From: Isoetes taiwanensis
Taxonomy: Eukaryota > Streptophyta > Lycopodiopsida > Isoetales > Isoetaceae
Direction of reading: 5' to 3'
DNA length: 64,000 bases
Assembly: GCA_021234155.1 (NCBI GenBank)
Contig: JAJEKV010000060.1
Location: forward strand, 1,178,001 to 1,242,000
How positions within the stretch are numbered: position 1 is the stretch's first letter; each line of letters starts with the position of its first letter. A program made the position numbers and the translations under genes. Shown in pieces: positions 1-64,000 of this stretch. The notes below the pieces were generated by a model. That model was not told the origin of the DNA, did no database searches, and saw only the letters and a program-made list of their open reading frames with translations.

Positions 1-55
1 TAATATATGATTTTTTCATCAATCATGCTCAATCTTCATATCCTAAGAAGGCGAT

Positions 56-478
56 GTGCTTATGGCATATGGGTTTTTCAGGTTGAACATGCTACCGGTC
101 TCCCTGTACTTGCCAACACCATTGCCAACACCATTGATGGGAATATCTCCAGTTATACCACCTTCTAGAAACATGGCTGCTATGCATCAATTTAGCATGC
201 AACAACAGGCATTGTCTTCAGCAATCCAACCACCTTTGTAGTTCCCACATCCAGCATTGGGTCAGCTGCAGACGATGCCTCCAGTGATATTGTCGCAGCA
301 GCACCTGGCATCGTTGAAGCATCAACAGGTATTGAATGACTTTATGAAAAACTGTTTTGCTCAATTGGAATAAGAAAGTGTGGTCCCACTCTCCGGATTC
401 TTGAAGTCAGAGGGCAGCAAGAATGGTCCCCATTCTGTTCTCATTACACCATTGTCATCTCCTAGGGCTCAACCTTAA
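56..478 (+). pseudogene. Gln/Pro-rich coding remnant
   Basis: One reading frame stays coding-like for about 140 codons and is broken only by in-frame stops near 241 and 371. It is rich in Met, Pro and Gln (for example MHQFSMQQQ near codon 43), followed by a stretch with SQQHLASLKHQQ and a Ser/Gly-rich tail. This composition is typical of the disordered part of a plant transcription factor or other nuclear protein, but no domain is visible and I do not recognise the family. It is probably an old exon fragment; no partner exon is seen nearby. Confidence 0.3.
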
Positions 479-1199
479 AACATTTCAAGCTGATAGAAAT
501 GCTAGGTTTAGCCAGGTTCAACCTTCAAACGTTTGAAGATGACAGCAAATTCTCAACAGTAGTCAACCATCTCCACTTTGATGTCTCATGAACCTATGTT
601 GATGTACACTTAGAAAATTTGTGTTTCGATTAAGTAGATTCTCATTATGGTAGAGGAAACGTGCTCATTGCATACATTTATTTCGGTGTATGCATATGAA
701 AACATGATATATTTTTCTTTCTTCTATTGGGTTTCACACCATTCCAAGATAAAAACCCCCCTTTGCAGGAATAAGTCGGGAAAGAGAAATGTTCGCGGCG
801 GCCTTGGCCGCCGCGATAAATTTCTTGTAGTAAATAATTTAGTTGGGTGAGTATGGGACGAATTCCTAGGAACTCTGGCACCCTACATGTTAGGATCGAG
901 AATTTTTGATAGGGAGAAAATTTTACCGGGAAGTTTGCTAGTCAAAATCTATGGGTTTTGCATTTTTCGAGCTAACATCTAGATTTTCATAGACCCTTTC
1001 CTCCGAGCTTCAAAATATACTTGTTGGGCTTCTAAAGTTTGTTCCACACTTGTTGAGTGTTGCCAGGATGAGATTAGATAAATAAGTAGAACCTTTACCT
1101 TCATGATTAAGAACGCATTATATAATAATAGAATAGGATAGAATAATGTTTTTATCGTCCACGAAGACCAATGGGAATAAAATAATTGAATTGAACAAG
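479..1199. other. Intergenic, AT-rich; one GC palindrome
   Basis: No supported gene. The only structure seen is a 22-bp palindrome at 794-815 with 10-bp arms CGCGGCGGCC and GGCCGCCGCG around TT. It stands out against the AT-rich surroundings. The 3' end of the minus-strand gene follows at 1200. Confidence 0.5.
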
Positions 1200-2142
1200 T
1201 CAAGATGTAGACTTTTGAGAGCTAGTCGAAGAATCTCGTGCTTTATCATGATCATGTTTGACACCAAGGGCATCATCTAAATCTTCTTCTATCTCCTCAG
1301 CTATTTTTTCAACCTAACCAAAAATGGAAAAATAGATAATTGTTAAACATATGCAAACCTAGTGATTTTAGGCATACAAGTGATCCATCTTTCGATTTGA
1401 AAGATCCATCTTTTGAATTAATAATTTGTAATGATCAGAAGTAACAAAAAGTCTGACCTTTTCAGCAATTTCTTCCACTTTATCCAGCGCGGCATCTATT
1501 GCCTTCACAACATCTACTCCATCTTCAAGTCGCTCTTCAGTCTTATCCAACACCTCTGTGCAAATTAATCACAGGTTTAGAATCAGATTAGTTATAAAAG
1601 ACGTTAAACAGCCCTAAATTACCAAAAATGCTTACTGTCAAGACCCAGCAGGAATGCCCTGAAGGGAGTCTTTGCTAAAAATTTGAATATTGCTTGAACT
1701 CTGCACAGTTGAAGTCCTGGATTAGTAAGCAATTCATCAAACAGATCAAAGTCTGCTAAACGGGCAAAAATGCTGTCTTTACACTTTCTGTATTGATTCT
1801 GCCAATGAATCTGACGCCTCTGCTACAATCTTTTGTCTACTACTCTGTTTGCCCTGTTTTGCCCTAAATATAACCATAACATTTTCTAATCAAGGCTGAA
1901 ATATGGCATATTTTGAACTATTAATAAGAGTTGCACCTGGATCCAAGCTCATAAACCACTAGTGCCGCTAATCTGAAGTCGTTATATCTAGTAACAGAAG
2001 ACAAGCTCGTAGAAATGTTCTGATAAGGCCGATTTTCTGGTAAGCTTAATCTTAAAGCTCTTGCTTCAAATCCAGGATTAGATCTGCCTAATGCAGTCGT
2101 CCTGTGACATAATGCGGCAGATATTTGCAAAGATTCCGCCAT
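1200..2142 (-). CDS. Small plastid-targeted, coiled-coil-like protein, five exons
   Basis: Five minus-strand exons join in frame with GT-AG introns: 2142-1937, 1863-1783, 1700-1636, 1555-1458 and 1313-1200. Together they are 564 nt, or 187 residues plus TGA. The ATG at 2142 opens a Ser/Thr/Arg-rich, acid-poor start (MAESLQISAALCHRTTALGR) that looks like a chloroplast transit peptide. The middle holds a basic/hydrophobic block (AIFKFLAKTPFRAFLLGLD). The rest is a charged heptad-like helix (DKTEERLEDG, DKVEEIAEKVEKIAEEIEED) with a polar tail. Every exon phase matches, there is no internal stop, and each donor begins GT (for example GTAAAG, GTAAGC), so this is the best-preserved gene in the window. 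Plants have plastid proteins with similar 'DKVEEIAEKV' helices, but I cannot name a family. Function is unknown; a stromal or membrane-associated role is inference. The exons are read by eye and the intron 2 donor has an alternative one codon away. Confidence 0.72.
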
Positions 2143-4206
2143 TTCGATGGAAAAGTACTGGATTCGAGATCAGAGTATTAAGATAAGCCAGATAGAAAAA
2201 ATAACGGGATAATACCCCGTTTTCAGAGGATAGAAATACTGTAGATATGATGGAACAGGGCAAAGGTGCTCTGTTCTGGGAATCTGGGATGGATTTAATA
2301 TGAATTTTAGAAACGGTCGTCAATAAAACGGGAGTTCTAAGGACAGAAAGTGAGACGGCGGATTGGTGAAATTAGCGTAGGATACAAACGATCTGATATA
2401 CCATAGCTGACCCTGTTTATGGAGGAACAGAGCAGCCATAGCTGACCTTGTTTATTGGAGGGATAAAAGAAAGACGTGATGTGGACGTAAAACTCTTTGG
2501 CAGCCCACTGATTCGTCCACGTAAACGTATACGTGGATCCCACAAAAATTATCAAAAGCCGCGATAATGTTGTACCATGGAATTTAATTTTTGTGCTTTA
2601 AACATTCACCTTGTTTGAGAATCGAAAAATCTCCAAGTAGACTTTCATGGACGGAAGAAAATTGATTTTTGGCACGTTTGTTTGCACAAACACAAGTTGA
2701 TATTTGAAGCAATTTAAAGCTATCTACGTTGCAGCCAGCTAAGATTGGACATGTGAACAGCAATTGGACATGGGTTAGTCGATCCTAAGAGATGGGGCAA
2801 TCCTGTGTGAATGTGGAGAAAGGTTCCATGTGATTATTGTGCACATATCATTAGATTCGATCTACGGTCAAGAAAAACCAACGTGTCTATTAGCATTTGG
2901 AAAGTTATGCCTGCACCTCTTTGTTGAGAAATAATATTGATTTGATTTCCTAGAGAACAGATATCAAATTAGTTTGTTCTTGCGGGCAATGTGACGACAA
3001 GTAAAGTCTTGTATTTCAAAGTATCCATAAAGCTAACGTCGTGAGGGCAAATAGATATGGAGCTGGAGTGTAGAATAAGCAACACATGAAATGCCATCAT
3101 ATAAAACAGGTTAGTAAATTGTCAATTCAATACTAATATGGTTCTACAAATTTCTCCAATTTGGGATGGAGCCTTGCAATGATGTCTTTTTGGTACTTTC
3201 ATATTGCAATCCAGGTGTTCTTTGTGCAATATGGTCTACATCATATCTGGTCTGGCTGTATCAAATTCGCATATATTCGCATTTTTTCTAGTGGTAGGTC
3301 AGAGGAGGAATGTTCTACTTGATATAAATTATTATATATAAATCATTTCCATAGCACAAATAATCTTGACATAGGTACTATATGCAAAACATAAGCAAAA
3401 GCAAGATATTGAGCAACGGGAACAATTTAGACTCAACGTCCATATGCACGTTCTGGTTAGGGTTCTTATCACAAAGAAACTTACAAGGACAGATTGGAGC
3501 TTTTATAAAAGAGTTAAGATGATGTTAATGATAGAGATTTGCATGCCCTAATGCACATAAGTGTTGAGTCCTTTTATGTTGTCAAGGCTTCAGAAATAAG
3601 GGTCCTATTTTATTGCAAGGAATTACAAAATTTAGTGCTATTTTACCTAGACGTGCCACTTTGTAGCATCAATCTTGTAGCTTTCAACTATTGCAATCTT
3701 AGAAGGCTCAACATTCAGACCTTTAGGGTTGAAAAAAGGTTGTGTATTAGGACATGCCCAATCAATAACCTCAGCTTTAGAGGTTCTTTTTTATTGTTGT
3801 TCTGCACTGACAAGATGGGAGTAAACCCACGGTAGATGAATGGGATGCATGCTGGAAAAACCTTGCCCACAATTAACTTTAATATTTATTTGGGTAATTG
3901 TCCATGCAGATACAAGTATATTGTTGCATTAAATTTGAAGTACAATAAGGCTTTGAATGGACGATAGATGCTTGCAAGAGGACAGATGCTTGCAAGTGGT
4001 GTTATGATTTTTTTGGCTAAATGTTCTTAAGCTTTAAGTATAGAAAGGAACTTTGAGCATGGTTAGTGTAGCTTAATACCTTATTTCAACAGAAATCTGC
4101 GTTGATAATGTCTTGAAAACTTGGTCTTGCATTTTTTACGTTAGCTGCATGGAGAAGTGTAAGGTCATCTATTTACTAGAGGACATAGGTCTAGAATAAT
4201 AAATTA
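2143..4206. other. Intergenic; short direct repeat upstream of the plastid-protein gene
   Basis: No gene is supported. At 2401-2425 and 2436-2460 a unit of about 25 bp (CCATAGCTGACC, then TGTTTAT and GGAGG) occurs twice, about 260-320 bp upstream of the ATG at 2142, so it may sit in that gene's promoter. The remainder is AT-rich DNA with short non-convincing ORFs. Confidence 0.4.
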
Positions 4207-4524
4207 TTGGATGAATCATTCTTGAAAAAGATTTCATGTTTCTCATTTCTCATGGTGAGAAACCATTTGAGTGGTAATATTCCTGTATTACTGGGATCTT
4301 TGTACAATCTTAAATATTTTCCCGTTTACGATAATGCTTTAAGTGGCGCCTTTCCGTCCTCTGAAAAACTAATTAATCTTAAAGATCCGTACTTGGATGG
4401 GAACCAAATTATTGCTCTGCCAGCCAACATGAACTACTTCACTAGCTTATCCACTCTTTCACTTGGCAATAATAAACTCACTTTTGCAGCATTGTGCAAC
4501 TTCGGTCAACACAACACATCTTGA
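4207..4524 (+). pseudogene. Leucine-rich-repeat fragment (plant LRR-receptor type)
   Basis: About 100 residues contain roughly four plant-type LRR units: NHLSGNIPVLLGSLYNLKYF, NALSGAFPSSEKLINLKDPY, GNQIIALPANMNYFTSLSTL and GNNKLTF. The spacing of about 24 residues and the LSGxIP signature are those of extracellular LRRs of receptor-like kinases or proteins. There is no signal peptide, cap, transmembrane segment or kinase domain next to it, and the frame ends abruptly. It is best read as a stranded exon piece of a decayed LRR gene. The match to the LRR pattern is clear; the identity of the parent gene is not. Confidence 0.6.
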
Positions 4525-4554
4525 TATTTACAAGAATAGACATTATTTGCTTTT

Positions 4555-5800
4555 GTAATTGTTTTTGGTGATTGTGTTTATGGATTTCAATAAAGAAAAC
4601 AATGCTTTATATGGAATGTGGGGGACAATTAATTTACCTCTAAGGACAAAAATTTGGAAAGACAAGTCCAAAACCTATCTTCAAAATGTCATAGTAGTTA
4701 AACACATCGACAAAAAATAGGTACAAAAATACAAAAAAAAACAAAAAATTTGTCCTGGTTTATTGGCGTACTTTAGTTCATGAATGGAACTCTAAATATT
4801 CATCTTCACATGGCGTACATCACCAAGGGCCTAATATTGTATATTTTTAAATGCTCCCATATATCTTCACTTCTGCTACAAACAACATCTTAGTCGCGGT
4901 AAAAATGAAATGCACGTTCGAGTCATTGATCTGAACTGCCCACGATGTCTCACGGCTATCAAACACGTGAGACAACGCATCTCGAAGGTAGACTCGTATA
5001 ATGGAATCAGATAACGCCTTACGATGATTGTAGATCCTAAATTGCGCTCCATTATATATTCCAACACAGATGAGTTCTTTTGCTACGAAAATGCCAATTC
5101 ACCAGTGCAAAGTGTCACTTGCCATCTGACAAAAGAGACAAACAATTAGAGGTTAGTCAAAGGACTATATTACCCAATAGATAGATACATGTACTCCATC
5201 CCCCACCTACCTCTCTCAAAGCACATTTGCGTAAACAACATTCACGTGTGCGGTGTTGGTTGCCGCTAATGTCCTGGCTTGTGTTTTACTTGGCATTTAA
5301 TGTCCATATACGTGCAACTTCTAAGAACATCACAGGTTGATGCTTGCAAGAATGGTCATGATTTTTTTGTGTAAATATTTTTGTTGTTGAAAATATCCAA
5401 TAAGTACAGTAAAAACAATGCTTTATAAGGAATGTAGGGGCCAAGTAAACCTTTTTCTAAAGTAGAACATTTGGAAATATATGCTCAAAATTTCATACTT
5501 AAACGTGTTTCGGCTTATCTAGGAGCTTGTGTCTTTTACTTACCTTTAATCCTAAGTGTGTTACTCTTCCAACAAATCATGTGTGATGTCGGATGTTCTT
5601 ACAGCGCCATGGGTTAATGTTTGCAAAAGTGACTTGATTTGTCGTTGTTGAAATTGCGGGCACACAGTATCATCAAATGCATTAAACTAACCATTAAAGA
5701 AAAAAAGGTTCCAATAAAGAACCCAATGCTTTACCTGGAATGTGGAGGGAATAAACCTTTCTTTCGTGTTAAAAAAACTATTCTATTCTATTCTATTCTA
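4555..5800 (+). repeat. Three diverged copies of a dispersed repeat
   Basis: Related stretches occur at about 4555-4710, 5340-5510 and 5612-5775. Shared landmarks in order are 'cttgcaa', a T-rich run, 'caatgcttta', 'ggaatgt' with GGGG or GAGGG, and an 'aaaccttt' or 'acctct' block. A weaker relative lies near 3960-4030. Ends and target duplications are not clear, so the element type is unknown. The HMA-like fragment lies between copies 1 and 2. Confidence 0.45.
4910..5090 (+). pseudogene. HMA-like metal-binding fragment (possible)
   Basis: From an ATG at 4910 the frame reads MHVRVIDLNCPRCLTAIKHV and on to a basic helix before a stop. The pattern of a beta strand, then CPRC, then an amphipathic helix resembles the N-terminal half of heavy-metal-associated (HMA) domains of plant copper chaperones, which carry a CxxC metal site. 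After the first stop the same frame continues coding-like (TMIVDPKLRSIIYSN). A broken HMA exon is the simplest reading. Only about 35 residues support it, so chance similarity cannot be excluded. Confidence 0.35.
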
Positions 5801-5804
5801 TTCT
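5778..5804. repeat. Pentanucleotide microsatellite (CTATT)n
   Basis: Five consecutive CTATT units plus a partial one lie in noncoding DNA. Confidence 0.8.
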
Positions 5805-6344
5805 TAGGTAGACAATATGAGATGACATATGGTTAAAATAGCACGCTTAGATAGTAGATAAGTACATCAACATATTTAATATCTTATAAACACGACAAAA
5901 TAACGGTTCCATGTGTTTGTTTTAGTGTGTTATGGGAGATGTTTCTTTTTTGGTTTGAAAAAAAAAAATCAAAAAACATTTGGCATGTTCATGTATAACA
6001 TATATAAAACAATATAAAACATAAATGTGGCACAAATCCCATAATACGCCAAGACAAAACTTTTTAAAATAAAAAAAACGATACAAAACGCCACCATAAC
6101 ATCAACTCCCAAAGTAAGGAATGAAAGAGGCCCAACAAATAAACTACCTACCTAATTGCCTAAGTTTTAATATCTTCATAAAAGCTTATCGTGCACTACA
6201 ATGATGTTTCGCATATAGATTGCAATGCTTCCTTTTACAGGTCTTCTGGCTTCTTCAGCCATAGCTAAGCTCAAAGTAACCAACCCTTCCGTTCATCTCC
6301 TAATATACCGCGATATAACCAAAAGCAACCCTAAATTCTACCAT
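5805..6344. other. Intergenic, AT-rich
   Basis: Nothing beyond A/T runs is seen. The 3' end (about 6225-6344) is the flank interrupted by the inverted-repeat element that follows. Confidence 0.4.
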
Positions 6345-6353
6345 GCATACACC

Positions 6354-7442
6354 CATAGTTGGGCCGATCCACCGACCACCAAACCTAGGTGGGAGAAGGC
6401 CGACCTAGGTGGGGATATTTTGCCGACCTATCGACCTATTTTGCCAAAATTCAAGTTTCTCTTTTCCTGCAAATAATGCATAAACAACATTCAATACATC
6501 TCTAATTCCAAAAAAATAGCAAATATAAACAAAATTACACCTCAAACAACTTCAAAATAGTCAATCTATGATATTAAACTTCAAATAACCAAAGTAGATC
6601 AGTATTTTAAGGAAAGAAACATAATTGTATATAACTTTATAAAATTGGCACCTGTTCTATATTGTTGAGAGTTATTTATAGATGCAGGTAGCTCAACGAT
6701 GGAGTTTTCTACCTGGTTCCTGTGCAGCAGATATTTCAAAAAAATGAGCTTTACCAATACATTTAATACAAGAATACTTTCTTTGTGCAAATAAAAAAAG
6801 AGCCCGCACTAAAATACAACCCGCATAGAAATAAGAAAGCCAATACATACTAGATTCATAGAAGAAACCACAGGCAAATCAAGAGAAGAAGCAACCTGGA
6901 TAATATATAATTTGCTCCTCCATAAAAAATGAAATGGTTCAATATTAAAAAGAAGAGGGCAAAGATGGTAAGAGGACAAAAACACAAACACCTCGATCTT
7001 TGGTGGAGCCGGTCGACTGATGCTAGTGCAAATTGCGGTGGAGTAGTTAGTGGCATTTTGATGAAAATACTGTTCATCGCGACCTTGTTGCAAAAAGATC
7101 AGAGAAGCAATGAACATATTTCCATTGTATTCCTATATTGTAAGCCTAGAAATAAAGAAAAACGTGGAAAAATGTTTATCTGCATGAGAATTGGGCTATG
7201 CTTAGACTCAAACAGAGAGTTGCTTAAACTCAAACAGAGAGTGGACTCGAAGTTTATTCGACAACCAAGCTTTTTGAAAAATACTTTGTTCGGCTCCTTT
7301 TGGACCAAAGACGCCCGCCACGACTCGGGGAGGGGGAGGGATTAGGTTTTTGACCCAATCAACCGTAGGTCAGATTAGGCCCACTCCGACCTAGGTCGAA
7401 AAAGGTCAGGATTTAGGGCCGACCTACGTCGGCCCCAACTAT
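6354..7442. mobile_element. Non-autonomous TIR element with 9-bp target duplication (MULE-like)
   Basis: The 9-mer GCATACACC occurs directly before the element (6345-6353) and directly after it (7443-7451). The ends are inverted: 5' ATAGTTGGGCCGA, and the 3' end read backwards ATAGTTGGGGCCGA. Just inside both ends lie clusters of CCTAGGTCGG-type palindromes (about 6370-6440 and 7345-7435). A perfect 9-bp duplication is the hallmark of Mutator-like transposition; hAT elements give 8 bp. The interior (6440-7330) is AT-rich with no transposase reading frame, so the element depends on enzymes from elsewhere. The terminal repeats are short for a classical MULE, so it may be a MULE-MITE. Confidence 0.75.
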
Positions 7443-7475
7443 GCATACACCTGGAAAGCCAGATAAAATCAATTT

Positions 7476-7724
7476 ATGGCCAATTCAACACAATCTGTCG
7501 GTGAACCATCAAAACTTATGTTCCAGGATCAAGCACAAGCACAAGCTCAAGCTCAAGCTCAAGCTCAAGCACAGGGAAGCTCGAGCTTATTAGGATCAAG
7601 CAAACCCCTGAGTCTAGGAATTACATCATCCCCCCGCAATACTTTCCAGTCAAGCAAGCCGCCCGCTAATAATCGGGCATCTCCAACATGCAACATGCAA
7701 GCAACTATTCAACAAAACTCCTAG
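7476..7724 (+). CDS. Hypothetical (Gln-Ala) repeat ORF beside the element
   Basis: An 82-codon frame contains an uninterrupted Gln-Ala run of about eight dipeptides, encoded by alternating CAAGCA and CAAGCT units (about 7531-7575), followed by a Ser/Pro-rich segment. It begins 25 bp after the target duplication of the neighbouring element. It may be the remaining 3' part of a disordered regulatory protein whose 5' part lay near 6300. Low-complexity translation of a hexanucleotide repeat is the alternative. No domain is seen. Confidence 0.3.
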   Translation: MANSTQSVGEPSKLMFQDQAQAQAQAQAQAQAQGSSSLLGSSKPLSLGITSSPRNTFQSSKPPANNRASPTCNMQATIQQNS

Positions 7725-8505
7725 TCTGCCAAGCGTTTGTGGGTTTCAAATAATAAGGCCTTAAAAACAATGGCTTTAATTTGGTTTTAGGGAAAAATAT
7801 TAATAGAAGAATGCATTGGCATTGTTATAGAACCCAAACAAAAGATTTTCTTTTGTTTTTTTTTTTTTTTTAGTATGGAACCCCTAAACACTCTAACTGG
7901 ACATATTGCTTTCAGACCTTAAGACACAAGAAAATAAATTAAGAATATAATATATATGCAATAATATGCATTTCAATTATCATGCATATGAATAAGCCTT
8001 CAAATATGTTGAAGTTCCTTCTCGAGTTTGGAATCAATTATTTTATTCTAACTTCTTTTGCGATATAAGACATAGGTATCTGTTTATATAGTGTGATATA
8101 TTTTGAGCAACGTATTTATTTGGTTATTATTGTGATATGTTTGGAGCAACTACGTTGTTGTGGACAACCATGGGTAGTATGGCATATGTTTGGCAAAAGC
8201 TTACACTCCATAAAAATTAAATTAAAAATATTTCAAGGTTGTGTAGGTGGTTGACATTGGAATGCACTACATGGTAAGACATATAGCTGCATTGCATTAG
8301 GAAAAGCTGCAGACTTCTTGTGAAAAATGCATGCAAATTATATGCAACAATCATGGCATGCCATGAAATTATATCGCAGGTTTTATAAAATGATTTATAG
8401 CATCATCGAGATTTTTGCACTTGCTATACATATTTAGAAGAGCAGTTCCAACATAAAGTATTTGCACCTATTTTTGCAAGAACTCGTGCATGAATTGCAT
8501 TCTTT
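7725..8505. other. Intergenic, AT-rich
   Basis: Apart from a poly-T run near 7855-7871, no gene or structured repeat is recognised. Confidence 0.4.
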
Positions 8506-8624
8506 CAGTAAGGGCTATCAGGCAGAGAACCAGATTCTAGCTCATTATGAAGATCTTTAATCTGTTGCAGTATGTAGTTCCTTGAGGTACTCAATAACAT
8601 CCCGAGAATAGAAGCTCTGTCCAT
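8506..8624 (-). pseudogene. bHLH exon remnant of the SCREAM/ICE1 type
   Basis: Directly after an acceptor-like TTTTGCAG the minus strand reads MDRASILG. In a shifted frame it continues DVIEYLKEL, then returns to IKDLHNELES. This string is the hallmark of helix 2 and the following helix of plant ICE1/SCREAM-type bHLH factors, which act in cold response and stomatal lineages. At least two small indels break the frame, and no helix-1/basic region exon is found upstream (8625-9600). The retained exon boundary shows it came from genomic duplication rather than retroposition. It is almost certainly non-functional. Confidence 0.65.
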
Positions 8625-9640
8625 CTGCAAAATTCCAAAAGCTATTAGTGCAAGAAGAAGCATAAGAATTAGAAATTATTTGCTGCCTAAAATAAAGCAG
8701 AGGAACTTAAATGGCTGAACCTATCCTTTATTTCTTTTGCGATGGATGGATCAAAACAGGCTAGCATATTACATTACCTGGATGGTTCCATTTGTACATC
8801 ATATATTAAGACCAAATAGAAACAAAAACCATACGCAAGATATGTAATTTCTTACGCAGGTGGAGGCGGGGCCCGGCCCCTGCTTCTAGTCTTAAGGTCC
8901 GCTATGCGGTCCGATCCAGGCGGAAGATATTGTTAGGTGGGGAGTTTGGCTGGGGTGGCACATCTGTTAAGAACATGCTTATGTAAGGCCCGTTTGTTTT
9001 TCAATCTCATTGTCATAATATCTGCGTGGGGAATTTGCAGTCCATGCGCCATTCTTTACGTAGCGTGATGAAGGACTTTTAAGGTATCCGTAATCAAGTC
9101 AAAAACAGATTTAGGATTCTCGCAAATTGGTCGTCCAAAGAACAAGTGAGGTCATAGGATCAACTTACGAGACAAAATGCACATGGGCAATACCGTCTCT
9201 ATATTGACTAGCCCAATTTTGTCTCAGATATTATTACGAGAAATGAAGACATCATCGAATGAAGACATCATCATACCATTGTAATAAGTTATAAGTTATG
9301 TAGACCTATCTTGCACTCACAAATAAGAATTTTTATTCTACATGAAACCAACATAAATGTAGTAAATAATATGTTAGTATGCTATGATCTGCCTGGATCC
9401 TCGAATAATAAGAACATGGTAGCAAGTAATTTTATGAATTCCATTCCTACATTGACATAAACGTTAATGATCCAATCCCTTGTGAACTTGAAAAATATTA
9501 AACTAAAAGCAAATTCCAAACATCGAACAAACTGTTTTGCTTAACCCTCGATTTTAGGCCTTCTAGCATAATATGGAAAGCATATAACCTAGATTGTAAT
9601 CGATGTAAAAACCTAACCTGGAAGACATGTTTTTTTGGTC
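8625..9640. other. Intergenic with small GC palindromes
   Basis: No gene. At 8868-8880 there is GGGGCC-C-GGCCCC, followed by GGTCCGC-TAT-GCGGTCC-type symmetry near 8896-8912. These form a short GC-rich island in AT-rich DNA, similar in style to the palindromes at 794 and 42751. Confidence 0.4.
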
Positions 9641-9723
9641 TCAAATGCAAGATAACTATTTAAAAGTTAGAGATCACATCGATCCGAGCCCTCGGATCGC
9701 CATTCTGGGAAGGGACGAGCTAC

Positions 9724-9730
9724 TATATAA
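9724..9730 (+). promoter_or_regulatory. TATA box of a possible transcription unit
   Basis: TATATAA lies in CTACTATATAAGGCC, preceded by a small palindrome (GATCCGAGCCCTCGGATC, 9681-9698) and followed about 40-130 bp later by a long C/T-rich leader-like tract. The layout is that of a plant core promoter with a pyrimidine-rich 5' UTR. No long protein frame follows, so the product could be an RNA, a retroelement LTR transcript or a dead gene. Confidence 0.4.
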
Positions 9731-12218
9731 GGCCACTCCCCCTTTGGGACCGGTTATCGGCGTCTTCTCACAGCAGCTCTTCTTCCATTCTCATTGCTTC
9801 CCTCTTTTCCCCTCCCCTCCTTTTAGTCTTTCTTCTTCACTCTTCCACTTCCTTACACGATTCTATTCTTGGATTCTCACCATAAAAGTACATACTTGGT
9901 TGTTAGCGGGCGCATTGGAGCAGGTGCCAGAGAACTTTTTAGCAGGCATTTGTAGTAGCATGTTCTTTATGCTCTCTGCACATAGTGGTAGAGGCCATTC
10001 TGGCTATGTGCATTAGACTGAAGATTTTGGAAGGTATGGGTTTTTCTCGTTGATATTGATACATGCAGTTAGCTATGGAGCAGCACAAATTTGGTGCATC
10101 TGAGGTATATTGGTTGGTTGGTGATCGATTCAATTGACAAGCCATGCTAACTGTTTCCTCTTCCTTGTTCTATATTAGTTATTGGTTGTTGCAGGAATCG
10201 GATTTTTGCATGCAAGATGGCAGATTATATGATTGGTTTTGCAGCACAAGGATTTTCGATGCATAGCTGGATTCGGCTGTGTTAACTAATTAGAGCATGC
10301 TCTCTGGCTTAGTTTCCTTCCTTTTTCCCCATTTTATCCTCTGTACTTGTCTAGATCCAGTAGGTCCAAGGCAGTTCCCGGCCATTTGATTGCTGATCCA
10401 TGCCTGTGTTTTCTGTTACAATTTTCATTCTCAGCCTGCTAATTTTCCGATAACTACACCTAAGCCTAAGCCTAAGCCATTGATTTTTCCTCAAAATCCA
10501 GATCTGAGCTTCCTTTTTCCGTTCTTATCTGTTAGGTTGGATTTCGGCCAGGCTGGCTGGGCATGCGCAGGAACGGAGTAGGGATGGAGCTGCATCCGAC
10601 ATTTGCTTCATTGAATTTCAGTGATACCGCTTGGCAGCCTCAGCTTTTCTTATTCTTCCTTTTCTTAATTTGCCCAGGCTGCCATCTGTATCAGCCCACG
10701 GAGTGCTTAACTTTTCCATTCCCAGCCTCAACCAGCTTCTTGACTTGTGGATGCCATCTCATTGTTCCAATTATTGCTAAATGCCTTGGGTAGATGTCTA
10801 TCAATTGCACGTGCATACGTTGCCAAGCCCTTGGGCTAGGGGTTAGCCTCAAGTTTCAGGAGTTTGCAAGGCATTCTATATGTCAGGGTTTTTGCTTCAG
10901 TGTTATGTAGACGGTTTTTTGTTCGATCATTTTCTACGTCCAAGCCTGTTGTATCATTTCTTACAACTATCGTTTTTTCATAGGGTTGTTCTTGTGCATG
11001 ACACAAGGCAATTTCTTCTCGTTTCTATGAATCCATAGATTGATTGCCTCGTTATTTGTGCTTCTAGAGTTATTTGGAATTTTCGGAGTGCATTTACTCC
11101 CAATGTATGGGGTGCTTTGGCATGGTTTTCCATTAGTAATTTGCAGTGTGTTTTCTATACGATGTCCTTTTGCAAGGGTAAATTGTTTTTGACTTATATA
11201 GTGCATTTGGTCATTTGTGGCATGCTAATCCGGGAGATGGTATACTTGATTTCTTATCTGGTATTTGCCCATATTAGCCTCATTTGGCCCTCATATTAAT
11301 CTTTGGATAAAAGCTCAATTTCATTAAAATGGGATTTTCTCTTCTTCCTGATAGATTTCATTCGAAATGTATTTCAGGATATTCTAGTTACAGTTTGTTC
11401 TTATAAATTTAGATTCTTTATAATGTAATTCCTTTTATTCATAATCCATCTCTACTCAATGCCTTTTGGAGCTTGATGTCTCCCTCTTGCACTTCTATAA
11501 TCAAGTGAGGGACATCTTATATATCTCTGGAAACTAGAGAAGCCAGATGCAAGTATTACACCATACTATGACAAAAATCTGCAGAATATGTTCAGTGTTC
11601 ATGGCGGCGTGCATTGATTGACGTTTATTGCCAGCTTCTTGACCAGAGCAATATGTTCTGATTTAAACTGATACATATTGGAGCATTGATTTCAAGAAAA
11701 TTTGGTTGCATGGCAAGATTTGTGCTCCACAATGGATAGCAGAAAGAATATTTCTATGCATGAGCTAGAGGCACAAATTATCCTTTCTGAAAGTAGAAAA
11801 GTGGCACTATTCTAGATCCTATGAGCCGCGTAAGCCATGATTGTCGCCTCGCCGATGTATATGACCCGTACTGCATTCCTTTGGAAGAGTCTTTTTGCAG
11901 ATTTTTCCTCACATGGACATTGTTGTTTGATCTAAACAAGAGAACCATGCTGGATGTTTACAGATAAAGCAAGTTAACCCAATGGATTGCGAGTTATTTG
12001 AGCAGAGTGAAGAACCAAAGGGGCCATATGCAAATGGGGTTAGCTTTAAGAGGCAATGAGATTCCGCAAGCCGCCCGAAAAGTACTAGAAAAGATATTGG
12101 AGTAGCTATTAAGGAGCTTTTACAAACGCCCTGCCTATATACATCATGAACACGTAACTATGTCTTGGACATTAAGGAGCTATATCTTTATATATCTCTT
12201 AGGGTTTAAAGAAGTTAC
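9731..12218 (+). other. T-rich transcript-like tract without a supported protein
   Basis: After the TATA box the plus strand is T/C-rich with many intron-like features (TTTTGCAG, TTGCAGG) and only short frames, for example 9627-10016 and 10563-10793. None resembles a known domain. It could be a 5' UTR with a long intron, or a long noncoding RNA. I see no repeats. Confidence 0.3.
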
Positions 12219-12382
12219 TTTCAGACGCTTTGTCCGTAATAGTTTTGCATCAGCCGTAGCATAGAGGATAATTGATGGAAAGATGAGGAAGAAGATATAC
12301 ATCCAACAAAGTTGCAGTAAATGATAAATTGCAAACTTTTCTCAGACATATTGTAAACTCTTTTCAGACGCTTGTCTGTAAT
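12219..12382. repeat. Two CAGAC...GTCYG palindromic modules
   Basis: TTTCAGACGC-TTTGTCCGTAAT (12219-12240) and TTTTCAGACG-CTTGTCTGTAAT (12361-12382) match the module that fills the large intron of copy 1 (14809-15637). They mark the left edge of the region where this motif is found. Confidence 0.6.
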
Positions 12383-12559
12383 AGATTGGGGCATCTTCTA
12401 AGGAGAGAGAGAAAACTTTGCAAAAGAAAGTGTCTGCTATCTATCTTAAATACGATCCTGGAGAATAAGCTTGAGCCTAAAGCACTTGAAAAGAAGTGTG
12501 TATTTATGTATTTTCGTTTTCTTCTAGATTTTTTATGACTATCGTTATGCAGCCTAATA

Positions 12560-13196
12560 ACATGTTATTCACCTTATCTTGTAAGCTAATAACCTCATGC
12601 TTATCATAAGATTTACAGAGAAAAGGAAACATGACAAAGCACAAAGAGGCACAAAGAAAGCACAGAGTGCCTACCTCAAAGCCATTTCGAATTCCATTTT
12701 TCGGCCACTGTATGATAGATCCAATAGCTTGCCCCAAAGTATTTGCATCTCGTGTGGATTTTAAAAGAATTGTTTCGAAGAAAGGCTTTTGTGGATGTAA
12801 TTTTGATCCATCCAGCCTCCATAATTTGGCAGTGAATTGATTCAATGGGTGGTAGCAAGATACCAGCTCCAACAATTTTGTCGTCCAAGAGAATAGACAC
12901 ATCTATAAAGTTTACAAAATAAGCTACAATGTATATCCTTTATATATAAAAAACATAGCCAATCTCGTTTGCTTACCCTTGTTAGAAGGAAAATGAGTTG
13001 GTGCATCTCCATTATCGCCAATATTTGTGTCTTTCACAATTTCATCTGTTCGTAATTGTTTGTAATTGAAAAGTTTAAATTATTCAGTTTATCATAACTT
13101 GAAGAAAATAGCAGCGATAGTGAAAGACGCACCTATGCCAGCATGATGATTGCCACGGCAATCGTCAACAAGATGATCGCCAATAAAATCGCCCAT
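12560..13196 (-). pseudogene. Transposase-like small gene, TNP1/En-Spm-type domain, divergent to the ParB gene
   Basis: Three minus-strand exons join in phase: 13196-13133 (ATG at 13196), 13045-12977 and one from 12902, ending near a donor-like GAG|GTAGGC at about 12680. The joined protein starts MGDFIGDHLVDDC, is acidic, and then reads VSILLDDKIVGAGILLPP, MEAGWIKI and, after a one-base shift near 12800, NTLGQAIGSIIQWPKNGI. The order of a 'VA/G-x-G' strand, a 'V-x-V' strand and 'TLGxAxGxxIQWP' is the signature of a small domain found in plant TNP1/En-Spm-type transposase proteins and many domesticated relatives. It lies head to head with the ParB-like gene, 288 bp apart. The frameshift suggests decay or a base error. 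The family call rests on motif memory. Confidence 0.45.
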
Positions 13197-13484
13197 CGTT
13201 CTTGATTGCAGGGTAAATGGGCGCTTGCTCGTCCTCCTCCGCCACCAAAAGCAAAACAAGAAAATTGTATCAAGAAAAAGCGTATCCTATCATGTGAAAA
13301 ATGAGCGGGCAAAATGAAGTTTAAAATTCAAATTTCAAATTCTGTTTAATGATTGAAAGATCTATAGTTTTGATCATGAGAGTTCTTGAAATGGTACTAA
13401 CTATTTAATTTGCAACTTTATAGTGCGTTGGCATTAGTTAGAAGCGAAGATGCATCAAGTCCAGCCAAGCTAAGATCGATTGTG
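13197..13484. promoter_or_regulatory. Divergent intergenic region
   Basis: 288 bp separate the ATG at 13196 (minus) from the ATG at 13485 (plus), so any promoter here would be shared or overlapping. No clean TATA box is seen. A short A/T-rich repeat (TTTAAAATTCAAATTTCAAATTC) lies near 13319-13343. The assignment rests on gene geometry only. Confidence 0.35.
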
Positions 13485-14808
13485 ATGGACGTCACTCCTT
13501 TATGTATCGCTGCTGCTGCAGATGCGGGAAATCCTGATCTTCGACCACATAAAAGACCTCGTACAACAAAAAGTTAGTGAGCTTTCTTTAGTAATTCTAT
13601 TATAATATGTGTTAGATCTTAGCAAATTGTTTCTTTTGCCAGGCTCGCAAAAATCCGAGTATGTCATCAAGAGTAAAAGCCCATTATTCCAAGTTGAAAT
13701 TAATGGTATTGAGATGATGGAAATCCAAACTCATGCAAGATGGTATGTAGAAATCAGTAAATCAGCAAAGAATGTGGATCTCGGATTCTTCTACAAGGAA
13801 CCTAGCATGGAAAAATTTAAGAAGTATGGGGTGGTCGCTTTTCGTGAGTTTTTAGCCAATGATGATAGCATTATCTTGAGTGTCGAAAACTGTAGGTTAA
13901 GGAAAGCAGTGCAGACAAAACCATTGTTTGTTGAAGATTATAGTTTTGATTCAATGGATAAGAAATCTAAAGGAGATGGACTGTCATGTATATCGTTTGG
14001 TTGGAATGTTGAAGATTTGAAAGCAAAAGGATCAGCAGGCCTTTTGGCTGCAGATGAGCTCGCGCAAAAAATTTCAGGTGTCAGAGAACATTTGTTCAAT
14101 AAAGGTAATTATGCTTCCTGGATTCTAAAGAATGCAAAATTCAACTGTTTAGTTGGATCTTCAGAAGAAATGTTTAAAGGAAGTGATGTGAGTATAAAGA
14201 CAAGGACTGACATGGATGCAGAGGTCATAGTAGAGAACACGTATGATGGCATTGGTGAAGGCATTGGGAAAGAAGGGGAAGGGAAATCACATGCTTATAA
14301 GTTCAGCCCCGAGGAGCAAGCAAAAGTGGTACAAGAAAGTACAAAGCGCATGGAGTGTTTTCAAAAGTATTATCCATTGGGTTTACAACATGCTGTCAAT
14401 ATTCATGTCAATAGATTAGTTTTATGCACTGGGAAGGCAGTGTTATACAATCATAGAGTTTACAATGAGGAGCATATGAGAAATATTTATAATAGTATGT
14501 TGAGGTTACCGTGCAGGAATCCTTCTCCAGCAGATGTTCTACCATTCGATGCTAGAACAGGAGAGCCTTTAAAATGGAGTAGAGTGCAAGATTTGAATTG
14601 TTCACATGTCAAGTTCTATGTAATTGAGGGGCAACATTCAGTTCGAGCAGCTCAAGAAATTTTGCTAATAATACTTTACCTTCGTGAGCTTTCAAGACTC
14701 TATAAAAGTCGAATGTGTAGAATCTTGCATGGTCACACCCCCGACATTCAATTGTCAATGATAAGTCATGCACGTAATAGCATAAACGAAGCTTTTCAAG
14801 TATGAAAG
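13485..14808 (+). CDS. ParB/sulfiredoxin-fold-like domain protein, copy 1 (exons 1-2)
   Basis: Exon 1 (13485-13572) begins MDVTPLCIAAAADAG and carries a basic HKRPR stretch like a nuclear localisation signal. A 70-bp intron (GT at 13573, AG at 13642) leads to exon 2 (13643-14808). Residues 1-290 are a region I do not recognise. The C-terminal part reads AVNIHVNRLVL, YNEEHMRNIYNSML, then VKFYVIEGQHSVRAAQEI. This matches the ParB N-domain plan: an 'I-x-V' strand, an 'e-x-l-x-S' helix, and the box 'y-x-I-x-G-x-R/H-x-x-A-A'. In bacteria that fold binds CTP or acts as nuclease or DNA binder. A second copy aligns at 28567-29157, including HYPLGL, IYxxxxYDPAH and VIIGGRHS. Comparison with it implies one extra base near 14801; without that base, exon 2 runs into exon 3 instead of the TGA at 14803. 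Fold assignment is by motif, so activity is inference. Confidence 0.6.
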
Positions 14809-15637
14809 GTATGTTGTATTCTCATGCTTCTTTTTATATTGTACCAATTATTAATGATCTAATTATAACTTGCGGACATGTGTCCGAAATTAACTTAGTC
14901 AAATACACATATTAGTCTATTAATTTCTTATTTCAATTATTTTATTTCAAACCGATAAAAAAGCAATTTGCTTACTTAGAAGTCATGTTTAATAGTCACC
15001 TTCGCAGGACATCCGTCCGAAATTGCCAATATTCTTTTTTCTCTAAAGGTCGCATGTTTGTAAGTGAGGCTCTACATAATTTTAGACATGTTTGAAATTA
15101 TTAATTAGTTCAATATGGTCACCTTTTGGACATCTGTCTGAAAGTGACAAAATTCTTTCCTTTGAAGGCTATATGTATTTTTAGACGAGTTGTTTGAAAG
15201 ACAAGCTTTATATAATTTCAGACATGTGTATCCTTGAGGTTTACGTCATATTTGCAAACAAACGGCTTAAGTAGGATTCCTTTAAAGGGCATGTGTAATT
15301 TCAGACGAATGTCTGTAAGTCAAGCTCTAATGATAGTCTTTGAGACATGTGTAACTACTAGTTTATTTTTTTTATGAGATATAAACTGTTTGTAAAACAT
15401 TTGTAAATGAGATATTTAAAGGCCATGTACTTTCAGACAAGTGTCTGTAAGTGAATCCCTAATGAGAGTCTTTCAGACGTGTGTCTGAAAGCATGTCCAG
15501 ACTAATTTAATAGCTTTGAGATACATATTGTAATTGCATACAGATGTCTGTACTGAGATTCTTTCATTTGTTAGTACTTTGATGTATTTACAGACTAGTG
15601 TCCGTAAGTAGCTGATTCTTTACCTTTAAAATTGCAG
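14809..15637 (+). repeat. Intron 2 of copy 1, built from degenerate tandem units with palindromic modules
   Basis: Bounded by AAAG|GTATGT and ATTGCAG|T. It contains about eleven modules of the form TTTCAGACnnnTGTCTGTAAG or TGTCTGAAAG: near 14870, 15002, 15081, 15124, 15180, 15217, 15300, 15345, 15431, 15470, 15540 and 15588. The best is CTTTCAGAC-GTGT-GTCTGAAAG (about 15470-15491), with 9-bp perfect arms. Larger units repeat too: GTCACCTT near 14997 and 15119, and GTAAGTnAAnCnCTAATGAnAG near 15315 and 15447. The array is thus an old, diverged tandem repeat. Confidence 0.7.
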
Positions 15638-16297
15638 TCCTTATACTGACCAAGTTTCCCATGCGCGAGCTCAATGGATAGCGTTAGGCAGGCCACCAAG
15701 GCCTGTGACATGCAGCTCCAAGGACACAGTTTGGCAGGTATGCTTACATTTAGAATCAAAGGTTTGTAGGGTGCCTTAGCTTTTTTCTAGAATTGACTTA
15801 ATTTGTTTCTATGTGTCTAGAGATTTGAAGACTTCTGCAAATATACGATTATAGAGAAGCCCAATAAGTCGGATATGTCTTCAAAAGCAGCTCCAAGAAT
15901 GACAGAGCACTATGACCTAATAATGTGTTCTGACGAAGAATGGAGTAATTGGAAACTAATATGGGAAGCTTGGAAGAACTCGAAACTTCTTGACAAAAAT
16001 GGAAAACCTCCTACAAGTCCAGCTCCTGATATTTTTGTGAGTACTTATATGCGTCCATTTCAGGGGCTTATGCGAGAGGAGATGCTAGAAGTTCAGTCAA
16101 AAATTCTAAGTGGTGAAGTGCTACTTCGAAAGGGGACAAGTAAGTCTTCTAAAAAGATCGTAAATAAAGCAATTCTAAATGTGAAGGATGTAAAGGAATA
16201 TGCAAAACAGCTAAAGCAAGCAAGGGCTATGCAAGATGGCATTGTCAAATTTTGCAATGCATGTATCGGGTTCCACAGAGGGATTATGAATTTTTAA
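15638..16297 (+). CDS. Copy 1 module, exons 3-4 (linker between ParB-like and methyltransferase-like parts)
   Basis: Exon 3 (15638-15737) encodes PYTDQVSHARAQWIALGRPP and onward to VWQ. A GT-AG intron (15738-15820) joins exon 4 (15821-16297), which starts RFEDFCKYTI and includes a Trp-rich stretch (EEWSNWKLIWEAWKNS) and a Lys-rich helix ending near GFHRGIMNF. Copy 2 has the same intron boundary followed by PYVEQAAHTPNQRWVEYG, so the exon structure predates the duplication. After 16297 the frame is lost: a +1 frame continues briefly (CDITDGDMEKLKVWSS) before stops near 16366. I recognise no domain in this section; it is probably a helical linker. The frame break may be a one-base error or true decay. 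Confidence 0.5.
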
Positions 16298-16383
16298 ATC
16301 AAGATGTGACATTACCGATGGGGATATGGAGAAGCTCAAAGTATGGAGCTCGCAGAAGACTTAGATAATCGCGAACAAAGAGA

Positions 16384-17434
16384 AATGTTAAGACCATAGA
16401 CCTTCCAGATAGGGTAAAAGAGTTTTTGAAGGAACGTCTAGGTTTTCCGGTTGTTAAGTTTGATCCAATAACAAGTGAGAGCAGCTATTTAATCAGTATT
16501 GGTAGTAAGGGCTATTGTGGAGAAACTTCAACAAAGGCTCCAATTAGCCTATTTGTTTTGAACTTAATGGAGGAAAACATGGATCATTTTGATAATCATG
16601 ATCTCGAGCAGTTTTGGAGAACTTGCGGGCATATGACAACACTAGAAAAATATATCGTTGTTATATTTGTTAGAATGGGTATACAATGCAAATGTGATTC
16701 AAAGTGCTGAGAGCATTGTTGGTGAAAAGAAAGTGGTTTACGGCATCTATGAACATTCTGAACAGTCTGGAGAAAAAGTATCTGTCAGTAATCCTTTCAG
16801 CATTGTAGTCACAGTAATGATTAGCAAGGGCCAGATACCTGCTATTACTTGTTGGCCTCACGACAACAACTTCCAACAACTGCTTATGAAGGTTCATGAT
16901 AACTCATTAAATTTGAGAGATGTACCCTTTATGGAAGAGTATCCTACTTTAGATTATGTGTGCCTTGGCGAGGGTGTTGTGCTGAAGAGGCATATTAGAC
17001 CTAGAGTTGTCAAGTATTTAATTAGTTCATTTTGTACCGATGAGAATTCTATGGTCCGGTGGAGTGGTACATGCATGGAACATTTGGGCAAGGGGCGTTA
17101 TGTCTTGGAAAGAAGGTAGTGTCTATTGTCAAATCCACTCACATGGAAGAATTTTGCCATAAGTATTTTGATTCTGTAGTATACTTTGCCAAGACAACAA
17201 AAAGCAAAGTATCAGAGGTCTCAGCGGATGATGAGGACGAAGAAAATCCTTCTAACAATAGTTCTGAGCATATTGCAGCTGCACAGAATGATGACAAGAA
17301 TGAGGACATACTTAGCAATACAAATCAAAATGGAGTTACTATCGAAGTTTTAGGAGCAACGGGCCTTGAAGAACCTATGGAGCATGCACTTGAGAGGTTG
17401 CCTTCTTCACCTCTTGCACTTCCAGACGAGTGTC
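16384..17434 (+). pseudogene. DNA-methyltransferase-like domain of copy 1, two frame shifts
   Basis: Three overlapping frames make one continuous protein: 16384-16680, about 16665-17110 and 17060-17434. The first has LKERLGFPVVKFDP and an acidic helix FDNHDLEQFW. The last two join as RPRVVKYLISSFCTDENSMV, WSGTCMEHLG, then GALCLGKKVVSIVKS and EEFCHKYFDSV. A 'P-x-x-x-x-x-x-L-I' helix followed by 'S-x-x-V-x-x-x-x-S-G-T' and 'A-L-x-x-G-(K/R)-x-x-x-x-I' is the AdoMet-binding C-terminal region of N4/N6-type DNA methyltransferases. A clear catalytic (D/N/S)PP(Y/W) motif is not seen; KFDPI near the start is only a weak candidate. A Ser/Asp/Glu-rich tail leads to the donor at 17434. Two one-base shifts interrupt it. 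Copy 2 has the matching region at 30836-31037. Confidence 0.45.
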
Positions 17435-17440
17435 TGTAAT
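17421..17440 (+). promoter_or_regulatory. Palindromic module overlapping an inferred splice donor
   Basis: TCCAGACGAGTGTCTGTAAT occurs at the end of the methyltransferase-like exon. If GTAATC (17435) is the donor and the CAG at 17524-17526 the acceptor, the frame is kept into the phosphatase exon (CT|A codon). The right half of the palindrome therefore supplies a usable 5' splice site, as it would in many other modules. Confidence 0.5.
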
Positions 17441-17526
17441 CTCTAAAATATGTCTTTAAATTTATGGAAAACCATTTAAGCTCTTCCATTCTCTTAATGC
17501 GCCCTTCATGTTTTAAATTTTGTCAG

Positions 17527-18328
17527 ATGTGATGATTTACATATTAACGATACGGGGAGCCAGACGAGTCAGGTAATGGAAGGACGTGAAACGCCAGCAG
17601 TTGACATTCATGTTGTGGTCTCAGATGTAGAAGGTGTCTTTTCCAGTCAACCTGAAGTGGATGAGCAATTAACATCATCATTGAACAAAAAGTGGCCAAG
17701 GAAGTTACTTATTCTAGATATTAATGGTGTTCTTGCATCTTTAGTATCTAAGAAAAGGGCTTCCACCATCAAAACATCACAAAAGCCTATTGTATCTGAA
17801 ACGAAGCACATTTATCCTAGGCCACGTATAGAAGAGTTTATTGCTTTTTGTCTTGAAAGATTTGATGTGGCAGTTTGGTCTTCATTAACATATAAGAGGG
17901 TTGTAAGTACACTTAAAGATATCGGGCTGAAGAAATATGTTCACAACTTTTCATTCACTTGGTCACAATCTGATTGTATGTGTCTCAAAGACGTACCAAT
18001 TGATGTGTCTGAAGGGAAGCTAGTTTTTCTCAAAAAATTGGAAACTGTATACCAACAATTCGGAGGGAAGTACCATGAGGGCAACACCATCTTGGTAGAT
18101 GGCTGTCCTTATAAATGCTATATGAACACAAGCAACAACATATTTGTCAAGTTCTACCGCCCAGAAGAACATGAGATAGATGACTATCTTTTCACTGACA
18201 TCGTTCCTTTGCTTATGGAGCTTGAGAAATGTGATCAAGTTGCTCCTATCATTGACATGTATCCTAAATTCAAACAAGTAGACCATATAAATGCAAATGT
18301 TATGAAGGCTTTAGACATGTTATTCTAA
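17527..18328 (+). CDS. FCP1/NLI-interacting-factor-like HAD phosphatase, copy 1
   Basis: The frame is open from an acceptor at 17526, so it can be the last exon of the module; the first internal ATG is at 17576. After an acidic lead, the HAD core reads KLLILDINGVL (motif I), then PRPRIEEFIAFC, VAVWSSLTYKRV (motif II), and NTILVDGCPYKCYMN (motif III). The distances fit the roughly 170-residue catalytic domain of plant SCP/FCP1-like phosphatases, which remove phosphate from proteins such as RNA polymerase II C-terminal repeats. Two metal or acid-base positions differ from the classic DLDxT and DD(S/N) motifs: here they are D-I-N and D-G. Plant-specific relatives also vary here, so weak or no activity is possible. 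There is no frame break across 250 codons. Copy 2 has the same domain at about 31690-32130. Confidence 0.75.
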
Positions 18329-20003
18329 CCAAGAAATACAAGCAACTTTTGTAATGTCAGCACTTATTGAAGAGAAAGTTAATGTACTTTGCACGATACA
18401 CTTGTTTAAGCTTTCTATGTGTCAGCATTTGTGCTAACTATGAAATACAAGCAAGTTTTCTAGTGTGATCCTTTGTTGAAAAAATAAAGAAATGTACTTT
18501 GGGCGACATACTTATTCAAATGTTCTATTGAAATGAAAGCTATTATGTGTTTTACTTATTCAAATTATATGTGTAAATGGAAGCTATTTTGTGTTATTTT
18601 TCAGCGATCTTTTGATCTTGTTTTAATTTTTATAATATAAAAACTTTAATGTTTGTTTAAAATTTGTTGATATGTCTAGAACGTCTGTCTGTAACCTTAA
18701 AAGTGGGAATTGCATGAGTTCCATTTTAATGAAATGGAGCTTATAATTACTTTCGTTGTGCTCTAAGTTGTTGCTCTTATATACTTTATGTCTCGTTGGA
18801 TACTTACGCACATTAGTTTTTTTACACGTTGATTTGCATGCACATTCACATATTTCTATGGGTTTCTTCGCCTTGATCAATATATCCAGTTTATTTTGGA
18901 CCCAATTTCTTATATGCATGTCATAACATCAATTTTTGCGCTGGATTTATGCTGGGTTTTACATTCGGTGGGCATTTAATTGCAGTTTACCTTATCATCA
19001 TATATCATTTTGGGTTTGATCCCTGGTTTTGGATATGAGGTATATTTGTTGATTATGATCTTGGCAGAAGGTTTGGGTCAAGTTGGACTTACAGGGTTGG
19101 GCGTTCTCGCTTCAGAATTCTCAAATCATCAAGGTCAATCGGGGGGTTCTCCTCTTGTTTCCATGATTCCATCACGTCATTCCATCAACTATAGTACATT
19201 ATGTATCTTATTTTGTTATCTTCTCCTTAGTCCAGGCTCTTGCCATAGGGACTGTAGTTTTTGACTTGTTTGATTCGGACGTGGGGCATACATCATTTGT
19301 CGCGTTTTTATACAAGTTGAGTCCCCGGTGAGGTATCCATTCTAGGTTTGCTTCTTTCAACGCCTATATCGACTTCCTTTAGGCTATTCTTTTGCTATCC
19401 ATATTTCTTGGCATTAATTCGTTTGAGTGTAGTTACGGATTAATAATTGGAATGTTTTTTCATGAGATGCATTTTTGCATGTGTATTTTATTTTGAAACA
19501 TACAGGGGTGAGTATGGTTAATGACTTGCATTCATGTTATATGGATGCTTTTAATTCTTGTCATATGTACAATTTGGATATGGAAACAAACTTCTACGTT
19601 CTCATATTACTGTTGAGCGCTTTTTGAGCTTGCCATTTGGTGGGAGTTTTTGCGTCTCGACATCTAGCGGCCCTCAATTTATAGTGTTTGGGGCTTAGTA
19701 CCTCTATCTTTATCTTTCAGTTTTATATGGTTTTGTGCATAGTATGATTCACGATATAGTTTTCCTATATGGTTTATCTTTTCTACATTTTTTACTAGTG
19801 CGGGAGTTGGAGTGACGAACTTGCCTTTGCTTCTATGTGACGACTATGTGATTTACAATTCGTTGATTTTCTTGAGTTCCTGATGGTGGTGCTTTCCTAG
19901 GTTTGCTAATTTCCTTTGTGCTCGATTTTCGAGCTCCATTCGCATTGTTAATCTCTCTTTGACACTTCTTGGGGCATCGTCATGCCATGTATTGTTGGGT
20001 AAG
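18329..20003. other. Intergenic 3' of copy 1
   Basis: A last module-like half (AACGTCTGTCTGTAAC, about 18679-18694) marks the right edge of the palindrome zone. At 18355-18560 a stretch of about 75 bp is loosely repeated (tgtactttg, cgatacactt or cgacatactt, ctatg or cattg). The remainder is T-rich with no supported gene. The frame at 18980-19264 shows no domain. Confidence 0.4.
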
Positions 20004-20264
20004 AGCATGTTAGGGCCTACATGTTTTGGAAACTACCTGGAAAATACTCTGGGTAGTCAAAGATGATGATATATTTGAGTTCTTAACATCTTCTTGACAT
20101 CATAAAGTACCTTACAACATGTATGTACTAGTACTCTTGAACATAACACAATTTCTTTTAGTCAATCTTGTAGTCTAGGTACTTTAAAATACAATTATGT
20201 ACTTGCAGAGAAGTACACAGAAAAGTACCTTTTTGGTAATTTTTTATGTAGGCCCTAACATGCT
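20004..20264. mobile_element. MITE, 261 bp with 19-bp terminal inverted repeats
   Basis: AGCATGTTAGGGCCTACAT at the left is exactly inverted at the right (ATGTAGGCCCTAACATGCT, 20246-20264). The interior is noncoding and rich in AAGTACnT motifs. No direct target duplication is obvious outside the repeats, so the superfamily is unresolved. The exact arm match suggests it is fairly young or selected. Confidence 0.7.
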
Positions 20265-20810
20265 TTCACCGTGTTGGAGATACCTTCTCTAATCTTGTTG
20301 CTAGTTTGTAGTAGTTTTGCCATCCTTGGGACTATATGATTTGTGACATGGGCGTCTTCATCAGTTGCAAGTTCTGCACATCCTCAGGACATCACATCTG
20401 TCATCTACCTTGGGTCAGTTTTTCCTAAAGACATGGTGATCTGCCATATGGTGGGACTTGTGAACTTAACCATCATTCAATTAAATTGGGTTTATGTCTT
20501 AATTTTGGGACAAATTTCATATTGCATGTTTTTAGTAGCATATTCAAATTCACACATTTCACCTCAAAATTATGAAAACGTAATATCATGTTATTTACAA
20601 AATAGTCAATATTTCACAATATAGCACCATATCATAAAAACGTGATAACAAAAATTTACATAGTTATTCAACTTTCTTCAAGCACCCCCAATGATATCAT
20701 AGCCTTCTTTCGACATCACGAGGTATTGTAATTCTCGTGATTTCTAGCTGGAATAGTGTTTGGAGTCCATGAGTACAAAACACTTTCATAGTCTAGCCAA
20801 AGATCGAGGA
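20265..20810. other. Intergenic
   Basis: Short T-rich and A-rich stretches; the frame at 20343-20624 has no recognisable domain. It is the 3' flank of the transposase remnant. Confidence 0.35.
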
Positions 20811-23140
20811 TCACTCTGGATTTCTCCTCCATTTCTTTGTCCAACACCGAAAGTACCTTTCTTTATCCGATACGTTGGTCAACTGATGCCTAATCGACAC
20901 CACCATTCCACCCCACATGGTTGAAGTTAATATTACCTTCTTCTTTGCAAATATCGAGATAGTGAACCCCAACCACACGGATATGTATCTAAATCTGCTG
21001 GCTTTACTACCACAAATTGGTGGCATTCCAAGTCGATTGGAAGGTTCATAAGCATCCATGCCTAGAAACTTTGGCCTATTGTTCTTAGGACCAACATAGT
21101 GTTTGTCGAAGGAGGAGGAGCATATTGCTTGCGAATGCTACTTACAAGTGTCATCAAAATCCTCGGAGACCGCTAAGGTCTTCCACCTAGTTTTAGGCAA
21201 CCACCCTTCTTTCAATTCATCCGAGGATGTGTCTATCTCCCCAACAATGGGTTAATCACCTTCTTCCGGTAAGCCACCAAGGCACGGTTGGTGTCATCCG
21301 GATTGGTTTGCCAATGCTTTATATAGTCTTGGATTCCTTCCTTAGTCAATCCCAATTGCTTCACTTCTTGATGAGGTTTTAAAGCTTTTGGTTGACCTAG
21401 AGGTATCATAGGCTTGCCATTCTCATCTCTACGCCATATTTCCTCCCCTCCTCTCCACTCATCCTCCGAAGGTCTCATCTTCCATTGGAAGATTGGAATC
21501 CCATCTCTCACCCAAAAAAAGTGAACTGCAGAGGCCTGGAATGACCTTCAAGATCCAATGTATAACCATCCACAAAGCTCTTCCAATCGGGCACTTCTTC
21601 TATGAGAGAAGCTATAGGGTTTGGAGTAGTGCATTCATGCAAGATTTCCATTAGCCTAGGAAAGTTGGTTGTTTCTTTGCCCCGCTTCAAGATACAACTA
21701 TATTTGCCAAATAATGCATCCACATCCTCATGGGTATGCCCGGCATAAGAAACCCTAAATTAACTCTTTCAAATATCCCCACAAACTTGTTAAGTAGGAT
21801 AGGAAAGAAAACATCCACTGTTCTTATTTTGGCCAAAGACAATTATCAAGTTGCAAGAGAAACCTTTTGGGTAGATCTTGAGGTTTAGCACGTGAAGTTG
21901 AAGCTCCAACATGTTCATTAGACCCATGCTTCCTAAACCTTGCCTTCTTTGAACTTTTCAATATTGTTAGGGTTTCCATCTAACAATGCTCTATGTAGTG
22001 CCTGGCTAGTCAGTAAGGTCCCGGAGGTGACCATTGTATCCATTTTCATAGTTTCTCAAACACCTCATGATACTCCCAATATGAAAATCGGACCATCACT
22101 CCACAACTCCAAACTAAAATGGCCATAGTAGGTTTGATTACGCCCATGCAAGATTGCCCCATCATTGAGATCTGTAAAGGGTATGATCTTCCACATGACT
22201 TTGGTATGTACTTGAATTGTGGAAGACAAGTCTTTTGCTGGTCCATCTTGTCATGTATAATACATAAATAGTTATTGGGTTCCAATGCAGATAAAGTCCT
22301 CCACATCCAATAACATGATCTACATGATAGTTGGTCGGTCATATGGTCCTTCATATGCTCCCTTATCCTAGCCCTTTGACTAGGTTGCACAGTCTTATCA
22401 AGAGTCTCCTTCAACTTAGCACATAAATTGCACTTTGCAAAGTTGTTTGAAGTTGCTATGGTGACATGATTGAAATGCTTCTTCCATAACCTACTAAAGC
22501 TAGGGTTGGGATATTGGAAGAATTCCCAATTCTCAAGTAGGGAATTCACTTCTTCCAAAATACTCTTTTTGAGTACAATGTGATGGCAACCTTTTCTCAA
22601 CAACCGCTCTTCCCTTTTCATCCCTTCCGCTTTTGTGTGGCATAGACTGCATTGAAATCAATATATTTTTCAAATATCTCACGGCGGCTGGGGTCCTAGC
22701 CGTTGGTCTCAACAAACCATTATTTCCATGTAAAGCAATCCTGTTCCCCTCGCACTTTTTTTTTTTGCCAATTATGCCATGAAGAAGTTGGAATTGCATG
22801 GATACTCTGCCATGCTTTTGCACATATCCATTTGCCTAGCAAAGGGTATTTTTTTGTTTGGGTTTCTTTCATCTTGAAGTGCATGCTCAAGATTGTGTAC
22901 ATGTAGGTCCTCCTCTCATCAACGGTGTAACTCTTGAAAAAGTGGCTCTTGCTTCCACCAATTGTTCTATTGTGAAGAATTGCATACAATCACTCCAACA
23001 ACAACTCGAGCCCCTAACCTTCACCATTGTCTCACGTTTGGTGTCACTAATCAACTTGGCTCTTTTGCTAGGATAATGTCCGGCAAGCGATACTTCTCCC
23101 CTTTTGCCTAGGTTTAGAGTTCCAACCGCCAATGGATCAA
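20811..23140 (-). pseudogene. Decayed DDE-type transposase of the GHTHEDVD family
   Basis: Minus-strand pieces in different frames follow the order known from a widespread eukaryotic transposase family (DUF7869-like in plants and invertebrates). First comes GKWICAKAWQSIHAIP (about 22850), then SMPHKSGRDEKGR and LPSHCTQKEYF (about 22620). Next are FAKCNLCAKLKETLDK and YLCIIHDKMDQQKTCLPQ (22,470-22,220), then AGHTHEDVDALFGKYS (about 21,745-21,690), and a C-terminal helix-rich part (21511-21233). Asp in IIHDKMDQ and the GHTHEDVD block are conserved and presumably catalytic or structural. At least five frameshifts make it dead. No terminal repeats were found. It sits between the two copies of the three-domain module. 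Confidence 0.72.
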
Positions 23141-23902
23141 TATCAAGACAATCATTGTCCCCAACAACCTCGTGCTCGGAAAAATATAATCCTCCACAAA
23201 TTGAACACTACTTATAGGCCATGCCATGATGCAAGGAACCTCCAATTGCTTGACACAACCAAAACATTCCTTGTCACCCAAACCTTTACCTTTCGGTTGT
23301 CTTCCAACATCGAAATTGCAATACCAATATTGTCTTCCCCTAGCCTTTCATCATTATGACTTGACCGGGATCTGCTAGCACAATGACTCCTTGGCCTACT
23401 ATTTCCTTTGTTGCACTTGTGCATGATTCTCACCTTCTTGTTCCTCCATTGCACCCTACTATAGAGGACTAATTGTTTTTCTTCAACATTCTTGCTAGGA
23501 GTTGGTTTTTCATTGATATTGCTCTTTTCACCATCTTGAGTTGGGGGGCACCATTGACCTAGGCAAATTGCACCCTTTTTAGTCAATGAGTAAGAAAAAA
23601 TTATTACACCATAAGATAAAAAAACGTACATTTATGGAATATGTAGAGGTAAATCAAATTTTTTAAAAGCAAGAAATTCCTTGGAAATAGGTTTAATATA
23701 ATAATAACAATGGGCTTAAACGAAATCATTTAAAACAAGAATTTTCATGGCAACAACAAGGAAATGACATTTATATAAATATATCCAAATTTTAATTATC
23801 TAAAAATTTGGATATATGATTAAAAGACATATAACTAATAGACGTGAGAATTTATTATCCATAATAATATACCCTAGATAATATAGTATGGAATTTTCGC
23901 AT
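23141..23902. other. Probable 5' part of the dead transposase, then AT-rich DNA
   Basis: A 139-codon minus-strand frame (23212-23631), rich in Lys/Arg/Ser, may be its N-terminal region. A hairpin lies at 23779-23817, with 15-bp perfect arms ATATATCCAAATTTT and a 9-bp loop. Confidence 0.35.
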
Positions 23903-24000
23903 CACCGGGCGTGGTTATTTGAGGCAATTAATTATTCACGCTAAGAGCTAATTAACCCTATATAAACTGTTTCACGCCTCAAGACCATTCGTCCCAATTT
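23903..24000 (+). promoter_or_regulatory. TATA promoter cassette 1
   Basis: It starts with a palindrome half-match (CACCGGGCGTGG), then has CAATTAATTATTCACGCTAA and TATATAAA at 23959-23966, about 55 bp before the ATG at 24017. A second cassette with the same order occurs at 25009-25110. This arrangement looks like a duplicated core promoter carrying the CACGCC-type palindrome upstream. Confidence 0.5.
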
Positions 24001-24016
24001 TTTTTTTTTCTCGGCC

Positions 24017-24288
24017 ATGAAGTTGCCTCTGGGGCTTCATGAAGAACCCGAGGTCTCGTCAAAGAGACGCCGGGTTGAAGAACCCCTCTCCCCCGCCATC
24101 GATTTCCTTGTAATTCTCCGGGATTCCGATTCGGGGAGGATGATGCTGATTTTGAAGAGGAGGAATTGAGCTCCTCCGGGATTTCCTCGACTCAAGAGGA
24201 GGAAGAGGAGGAAGAGGAGGAGTTGGAGGAAGAGGAGGAGATGTCCTCCCAAGAGCATGAAACCGCCTCGGCTCTGGGGTTGGCTTGA
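24017..24288 (+). CDS. Acidic nuclear-type hypothetical protein (one-base shift)
   Basis: From ATG 24017 the frame reads MKLPLGLHEEPEVSSKRRRV, with a KRRR basic stretch, then shifts by one base in a GGGG run near 24137-24140. It continues DDADFEEEELSSSGISS and a long Glu run up to a stop at about 24288. The Glu run is encoded by GAGGAAGAG repeats. Acidic, low-complexity proteins with a basic signal are often nuclear. It may be the first exon of copy 2 or of a separate gene; I see no domain. The frame shift could be a base error. Confidence 0.35.
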
Positions 24289-25008
24289 CCACAAACAGAA
24301 TGAAATCTCTCAAGAAGAGGAGGAGGAGGGGAAGAGGAGGAGGAGGGGGGGAAGAGGATGAGGAGGAAGGTCGAGAATTGACCGATTTTTAGAATGGTCG
24401 AGAGATGAGCAGGTTTGCATGTCCTGTTTTTTTTTTTTTTCACCTTTCTTTCTTTTCTAACACCTTTCTTTCTTCTTTGTTCGGGCGTGGAAGATCAATG
24501 ATGCATCCCGGTGCATCTTGTAAAGCCTTCGGGCATTTTGTAAAGCCGGGCATTTTGTAAAGCCATTCTTGGCATCCGTACATATCAATTTTGAATGAAA
24601 TCAAATAGTTTTCTTCACAAACTTTTTTTCTTCAAAGCAGTTTTCTTCAAACAGCTTTTTTCAGACATAAAATATTTTGAATGAAATCAAACTGTTTTCT
24701 CCAAGCATTTTGTCTCCAAAGTGTTTTCTCCAAAATTTTGTCTCTGCATTGTCTCGGGAACACTATAAATCAATCACAGCAGTATAGGAAATTTTCCTAT
24801 ACGACCTAAAACAATTCCCCAACTCAACAAGTCATTTTTTAGCCTTGATAATTTTGCCTTTAAAATTATTTTTAATTTAGCCTATATAAAATTTGAAAAT
24901 TTTTTTTTTTGAATGCAATGAATGGAATAAAATTGGTGAGAATTTATTGCATGAAATGCAATATTCTCCATATATACCATATACATGTCATGTCTGGCGG
25001 GAAGACCG
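24289..25008. other. Purine-rich and A/T-rich repeats
   Basis: A GGAGGA-rich tract runs to about 24372. Then GGGCATTTTGTAAAGCC occurs twice (about 24532-24566), and ATTTTGAATGAAATCAAA twice (about 24588 and 24675) with T-rich spacers. No gene. Confidence 0.45.
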
Positions 25009-25110
25009 TACGCCAGGCGTGTTAATTCAAGCAATCAATTATTCACGCTAACTTATTTCTAATTGTGCCTATATAAATCCATTTTACGCTCTCCAAGTTC
25101 CTACATTTTC
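25009..25110 (+). promoter_or_regulatory. TATA promoter cassette 2
   Basis: ACGCCAGGCGTG palindrome, CAATCAATTATTCACGCTAA, then TATATAAA at 25070-25077. Order and spacing match cassette 1 over about 100 bp, followed again by a T/C-rich leader. A third possible TATA (CCTATATAG, 25828-25836) lies beside more palindromes. Confidence 0.5.
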
Positions 25111-25135
25111 TTCCTTCCTTCATACGATTTGCCGG

Positions 25136-25525
25136 TTGCGCTTCTGCTGTGTTTGGATCCGCCGTCCCGAAATCTTGGTGAGCAGATTTATATTCATCAA
25201 TGTTAGATGTTTGGTTTCGGCAATTCCTAACTTACTAAAAGACTCCAGCCTTTGTTCTCGTAGCATGCAGAGCAGAGGACGCCGGAGACTTCGAATTAAA
25301 ACCAAAAGCAGAGGACTAAGGTCTGCAGAATCGAAAAAGCCTCCGGAATTAAAACCACAAGCATCTATCCTCCTTCCAGCCCTCGAGAACTCAAGGTTAG
25401 TTTTTCATTTAGTTTTAAGTATCATCTCAATGGCGGGGTTTAATCCAAGAAGACAAGCTTTTGCATTTGCTTTCGAGGAGGAAGCGGAGATGATGTTTAT
25501 GAAAACCGAGAATAGTTTTTTATAA
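25136..25525 (+). CDS. Basic hypothetical ORF after promoter cassette 2
   Basis: A frame of about 129 codons begins soon after cassette 2. The part from MQSRGRRRLRIKTKSRGLR (about 25267) is strongly basic, followed by a neutral tail ending in an acidic helix (FEEEAEMMFMKTENSFL). No domain is seen. The position relative to the TATA box (about 190 bp from box to this Met) is plausible for a transcript. It might be a nuclear or nucleolar protein or a chance frame. Confidence 0.3.
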   Translation: MRFCCVWIRRPEILVSRFIFINVRCLVSAIPNLLKDSSLCSRSMQSRGRRRLRIKTKSRGLRSAESKKPPELKPQASILLPALENSRLVFHLVLSIISMAGFNPRRQAFAFAFEEEAEMMFMKTENSFL

Positions 25526-25654
25526 ACTTCATCCGCTTCTTTGTTTCAGTAAATTCTTGAGTTTCTCTTCTGAATTAATCATGCTATTGCATGCAAGTTT
25601 CTATTATGAATGTGTAGTAGAAAGCATTAGAAAAATCTGAAAGATAATATTTGA

Positions 25655-25956
25655 AACACGCTAAAGCGTGTTTTAGGGTAATCTTAGCCTTCAACATGAA
25701 TACACGCCGGGCGTGCATTCAGCGAGGAGGGAGAAAAAAAAACCGCATACGGATAGATAAGTAAATAGATAAAGGGCGGGCAATTATTTACGGCGGCTAA
25801 TGAATGCGCCCAGCGTGTATAGTTTTTCCTATATAGCGTTTTACACGGCGAGCGTGCAAACAATTGTATCCCTACTTTTCAACTTTTACGCTAAAACGGG
25901 CGTGTCTCTTAGTTTCTAAGTTTATAAATAAAAGAAATATAACACGCCAGGCGTGA
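25655..25956. repeat. Cluster of CACGCC-type palindromes, copy 2 flank
   Basis: ACACGCT-AA-AGCGTGT (about 25657-25672), CACGCCGGGCGTG (about 25703), GCGCCCAGCGTG (about 25805), CACGGCGAGCGTG (about 25843), AAACGGGCGTG (about 25894) and CACGCCAGGCGTG (about 25943) lie within 300 bp. They form a different palindrome family from copy 1's CAGAC type. Confidence 0.7.
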
Positions 25957-27438
25957 ATCTCGATACTCCGCTCACTTCCTATTGATAGATGCGGGTTACA
26001 TTAATCACCGGTTGGTGACGAAGATGGATTGGAATTACATTTGGGCCAGCAATCACACGGCCAGACTCGGGGGCGGCTCCAATCTCGGTCGGTTGAACCA
26101 TGGTAGAAAGCACCGATTCATTTTGGAGCACCGATCTTACAACCCCCTCGAGTACTTGGATCAAGTAATGATGATGGCAGCAGACCGCAGGGCAATGATA
26201 GATCTGGGCTCGGGGCCCTTGCAATCCGCGGAGGCTCGCCCTCTTATCTAATCCGCCGAAATCAAGTACATGCATTGATCGAGAGTGAATCTAGCATCCG
26301 TCATTTCGAGATTCAAAATGAGGAGCTGCGTTTCTTAGTGGTTAGCCTCTATGCCCGGATGCCCCAACACGAACCACTACCACAGGCGGTATCACGATGC
26401 AATGGAGATGGCTCAACCAATGGAACCACTACCATGGCGCTTATACGATGCATTGGAGGTTCAACCAATGGAGCGGGAGGTGGGCGGGGGAGGGGGAGGT
26501 GGAGGTGGAGCGGGGGGGGTGGTGGAGCTAGAGCACAGGTGTTTTTCTTTGGGGTTTTACGGAAGAATTCACTATGCCCTGCAATGGAAATGGGAGTATC
26601 GATAGCCCGGCCTACTCGGTGATGGGCTTGAAAGCGTGTGTAGTGCGGGATTTTTGTCATGCGGTTTATCCGGTTTATCAGATTATATACAATTGTAATC
26701 TTTTTTCCAATGAATACAACAAATTTTGTCTACTTCTATATTTCTACAATGTAATACATGTTACATACCTTTTTTAAGCGGTTTCTTGGCCATGCAACAA
26801 ATGTTCCAACACTTTCTCCAACCGTATCCCCACCGGTGAATGCTGAGGTAAAGCTTCATCCATAGGCTTGCGATTAATCAACTGTAACTTTCGGACATAC
26901 TTATCCCCCGTGAATTCCATGGCTTGATTTCTGATCCGGATCGATGGAGTCGATCTTGCATAATCCTACTTTCCTTTTTGATTTGTAGTTAACATGAAAC
27001 ATTCATCTTAATACTTCGCAGAAAATTGCTATTCGGACACCTACTATTGGAAATTAATGTTCAAGCTATTGGAATGAGATGAGTACCGAATTACGTAGCC
27101 ATTCTTGAGAAGCTGATTTGAGTCTGAAGCTGATTTGAGAATTTGAAAGGCGCTATGGAAACTCTGGCGGTCGGGGAAAATTCGAATTAGAAGAAAGATT
27201 AGGTTAACTACGTTTAGGCGGGGATAAATTTGGGTGGGTGGTTTTAAAAACTTAATGAAAGAAGTCGTGGGCCGGGTCTTCGTCATTATTATTTGTATGT
27301 GTCAAGAATATTTGAAGCGCATTTTGTGTTTTCTTGAAATTCAAATTTCTCTATTTCTCGTCTGGTAGAAAAAGCTATTTCTTGGCGGCTCGGCGTATCC
27401 GGCGATCTTCCGGACTCTGTTACTAGGCGACTCGGGAG
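25957..27438. other. Low-complexity and unclassified DNA
   Basis: A plus-strand tract around 26455-26530 is GGAGGTGG-rich and gives Gly-rich translations in several frames. The earlier part (25982-26251) has an 89-codon frame (DYxxHxL-type) without a known domain. Nothing certain is seen. Confidence 0.3.
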
Positions 27439-27574
27439 ATGTCTTCTAAAAGCGAATCGAATTTCGGGCCAGGGGGAAGAGGAGGCGGTGGAAGAGGAAT
27501 CTCTAAACCGGCTCTTCTCAAGTTTCGGAGGGCGTTGATCGAAGAATACCGAATACCACAGAACCCTATTCAAG
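27439..27574 (+). CDS. Possible 5' exon with Gly-rich start
   Basis: ATG 27439 opens MSSKSESNFGPGGRGGGGRG, then a helix ending RIPQNPIQ at a donor CAAG|GTATTT (27575). A coding-like exon resumes about 450 bp downstream (28047 on), so this may be exon 1 of copy 2. There is no sequence likeness to exon 1 of copy 1, and the link is not certain. Confidence 0.35.
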
Positions 27575-28046
27575 GTATTTAATTTGCCACAGAATACACA
27601 CTGCTTGTGTGGAGAGTATTATGCTTGCATGAATTTGAGATATTTCCTTTCACTTAATATGCTTTGCATGAGTTTGAGTTATTATGCTTTGCATGAATTT
27701 TAAGTATTAACATCGATTAATGCTCGATTGTCCGATTAGTAGAACATAATTTTGCTCTGTTTTATATATAGAATATAGCGGTGTTAGGCAGGTTGGAGAT
27801 AGCAATGTTCAATGAGGTTAAATAGTGTGAAATATGGATTCATGAAGGGTATGTAGCTTAAAATGTGGATGCAAAATAATTTAGTTTCAAATTAGCATAG
27901 CATGGTCAATAATGGAGATACCAAACCATGGCGTGATTTGTACTAATTTAGGTTTTAAATGCATGGCGTGATCTCTTGTTACGAAAAGTACTCTAAAAGT
28001 GCTCATCTTCATTTGCGATTGCTCAAGAGGAAGAAAACCCTACTAA

Positions 28047-28566
28047 TTGGGTTCTAATCCACGCCAAGAAAGCAAAGGCGCAGGCGACCCAGATGCGGTA
28101 CCATATGATCTCACCTTAGATGATGAAGGGGCGATTCTTATAGCAACCACTGACCTGCCTGCCCGAAGAGGAAATGGGCGAGGGTGCCGAGGGTACATTG
28201 ACCTTGCCAAGACAAATGGCAAGCTCGACTTAACTCTCTTCTCGAGGAAAAGGAAGCGGAACAAGATGGCCAAACAAAGGGATCCTAATCTCTTGTGAGG
28301 AAGAGGATGACACCCAGCGCAAATTGCTCTTGGAGATTACGAAGCCGAGAAGAAAGATCTGCTCGGACTTACTCCTTTAGAGAAACTCGCATACAAGGAT
28401 ACGTTCATGAAGCAGATGTGAGCGGTGAGACATGTTTTAAGTATGGTTGGCCAACCAATGTAGCGATTCGCCAATATCTATTTGCCAAGGGTTACGGTAT
28501 GCGTAGAGGCATGTTCACTAAACCGACACCAAGTCACTATTTGCGCAAGCTAGGGAATTAGCCGAC
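28047..28566 (+). pseudogene. Copy 2 module, N-terminal region (broken)
   Basis: Coding-like text in shifting frames: PDAVPYDLTLDDEGAILIAT, GYIDLAKTNGKLDLTLF, a basic SRKRKRNKMAKQ stretch like a nuclear signal, then ALGDYEAEKKDLLGLTPLEK. It precedes the ParB-like part, as the unknown N-terminal region does in copy 1, though the two share little obvious sequence. At least three frameshifts or stops are present. No domain is recognised. Confidence 0.4.
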
Positions 28567-29157
28567 TTGAAAGCTTCTAAAAAGGGTCCTAGATCTAGGG
28601 AAGAATGTTCAACTGCGGTTGTCGAAGGCATGGCTTCGTTTTTTGAGAATGAAACGGGGCCAGTGGCGTTGACTAGAGGCCATGAACAAAATTTGAATAA
28701 GCACGCCGACCATTATCCATTGGGTCTTAAGGAAACTTTTGCGATCCATGTGAAGTCCCTCATCCGTTCACCAAGCTCCATTTATGTTAGCGGGGAGATA
28801 TGATCCGGCACATGCCATGGAGATTGTTGAGCATGATTAGTAATCCAGGTCAAATGCCTATGCCGGCCGGATGTGCTACCTTGGGATATGATCTCGAACA
28901 AGCTTCTTTGTGTGGGCCGAGCGTCCGAGAGCTATTATCAAGTGATGATATTAAATATGTCATCATCGGCGGGCGGCATTCGTTGAGGCACAAAAGGCCA
29001 TCATCGGCGAGAGGCGAGACAAAACAGGCCAAAAAGTGTTCTACAATCACTATGCATTATAGGAGGTGTCGTATCTTGGATGCCAATACTTCACTGCAGA
29101 TTTGGCTGAGATTAGTGCAACTTTGAATGAAATGGGGAAGACATTTCTATACAAAAG
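28567..29157 (+). pseudogene. ParB-like domain, copy 2 (broken)
   Basis: Pieces align with copy 1 in order: HYPLGLKETFAIHVKSL, IYVSGEIYDPAHAMEIVEH, SSDDIKYVIIGGRHS with VEAQKAI in the next frame, CRIL, then ISATLNEMGKTFLYK at the donor AAAG|GTAATC (29158). The ParB box (VIIGGRHS-xx-AQ) is preserved, but at least four single-base shifts and two stops (about 28824) break it. The shared exon end with copy 1 supports common origin by DNA duplication rather than reverse transcription. Confidence 0.6.
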
Positions 29158-29466
29158 GTAATCAACTTTGGTTTCATAAATTGTATTCACGCCCGGGCGT
29201 GCTTTTCAAATCAAACCAATTCCGCCCGGTGTTTTGAAATCAATCAATTCACGCCGCCGGTGTTTTCAAGTCAACCAATTGATTTGAAAACAGCGGCGTG
29301 AATTCCGATGATGCTGGCTGGCGGAATTGGTTTGTTTTGCGCTTGGCATAATTGCATTAGTAACTTTATTCATTTCGCGCCGCGTGATTTTTCTCTTCAT
29401 CAATTCTATTCAAATCGCGGCGTGTTTCTATTCTATGATCTTGATTCAATGTACGTACTATTGCAG
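29158..29466 (+). repeat. Intron of copy 2 with CACGCC palindromes (same position as copy 1 intron 2)
   Basis: Bounded by GTAATC and TTGCAG|T. It contains CACGCCCGGGCGTG (29188-29201, a perfect palindrome), CCGCCCGGTG (about 29222), CACGCCGCCGGTG (about 29250), its inverted partner CAGCGGCGTG (29291-29300), CGCGCCGCGTG (about 29376) and CGCGGCGTG (about 29415). A unit of about 35 bp, AACCAATTC...GGTGTTTT, repeats three times. The 29246-29306 stretch can fold back on itself. Confidence 0.65.
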
Positions 29467-30680
29467 TCCATACGTTGAACAAGCTGCGCATACGCCCAAT
29501 CAGCGATGGGTGGAATATGGCTGCCCATTGCCCACCGAGGCGGGTCAAAGTCGAGCATTCAAGCTCTTTGGAAGCGGGACTGTCCGTGAACAATTATCTG
29601 AGGAGAAGAAAGGCGCAAGAAAATCAAAAGAAAAAAGGTGGTGATGACATTGCAGATCATACGAAAAGCTCATCGGCAGGTCGGGACCAATGGACTTCGT
29701 ATAAGATTGTGTTTTGTAAGGAGGCGGTATGGCTCAAGTGGAATGAATGCAGGGGCGGCTTATGCACAAGGGAAGCTGCCGGATACTATGGGTAGGGTGC
29801 CTCTGTTGATGTAAGCATCTTTGACTTGAATGTGAGAGATGAGAAAGACTTCGAAGGGGGCTAGGCATTTGAGACCATTTGGGTTTTAGACCCGGTGCTT
29901 AAAGAAGGAAGTCTTATACAAGAAGGGTGCTTTCACCAAGGATAGGATGTCCTTAGTTGAGTCTGCTGCATCATGTAAAGGATGCATTACAATGAAGTCA
30001 TTTGTAGGGCTGAGTTACAAAGGCTATCGGGGGGGATGTGGCATTATCACGAAATTGGATTCTTTGGACAAATACAAGGTCGATAATGATGACATCAAGT
30101 TTGTATTACGGTCAAAGGACTTCCTAAAGAATTGGAAGGCTAAAAATACAAAACATAAGGAGACTCTACCCCTAAAAGGTCTTGGTGAGTTGAGAAGAAA
30201 AGTGGCCCTTGTGAAGAAGATTCTTGGAGAAGGCGACAGCATCCGGTATTGGTCTCCATTGGGTACAAAGGTCTCTTGCCCGATTCAACCGGCCTTAAAA
30301 ATATATCACTCTTTGTGTTGGCCGGCGAGGGTGGGAGAGGAGATATGGGCATGAACCGGAAAGGACTACGGTAGCTTCTTTACCCATTTGTATAGGATTG
30401 ACAAGCGAGAGGTCCTTCACTATTGTCATCGTTTGTCCTTGGTGAGTCACATCTGCATGCACTATCTGGCTGCTCATGATGGAGTGCCTCAAAGTTATTA
30501 GGGAGGGATGCCTAATATATGATGTTAAGGATAATGAGCTGCTTGAGCGAGCGGAAGATGGCACATGTGATCTTTATTATGATATCCATCTTTGTCGGGC
30601 GAGGAATATGATATTGCTAAGGCCAAAGGGTGACAATAGCGGTGCATGGGAATGTTTTCTTCTAGATGATCGGACTTAAG
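29467..30680 (+). pseudogene. Copy 2 module, linker exons (broken)
   Basis: It begins PYVEQAAHTPNQRWVEYG at the acceptor, matching PYTDQVSHARAQWIALG of copy 1. Downstream frames include a Trp-containing stretch (FCKEAVWLKWNECRGG), then 29947-30354 (a 135-codon frame with a Lys-rich helix and LGELRRKVALVKKI), and 30476-30679 (DNELLERAEDGTCDLYYD). Several shifts and stops separate them. Position and order match the linker and early methyltransferase-like part of copy 1, but direct similarity is weak after the first exon. No catalytic methyltransferase motif is seen. Confidence 0.4.
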
Positions 30681-30835
30681 AACTATATTCTTTCATACGG
30701 ATCGGGGATGGGTCGGAAACGAGGATGAGTCGAGGAAAGAGGATGAGGATGGGGACCCCCCTCTAAGTGGGGAAATCAAGTCTGAGCTACAAACTAAGGA
30801 GAAGGGCCCTTAAATAAAAATGGATTTCCCGATCT

Positions 30836-31037
30836 ATGGCTGCTTACCTCGTCGAGGCATTTGCTCCAATTGATACAACCTGCTTGGAGCTTCATGTTGG
30901 AGGGTTATATTGCAGAGAGGCTCTTATGGGTGCAAGAAGATGTCTTTGCTTTGTGAGTGATGGCGGGCCAAAGACTTTCTTGAACCATTCCTCATGCATG
31001 TGCTTGCCAAGTCTCCTAAAGGCCCTTATGGCAACCT
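30836..31037 (+). pseudogene. Methyltransferase-like C-terminal region, copy 2
   Basis: One 67-codon frame reads MAAYLVEAFAPIDTTCLELH, then GGLYCREALMGARRCLCFVS and FLN. This fits the AdoMet-site pattern 'L-V-x-x-F-x-(4)-x-C-L-E-x-H-x-G-G-x-x-x-x-A-L-x-x-x-R-x-x-x-x-x' and aligns with WSGTCMEHLG and GALCLGKKVVSIV of copy 1. It supports the same domain order in both copies. Neighbouring sequence has stops, so the copy is dead. 31040-31490 holds only scraps, with a GGCGGAGGGGGGAG run near 31422. Confidence 0.42.
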
Positions 31038-31489
31038 GAAATCATCAGCAATCAAAAGTCTAGTAGACTTGTCCAATTCGAAAGTGGGCGTTGCTCTGGA
31101 GAGGAACTAGTGTCTACTTGACTGATAAGGAAGCGATAATGAACAAATAGCTGCTAAACTGGGTTGCTCAAAGAAATCTTGTGATGGCGGCGAACAGGGA
31201 ATATCCTTGCCCACATTGCGGGTGATACAAGCAACAATAAGTAGATTCACGGGTTAACAATGAAATAATTGGAGGGGAAACCGAAAATGAAGGCAACGGG
31301 CTCTAGTGATTCCGCAGGTTTGCCAAATCAATAGTAAAATAATGTCGGTTTGTGAAGGGCCTTGTGGAACTAATAGAAAATAACAATTCTAACGATCGAG
31401 GAAAAAGGCGAAGATTAAGGGTGGCGGAGGGGGGAGAATAGCGCCGATGGCAAATGGCGAAGATGATAGGTATGGCCTTGCCCGCGAAA

Positions 31490-31630
31490 TAGCGCCCACA
31501 GCGTGATTTAATTTTGTATTACCTTTGAATTAAATCGGCGCCAAAGCGTGCTGATTATTTTTAGTTGTCAAACTAAATCGCGTAGGCCTTGCGATTTGGT
31601 TATGACTATTTCAAATCACGCTTGGCGTTT
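31490..31630. repeat. CACGCC-family palindromes between methyltransferase- and phosphatase-like parts of copy 2
   Basis: GCGCCC-ACA-GCGTG (about 31491), GGCGCC-AAA-GCGTG (about 31537), AATCGCG-TAGGCCTTG-CGATT (about 31575) and ATCACGCTTGGCG (about 31615) all lie in about 140 bp. In copy 1 the same position (17421-17440) holds a CAGAC-type module. Confidence 0.55.
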
Positions 31631-31689
31631 GTATTGTTTGTGTTATCGTATCTTGGCGGACCGGATACATGTTTGATGTTTCGGCTTCC

Positions 31690-32170
31690 ATTGCGTTTCT
31701 AAGAAGGTTGTGGTGTTAAACCTAAGCGGAGTCCTTTGCAAGACTTTTAGAAAAATAAAGTGGCTAGAAACGGTTTCATCGGACACCGGTAGAATCAAAC
31801 ACCAAGTGGATCTATCCGTGACGCCACTTGAAGGAGATGCTAGGCGAGGCATTGGGTTATTTCGAGTTGGTATTTGGTCATCCATGGAACTAGGAACATC
31901 AAGGATACTTTGGAGGCGGGGGAAATCGTAGAAATTGGTTGACCCTTTGGGATCCGAGAACAAATGTGTGAAGTTCACTAATCCCAAGGATCCAACGAGG
32001 CAAGCCTATCTTCATCAAACACTTTGAGTAACATGATGGGCGAACTTGGTATCGAGAATAAGGATGATATAATCATAGTGGATGATGATGCTCTCAAATG
32101 CTTCTACAATCAAACACACGGGCCACGAATCCACCATCTTACGATCCAAAAACTTTGGGACGGATGATTT
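31690..32170 (+). pseudogene. FCP1/NLI-like phosphatase domain, copy 2 (broken)
   Basis: KKVVVLNLSGVLCKTF is motif I with the nucleophile Asp replaced by Asn. VGIWSSM is motif II (about 31869-31889). GIENKDDIIIVDDDALKCFYN (about 32050-32110, an extra-short variant) is motif III with both Asp residues present. The middle is shortened and shifted by several single-base changes. The region thus follows copy 1 in order and spacing, but motif I has lost its nucleophile while motif III is more classical than in copy 1. Confidence 0.58.
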
Positions 32171-34380
32171 TTGGTGAAGTTTGTGTCTATTATGCATAAT
32201 TTGGCTATGGGGATGGCCGATTGGGTGAAGTGTTAGATTCGTACCGAAGCTGGATAGAGCGGTGACATGGAACCACACCTTGTTAAATCGTGGAAAAACA
32301 TGGATTGATCCCTTAATGTTTTATTGGAATATATGATATTTTTGTATGATATTTGTGCCATGTATCGATAATTTCGAAGTGCGGAATTGCCCTACATAAA
32401 ATAATGCAATTTGTTATTATCAAACCTAATATTATCATCTATTGAGCAAGCAATATTTGTCTCATCTATGTTAGCAACTTGCTCTTCATTTACGCATATT
32501 TCAATTCGCATATATGAAAAGTCACCGTGAATCGCAACCTTATGTTATTTTGAAGTCCAAAAAAGATTAAAAAAAACAAAACCCCCCTAGAAGACAATAG
32601 CGGGTTGGCGTGATTTTGAGTTGACATAATCCCAATTTAATTGGATGATGGTTACTTTTCTTTTCAATTTTCGATTTCAGTTTGCATGCTATTTCTATTC
32701 TTGTGCATTGGGATTTGATGCATCTTTCTAGAAGTTGCCATATTTCTTTTTCAATGATTATGACGCCATGATCGGCATTTTTCGGACATATTTTTGGGTT
32801 ATGGATATACATTATGTCTTTTACCGGTGAAGGAGTTTTGCACCTTTAGTTTTGAGTGGGCTATATTTCATATGTTTATATATTTCTTATGAGTTCTTGA
32901 ATATTTGGCTACTTATCACACTATTGCATCATCATTGCTATATGTCTTTGCCCTTTTTGCTTTTAAGTTTAAATCTTCTCCGGATATCGATTCTTTATCA
33001 TTATGCTCTCATTTTATACTATGGTACATTATATTTTCTTTGTGATTTGTCTCTTTGCCTTTTTATGATTACTTTGAATCTCCTCTTGATTTGGCCCCTC
33101 GGCGTTACTGTGTTCTTCATATGATCTCAATCTTGCCGTTTTTAGACTTTGACTTGGCCCTTTGCTTGTTTACATGTATCTCCATTCATATCCTTCTACC
33201 AAAGTTCGATCTCGGGTAGTTTGACTTCGATTTCCTGTTGTTGCCCCTAACCTCAACCTTGATTTCTATCATTTTGTTAAGCTTGTCTATAGGCCTCTTA
33301 ACCCCTTCCATTGATTCGACCTCCTTCCGAAGTGATTGCATCCCGCCATAGCCATCTTTTTTAAGTCTCCCCCTTTGTCTAGAACTAACACCTCACCTCT
33401 CTTTTTTAGTAGCTAACACTTTCCATGGATAGCTTTACTACTAATATGTCACTTCACATCGTCATTGTGTTTTTTGGTCCATTTATCATTACTTCTTTTG
33501 TTTTTTCTCATAGAGACCATATGTATGGCACTCGCTTTTATTAATAATATGTCATTTTACCTAGCCATTATGTTTTTATTTCTTCTTTTTTACCATATGG
33601 CTGACCTCCTTGCACTCCACCCCCGCCTTGGCACTTTTGACCTCCATCTCCTCCTTTTCATTGGCCACAACCTTACTTTTGACTATTTAACCCTCATTTT
33701 TGTTCGATTTATGTTGTGATCCGAATTAATTTTTGTCTCAATTTCCTTCTTGAACTTCCTTTGCTTGGTGCTAACATGTCTACATCCTCTTCCTCAATCT
33801 CGTCCCTCATTTGCAAAAGTATGATTCATATTGGAGCCTTTATTCATGGCTTTAGGCATATGGTATTTTGTCTTCTTACATCACCACACCTATCTCCTCT
33901 GCTAACTTGAACCAGACCTTAGCACCTTCCCTCTCCTAATCTTGTTCCAAACCATTTCACAACCTTATGAACCTCTTTGCTCTAGACTTCGTGTTGATGT
34001 CAACCTCATTTTTCTTCTTGACATTGCTCTGCGATTGATCATTATGTTGGTATTTGCATGCATCACGGTAGCTTCTCGAAGTTGCCTTTTATGTTATTGG
34101 ATGTGGTTGACATTTCATGTTCTTAGTTTTGGTCTTTTCATTTTTGGCGGACTAGGCATATTGTTTGATCCTTTATACACGACACATCGCTATATTCCCT
34201 TTGTTATTCGCGGCTTTCTACATCTTGTTTCCTATCTCTTCCCCTTTATGGATTTCGCGGCATTTTTAAGCCTCTCTTCATCATCCTCATATGTAAGCCC
34301 TGGTCCATTACTTGAGCCTCGGCAGACCATATCCTTCTTTCATCAAATTTTTCAACCTTCCCTCCCCGCCATTTTACCTT
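32171..34380. other. AT-rich, pyrimidine-biased DNA; possible charged remnant on minus strand
   Basis: The plus strand is T/C-biased. Its ORFs (for example 32852-33124, 33465-33719, 33942-34388) are Leu/Phe-rich, as random T-rich frames are. On the minus strand around 33400-33180 a frame reads DKGGDLKKDGYGGMQSLRKE and on to KRPIDKLNKMIEIKVE, and around 33760-33730 KFKKEIETKIN. A charged, coiled-coil-like gene remnant is possible, but stops are frequent and no family is named. Confidence 0.3.
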
Positions 34381-36401
34381 TATCGTGATCCACCTCTCGT
34401 CGGGCCCGCCCCCTCGTACCTTTCTTCCTCTCCTTCCTTCTGCCCCTCGGCATATGCGGCTCTATTGTTCTCCCGCCCGGCATCCGCGCTCCATTTCCCT
34501 CATATTCATGGTTTCCTTTCGGCTTTTGCATCTCCAAGACCCTTCTTTTTGGCCTGAGGCGGATTGCTTTGGGTTGTGGCAGCATCAGCGGATTGCCCGA
34601 GGGTTGTCTCTGCAAGGCCTCTCTGGCGGTGATGGATGGCGCCTAGGCCTGGCTATGATGGATGGCGTCACGGCAGGACCTTTACTGCTGAGCACCGATG
34701 CATGCTGGCGAAGGCGCCGGAGGCATGGTCGTGCTATTTGCCCACGATGGGGCTATTCTTTGGCAAAACAGTGCGGGGGCTGCACCTCCTGGCGACTTCT
34801 CTGGCGTTTTCCACAGCAGCCTTCACGGCGCTGGACTTAACGGCGCTTGGGCCAATGAATCGTTGGTTTTCGGCTTCATGGGTGCCCTCCACGGTCACCG
34901 CCTTTTCTGTGAATCGTTGCTATGGGGTTTTGGGACTCTTTTGCATTTACGGGGCAGCTCTTATGGTCTAGTGGTTTGATCGAGTTACTCAGTCGGCACC
35001 GGGATCTGCATCAGCATCTATTTGCCACTGGTTTTGGTGAGAGGATGGAGGTTTAAGCGGCGTGCATGGTAAAGCACGATGCAGAAGCACCTATTGTGAA
35101 AGAGGTTACGGTTCGGCGTTTGTTGAAGTTACGTTTGTTGGAGGTATGCTTGTTGCTTTTGCGGCGGCATAGCTTTTTGAATCTGTGGTCATCATAGAAG
35201 TTTTCCCGAAGGGGTTTTTAATCAGGGCCATGGTGCTCCTGAACTTAAACCCATGCAATGTATTTTTGTTTTCTTTGTACTTGTGGTGCATGTTTTTTTG
35301 CATTTGCCTTTGTGGTGCGGCGTAAAATATACTTCCTTCCTTCCTTCCTTCCTAATACCCCTCTCTATTCTTCAAAACATTGTATCTTTCTTCTTTGTGA
35401 TGAATGACAAGCCTATCTATCGGCCCGGTTTGTGTCTCTTCTTGAGTCCCTTCAAGAATAAAATGTTCTCTCATGGAATGTACTTATGTCATGCCAATTG
35501 TATTATTTAAAGGGACTTATGCCAATTTTTGCATTTGTGTTAGCATATTACGGTGGTTTAATGCATTTGAAAACAACTCAATACAACAGTTAGAAAAGAG
35601 TTTAATTCCACTGCTTGGATATTCAAAAGCTCAAGGTTCTTCTGATGCAAAGATGGCAGAGAAGATATTGCCAAAGAGAATCTTGCACACTAATTTTTCA
35701 GCCAAAGGCGAGCAAACAAATTGATTCGGATGTCATAAAAATTTGAGATAGGTATTGCGAAAAACTTGAAGTTTGCGAGGCAAAAATGTTTTTACGTCAA
35801 TGGTGAAACACCACAACAATTCGCCCTTTGGCTGCACTCATGCCATGATGCAAGGCCCAAATTCTCTTCTTTATTTGTGGTCCTGTTACAGATACATAAC
35901 TGAGCAGTTCCAGAACACTATCCATTAACTTATGTCAAATGAGAATTATAATTCCACTTTGCATATTACCAAAGGATTGGTCTAGATGGTGCGTGCAGAA
36001 ACATCCTGCAAGAAACCAGAAACCCTCCTCCAAGAACCAAAAACGAAATGCATAAAATTTGCATTAAAATTCTAATTACCTTTGGAACCTTAAAAATCGC
36101 TTACTTTGGATTTGTCAAAATGCTTGATGATTTAGGTCATCAAAAATGCATGAAGATAAATAGTCGAGTTAGAGCATTTAATACAATGAGCACCATTGAC
36201 AGAATTGGGCACCATGGATGGAATAAATCTCTCTGATTCATTCTCATCCATGCACATAACAGGTTTTATATTTAAATATGTATTATGCTTAAATGTACAT
36301 GCAAATATTGCATTCAGTATAACTATATTCAATTGCCTCTACACTAATATAATACCTTCATGTCTTCGGATTAGAATTGCCATGTATTTGCATGTGCGGA
36401 T
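34381..36401. other. GC-richer block, microsatellite and unclassified DNA
   Basis: 34380-35060 is GC-richer, with three overlapping 80-150-codon plus frames (34385-34840, 34636-34971, 34698-34979) that resemble no family I know; only one at most could be real. (TTCC)n lies at 35333-35353. Nothing is seen from 35355 to 36400. Confidence 0.35.
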
Positions 36402-37277
36402 AGAATATGTAGCAAAATAACAGGGGGTTCCAGGGGGATTTGATATGGATGTAAAAATAACAATTCCTGAAACCATAGACCATACACCCCAAAAACTTGA
36501 ATAAGTTGTTATAAAAAAAAAACATAGATCCAAGGTTAAAAATAATCACATTAACTCACTGGATATATTAGTTAAAGTAGTCTAATTAGGACATTGAGTT
36601 ATTTTGGTAGAGGTCCAGAACGTTGTATTTCATATTCTAAAATCTTAGACAAAGGCATTATAGAGGTTTGATATTCCCTCAAAACCTTAGGAAATCGTAT
36701 TTCATATTTCAAAATCATAAAGCCTCAATCATAAATGACTATAAAAAAGCGAAAGCCCGAGGAGGTCCCAACATGTCGATGCGGGTCGTAGGATCGGGCG
36801 AATCTAACGGCGTGGTAGTCGGGGGGTGCACCTCGTTTAGAATATGTAGCAAAATAACAGGGGGTTCTAAATGGATTTGATATGGATGTAAAAATAACAA
36901 TTCCTGAAACTATTTCATCCCCAAAAAATTGAATAAGTTGTTATAAAAAAAACATAGATTCAAGATAAAAAATAATCACATTAACTCACTTTGGGTATAT
37001 TGGTTAAAAGTAGTCTAATTAGGACATTGAGTTATTTTGGTAGAGGTTCAAGCCCCCGTATTTTATATTCTAAAATCTTAGGCAAAGACGTATAGAGGTT
37101 TGATATTCCCTCAAAACCTTAGGGGAAATCGTATTTCATATTTCAAAATCATAGGCGCCTTTAATCATAAATGACTATAAGCAAAAGCGAGGCCCGGAGG
37201 AGGCCCCAACATACGATGCAGGTCGTAGGATCGATGAATCAATTTGTGGTAGTCGAGGTGCACCTCGTTTAGAATAT
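36402..37277. repeat. Tandem duplication of a ~437-bp unit
   Basis: GAATATGTAGCAAAATAACA starts unit 1 (about 36403) and unit 2 (about 36839). Both units contain the same landmarks in order (TATGGATGTAAAAATAACAA, TTGAATAAGTTGTTATAAAA, ACATTGAGTTATTTTGGTAG and GGTGCACCTCGTTTAGAATA), with scattered indels. The short AATATGT junction lies at each border. No coding capacity. Confidence 0.75.
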
Positions 37278-39265
37278 GTGCGGATAGACATTTCAGCAAG
37301 TTCTTTGGTCTGTCATACATCAAAATAACGGATGCCTCATATCCACTCCAATTGTTGCCTATCTATATTTCTTGATACAAAGTGTTAGAAAAGCAACCAA
37401 TTGGTACATAGGACTTCTATCCCATCAGTTCTGTGAGGCATGTAACGAAAGCAGCCATTGTTTTGTCTCAAGATGAAGCAAGAAAGACGCTATGACCATG
37501 GACAATCAGCAAGGCGTAAACAATGGATATGAACAAATGGTTGGATCATAAACAAATGCATGTTTTCCTCAACCTTCAATACACTTATAAGATCGAATGG
37601 CGTGCCAACAAACTAATCCAAACATTACAAGGACATAATACATAAGTGCGCTTCATAGATCAAGGATCGATCCTTCTGAGCTAGAAATTTAACACATCTA
37701 CAAAGGAAATAGCCAATACCTAGAATTTTTGAGTTTAGTTACAAGCAGATACACAATAGTATTCAGAAGGTCTCTTAGAGCATGAACCTGAAAACATAGG
37801 CCCAAATTGATGCAGTGCAAGATATACGAAATGATCAAAGCACGTTTGACAATCAAAATCCTTACACATGCCATTTTTAAATTGAAAGATAGGAAAGCAA
37901 AAAAAAAGTGACCATCAATTTTTGCTTTGCAAAAGCGAAAACACTCTGAAGGCCATTGGAAGAGCTCCAAATGGTGGAAAAAAATTCCACTGTCATGATC
38001 AAATTGGGGATTTATCTATAGTCAAGTGACCCAAATGCAGGCTCTATTCCATAATTAGATGGTTCGACAAAGGCTTAAAGAGACGGAATGCCAGATATAT
38101 TAGAATCCCTCTTCTGTAAGCAAATCTTGCTTTGTGATTGATTAGAACCATAGTCAGGATGATTGGCACCATGGTGGAGTCAAAATTAAAGCCCAAAATC
38201 TGAATACATATGGTGAACTCTTAAGAATGGAAATGAAAACATAAACAACTCTCAAGCAAGATTGGAATGTTATGAAGAAGCGAGAAAAAAAAAATGGGAG
38301 ATGCACACCATATAATATGATGGAAGCAAGTCAATCTCATGTCCTTCCATGATTAGAAAGACTCATCGGCATAGTCCTTCAACAACAAATCTACGAAATA
38401 CTTGAACTGTCGAGGACGAGCAGAGAATTGTTGAGAAATATAGATGCTTCATTTTTGCCCCTTCAAAAAGTTCACTGGATATTGTAGGAATAATCATATT
38501 GCCCAATAAACATCTAAGCCAATCAATGTTTAGGGCAATAGCATAATAATGCCAAATAGCATTTGGGCGTGTCTTCCATGCGACCTGCATTCCTCAATTG
38601 CCAGAAAAGGAAATCCATCGAAAGAAAGACCCTGCACAAATCATACTGAAGTTAGTTCTCTTAATTTTTAGTAGTCAGAAATATCTTTCGGCGTCAAACA
38701 TTCCCACAACCTTAGGCAAAGACGCTTGAAGAAAAAATCCAAAAAGTCTTCCACTTGCCAGGAAAACCAAGTTTAAACAATAGATCTAAGAAAGAAATTA
38801 ACTATTAAGGATGTAAACAAACATTCATAACAAAGAGTTGAAAAAATCACAAAGCACGAGTAATTAGTCTAAATTTGTAGGTATGGCCACGAATGTGAAA
38901 ACACATATGCTTAGCGAGATTAGACGTGTGCTCATAAATGAGATATATGGCAACGAAAGTCCCAATAGGGAGATGTAAACTGGTCAATGAGTTGGCCATT
39001 TTGTTAGGCATGTCAAAGGGAAGTGCCAAAATGAGCTAGCACCAAAAATGGCCAGGAGGAAATATTGACTTCTCTTCTGGACACACATGTAAAGTCAATG
39101 ATTGGAAACCCCATGGACGAAACTGAAGACATATTTGAAGCATTCAGTGCAACTTAAAAGTCTCAATCTTGGCGTTAAGTGGCAAGGAATGGATTGCTTT
39201 ATAGAATTCTAAGAAAATGACGTGCAGATCGCAAGAACATCATTAAGGATCTCAATGCACATCAG
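37278..39265. other. Intergenic, no supported gene
   Basis: Only short ORFs without domains (for example 37698-37970 minus). No clear repeats. Confidence 0.4.
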
Positions 39266-39709
39266 TTGGAGATAATAAAAAATGCCTTGCATCAAGGGGA
39301 AAGCTCTAGTGGAGCAAGGCCTAGCATGTCCCACTTTTCTTTGGAGAATCACATGAATACATCAATCTTTGTTGAACCCATACTAGTAGAGGCCATGGAT
39401 ACGATGTGCCTTATTGAAAAGAAAGCAACTCGTCGCACACATCAAATCAAGATCAATGGGACACAACACTTCCAAGATGATGAGCTCTATAGTGGATGGG
39501 TTTTTAAGGGTGAAGATAGGGCCATGCCATATGAGTTGGCTCAAAGATACATATGTTTCAAGAGCCCTGTAACGTTCCTTAACCATCCCGGCCTAACCAA
39601 TTGGCCAAAACATCCGGATATTTATGGGATATACATCCCACCCTCTGATGGCGGTATCGGGAAATGCCACACCAAGATCTACTCGAGCGGTCTTTTATGG
39701 GTCTATTAG
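39266..39709 (+). CDS. Unrecognised 147-codon ORF
   Basis: The frame has a mixed, protein-like composition: an N-terminal Ser/Gly stretch, ATRRTHQIKINGTQHFQDDE, then YSGWVFKGEDRAMPYELAQR and a Pro/Gly-rich end (DIYGIYIPPSDGG). It runs into the LTR-type repeat that starts at about 39645, so the original end is probably lost. I know no family with these strings; an old retroelement gag-like piece or a host fragment are both possible. Confidence 0.3.
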   Translation: MEIIKNALHQGESSSGARPSMSHFSLENHMNTSIFVEPILVEAMDTMCLIEKKATRRTHQIKINGTQHFQDDELYSGWVFKGEDRAMPYELAQRYICFKSPVTFLNHPGLTNWPKHPDIYGIYIPPSDGGIGKCHTKIYSSGLLWVY

Positions 39710-40290
39710 AATCTGTCCCACTAGAATTATGCTCGTCCTCGAGCATCATGCTTTCATTGCAGACACAACTACATGGTACTTTCCCTCCAAGGTGGAACTA
39801 CGTGTCATATGACATCCATGTCATTTGTGCCCCCATGGAAACTCGAACTCGAGCCCTGCTCTGATACCAAATGTAACATTCCTAAATCAACTGGGCAAAA
39901 TCGTCTAGATGTTTATGAGCAGTCGCTTCTACCCATTTATGTTGGTGTCTCAGGAATGCGACACTAAGATCCATTCGAGTGTTCTCCCATGGGTCCATTA
40001 CAATAAGAACATGTCGATTAGGAATGTTACATTTGGTATCGAGGCGAGGGGCTCGACTTCAAGTCTCCATGAGGGCATAAATGACATGGATGCAATAAAT
40101 TCTGCGTTGGAGGGGAAATACGGTGTGGTTATGTCTACAATGGAAGCATGATGCTTGAGGACCACCGATACCATGGTGGGCAAAACTATCTAGGCGTTTA
40201 TGAGTAATCCATTCTATTCATTTATGCGGTGTCTCGAGCGTGACACCAAGATCCACTCGGCTTGATCTCCCATGGGTTCATTACAATATC
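39645..40290. mobile_element. Head-to-head LTR/primer-binding-site remnants
   Basis: At 39866-39887 the minus strand reads GGAATGTTACATTTGGTATC then AGAGC. At 40021-40045 the plus strand reads GGAATGTTACATTTGGTATC then GAGGC. TGGTATC(A)GAGC is the usual plant initiator-Met tRNA primer-binding site, which follows the LTR end ...TTACA. The 39733-39885 stretch is a diverged inverted copy of 40026-40167. Between and around them the LTR-like sequence GTGTCTCnnGnnnGnnACnnnAAGATC repeats at about 39653, 39944 and 40230. These are broken LTR retroelement ends in opposite orientation; no gag-pol is seen. Confidence 0.5.
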
Positions 40291-42700
40291 TTTGGGTGTG
40301 ATAGAGTATGAACTAGCTCAGCATAGCTTGGATACTCCTTTGGAATATCTTAGGTCCATGGCGAGGAAGAGAGCATGAAGGAGCCATGATCGTTGTGAGC
40401 GTTGGTCTTCTTTCCTTTTCAAGTTACGTTAGAGATCGTGCACCACCTCCATAATGCGCATGTGTTTGAGTTGGAGTGAGTTCCTCTTGAATTATGTCAT
40501 TTTTTATTCACTAACACATATTAGGTATGTCTTAACTTTGAAGTCGCTCTTGTTGAATGTAGTCCAAAGCAATTGCTCAAGACCAGCGAAGATGGCAAGC
40601 TATTTTGGAATAGGATTAATCTTTGTCACAAACAACATTTGCCTTAACATCCACAAGGGTGATTGAAATTAGCAATGCTTTGACTCAAAGAAAAAGGCGA
40701 GTGTTAAGTATGCTTAGCTCAAATCGGGAGTCATATCATGGAGGAAGGTCATGAAAGCGTTGTGGTCAACATGTTAAAAGCAACGGTATTAGAGTCCTTG
40801 TTCTTTATTTGGCCAGACATTGTATTAGGTGCTTGATTTATATCATCGTAGGTAATTGAAAGAAGCGACTAAAGCTAGCGAGAGGCTATGGGCGTTCTCA
40901 TAAAATGAGATAGCTATGTGTGGAAGCATTTGAAATACGTCTCTAATGCTTGCCACAAATCGTATAGCTAGTTCAATATAAGTGGACTAAGATATTGTGT
41001 TGTTTGCGGTGTCTAAAGGCCAACATAGCCGAAAAAAAAGGGGTATCTAGAACCGAGCCAGCTTTGAAAGCAAAGGTATGTGAAGGGCCGAGTTGCTATA
41101 TTGGATCTGGCGATTCTGAGGCACACGGTAACCTTTTGTAAGTATAATTTTTGATCAGGATTTAGGGTACTCACATTCGATACTAACATCGGTTTGGGTG
41201 GTCATGCTCAACGGAGAATCCTTTGTTTAGAAGAAATAGTAATACATGCGAACGTGAAAGGGCCTTTAAACAAGGCAATTGTGTGGCCATACAATATGCT
41301 TATGCATGTGAAAGGCGACATATGTAACATTCACTACATAATTATTTGCAACTATTAAACCTAAGTTTTAGGTGGAAGGAGGCCCACGGATCTGATGCGT
41401 GGCATGCGTCATTACCCGCGCTGGCATCGCATGGCATGGATGACTCATCTCGCTAGCATAACGATAGCCATGTAGTAAGCATCGTTAAATGACATTGACT
41501 TCGTTGTATTTGCATTGGCATCCGCGTGGAAACCGCGATGCGCCGCCGCCGGCACACTTTCGTTGCCGTGTGCGTAAAGTCATTTGCGGCGATTAAACCG
41601 CGTTTAAAAGCGCGCGATTGCGGCGGTATCACGGCGACAGCGTCGGATGTTGATATAGACGTCGTTTAAAGATGAGACATCGTTGTTTATTGACATGTCG
41701 ATGACATCCAGACGTCGATATACACGTCGCTATGGAATTATGATTTTATAGTGAGCTGGTTCAGACATGAACATGAGCATGGTTGTATCTTGTGAGCTAT
41801 TTTTAAATTTGCACCAATCGGTGGCATGATTCTATTCTTCTCCTTTTAATGATAACATATGCTGCTAGATTAAGCATGCTCCTAGGTAACATATTAGGTG
41901 TTTATGCAGTTAGATTCTAACTGAAACAAATAGAATGAACTAGAAATCAGTTTAGTTCTACTATAAATTAGAACATTGGTTCAATGGTTAGGCCCTTTTA
42001 ACATAGAGATAATCACAAGAATTCCGAAACTTTGACCACCATAAAATTTCGCCCTAATTCGACAATATTTTATACAACAAAATTTTATGTTGAACTGTGG
42101 CGGCGTTTTTGGGCGGCGCCGCCTTCTACTCTGTTTCTGTGTAGCCTCTGCTTTTTCATCTTTGTTTCATGCAAACGCCATAGCCAGGGATGCAAATGAA
42201 TGACACTTAGGCTTTCCTTGTCAGGGTATGCAACTTCGGCTTTCCTTTTCAGGGCCGATTCCTATTTTTACTTCCTTTCTATCTTCTTTCAGAAGCAATG
42301 ATCCTATCAGGAGTTTTTTTCAGCTTGATTCTTCATGAGTTCAGTGCTTGATTCTTGCAGACGAGTCCAATCCACCAAATGAAGGCCTCACGTTACAAAA
42401 GTAGGCGACCCCTTAGTCGTCCCACGATTCGAGTTCATAGGCTCAAGATCCTACCCATTGCCCTTTTCAACTACTACGATTTTTTTTTACTCAGTGCAAA
42501 CACAGCCGAATCTAACGGTCACGAGTGCAAAAACAAAACCGCCAAAGGGCAAATGCACAGAAATGCCAGAAATGAAAAGTTAAGGCACAGAAATGCCAAG
42601 CCAGGCACAGAAACGCCAAGCACAAAAACGCAGGAAATGCAAAGCCAAGGCTGGAATCAATCAAGAACAGGCTAAAGTTTAAGGTGGACAAAATTTCGTC
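40291..42700. other. Unclassified DNA with one CpG-rich block
   Basis: 41520-41720 is unusually CpG-rich and has repeated GACGTCG or CACGTCG words (about 41660, 41690 and 41711) and GCGCCGCCGCCGGC. It has no gene. 42098-42122 carries another GC inverted repeat (GGCGGCG, then CGCCGCC). The frame at 42355-42675 shows GAAATGCCA-type short repeats (42560-42640) rather than a domain. Confidence 0.4.
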
Positions 42701-42818
42701 GGAGAATTTCTCTCACCGTTGAAATTTCTCCAGGAAATTTTGAGCAGACCTGGCGGTGGCGCCGCTAGGTCTGCTCAAAATTTCCTGGTCAAATTTCAAC
42801 AGTGAGAGAAATTTCTCC
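42701..42818. repeat. Long hairpin with ~51-bp arms
   Basis: 42701-42751 pairs with 42766-42818 (start GGAGAA-TTTCTCTCAC, inner end TTTTGAGCAGACCT) with only about four mismatches or gaps. The loop is about 14 nt, GC-rich (GGCGGTGGCGCCGCT). It could be a small foldback element or a precursor of small RNAs. No target duplication is obvious. Confidence 0.75.
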
Positions 42819-43859
42819 TTCCAAAATTTGAACGCAACAATGCCATGCCTGTAGCATTCCCAATTTCCTGATGACCCGCTCCTGACTACCACTGGTCGCA
42901 TGACCCCACCGACAAACTGGGAATGTTGTCTCAGTTTTATTTCCTCTATATATACACCCATGAGCAACATCTTAAGACAACCAACGTAGTATCAATGCTT
43001 GCACTAAGAGTGTGTGTCATTGTATTTTTTTCCCTATGGGTGAAACATGTAAAGAATGGGTAAAATTAAACTAAATGCTTCAAACAATGTCACTAAGAAA
43101 GAAGGACGTGTGAGAAGCCAATGGATACAAGAACCATGCCATCCATATAAGAAGACGACGCAATTTTACTTTCAATAAGAAAATTCTAATACAATGCTCT
43201 TAAATTGAATTCAAACAAGAAAGAGACACACAAAGTACATGTTTAACAAAAGAATTTTCTTTTTGATGTCATTCATTCAAGTACATTATGTATAATGTCA
43301 AAAACTTTTACACAAGTGTGGCTCTTACAAAGTGACAAACCGAAATATAGTTGACCAAACATGCGACCTCCAAACATGTTACTAGTTATGTGAAATTTTA
43401 TAATTGAAACCTCTCGTCTATTCTCTCCATTTTAACTAATTTGACATATAGGAAAACAAGATTCATGTTTTTTGGCCTACAAGAACAAATTAATTCACTA
43501 GGCTAAGACCTTAATGGTCTATATCATGCATTCTTAGGCCCTATGAGATGAATGGAATTCTCATGTGGAGTAATGTATTAAAAATTATTATTATTATTGA
43601 ATAGAAAAGGAAGATAATCTTAAGATGAATGGTGGTATTCACATCTTTGTATGTACAATAGTGAGCCACAATTAGCTCATCACAATATAGAAAGTCAATA
43701 ATATTGGAGAAAGGAATAATACTTCTCCAAGAGTCCCCTTAAGCAAAACTTAAGCAAAAGGGAAAAATCCTGTACAAATAAAATAGTAACATGTCCGAAC
43801 AGAACAATAGGCTAACATGTCTTAAACAGAAACTTTTTCTTTGGATCAAAGAACCCAAG
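42819..43859. other. Intergenic 3' of the kinase
   Basis: A minus frame (42970-42713) includes the hairpin and has no domain. A (TTA)n tract of about five units lies near 43577-43592. Nothing else is seen. Confidence 0.4.
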
Positions 43860-44896
43860 TCAGCAAACCTTTGCAAGCTGAGGAAATTTGTCATTTACGA
43901 TGGGAATAGCTTGCCATTCGCCATTTAATCTTTGGAGTTTAACGAGCACATGGGGCACAGCTAACTCTTGATTTTGTTCTTGGCGTTGACGTTTGTTCCT
44001 GCAAATTCGTTTGCTGGCCACTGATTTGGTTTGCTTCAACACCCAGGGATGGGATAAAATATGCTGCAACGATATTCTTTTTTCTGGATTAGGCTGCAGC
44101 ATGGCGAGAACAAGATCTTTTGCGTCGGATGATATAAGAGCAGGGGGAAATTCAAATGGGAAACTGTGAGATCCTCCCATTAAACAATCTACGCTCAACT
44201 TCTGAGCATTTGAGTTTCGAAAATGCATCCCAGCCTGTAAGAGCCTCATAGAGAATAATCCCCAGGCCCCAAATATCAACCTCCTTGGGTATCTTCGACC
44301 CACAACTTCTGGGGCCAAATATCTTTGAGTTCCTAGCACTTCAGAAAAATATGGAGTATCTAAAGCACTGAAACAAGCAGAAAGCCCAAAATCGCACACC
44401 TTCACATCGTAGGGTTTTCCACCCGAGCTTATCAGAATATTTGCAGGCTTCAGATCACGATGCACAACCCCATTTGCGTGTAAATCCTGTACCGTTTTGC
44501 CAGATTTCGAATAAGAAGAGCGCATTCTGCCTCCGAGAGCTTGCCTTCTTTCTCGATTCTGTCTTCCAGGCTGCATTCGCACAGCTCCATAATACAATGC
44601 CAATAATCGTTGTCGTTGATCACCTCTTCTAGATGCACAACGCCAGGGCAACTGGCTAATTTTTGCATGATTTCCATCTCCGTTCTGGCGTATTTGTTCT
44701 TGGGGCTGCTTTTGCAAGCAAATTTTCTCTCGTCCTCCACTCTTTTGCATTGGAAAACAATAGCTTGCCCACCTTTGCCGATCCGTTTGAGCAGATCATA
44801 GTCTTCCAGCAGCTCGGGAAATTTGCTGGAGTACTTAACGTTCAAATCCTTCGTCTTCTTCATCTCTAAACCCTTCTCCATCCCTGAACCCTGCAA
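43860..44896 (-). pseudogene. CDPK/CAMK-like Ser/Thr protein kinase, frame broken by single-base changes
   Basis: Starts MQGSGMEKGLEMKK (ATG at 44896). Kinase motifs appear in order: GKGGQAIVF (Gly loop), FACKSS (ATP-binding Lys), HRDLKPAN (catalytic loop), KVCDFGLS (DFG), [10 protein letters not shown] (APE), [14 protein letters not shown] in the neighbouring frame, and [14 protein letters not shown]. The length without the breaks is about 340 residues with a C-terminal basic stretch [11 protein letters not shown] and no EF hands, so a CDPK-related or other CAMK-type kinase fits. Three one-base shifts interrupt it: AAAA needs one more A near 44505, CCC one more C near 44285, and one extra C near 44160. 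All core residues are intact, which argues for recent inactivation or sequencing error. A partial second copy of its 5' part lies at 45771-46040. Confidence 0.75.
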
Positions 44897-46600
44897 TTGT
44901 ACGCAACTGCACAGAATGCAAGGCTTTAACCTTTTTAGCCCTTTTTAAGTGCCGCGTTTTCCATGAAAATGGCAAAACTCCGGATTTAATTGCTCTCAGA
45001 CATTTTAGCTTTTCCAATTTTAGAACATAGATTTTTCGCGACCCTTTTTCATGCTAAGTTGGTTTAGGCAAACATTCGACCCTTTTGGTGACACTGAGGA
45101 ACAACACAACTGCATTGCATACATGATTTCTCTCTAAATTTCTGCTTTCAACAGATATTTGCTCAACTTCTTTGCTTAACCATCAATTTCAATTGGGAGA
45201 GCAAATTGAGGTTGCAAACTTGGTAGCCCAGGAAAGACAATTGAAAATTGACCACAAGTCTGTAAGTTTATTCTGAATTGGAGCATACATACAAGAGTGA
45301 ACAATTTGAAACTGCTTGCATATACGAGTGGTTTCAGTGTCTGGAATTCTTATTCTATGTGATGTCAAGAAGCTCCTTCTTTAGTATGCGCATAATTGTT
45401 CATATGTCAATAAGTCCATTCCACTTGCTATCTTTTGTCAATAAGTATCCTAGGTCATAAGGTTTTTTAAGAAGTGCGTCTACTACTATGTAAACATTTC
45501 TGTCTCCTAGACCGTAGGGTCTTTTCTGAGATCGTGAATAATCAATTCAATTCAATTCATGTCTGTGCTGACTATTTCCATCTGAATATGAAGGTGGACT
45601 CTTTTTAGCTGATTGCTTACAACAGTATCACAACTTTAAAGGCTGAGTACCATTTCTGTGCTGCTTGTTTCCAGTGTTGAACAAGACTTATAGGAGACAC
45701 AATTATGCAGAGAGAGGCTATGATTTGGATGGTCTTTCCCAATCCCATTTCATCTCCCATAATACCTCCTTGGAAAACAATTGCTTATCCACCTTCGCCA
45801 ATCTATTTCAGCAAATCATAGTCCTTCCACAGGTTGGCAAATTTGCTGGAGTACAAAATGTTCAGATCCGTCGTCTTCCCATCTCTAATCCCTTGCAATA
45901 TTGGTAATGCAAATGCACACAGAATGCCAATGCAAAATTTAACCTTTTGGAACAACCTTTTTTATTTTTAGGGACCGCATTTTCCATGGAAATGGCAAAA
46001 CCCCATATTTATCTTGCATGTTAGGCTTCCAGAGTTTTCCAATTTTAGAACATATAATTTTGGCGAAATTATCATGGGTGCCACTTAGGCAAATATTAGA
46101 AGAAACAACTACGTTTACATGTTCTCTCTGAAAATGTTTGCTCAACTTCTTTTCTTCCAATAAATGCATTTGCATAGTCACCAATCGCAATTTGTAGCTT
46201 GAAAAACTGGTAACACAGTGAACCAGCTTCTCCTTTAATATGCGCGTAATTGTTCATATGTGGCGATGAGCAATCCTAAATCTGATCTTAGTATCCCGTC
46301 AATTCCATTTACTATCTTTTGGTAATGCATTCTCCTGTTTATCCTGACTATTTTAGAAGATGGATTCTTCTTAGCTGATTTTCTACAAGCTGAATCATGC
46401 AGTATCTCAACTTTAAAGGCTGAGTACCATTTCTGTGCTTCCTGTTTCCCCTGTTGAACAAGAGTCACAGGAGACACAATTATGCTTGGCTTATTCATCC
46501 CACTGCGATGCAGAGAGGCTAAGAAGGCTATGATTTGGATAGTGTTTTCCTGAACCCATTTCATCTCCTATAATACCTCCTGCCCCTTAGCAATGCAACT
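44753..46600 (-). repeat. Chimeric tandem duplication: kinase 5' part plus SNF2 fragment
   Basis: Unit 1 (about 44753-45770) and unit 2 (about 45771-46600) each hold, on the minus strand, a kinase 5' piece, about 300-400 bp of spacer, and a SNF2 helicase piece. Kinase landmarks: TTGGAAAACAATAGCTTGCC and TTGGAAAACAATTGCTTATC, and GCAAATTTGCTGGAGTAC in both (GGAAATTTGCTGGAGTAC in unit 1). SNF2 landmarks: ATGCGCATAATTGTTCATAT and ATGCGCGTAATTGTTCATAT, and CTTTAAAGGCTGAGTACCAT in both. The units are diverged, so the event is not recent. Confidence 0.65.
45365..45775 (-). pseudogene. CSB/CHR8-like SNF2 fragment, duplicated short copy
   Basis: Minus strand near 45774-45724 reads GGIMGDEMGLGKTIQII, the Walker A (motif I) of SNF2 ATPases, joined within a few bases to the second kinase fragment. 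Downstream pieces correspond to the motif Ia and AEKWY/KVE region of the longer copy at 46226-46600, with part deleted. It cannot make an ATPase. Confidence 0.6.
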
Positions 46601-46830
46601 CCCATAACCACTTGACTCTGATAATAAAAAGATTAGGATATATGCTAGCAGGAATTTACAGTCCACCTTCCAATTGATATATGCTAGCAGGAATTTACAG
46701 TCCACCTTCAATTGTAGATCGTCCTCTGCTATTCTGGGAAACATTTGAGCAATCCTGGGTAATAGACACCAGTACAATACTCTTCCTTAATTGCTTTCTT
46801 CCTTTCTCCTATCTTCAAAATTTGATGACA
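46226..46830 (-). pseudogene. CSB/ERCC6-type (CHR8-like) SNF2 ATPase fragment
   Basis: In shifting frames the minus strand reads EGGL-IPASIY, VKWLWELHC, GGIIGDEMGSGKTIQIIAFL, ASLHRSGMNKPSIIVSP, then VTLVQQGKQEAQKWYSAFKV, HDSA and SDLGLLIATYEQLR. This is the start of the helicase core of Cockayne-syndrome-B-type remodellers, which act in transcription-coupled repair; plant CHR8 has the same sequence plan. Motif I has Gly-Ser-Gly for Gly-Leu-Gly. The C-terminal helicase half is missing. A 29-bp unit (TATATGCTAGCAGGAATTTA and on) is duplicated at about 46638-46706 inside it. Clearly a decayed piece. Confidence 0.68.
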
Positions 46831-47353
46831 AATCATTCTCATCATCCACAATCAGTCGTATGCAAAAAGTAGAAATACGCGCACTCAAAATGCCATATAA
46901 CAATGAGCTTGAATGAAAAGCAACTTATTCCCTAGTTTGAAGTCCATAACCTCCTATCAATTTCTATTTCATATGCAATTTCTAAAGCTTTAAAAATAGA
47001 ATTATCTCAATAGTCTTTATCATCTGTTTCCATTGAACCCTTTTGTTTTTTATTTCCCTTTATTCTCCATTGAGATTCAAACAGTGGTCGCGTCCATTTT
47101 TTTAAGCTTGTAACTTTATTTATACATCCATACCTAACGCTGCATCAAAATCATCACCATTGTTTAACTGGAAATGAAAGGTTCCTTCTGAACCTTTTAT
47201 CCCATTGTTAAACTCATCATTATCACCAACACTTGCGCCATTCTCTGCAGCCTGGTTCTGTAGACATGTCAGTTGTTCTTTGCAGTTTCTTCTGCTTCAA
47301 GCTTTTCAAACATCCTTCTGCTAGTGTTTTGTGAAGATTGCTCTGATTCTTCT

Positions 47354-47734
47354 TTATTGGTTCTGCAGTGTTGACACCTGAAAACCTTTCGGAGCATCCT
47401 CTTTCAAATCTGCTTCTTCAAAAAATTCAAGGCCTGCCTGGACAAACTTCATCTCTTTTATTACTGATGCAAGCTGAGCATGAATGTGAATCTCTCGTGC
47501 ATATCTTTTATTCTTTTCAAACAAATATGGCCGTTCACTTCCTTCTCCACCTCCCCTGTGTTCTCTCTTGATTGGCCTTCTCAATCCGATGAAGCAATAA
47601 ATACTAATGCAAATATCACAAAAACATGTTACAACACCACCACGTTCTATCTTTCCATGTAATTTCTTGCTAATGTATTTCATACACTTACTTATTGTGA
47701 GATCAATACCTTTGCCTACTAAGCAAGCAACCAT
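47354..47734 (-). pseudogene. Possible N-terminal exon of the CSB-like gene
   Basis: A 126-codon minus frame is highly charged from about residue 60 on (RRPIKREHRGGGEGSERPYL, then LASVIKEMKFVQAGLEFFEE). It lies upstream of the SNF2 fragment in the right orientation, with coding-like text continuing toward 47100 after a stop. CSB-type proteins have charged N-terminal regions with little conservation, so the link rests on position and composition only. Confidence 0.3.
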
Positions 47735-50700
47735 CTTGTTTCATTTTACTGCAAACAGCACACTGCATAGCATTTAGGTCAGTGTCGATCTTCAATGCTT
47801 GACTAATATCACAACAAAGCAGAAAATATGATGGCACAAATCATTTCACTGACAGGCTGGAGTTGAGATGCACTGCCAAATGAAATAGAAGTTTTGCATC
47901 TAACTCTAAAAATCAGTCACAAGCAAATGCATTTAAACAGAGATCAAAACCAAAACCACTGCACACCGGAAACTCTATCTCTTTTGCAGGTGCATGCAAA
48001 TATAACATTGACATTTGAGGATGGCCGCATTGATATGTCTGGCCTTCTAATCATGAGCTGTGGGAAGGCATCAATGTCTATTTGGGAACAAAAACGTTAA
48101 TCAACAACTTAAGGCAGACAAAATACCTGCAAATAAGCGATTACAATTCGTCTTATCAGATGGGTCCAACTTGAATCGTAATTGCCCTGCAGGATTACAT
48201 GTTATCACCGACCGTCAAGCCTTGTCTAGAATCAATTTGTGCCAATGATACATAACGTGGACAACGATAACCCTTGTTGGGAGGCTTGATTCGGTGCAGA
48301 TTTTGTTCAGCTTTATCAAAATCCATGGAATGTTAAAAAGTAGGGACAATAGATAAGATCTGTACAAGTATTTGAGTAGGACTTAAATGTACTTAGATGC
48401 TATAACTAGAATCAATTTGTGTCGAGGACATGTGGGCAATTGTAAACCTTATGTAGATCAAGGGAATCCACAGATGTGTGGAATGTTAAATGCAATTGTA
48501 AACCTTATGTAGATCAAGGAAATCCAAAGATGTGTGGAATGTTAAACAAGTGAAATAAAAGGCAAAGAAAGGCAAGACCTAAATGGAGATGCGTCTAAAG
48601 TAACTATATGGGACGGCTGAACAACAGGACCATGAAACTTGTGAACATAGAACCACCATTGAACCCTCTCCTCTTAGAATTGCCATAAGCCCTCCTCTTA
48701 GCCATATCTTACAAATGGTGTAACCATTGCAAAGGACATTTGGCTAGAAGGATGAACCCCAAAGAAAAGACAAGAACAACCTAGTTAAGGTAGTCCATCA
48801 AGGACAGATTAGACATGGGGATGTTGAACTATTCGCTTAGTAAGAAGTTGTTCGCTACTTTTTAGTTTGGAAGGACAATTTGCTAACGCATTTAAGTCTA
48901 GTCACACAACCACTATTCAAAGTAAAAGGATAAACACCATAAGGAAAAAGAGGGAGAAAGAACCTAGTTAAGGTGGACTGCAGGGGACATTCCATCATGG
49001 ACCTACTATTCAGGCACTAACTATTTGCTCATTGTCATAGTTGGTGCATAAAAAGCACATTTTATAGCAATAAAATCATGTGTAACAAAACCCACTGCTA
49101 ATTATAAATTACAACAAACTCCTCTTTTCATAAGTACGAGGCGCCGCTTAGCGTGATGAGTGCGTTGAATCAATTTAGCTCTGAATATGCATGAAAAAGA
49201 ATATGCCCACATCCCTATGTGTAATAAAGGAATCTTCATCTCCAAAACCTTCCTAGAATCCCTCATTTTCTATAGCTAAACAATGAAACGCATGCTAATG
49301 TCTTCAAGTGCAAAATTATCATGATCTTTGTTTCTCAGAAAACTAAGTTTAGGAACTTTCTTGTTCCTTGCTTTTACATTAGATCTTTGACTTTCTGTTG
49401 CAAAGTCGAAGACAATTGGTCCATGCCATCTGGACAAGAAAAATGGTTTTAAACACCACCACCACCACCTGCATTGAATTGAACAACTTGACTTAATGTG
49501 ATTATGTTGGTTTCCTCACATGTTGCATCATGCCAAAATTAAAGACATTGAGAGCTTTATTGCCATCCTCAAGTTTAGAATATTGAACTAAGTTATGTTG
49601 CATTCTCTATACAGAGGACCTGTTAGGCACCTTTCAAGTTTTCATGGAGTTATATGTAAGCCAATTAATACACGTGCAGCAGATAAAAATGCTTGTATAC
49701 AAATTTATAAACTTTTCTTCAGTTCCCTTCTCTAACCTTGTAACCTTTTCCAATGTTTGTGCATTAGACAAGTTAAATAAAGCTATATATTTTTTTTTTT
49801 TTTTGGTTATTGACTCGATTTCACAGCTCCATCTTATCCAGCTTGTCTTTTCCTACTTGGTCGACTCCACGTCTTCCTTTCTGCCAAACTTTCACTTAGC
49901 CTCTGGCCTCTCATATCTCAAAGGTTATCTTGGGAGCCTTCCTCACCAAAAGCCCATCATTTTTCTCATAACACAAGTACCAATTCAACTTATTCTACTT
50001 GGTTTCAGGGAATTGCAATTCATATTCAAAGTGAATATAAGGTTCTATTAGAGAAGTCAAAATGTCAAGACTAGCATATGGACTAATTTGACATTACAAC
50101 TATACCTTCATCAAGGGGGTTTCACACTTTGTCCATGTATTTTTTGCCTAAGCACGAACGGAAAGGTGATTTTTTGGAAGTATTTATATATTTGGAGTAA
50201 ATTTGCATATGGAGGGTTTAAATCTGGTTCTAAAATCCATATAACAACATTATTTTTTTGTACCATGCGAACATAGGTGGCATATCCCTTTCATATATAA
50301 GTGCACCCCCAAACCTCCATTTTGGTCCTATCCAAAATGATTCTTTAATAAAAATATGAATCTTCATCTCCTTGATATCTTGTTACTGTCAAATGTTTTA
50401 CTCCAGGATTGACTTGAATTGAATGGTCTTTATCGTCCACGAAGACCAATCGATCTATGGGACCCAATAAAGGAGCGCAACAGATATATTACTATTCGGA
50501 TTGAAAAACCTCCGCCGGAGACAATTTTCAAAGGAAAAACCGCGGCAATAATAAGAATGCTGACAAACTGTACAAATATACATTATGGGATATATACATG
50601 TTAAGTGGGTGTCCAATGACATATTTGACCCCGAATATCCATGACGTCCTGAAGGTATGATCCTCGCAACCGTACTGAAGCCGTGCTCAATATCACAATA

Positions 50701-50929
50701 GCAGTTGGTCGGGCTTGACCAATTCGGTATAGCATGTCTGGATTTGATCATACGCCAGATAGCTCTGAAGAGTGTGAAAATCGCATTTAATTAAAGTGGG
50801 TAAGATCTCGACGTTTTGGGACTCAAACTAAAAATGGGACTCATACTAATTTTGTTTTTTGAAATGAATGCTTGAATAGAATTTTTTCTTAATAAAACAA
50901 CAATAATATTTACAAAGAACAATCCAAGA
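47735..50929. other. Intergenic with a 56-bp tandem repeat
   Basis: At 48437-48492 and 48493-48547 the unit CAATTGTAAACCTTATGTAG and on to GGAATGTTAAA occurs twice. (CCA)n of about four units lies near 49458. A T run lies at 49790-49804. ORFs at 49644-50051 and 50455-50751 show no domains. Confidence 0.45.
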
Positions 50930-51198
50930 AAAGAAGGGGAGACGGTGGAGAAAGAATGGTAGGAAGGAAGGGGAGATGGAAGGGAGGGAGGCAAAGGAGC
51001 AGGGGAGAGGGAGGAGGCGGGGGATAAGTTGGAAGAAGGGCGGGGAAGGGGTAGGGGGGGAGAGGGAGGGAGGGAAGAGGGGGGGGGGGGGGGGGGGGGT
51101 TAAGTTGGAAGAAGGGATGGGAGAGAGGGGATAGAGCAAAGGGGCAAAGGAGGAGAGGGAGGGGCAAAGGGAGGCAAAAAAAAAAAAAAAAAAAAAAG
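50930..51198. repeat. Polypurine tract with ~20-nt G run and A tail
   Basis: GGGAGG-rich DNA from about 50937 to 51175 holds an uninterrupted run of about 20 G (around 51080-51100) and ends in about 21 A (51177-51197). It contains GTTAAGTTGGAAGAAGGG twice (near 51026 and 51100). Reverse translations are Pro/Ser-rich artefacts. Confidence 0.8.
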
Positions 51199-54100
51199 TA
51201 TTAATTATTAACTAGTAGCGTGTGTGGTGTTGCTTGGGCTAATGTCTTGGCATGTATTTTTACCATAATGCACAAAGACCTACCATAATGCTATGGCAAT
51301 GAGCACATTTCAATGATGAGAGAACTTAAACAATGTAATGAAAAGGTCAGATGTTCAAACTCATACATCTTCAAACTCATACATCTTTCTGGTATAAGCA
51401 GGAGATTGGTATATCAAGAGAAATCATCCTAAAACAACTTATAATAGGTCGAAGAAAAGAAGGGAATTGAAGAGCTCAAAATATCAGACGTTTTATATAG
51501 ATCCGCACATTGCTGGGAAGCCTGCACATGTTTCACATATAGTCAACAATTTGCAAAGAGAACCATGTAATTAAATATACGTGCATAGAACAGAAAGCAA
51601 GCTAACATCCAGAGCTCAAACGAATGAGGAAGGGCAGATGTATTAGCATGGCAAGAAACCTAAGTAATCTTTTAACACCAATAGCAACTCCCCTTTCCTA
51701 CTCCATTACATGCATTTATGAGAACCTCTGATAATAGTTTTGTTAAAACACCACAATAGTTTTAACACATAAAGCAGTTTTAACACAAACATTCTATAAT
51801 TGCAAAGGTGCACGTTAATATCTAACATGTCCAAAGGCATTCATATTCAATAATGAAAAAGAACATTATACCTCACACTAATTCCTGTGCAAACTCCTTT
51901 GCGAAGCTCTAGTACATAAAATAGATCCACCCTATCAAACAAAGATACGTAGAAGTTGCAGCTGCAATTTTCAGAAAAAATCTAGCTGCAACTTTCGATC
52001 ATCACCGCTCAGGGCTTGTATATCTTCCATGGATAACATGCATCATTTGGTTGCCAGTATATTGGCAAAGCTTGAAACATGAATGAGTGGGAACCATCAA
52101 AGCACTACAAATGCCCATATTCAGAAGCTCTAAGAATTTGAACACAATTCTGCCCATACTCATTATGTTTTTTTCTAACGTTATATTAATAAAGATGATC
52201 CAACGTCAAAGAAGAAAGACATAAATGGTAAATGGTGAAGAATGGATATGCAGTTGTCAATCTAGACTTGAGAACCAGAGAGAAGGGAAATGAAAGAGGA
52301 AATAGAACCCTTAAGCCTCGAGCATTGGAGCAATCTGAAAAATGAAGTGGCCTCCCAAGTTTGCAAGGCAGCCTGTTTGGCCTAAACTCCTGCAAGTGCA
52401 CAAAAAAAAAGCATATAGACATCTTAGTTTAAACTTGAGAATGTTGCATGTATGATCTAAATTCTCTACAAAGAACCATCATTTAAAATCTTGATTATAG
52501 AATCAAGGAGTAAGGTAGACAGAGTAAGTGCATCATTTTTTATATTGTTGTAGGCTGTCAATTTGCACCTGCCCTTAATGCCCTTACTGCAGCCCTTGAA
52601 ATTACAAACAATGAAACAAATAACTTCGAAATATTCTAATGCCTGATAAAGAAAGAGCATATACGACTGCAATATAGCATCAACAAACACTCACTCTGAT
52701 GATTGATATAAAAGACTGAGAATACGAATGTTACCTCTACCATGTTGCCATATGTGTCATGTGGTCTTAAAAGACGTTATTGCACTATCTAGCCAAATTC
52801 ACTGAAGCATTGAAGTATAGGATCAGAGATACATAACCAGAGATACATAACCAGTTTCAATAAATAAATACATGTACATTCAATAAACACCAAAATGAAT
52901 AATCTATGCTCAATAAACACTTCAAACTCAAACAACCCCTTTCTTTAGATGATAGGACCCATACAAAGACAGATAAAATCCTAAGGACATCATTTTGAAA
53001 ATCACCAAGTGAAAAAATGGATTCAAATAGAATACAGTCGTTGTGCCTGACCTTTTGAAATCAAAGCTGTACACATCCATTTACATCATAATTATGAGCA
53101 AACAGCTCTGCATGTTAAAGGTGGTAAGCAAGAACCTCATTGTTATAGTGCAAACGACGCATTAGAAAGGACTTGGTTGGAATGAAGTTTGCAAAGCACC
53201 TCTCAGATTCTTGACCCTCAATAGCACCTGCCCGCAATTGGAAAAAAGTTATCTTAGCGATAAATCAAAGGAGTAACAGAATAAGTTTACTAAGTAATGC
53301 TACAACTTTACAATCTTTCTGAATTTCACCTTTACCGCAAATCCACTACTAAACACGCATTTAAGTTGCTTGTGGAGCTTAAAAAGAATCAAATGTTTCG
53401 CTTTGCAATGACCCAAATGTTTCAAAGCATAGCTGAACAAACCTGCATAATGTGCTCCTTAACCAAATCGAGCATATAGGTGTCTTCAAATTTTGTTACG
53501 ATCGTTGCCACTTTGTAATTATAGTGTAAATATGGTTTCACTATAAAATGGTAATTCAAATGAACAATTTATTCTAACAAACATGATAAATGCATTAAAA
53601 GCCTATCTTGGAAATAAATTAAATGCTACATACCTGGTTTTGCCACTTCAATCCTTAAAACAGAAAAATAATCTTTGCATTAGTTAGCGGCATATATTTT
53701 GCGAATGCGAAAAATCAAACTAAGTTGCAACCCTGAGCGTGACAGCTATGCCATTGAGGAATCAATCATGTGTTTGAGTAAACATTTACAACAAATATTA
53801 AGCATGAGCCCTAAGCGTGACAGCTCTGCCGTGGGTTAAGGGATCACCTGCTTGCTGCCGAATTCCAAGCAGAGCAGAAAAACAAAACCTCCAGAATTCA
53901 TGGCTCGCACTCCCAAGGCCCTTCGTTTAAGAACAGCAAAATGTTCAAGAAAGCAATTATTTTAATATTTAAAGTAAAATTTTAAAAGGAGCTTTAGCCA
54001 CCTCTACGTTTGTGATTGCAAGTGCAAAAGCTGCCCCAATTCAAACTCTGCAAAATGCCTGCACAGCACAGAATCTTAAAGTCAGCAACGATATTTGCAA

Positions 54101-56030
54101 ATACTCTCCTTTACGCTCATAGATTCTAGTGGACCAATCCATCTTTCAACATATCCTCCACAGCCATCAATAGCTATACCACATCTAATGTCCACCGCAT
54201 CCAAAGAAATTAAAATCATAATTATGAACATGGGTTTTAAAAATCCTGCTCAAAAGTTCTAGAATATCTAGAATATAACCCAACAATGAGGTAGAGTGAT
54301 ATTCTTAGGAATCAAGTACTCCAACTGATTCATTTCCTGAATACAATGGACAATCTAAAATGCCAGGATTTTGTACAATATTAAAATTTATATAGGGAGA
54401 AAACTATTAGACTAATGTCTATATAACTCGCCTTATGTTCATACACCAAAGAAAAAGGGGGCCGAAAACCATGAGATGCCCAAAGAGCAAATTCTGAGAT
54501 GCCTAAAGAGCAAAGAATCGGAATAATCTGCCTTTGTGCTTGAGAGATATACTGCATATGCCTATGTTAACTTTTTGAATCTTCAGCCATAAATATTGCT
54601 TGATCCATTAGACATATACCGAGGGAAAAATAAAAATCGGATCCAAACTTGGATGACATTTCAGCAATAACAAGAATGAAATGCAATGAACTTTCATAAA
54701 ACCAATCAGCCTTGAAGAACAGCAATGGCTCCTTAAACAACCTATATACTCTTTCAACATGTGGACTGTCAATTTCAATGAAAGAGATATGTTTACTAAC
54801 CATATATGTCTAACACATGGCCAAATCATGCGCGAGAAAAGCCCAACACACTACTTTGACAAAATGTCATTTTGAATGCCAATGTCTTCAAAAACAACCA
54901 TGATGTCGATCTTTTATAAACATCTCCAGAAATCGGTCTACTTCAAAGCAAGACATTGTTCAAATATATAATCTTTCCACGTTGAGATATTCATCTTCCT
55001 TCTATAAAAACAAAAATAAACGCGGTCAGAATTTGCCCCATTTTCAAAGAAGCATCGCGGAAGTAAAAAATATCTTTCTAGCAACATGTATTTCTTTAAG
55101 TCTGGGATTATTAAAGAATGCATGTTGGTTGGATTTGCAGCATTAAACAAATAGTTGTCAATGATAGTATACCTTCTATCTAAGATGTAGATTGCAGAAT
55201 GCTATTCAATGTATATCTTTTTCTAATAAGCAACATATGTTTCACATTAGTCAAAATAGCATCAATGGTGCTTGAGAATACAGATCTGAAGCATGCAATT
55301 GTTGTTGTGAATGTGTATGAGGTCATCCTCCTCCGTAACAGTTGATATACATTTTTTCCAATTGCATTAAGATCAACACAAATGAAAGCACATAGGAAGT
55401 CTTTTCCTACAATGAAGTCCGGTTTTGTTCATGAGGCATTTTGTTTGTGAGAATCAAACTGCTGATTAAGCAAATCCCAAGAGGAGGATTGGAAAAAGAA
55501 ACATTTCTTTTATAATAGAAGGTTCAGTAGTTGAAGATCCACACTACGAAGATCCAGTATCTACTCTTCTGTTAAAAGCCCCTCTTGTGGAACATAAACC
55601 TTGTCATTGTCTGATCTGTATATCTCCAGCACAAGGCACAGTTTCTTGGATAAAGAAGGTGGCCCAAAATAGAAAATCCATATATATCAATCGACATCAT
55701 CATCAGGCTTGAAACTTGGCCTATTTTTTTTATTGGGGCTAATTTCCAGCTAGTCTAGAAAATACTTTATTCCAATTGGGCCTCACGAAGCAGGTCCTGG
55801 CCTGCAGATTATTGTGTTATCGCTTGCATGTTACAATCAGGTTGAAAGAAAGAACACCCTTAAACAATGTCCACACCACTCTTCGCATGCTAAAGTGCTT
55901 TTATCAAAAAAATTAAGATCGAACTTATATACCTGCTTCTTCATGCCTTTCATGCACACTAGTTAAGTAGTGTGCATCTCAATAGTGGAATTAACTGCTC
56001 GTAATCTATATACATTATTTGTGACTTCTA
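51199..56030. other. AT-rich intergenic region, no supported gene
   Basis: Short ORFs only (for example 52186-52422, 53297-53479, 54567-54803). A phrase CCTRAGCGTGACAGCTnTGCC occurs at 53732 and 53811. AGAGATACATAACCAG is repeated in tandem at about 52826-52856, and CTCATACATCTTCAAA at about 51359-51382. I see nothing that resembles a known protein. Confidence 0.4.
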
Positions 56031-56640
56031 TCACTTTCTGGTCTGCTTTGCAATTTCATTCATAACTCCTTTAAACCAATCAAATGGTCCCTGTTCCCTT
56101 GTAAGAATAAGTATTTGTAGGAAAATGCTTGGTGTAATGGAACAACGGTCTAAGCCTTCAATTAAAAAAAAAAAGTAATGGAACAACGGTATGATTGACC
56201 ATGTCTTTGAAGGTGCTAATAAAAGGTATTGCACTAATTCCAAGCCCAATAAGCAGACGGATATCATATCTACTGAAGTCCTGTGCTGCAGCTCCATAAG
56301 GCCCATCTATTAACAGCCCGAATATCTGCAATATTTAACAGACATGGCATAAATTAATGAAGAATCTGAAATATTATAGGTCACGTGAGCCAACATGAAA
56401 TACCTTTAAGTCAATTACTGATGACGTTTAGGTTGGATCTTCAATGGTCCGCTAGATTGGCATTCATCTTGGATATTTTGTGCAGATGTGAAATATCTAA
56501 CATTATATAAAACTTTAACCTCAGTAAAGGCCTTTATCACTCTCTTATCCAGTCACCAAAGCATGGACATGAATCTTGAGATTCTCATCTCAAGGTGCTG
56601 AGGTGATAGAAAACATAGTATCGTAAAAGAGCTTTCCAGA
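56031..56640 (-). pseudogene. RBOH (NADPH oxidase) C-terminal fragment
   Basis: From 56640 down the minus strand has FSITSAP then DENLKIHVHALVTG, and from about 56330 [38 protein letters not shown], and LTREQGPFDWFKGVMNEIA. These are the FAD-binding 'FSITSAP', the NADPH-site 'DGPYGAxAQD' and 'GxGIGATPFISxxKD', and the 'REQGSFDWFKGVMNE' strings of plant respiratory burst oxidases. Introns of the parent gene appear retained (a gap around 56340-56500). Several stops and shifts, and the absence of EF-hand and heme helices, make it dead. Confidence 0.7.
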
Positions 56641-56759
56641 ACCTCTGGTTATCGCTGGATTCCAAAAGTGGATCCACTTTTCCTTATGCCGCTGCTTCTC
56701 TTACCTGCAAACAGGATTTTGCAATGCCAGACATAAGATTAGGGAAACTTAAACCTTGA

Positions 56760-57545
56760 ACGAAGACTAAGCAATGCTTCCAATTGACCTTGATAGCAAA
56801 ATCTGAAATCGCGGACTTTAGAAAAACGACCGGCAATGTGGCTCCAAATTGGTCTCGTTTTGATCCTCCAAACTGCATGTTGGGCATATTTCAAAATGAG
56901 GAACCGTGTTGCCATGCCCATTCTGACAGTGACGCCCGCTTAACATTCCATGCAACCGTATCCTGTTGGTCAAATCTTAGCTGGGCATCTACAGAACTAC
57001 CATACTTGCCATAGATATTGATAAGAGCTGTAGCCACAGCCCGCTCCTTTCCAATCCAAGAAACTTGCAATTTGCCAATAAATTTTGCCTGTCTTCTTGC
57101 AGCATTACAAAATCTACATAGGCATTAAGGACACTGACAAATGCTACTTGATCCAGTACCAAATTTTTGTATTGCATATCTTGAAATAACAGAAGAGCTT
57201 CTTCACCTTGCTCATTTCTTATGCATGAAGCAATCATGCCAGTCCAAGAGACGCGTTACCAGTTCCATTCGTGGTGTTTAGTATCCCTAATGCATCCAGC
57301 AGGTTACCATACATATCAATTAGGGTGTTTCCTAAATCAAGGATCAGAACCCATTTACCAATACGTGTGCATGCATCATCTTGCCTTCCGGTCTTTAGCA
57401 TAACCATGATTATGTTCCTACAGATTATATCTCTAAAAGAGTGGCTTCCAACTGAAGAAGAGCAAACAAATCCTGTGAACCTAAATATTTCAATCTGAAT
57501 ATTCGGAAAGGGAATAAAAACATGCCTCTTCCATATGCACAACTA
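56760..57545 (-). pseudogene. PLS-type PPR protein fragment
   Basis: Minus strand from 57545: LGNTLIDMYGN, then (next frame) GMIASCIRNEQGEEALLLFQ, DMQYKNLVLDQVAFVSVLNA, ALINIYGKYGSS and TVAWN. After a stop there are further remnants with a Gln-Phe-x-Gly-x-Lys pattern to about 56760. The 35-residue repeats with 'xxLIDMYGK', 'WxxMIA', 'EALxLFxxM' and 'PDxVxFxSVLNA' are those of PLS-class PPR RNA-editing factors for organelles. At least three frame breaks and no E/DYW end are seen. Confidence 0.68.
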
Positions 57546-57932
57546 ATACAAGGCATGCATTAAGAAGTCAAATTTTGAAACAAGGATATAGACCAAGCTA
57601 ACAGATAATACACATAATAATTATGTAGGAGAATGTTAGTTGAAGAAACATGTCCAGAAATAGGCATGCATACAAATTGCAGGCTAAATTCTGAGAACAT
57701 ATCCAAATGAAATGGATTATAATGGATAGAGATCAAAAACCTCCATGGCCAAAGACGTGCTCAGAACAGGCTGAAACCAAACAGTCCATGGCAAAGAATA
57801 GATGCACCAACTGAAATGGCCAAAAAAGATAAGACCCAAGGAAGCCTCTGATTCATAAGTGAAACCAATCTGCAGCTATTAGGTCTTCTTTTCTCTGCCC
57901 ATTCTGTCCTCCAAAACTCAGAATCTGTTCCC
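57546..57932. other. Short intergenic spacer
   Basis: AT-rich spacer between the PPR remnant and the stop of the uL14 gene; nothing is seen in it. Confidence 0.4.
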
Positions 57933-58775
57933 CTACACAACATGCTCTGCCAATGCCAATACCTTAACCAGTTTTCGTTCGCGTAACTCCGCTGCAACAG
58001 GACCAAAAACACGAGTTCCAATTGGTTCCCCCTGCTTATTTATCAGCACAACTGCATTCTCCTCGAACTTGATTTGACTTCCATCACTTCTGGGCCTTTG
58101 CATTGCTCCACCTAACAATGACGCCATAAACGACATCACCCTTCTTTACCTTGTTACCATCCTTTGTATCTCCCTTCCTTGTACTTCTTACACGATGAGT
58201 AATCTCTTTCACGGATGCAATAATTATATCGCCAATTTTTGCCCCCTTACCCCCACCAACAACTTTTTATGCACTCCACCCTTTTAGCTCCAGAATTATC
58301 AGCCACTTGAAGTTTTGTCTTCAGCTGGATGAATGATCTAGTTTGCTGCGAACAACAACCATGACATCCAGAAAAATGTGAAATATTTAAAGAAAAATTA
58401 ATACTGCACACAAAATTTATAAGCAACTTTCTTAATTGCTGGTTTTAGAGCAGCGTGAGCACCTAATTTATGCTATCGGCCATTGCAGATACACTAATAC
58501 AATAATGTTTTCTATGCCTTGTCTTCGTGCTGTAACAAAGCGTAACAGCTAGGTGACCTTAAAGCAAAGTGGATGGTTCCAAGGATTTAAAATGCGGGAA
58601 CTTGATATCTTCATATAACCTTATGGACAACACAACGAAGAAGAAACAACAGGTTCATAAATTGGAAGGAAAAAAAAGGCAGGGAAAACCTTACCAGGTA
58701 TGTGGTGGATTTAAAGGTTACAGGCTCTCCGAAGCCTGCGACGCGAAAGCTTCTGGCAGCGCGCAGCATCGCCAT
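57933..58775 (-). CDS. Mitochondrial-type ribosomal protein uL14, two exons, two one-base shifts
   Basis: Exon 1 (58775-58695) encodes [16 protein letters not shown] and on, an Arg-rich, acid-poor start typical of a mitochondrial presequence. A donor CTG|GTAAGG leads to exon 2 (about 58345-57933). There, [46 protein letters not shown], then [20 protein letters not shown] and [19 protein letters not shown] follow the bacterial-type uL14 throughout, ending AEHVV. uL14 binds 23S rRNA in the large subunit; the nuclear plant gene of this type is HUELLENLOS-like. An extra A in AAAAA near 58276 and an extra T near 58116 shift the frame; without them the protein is complete at about 160 residues. An insert ([16 protein letters not shown]) sits in the loop before VKKGD. 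Either a recent pseudogene or base errors. Confidence 0.72.
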
Positions 58776-61197
58776 ACCTAGGGCTCTAGGGCTTTAGGAA
58801 GAATAATTTCCTTTGTTATATATTTTCACTTTTTATGTGGCTTAAGGCAAAGGTTTAGGAAGAGTTGTTTCCTTAGGAAATAGAGGGAAATGTCAATACA
58901 CCTGAGAAATAGCAACTAAAAACTAAATACAAAACTAACAAGGTGCTGCGCACAGAGGGTTGCCCTCCAGTTTCTTGAAGGTAAAGTGGCTTAAATGAAA
59001 CCGTGTGTGATTTGAGGGCTAACGGGTTTAGGTCCCAACTATGGTATAAGCTGAGGCGAGGCGCACCCTAGCTTGTGGGGTAGAGGATAGAGAGGTTATT
59101 TTGCAAATATTAGTTCGTGGTAAAGGTAGAACAGGTTATTGACGAACACATGAACGTGGGAGAGGAAAAGGATCGGGTGGGAGATGGGAGTAAATAGAAG
59201 AGAGCACCTGGGGTCTAATGTTACTATGGATATTGGGTATACTAGAAAAAGTGCCCAGCGTTGCTGGGCTATTCATCAGGCATAAGTTCATGAACCAACA
59301 AAGACGATTGGTGGAGTCACATTGAACGTTTAAAAGGCAAAAAATTGTATGAGTGTAATATTCAATGCTTTTCTACAATGTTCTAATGTATAAAAGGCAG
59401 GTTGCAAGGCAAAAGAGCTAGATTAGCATGATCTTACAAATAAAGACAATGCAAAACATGCTTTCAATGTAAGTACAGCGGCTATTTGGCAAAAGTGTTT
59501 CCTTTATGGCATTACAGATATCATCTTGTTATTAGGGTAGGAGGGAAATTTGATAATTGGATGTTGTGTTTCGGGGTGTTGCTGCCGTAAGTACAAGTTT
59601 ACTTTACCTATAGAGGCTTATGTGTTGTTATGCTAGGTAATATTAACCACGTGCAATAAGATACTATTGATAATCATCCATATGACAACAAAGTGTATGC
59701 ATAAGGCATTATGTGTGTAATATTTAGTAATTCAACCATCACAAGTGCTTATGGTGCAAGGAATACGAAGTTATGGTATTAATGCACACGACCACCTATT
59801 TTTCAAAATGACAAAGATTTCACTACCATTTGCTTTAACCGAGTGGTATACTTAAGGTTTATCCTGTTTTAGCTTCTCCATCATGAGAAAGAATCCTTGG
59901 TTAAAGTTCCAATATCAACTAAAGAAAAGGTAATGAAAACACGTGGATGGTTGGTTAATACTACTTAGTTGTGAATCATAGAGATAAACAAGTTAATCAA
60001 GGCAAACCATTGGCCATGAATCTTGATACTATATATCACCCACAAACAAGTGGTAGAAGAATCTTCTAAGCAATTCAATAGTTTGTGCACTATTATAAGA
60101 ATAGCCGGTTTCCGGGACCTTCACCGAAAAAGAATATTATGCAACCATGTTCTGGTAAAAGGTCGATAGAAATCCCGCAAATACAAGAACTGAAGGAAGA
60201 AGACAAAGTTCACCTCAACGGAGTTCAACTCATAGATTTGACCAAACTGCATAACTGCATCAATAGCCCGAATGCATGCTTCGCTACCATTATCCCGCTG
60301 GCTTCCCCAACAATTTTATCTCCTATTAAGCAACCAATACCTCAATGTAACAATAACCAAATTGCAAATGGGTGTGAAATTCAAAGAATCCTATTAGAGA
60401 TCGGGTTTGAAGATACCATGACCGTCTTGTTCTCGGTTGCTCTTAGCAACGTATTAAGATCATAAGAAGTATATGGTCTATCGGTTAGTCGCCCGTGCCG
60501 AAAGGATAATCTACCAAGACTCGGATGCTTTTTGATCTTGATCACCTGCATAAGTAGAACACTTTGCGTTATGCCCAAGAAAACAGGTGTTTTGGCAAGA
60601 AGAAAGTTGTAGAACTCTTTTGAATAAAAGCCATGCCCGATGATTGTGTAGGCGCACTGCATTTAACACGAGATAATCCTCGCCATTTTTTAAATTTGAG
60701 TACACCAAATAGATTCATGATCTTCGCATATATTAGCACAATAACAAAAATCAAGTGAAATAGAAAAACTTGTTCATGTGCATGGAGCATTTAATTGAAT
60801 ATACCTCCACGGTGGTTGATTGTACTTGTCGCCTAACCGATGAGACAAGCACAAACCTTGCACGTAACGAGGTATGACGGAAACAAGGTTGCGAAAGCCA
60901 ATCCAATCTTCAAAGGAAAAGGGTAAGCTTCGCTTGAACTTAAATAGATACCCATGCTAAGTATTAGCAAATGACATACCTGTCTGTTCTGGAGTATTAT
61001 CTCCACTCCAGCGTAATGATGGAAAGGCAGTGGTGCATGTGCAGCATATCACATGGGTGACACCCTGCAATGTAGGCATATTAGAGAATGAAGCAGTGAA
61101 AGGTGTAATGCAAAGAACACAACATGAAAATGATAAAGGTATACATGCCTTTGTAAACAACTACCTCAAACAATTTGGTATTGAGCATCCATGTGTG
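58776..61197. other. Intergenic, one unclassified ORF
   Basis: 60085-60465 (+) is a 126-codon frame with mixed composition (KNSRFPGPSPKKNIM, LIDLTKLHNC) and no known domain. The remainder has no supported feature. A minor duplicated word TATAAAAGGCA or GTTTAAAAGGCAAAAA lies near 59330-59400. Confidence 0.35.
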
Positions 61198-61770
61198 TCT
61201 TTTTATCATCCATGTGTGTTGTTATTATGCTAGATATTAATGTTGTTGTTTGTTTTTGGCCCCGAAGGGGCAAAAAAAATTTTAACGTATAACACAAACC
61301 ATTACATTACACGCCTTAAAATTAAATTCCCCCTTAAACCCCCTTTTGTTTGGGTGCATATTCACACGGGAGGTGACTTTGGGCATCGAGAGCTGTTGGA
61401 TAGGCATATTCGCCCTTTATTCCTTAATCTACACCGTACACAAAGTTCCTCGTTTGTAGGTTATAGATGTATAGAATTTATTATACTGTATAACAAGATT
61501 TACAAAATACTATAAGATTTTAGGCAATATACTATATGGTGTTGATTTTGTACGTGCAAAACATAATTACAGGGGCTCTCGCTGCCCTACGTCACCCCCC
61601 GTGTGAATATGCACCCAAACAAAAGGGGGTTTAAGGGGGAATTTAATTTTAAGGCGTGTAATGTAATGGTTTGTGTTATACGTTAAAAATTTTTTTGCCC
61701 CTTCGGGGCCAAAAACAAACAACAACATTAATATCTAGCATAATAACAACACACATGGATGATAAAAAGA
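61198..61770. mobile_element. Foldback/MITE-like element, 180-bp arms nearly identical
   Basis: 61198-61377 and 61591-61770 are inverted copies of 180 bp each with about two mismatches (one in the A-run after CCCCGAAGGGGC and one in CACGGGAGGTGAC). The arms contain a small internal palindrome GGCCCC-GAA-GGGGC. The 213-bp centre is AT-rich with no gene. Such long equal arms suggest a young foldback element or hairpin locus. No flanking direct duplication is obvious. A short word CATCCATGTGTGT is repeated at the left edge. Confidence 0.8.
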
Positions 61771-62578
61771 TAAATTAATACCTGAAGCAACAACAATTGA
61801 GCTTTGGAACCATCGTGTTGTAGTTTGAAGATATAATCTTCAATCGACAAGAAGTATAGAATCTAGAACGCACGTTTAATTGTAAAGAACATGTAAGAGA
61901 TTCACCTTGAATGAGGCTTCAACATTGAAAACCTCATAATGACTCATTCCAAAAGGTTTTGCAGACAAACATGCAGTTTGTATATCACCATATGAGAAAC
62001 TTCAAAACTTCAAACTGCAATACATATTATTATGATTTGCCTGGAGAATACACATCATGGTAATGAAGTTGAATACCGCAAATAACTCAAAACAAGTTGG
62101 GAATGAGTTGAACATGTTGCATAAGATAACAGTCGGGTCGATTGAAGAAAAATAGAGTGCTTGAAGCTTCATTGTCGCATTTAGATGTCTTCATAATACA
62201 ATGCCCTCATAATTCCAAATCATGTAACATTCTGCGAAATATGGATACAAGAACTTTCAAAGGACATTTGCACCAAAATGGAGGACTGAACCTTCATTCT
62301 TGTACTCTGTTACTCTACATCTTTATAATGCACTTGGAGATTCGATGACACGTGCACAAAAGCAATGAGAATTTCCTTCATTTTGGTGGACTTCGGATCA
62401 TCATAGGCAAAGATTACATAGTTGACACATTTTAGTGACACATTTGCTTCACAATTCTCGCATCATGGTACGAGTTGAATACACCGCAAGAAAAGCCGCG
62501 AATGAGTTGAACATGATGCATAAGATAACAATCAGATAAATAATAGCTGCTGACTTATTTGCCAAGTTATCATATTTT
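61771..62578. other. Intergenic; one phrase repeated
   Basis: GAGTTGAACATGTTGCATAA (about 62106) and GAGTTGAACATGATGCATAA (about 62502) belong to a larger weak repeat, with CATCATGGTAnnnnGTTGAATA before each. No gene. Confidence 0.4.
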
Positions 62579-62792
62579 TAAAAAAGACAATCACCATATG
62601 CTGCAGTTCAGATAACATGCAATGGACCTGTATGTGTTTCATGAGCTCTTCATTCTTTATTCAAAACCGAATAATCGACATGTTTAAAAAGACAATCACC
62701 ATCATATGCCGTATTCGGATAACATGCAATGGACTCGTATGTGTTTCATGAGTTCTTCATTCTTTACTCAAAACCGCAGAGCACTAACATGT
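62579..62792. repeat. Tandem duplication of ~105 bp
   Basis: AAAAAGACAATCACCAT, CAGATAACATGCAATGGAC or CGGATAACATGCAATGGAC, and GTATGTGTTTCATGAG occur at the same spacing in units beginning near 62579 and 62683. Confidence 0.7.
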
Positions 62793-64000
62793 ACATGCAT
62801 AATCGAATAAAATACATATGCAATAATACAAATGGCATGAAAGTGATGATGCCGAATCAACAGATGAAAATGAATCAAAGGCCTTTCGTGAGTGCTTCTC
62901 GTTGTCTTGTCGTGATCTTGCTTTAACGTAAATGTTCATAACTTCACGGGCCCACACTCAATTGGAACTTCTTGAGATCTTCCAACATTATAATCGAAGT
63001 CAAGCATTAAGGGTAATGAATGAAGAGCGAAGTTGTGGCATTCAAAAACATATGAATTACCTCTATCCTTTGACCGCCCCGCAAGATATGGATGTGATTC
63101 TAAATACCGTCTTGAAAAAATGCTTGAATTTGTTTGTTGAGATATTTACTTGTATGCAGCCTAATAAGTCTTAAGTATCCGCTTCCACTTTCTACAACAA
63201 AAGCTTAAATCCATCCGCTTCTTCGCCTTGGTTCTATGCCCAAAGATCACACTTATCATCTCCTATTCGTAATAGATGTAGCAAAGAACGTAATATAATC
63301 ACTTTATGTGTTTCTACATATTCACCGCAGGCAACACGTATCATCATCCAGATCTTTCTTGGTATTGTACAAAGCGATTACGAGGTCCCAAAGATCAACA
63401 ATATTGAATAATCGGGCCGTTGAAGCCGCACTGATGGAAGGGCCTACATTTGTTCGAAAAGTCGCAGGATTGCTTATGGCCCCGACCTTATAGTTGCATG
63501 GCTTATGGAACTAGATAAAAATATTACTTCCTTAACAATACAGAGCCCTAACGGTTCAGAGTTAACGAATAATTGTGGGATGCTAAAAATGATGTGTGCA
63601 ATGATCCCCGCCATGGCCGATACCTAACATGCTCGATCGGGCCATATCCAATGTACCGCCATCGTTTATCTTTCTTCTGGGCTTTTGTGGGTTTGGATAG
63701 CATGAAGCATAGGCCGATTTTGCTGAAGCAAGGCGGAAACAGAGATGCACATGGTAGGAGCGAGCCCGAGGCAAAGCAACGGAAGTGTTTTTTTTTCCCT
63801 TAGGGTTCGCTGGGTTCACTGAAGCATGGCAGAAGTAGAGATAGTGGCTGAAGCATCGCCAAAGAGCTGGTCGAGAGCTGGTCGTTTCGATGTGAAGACA
63901 AAGCAATAAGAAGCAAGCAACATGAATAGGAAACGAGAAACAAAAACAGAGTAAAGAAGAAAAAGCAGAGTTAGGTATCCGGCATTTTGATGTGCACAAT
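62793..64000. other. Intergenic to window end
   Basis: Short frames on both strands (62932-63174, 63583-63999 minus) have no recognisable domain. The end of the window cuts off any gene that continues. Confidence 0.35.

Follow-up and report, generated by a model that had tools for sequence, protein, structure and literature searches.

Two look-alike gene clusters in the window, the whole 64,000-nucleotide stretch of Isoetes taiwanensis DNA analysed here, are two copies of a plant TIR DNA transposon that carries an accessory gene, and the ParB-like, methylase-like and HAD parts of this module read as one spliced gene. The two copies, elements A and B, have no DNA similarity to each other and are insertions that belong to separate subfamilies of a single transposon. 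The preliminary description had recognised two loci with an identical order of parts, and this order is indeed present in both, but they are not a local duplication, which is ruled out by the TIRs, the TSDs and the differing flanks. Its suggestion of a module turned mobile gene is borne out by TIRs, TSDs and dispersed copies. A and B each run past the extents it gave. We considered a Helitron because a repeat close to the right end resembles a hairpin; the TIRs and TSDs argue against one. Rfam and tRNA scans of the 64-kb window gave no match.

Structure of the two elements and their family

Element A (7.4 kb; positions 11311 to 18742, plus strand) is bounded by 22-bp TIRs, AAGCTCAATTTCATTAAAATGG on the left (11311 to 11332, plus strand) and AAGCTCCATTTCATTAAAATGG on the minus strand on the right (18721 to 18742), and is flanked by the TSD ATAA at 11307 to 11310 and 18743 to 18746. 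Its right end is shared with other copies, 26 of 27 matching places extending to the last base. A is an internal-deletion derivative from which the DUF7869 gene is gone and in which the accessory gene is frame-shifted, and it shares 97.7% identity with the C1034 copy across 7459 aligned bases. All of its accessory exons lie on the plus strand. Exon 2 spans 13651 to 14808, with an approximate 5' border and a donor GT at 14809 placed by eye; the family HMM matches it at 13615 to 14799 (iE 2.6e-188), and a ParB-like segment lies at about 14340 to 14750. Exon 3 (PYTDQ...VWQ) occupies 15638 to 15737 with AG/GT borders set by eye, so that the splice junction predicted earlier between 14808 and 15638 has the GT/AG borders in place. 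The beta-class methyltransferase-like domain is in exon 4 (15821 to 17437, the 3' border uncertain by several bases), which is recovered as four frame-shifted HMM pieces spanning 15821 to 17397, and the NIF/FCP1-type HAD domain with its LDINGVL string is in exon 5 (17527 to 18328), which has a Pfam match to PF03031 and a family HMM match at 17534 to 18325.

Element B (12.2 kb; 20468 to 32653, plus strand) is a decayed TIR transposon of another subfamily, with TIRs of about 32 bp that are 94% identical between the ends (AACCATCAT(T/C)CAATTAAATTGGG). Its border was drawn a single base inward of the first inverted-repeat match because only then does a 4-bp repeat arise, the TSD ACTT at 20464 to 20467 and 32654 to 32657. 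B retains decayed remnants of both the DUF7869 and the accessory genes; the accessory-gene order had been described correctly for this locus, but the DUF7869 gene had been left unlisted. The latter, a predicted transposase gene, lies on the minus strand at 21296 to 23466 as 10 collinear HMM pieces (best iE 1.1e-50 with the family HMM; PF25273 E 1.8e-14). On the plus strand follow the decayed ParB-like exon at 28651 to 29093 (pieces at about 28663 to 28761 and 28809 to 29093, exon-2 HMM iE 3e-4 to 7.5e-4 and 2.2e-7 to 3.9e-7), the methylase-like exon at 29661 to 30961 (four collinear weak pieces, iE 0.054 to 2) and the HAD exon with LNLSGVL at 31698 to 32113 (two pieces, also weak and collinear, at iE 0.22 and 0.087). 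Outside A and B, the best iE values were 0.38 (exon 4) and 1.1 (HAD exon). A tblastn search of B with the family exons at E 1 found exon 2 (best 1.7e-5) and gave chance-level pieces only for exon 4 and HAD.

The family is spread over more than 100 dispersed places in the genome, many of them with stops. Inverted repeats are present at both ends, and the TSD length is fixed at 4 bp, as in TIR class II elements: an exact 4-bp duplication was found in 13 of 14 end pairs, at different sites, contigs C135 and C1100 being left out for their partial end matches. In full-length relatives there is a further gene, divergently oriented, for a DUF7869 protein. After removal of second pieces of listed places (4 of 141 HAD, 9 of 107 exon-2 and 9 of 82 DUF7869 rows), 30 of the 73 DUF7869 places have a neighbour within 25 kb and 28 of these 30 neighbours are divergent, among the matches listed. 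Of 37 pairs of exon 2 and HAD exon no more than 12 kb apart, again among the matches listed, 36 have both on one strand in the same order, which upholds the earlier view that the parts form one unit; exons 3 and 4 are a single frame in L018, with no intron between them. Exons 2, 4 and 5 have dN/dS of 0.09 to 0.44 in 15 of 17 chosen comparisons, the other two being saturated, and dN/dS is low for DUF7869 as well. In this family a ParB-like and methylase-like protein architecture is kept by selection within a plant transposon.

Domains of the accessory and DUF7869 proteins

The likenesses to a methylase and a phosphatase proposed in the preliminary description are borne out by profile-profile comparison and by Pfam, respectively, and the ParB likeness of exon 2 is weak. 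The last is visible in sub-threshold PHROG and DGQHR matches, but Pfam ParB (PF02195) is silent on exon 2 and the profile scores do not exceed some of the controls. Six of eight exon-2 members matched phrog_1033 (ParB) below threshold, with a best E of 0.0041, as did four of five ParB-like crops (best E 0.0014), the fifth having no ParB match; for one exon-2 row a replication-initiation PHROG was slightly better (E 0.0027). Aligned with ParB proteins in hhalign, exon 2 scored 20.3 to 20.7 against shuffles at or below 17.0 except one of 100 at 132.8, but reversed exon-4 profiles used as a control reached 22.4; against ParB-methylase fusions it scored 16.8 to 17.4, below shuffles (23.3). The best hit of exon 2 in a PDB sequence search had an E of 1.6. 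AlphaFold models predicted from single sequences for the ParB-like segment and the HAD exon in the window (pLDDT 36.6 and 36.1) were too poor to use.

Exon 4 aligns with beta-class DNA methyltransferases of the PF01555 type (hhalign Prob 76-87%, score 45.7 to 51.9), with the motifs in the order IV, X, I; the alignment used 22 of 29 candidate sequences, short or redundant ones being left out. All 200 shuffles in one control set scored at or below 24.6 and 99 of 100 in a second at or below 21.8, the remaining one being a 5-column artefact (131.9). Judged by its motifs, the methylase domain appears degenerate. The place of motif IV, (D/N/S)PP(Y/F/W), is taken by SPPF in L018 and L019, SSPF in L025, SSY in L013, RDF in L016 and QFF in L126, and motif I DPF.GSGT and the acidic end of the next strand are absent, with CEWYMHGTFGQGA...SIV or close variants instead. 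The string SGTCMEHLG, previously taken for an AdoMet site in A, is an out-of-frame reading downstream of a frameshift, and the family has CEWYMHGTFGQGA there. No match to exon 4 was found in a PDB sequence search. The methylase profile did not match an alignment of seven ParB-methylase fusions (16.6 and 15.9; a small set), so that descent from such a fusion is unsupported.

The HAD exon matches PF03031 with an E of 1.9e-13 and 50.8 bits against a Pfam cut-off of 21.8, and its nearest solved relative is UBLCP1 (3shq, E 1.4e-6). The catalytic signature of NIF/FCP1-SCP phosphatases is DxDx(T/V). The accessory HAD domain passes the Pfam cut-off for these enzymes but lacks this signature in all seven aligned rows and in L126, which have DxN, DxS, NxN or SxN in the broken forms DINGVL, DISGVL, DCNGIL, NANGVL or SLNGVL.

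The DUF7869 protein (PF25273, E 1e-44) is probably the transposase of the element, to judge from its conserved HDKMDQ, LQLDN and GHTHDDID motifs, with N at the second D in one row. It had no relative below E 0.33 in a PDB sequence search, and no paper was found under the domain name DUF7869. A first look at the genome gave 9910 DUF7869 candidates, of which all 150 that were scored passed the cut-off; this genome possibly has thousands of copies of the domain.

Subfamily-specific palindrome arrays

Elements of four of the subfamilies examined contain 5 to 22 copies of their own 22-bp palindrome, which lie around the accessory gene and within introns; of 73 such sites, two straddle an exon end and none lies wholly in a coding exon. 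Allowing at most 4 mismatches, A has four copies of CTTACAGACAYRTGTCTGTAAG in intron 2 (15298 to 15608, starting at 15298, 15430, 15470 and 15587) and a fifth at the end of exon 4 (17419 to 17440), with no sixth copy elsewhere in the 64-kb window. At the same threshold, own-type palindromes number 5 in A, 7 in L012, 8 in L013, 9 in L014, 11 in L015, 12 in L016, 17 in L017, 19 in L018, 22 in L019, 6 in L025, 7 in L028, 9 in L129 and 2 in L029. Across 22 sequences each type repeats in its own subfamily only, except in L025 and L028, where the types of A and L025 cross-match, and the half-sites vary symmetrically from type to type. None of the five types occurs in L123, L124 or L126. When palindromes of any sequence were counted, 7 of 12 element stretches had 6 to 20, exceeding all 30 shuffles each, and L025, L028, L029, L126 and copy B fell inside the shuffle range. 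Genome-wide, TTCTCGACTCGCGAGTCGAGAA has 3678 sites and its reversed control 0, and TTTGCGGGCANNTGCCCGCAAA has 13 sites in 1.66 Gb (control 0), 12 of which fall between the DUF7869 and HAD matches of two element copies. The accessory protein may bind these palindromes.

Known systems and a candidate mechanism

A close parallel in the literature is with the VANDAL elements of Arabidopsis, for which the sections available describe a transposon-encoded accessory protein, VANC, dense family-specific motifs in introns and upstream regions, and motif and protein that vary between families (PMC5735166, PMC10398659). The VANC21 motif described there, YAGTATTAY, is nine bases long and its copies point the same way in introns and upstream regions (PMC5735166), in contrast to the 22-bp palindromes found here, and ParB, methylase or HAD domains do not figure in those sections (PMC5735166, PMC10398659). 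Arrays of family-specific motifs in the non-coding DNA of the element, as in VANC systems, were found in four subfamilies and not in L123, L124 and L126. Sola2 with accessory Fanzor1 likewise has TIRs, 4-bp TSDs and an accessory gene beside the transposase gene, but its accessory protein is a different one and a 4-bp TSD alone is insufficient for assignment to Sola (PMC3627910). KolobokP is a DNA transposon with a DDD/E transposase and an accessory enzyme, which differs in being a His-Me finger nuclease, and it has long terminal direct repeats (PMC9587614). Of 11 regions taken from a set of 40 bacterial genomes, seven were judged by eye to be ParB-DNA methyltransferase fusions, in which a ParB-type box stands ahead of a beta-class methylase, the order also found in the accessory gene. 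DPPY is kept in the four examined and a full-length motif I in three. In the accessory protein these motifs are degenerate, and, unlike the prokaryotic proteins, it is encoded by a spliced gene and carries a eukaryotic HAD domain.

We lean towards a reading in which the accessory protein would be a self-targeting DNA-binding regulator with VANC-like anti-silencing activity and DUF7869 the transposase. The DUF7869 protein would move the element as a DDD transposase. The accessory protein would form a symmetric dimer that grips the palindromes by its ParB-like part; the degenerate methylase domain might serve in reading the DNA, and the many sites per element would confer specificity for its own subfamily. 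The NIF/FCP1-type domain, without the second catalytic aspartate, would dock on the transcription machinery or act on it as a weakly active phosphatase. Bound elements would stay transcribed or un-silenced, an outcome like that of the VANC proteins reached by a different protein. More tentatively, and possible rather than probable, the transposon might have its own ParB-parS-like system, in which the ParB-methylase-HAD protein would recognise its subfamily palindrome and spread or dock, the CTD-phosphatase-like domain would un-silence that subfamily, and protein and palindrome would change together to give private lineages.

A transposition co-factor, of which TNPA of En/Spm is an example, is a rather unlikely alternative to anti-silencing; palindrome binding would then pair the element ends or regulate excision. 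The divergent two-gene layout would suit such a role, as would the palindromes of L017-L019 that lie in the right-hand subterminal part, but most of those listed are internal (upstream region and introns), none occurs in the DUF7869-side pieces L020-L024, and a HAD phosphatase domain has no obvious role in end synapsis. A less probable idea, for which the weakness of the ParB homology speaks, is that the palindromes belong to the DUF7869 transposase, or to a factor of the host, and have no relation to the accessory gene. The absence from L020-L024 counts against use by the transposase. In addition, the sites are subfamily-specific and cluster upstream of the accessory gene and within its introns, whereas DUF7869 shows good conservation from one subfamily to another (51-56% identity), and a factor of the host should not track subfamilies.

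An integrated virus or a recently captured phage module is very improbable. ParB with a methylase is a prokaryotic arrangement, but pattern scans of IMG/VR turned up no relative of exon 2 or DUF7869, the best phage match of the ParB-like segment had an E of 7, and the TIRs and TSDs are of the kind that DNA transposons have. The phage capture and the chromatin role first envisaged stay conjectural. An ordinary, immobile host multigene family might be spliced, protein-coding and low in dN/dS, but is refuted by the TIRs, the sharp common ends and the 4-bp TSDs at different sites, and the many dispersed, often stop-containing places also speak against it.

The elements described here give DUF7869 a context, with transposase as its suggested role, and place a ParB-like and methylase-like architecture, fused to a CTD-phosphatase-type domain, in a plant transposon. 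Their palindrome arrays may represent a second case, after VANC, of an element-encoded, sequence-specific answer to silencing.

Two insertions of one transposon family

The two module loci of the preliminary description both exist, and are two insertions of one DNA transposon family: copy A (window 11311-18742) and copy B (20468-32653), a decayed element of another subfamily. Copy A is bounded by terminal inverted repeats (TIRs) of 22 bp at 11311-11332 and 18721-18742 (inverted-repeat search, chance expectation 0.00) with its 4-bp target-site duplication (TSD), ATAA, still intact, while the repeats of copy B read AACCATCAT(T/C)CAATTAAATTGGG and its TSD is ACTT, the border being set one base inside the first inverted-repeat match. 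An exact 4-bp TSD is present in 13 of 14 end pairs (10 fetched, two in the window, and those of the copies on contigs C1044 and C1034 of the same genome), representing 12 different sequences with CCAT found twice; the sole exception is on C1056, where the left-end query matched only from base 9. Copy A and its nearest relatives share an abrupt right end at 18742, and the last 143 bases of copy A identified 27 places, 26 of them matching through the final base. A short inverted repeat adjoins the right TIR (window 18703-18742, about 7180-7221 in stretch L014, and the right end of L017), its arms appearing by eye to vary together between subfamilies (GTGGGA/TCCCAC, AAAATGGGA/TCCCATTTT). Elsewhere in the window, minus-strand frames at 43860-44944 resemble a plant serine/threonine protein kinase by eye.

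The accessory gene of the element comprises a ParB-like exon 2, exon 3, a methylase-like exon 4 and a NIF/FCP1-type HAD exon 5. Within the genome (1.66 Gb, 1110 contigs), matches to copy A's HAD exon occur at 141 places at least (140 of 5208 first-look candidates scored) and matches to its exon 2 at 107 or more (104 of 3857 candidates scored), scattered over many contigs. Movement of the family looks recent, because alignment of copy A with the C1034 copy over 7459 bases shows 97.7% identity. On C1044 there is a full-length relative whose left repeat is placed 3.7 kb further out, a second gene occupying the interval; in copy A the left repeat is joined straight to internal sequence, which by its structure makes it an internal-deletion derivative. 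Left ends of the copy-A family at C963:1023332, C1075:3514351, C908:20970591, C1051:6157705, C919:665174 and C1038:9839319 have no listed right end and are possible derivatives with another right half.

The product of the second gene is a DUF7869 protein (PF25273, E 1e-44), a domain for which 14 control genomes gave no candidates and which was named in no paper found in the part of the literature covered. There were 9910 first-look candidates in this genome, all 150 of those scored being above the cut-off, and DUF7869 looks extremely abundant in the whole genome, suggesting that many DUF7869 elements may lack the ParB-like gene. Among the matches listed, at least 30 of the 73 places most similar to the DUF7869 protein of the element have an exon-2 or HAD match within 25 kb, the two genes being divergent in 28 of the 30. 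Of the two non-divergent cases, one is the C1034 copy, where the DUF7869 gene region lies inverted within the element; relative to C1044, the inversion spans 966-3169 of L021 against 971-3065 of L022, with both flanks collinear. Conserved blocks occur in the order HDKMDQ, LQLDN and GHTHDDID in an alignment of seven copies, and the resulting D, D, D pattern (the second D is N in one row) looks like the triad of RNase H-fold transposases. We infer that this protein is the element's transposase.

Composition of the accessory gene

Among the matches listed, a HAD match lies within 12 kb of 37 of 98 exon-2 places, and in 36 of these 37 pairs the HAD match lies downstream of exon 2 on the same strand. 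A single open frame spans exons 3 and 4 in L018, and in L030 (1172-2200, minus strand) the open frame of exon 4 continues across the former intron into the HAD exon. Judged from the DNA, these frames support one accessory gene, the splicing itself being predicted. The L030 donor site is unlike that of L018. Estimates of dN/dS (NG86) were 0.09-0.44 in 15 of 17 chosen exon pairs, with dS above 0.8 in four of the 15 and the other two pairs saturated, and were alike low in exon 2, exon 4, the HAD exon and DUF7869. Selection on the element therefore appears to maintain the accessory protein. In copy A itself, exons 2 and 4 carry frameshifts.

The phosphatase-type domain named in the preliminary description is supported by Pfam (PF03031, 50.8 bits, cut-off 21.8), its closest solved structure being UBLCP1 (E 1.4e-6). 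The signature variants are DINGVL, DISGVL, DCNGIL, NANGVL (L019) and SLNGVL (L126); the second aspartate is absent in all rows seen and the nucleophile is gone in two, so this part may be a pseudophosphatase.

Exon 4 had no Pfam match below E 0.04 and none in PDB up to E 10. Its proposed methylase likeness was borne out by profile-profile comparison, in which seven exon-4 rows matched 22 beta-class methylases with a probability of 76.4% and a score of 45.7, against at most 24.8 for seven other or reversed profiles and 24.6 for 200 column shuffles. A set of 13 rows scored 51.0-51.9 (probability 84-87%), 99 of 100 shuffles reaching at most 21.8 and one artefact 131.9 over 5 columns. The alignment follows beta-class order, with SPPF/SSPF/SSY at motif IV, RPRVxKYxI at X and CEWYMHGTFGQGA...LGKK at I, the last without DPF and without an acidic residue after it. 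Counting against the methylase reading, exon 4 did not match seven aligned ParB-methylase fusions from prokaryotes (scores of 16.6 and 15.9, with shuffles reaching 22.6).

The likeness to ParB of the box reported in exon 2 is weak. Six of eight exon-2 rows matched phrog_1033, a ParB-like partition protein family (best E 0.0041), as did four of five crops (best 0.0014; in one crop it ranked behind a family of unknown function), and comparison with ParB proteins using hhalign aligned the correct boxes. However, that alignment scored 20.3-20.7, whereas reversed exon-4 profiles scored 21.9 and 22.4 on that target (99 of 100 shuffles reached at most 17.0, with one outlier at 132.8), and Pfam ParB did not respond to the exon-2 sequences. 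NCBIfam DGQHR matched one of three crops at 0.061, one row matched a different family (replication initiation) at 0.0027, and scores against ParB-methylase fusions (16.8-17.4) were under their own shuffles (23.3). On these profile matches we call exon 2 ParB-like rather than a member of the ParB family.

Subfamily-specific palindromes

Counted without regard to their sequence, 22-bp palindromes number 16 in L016, 17 in L017, 19 in L018, 20 in L019, 9 in L129, 11 in L014 and 6 in copy A, each exceeding all 30 shuffles (means 0.4-1.8). Counts were within the shuffle range in L025, L028, L126, L029, 30 kb of the remaining window and copy B, in which only scattered CACGC..GCGTG palindromes were seen. 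The types are CTTACAGACAYRTGTCTGTAAG in copy A and L012-L015, TTCTCGACTCGCGAGTCGAGAA in L017-L019 and L129, TTTGCGGGCACGTGCCCGCAAA in the C995 copy, TTTACGGACATATGTCCGTAAA in L025 and L028, and ATCACGGACTTAAGTCCGTGAA in L029 (two copies only). Scanned over 22 sequences with up to 4 mismatches, no type recurs outside the subfamily it belongs to, with two exceptions: the copy-A and L025 types both match in L025 and in L028, and L016 has a single L025-type match. No sites of the scanned types were found in L020-L024, L123, L124, L126 or an E. coli stretch. Genome-wide, TTCTCGACTCGCGAGTCGAGAA has 3678 exact sites and TTTGCGGGCACGTGCCCGCAAA 13, against 0 for each reversed control. Nine of these 13 are in the C995 copy and three in the C976 copy, taken for the same subfamily, in each case between the DUF7869 and HAD matches; the remaining site is ~19 kb away from the C995 copy.

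With coding limits and element spans set by us from HMM matches, 73 sites in six copies are distributed over the introns, the region upstream of exon 2 and the sequence 3' of the gene. No site is contained entirely in coding sequence, and two extend across an exon end; some intron-4 sites, few in number (L016, L018, L019), fall in a stop-free frame ahead of the HAD exon. Half-sites vary symmetrically from type to type, as would be expected of a putative dimer-binding site.

Known systems and a possible mechanism

In the partial literature covered, titles and the beginnings of abstracts revealed no DNA transposon with a phosphatase or NLI interacting factor domain, no ParB/methylase transposon in early land plants and nothing related to a DNA transposon with ParB/parS palindromes; nor was a ParB-methyltransferase domain fusion in a phage or adenine context found there. 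The nearest structural precedent in the texts consulted is Sola2 with its accessory Fanzor1 and 4-bp TSDs (PMC3627910). One paper deals with Arabidopsis proteins that carry a transposon-related domain, in connection with silencing (PMC5418596). The VANC anti-silencing proteins of Arabidopsis VANDAL transposons are described as binding short motifs that form arrays upstream and in the introns of members of their own family, and as reversing its silencing (PMC5735166; PMC10398659). The layout is the same here, but the protein differs and the sites are palindromic. What the analysis shows is the anatomy of the elements and the low dN/dS; beyond this, we infer a mechanism in which the ParB-like/methylase-like part would read the palindromes, and the HAD part would act on the transcription machinery or dock there.
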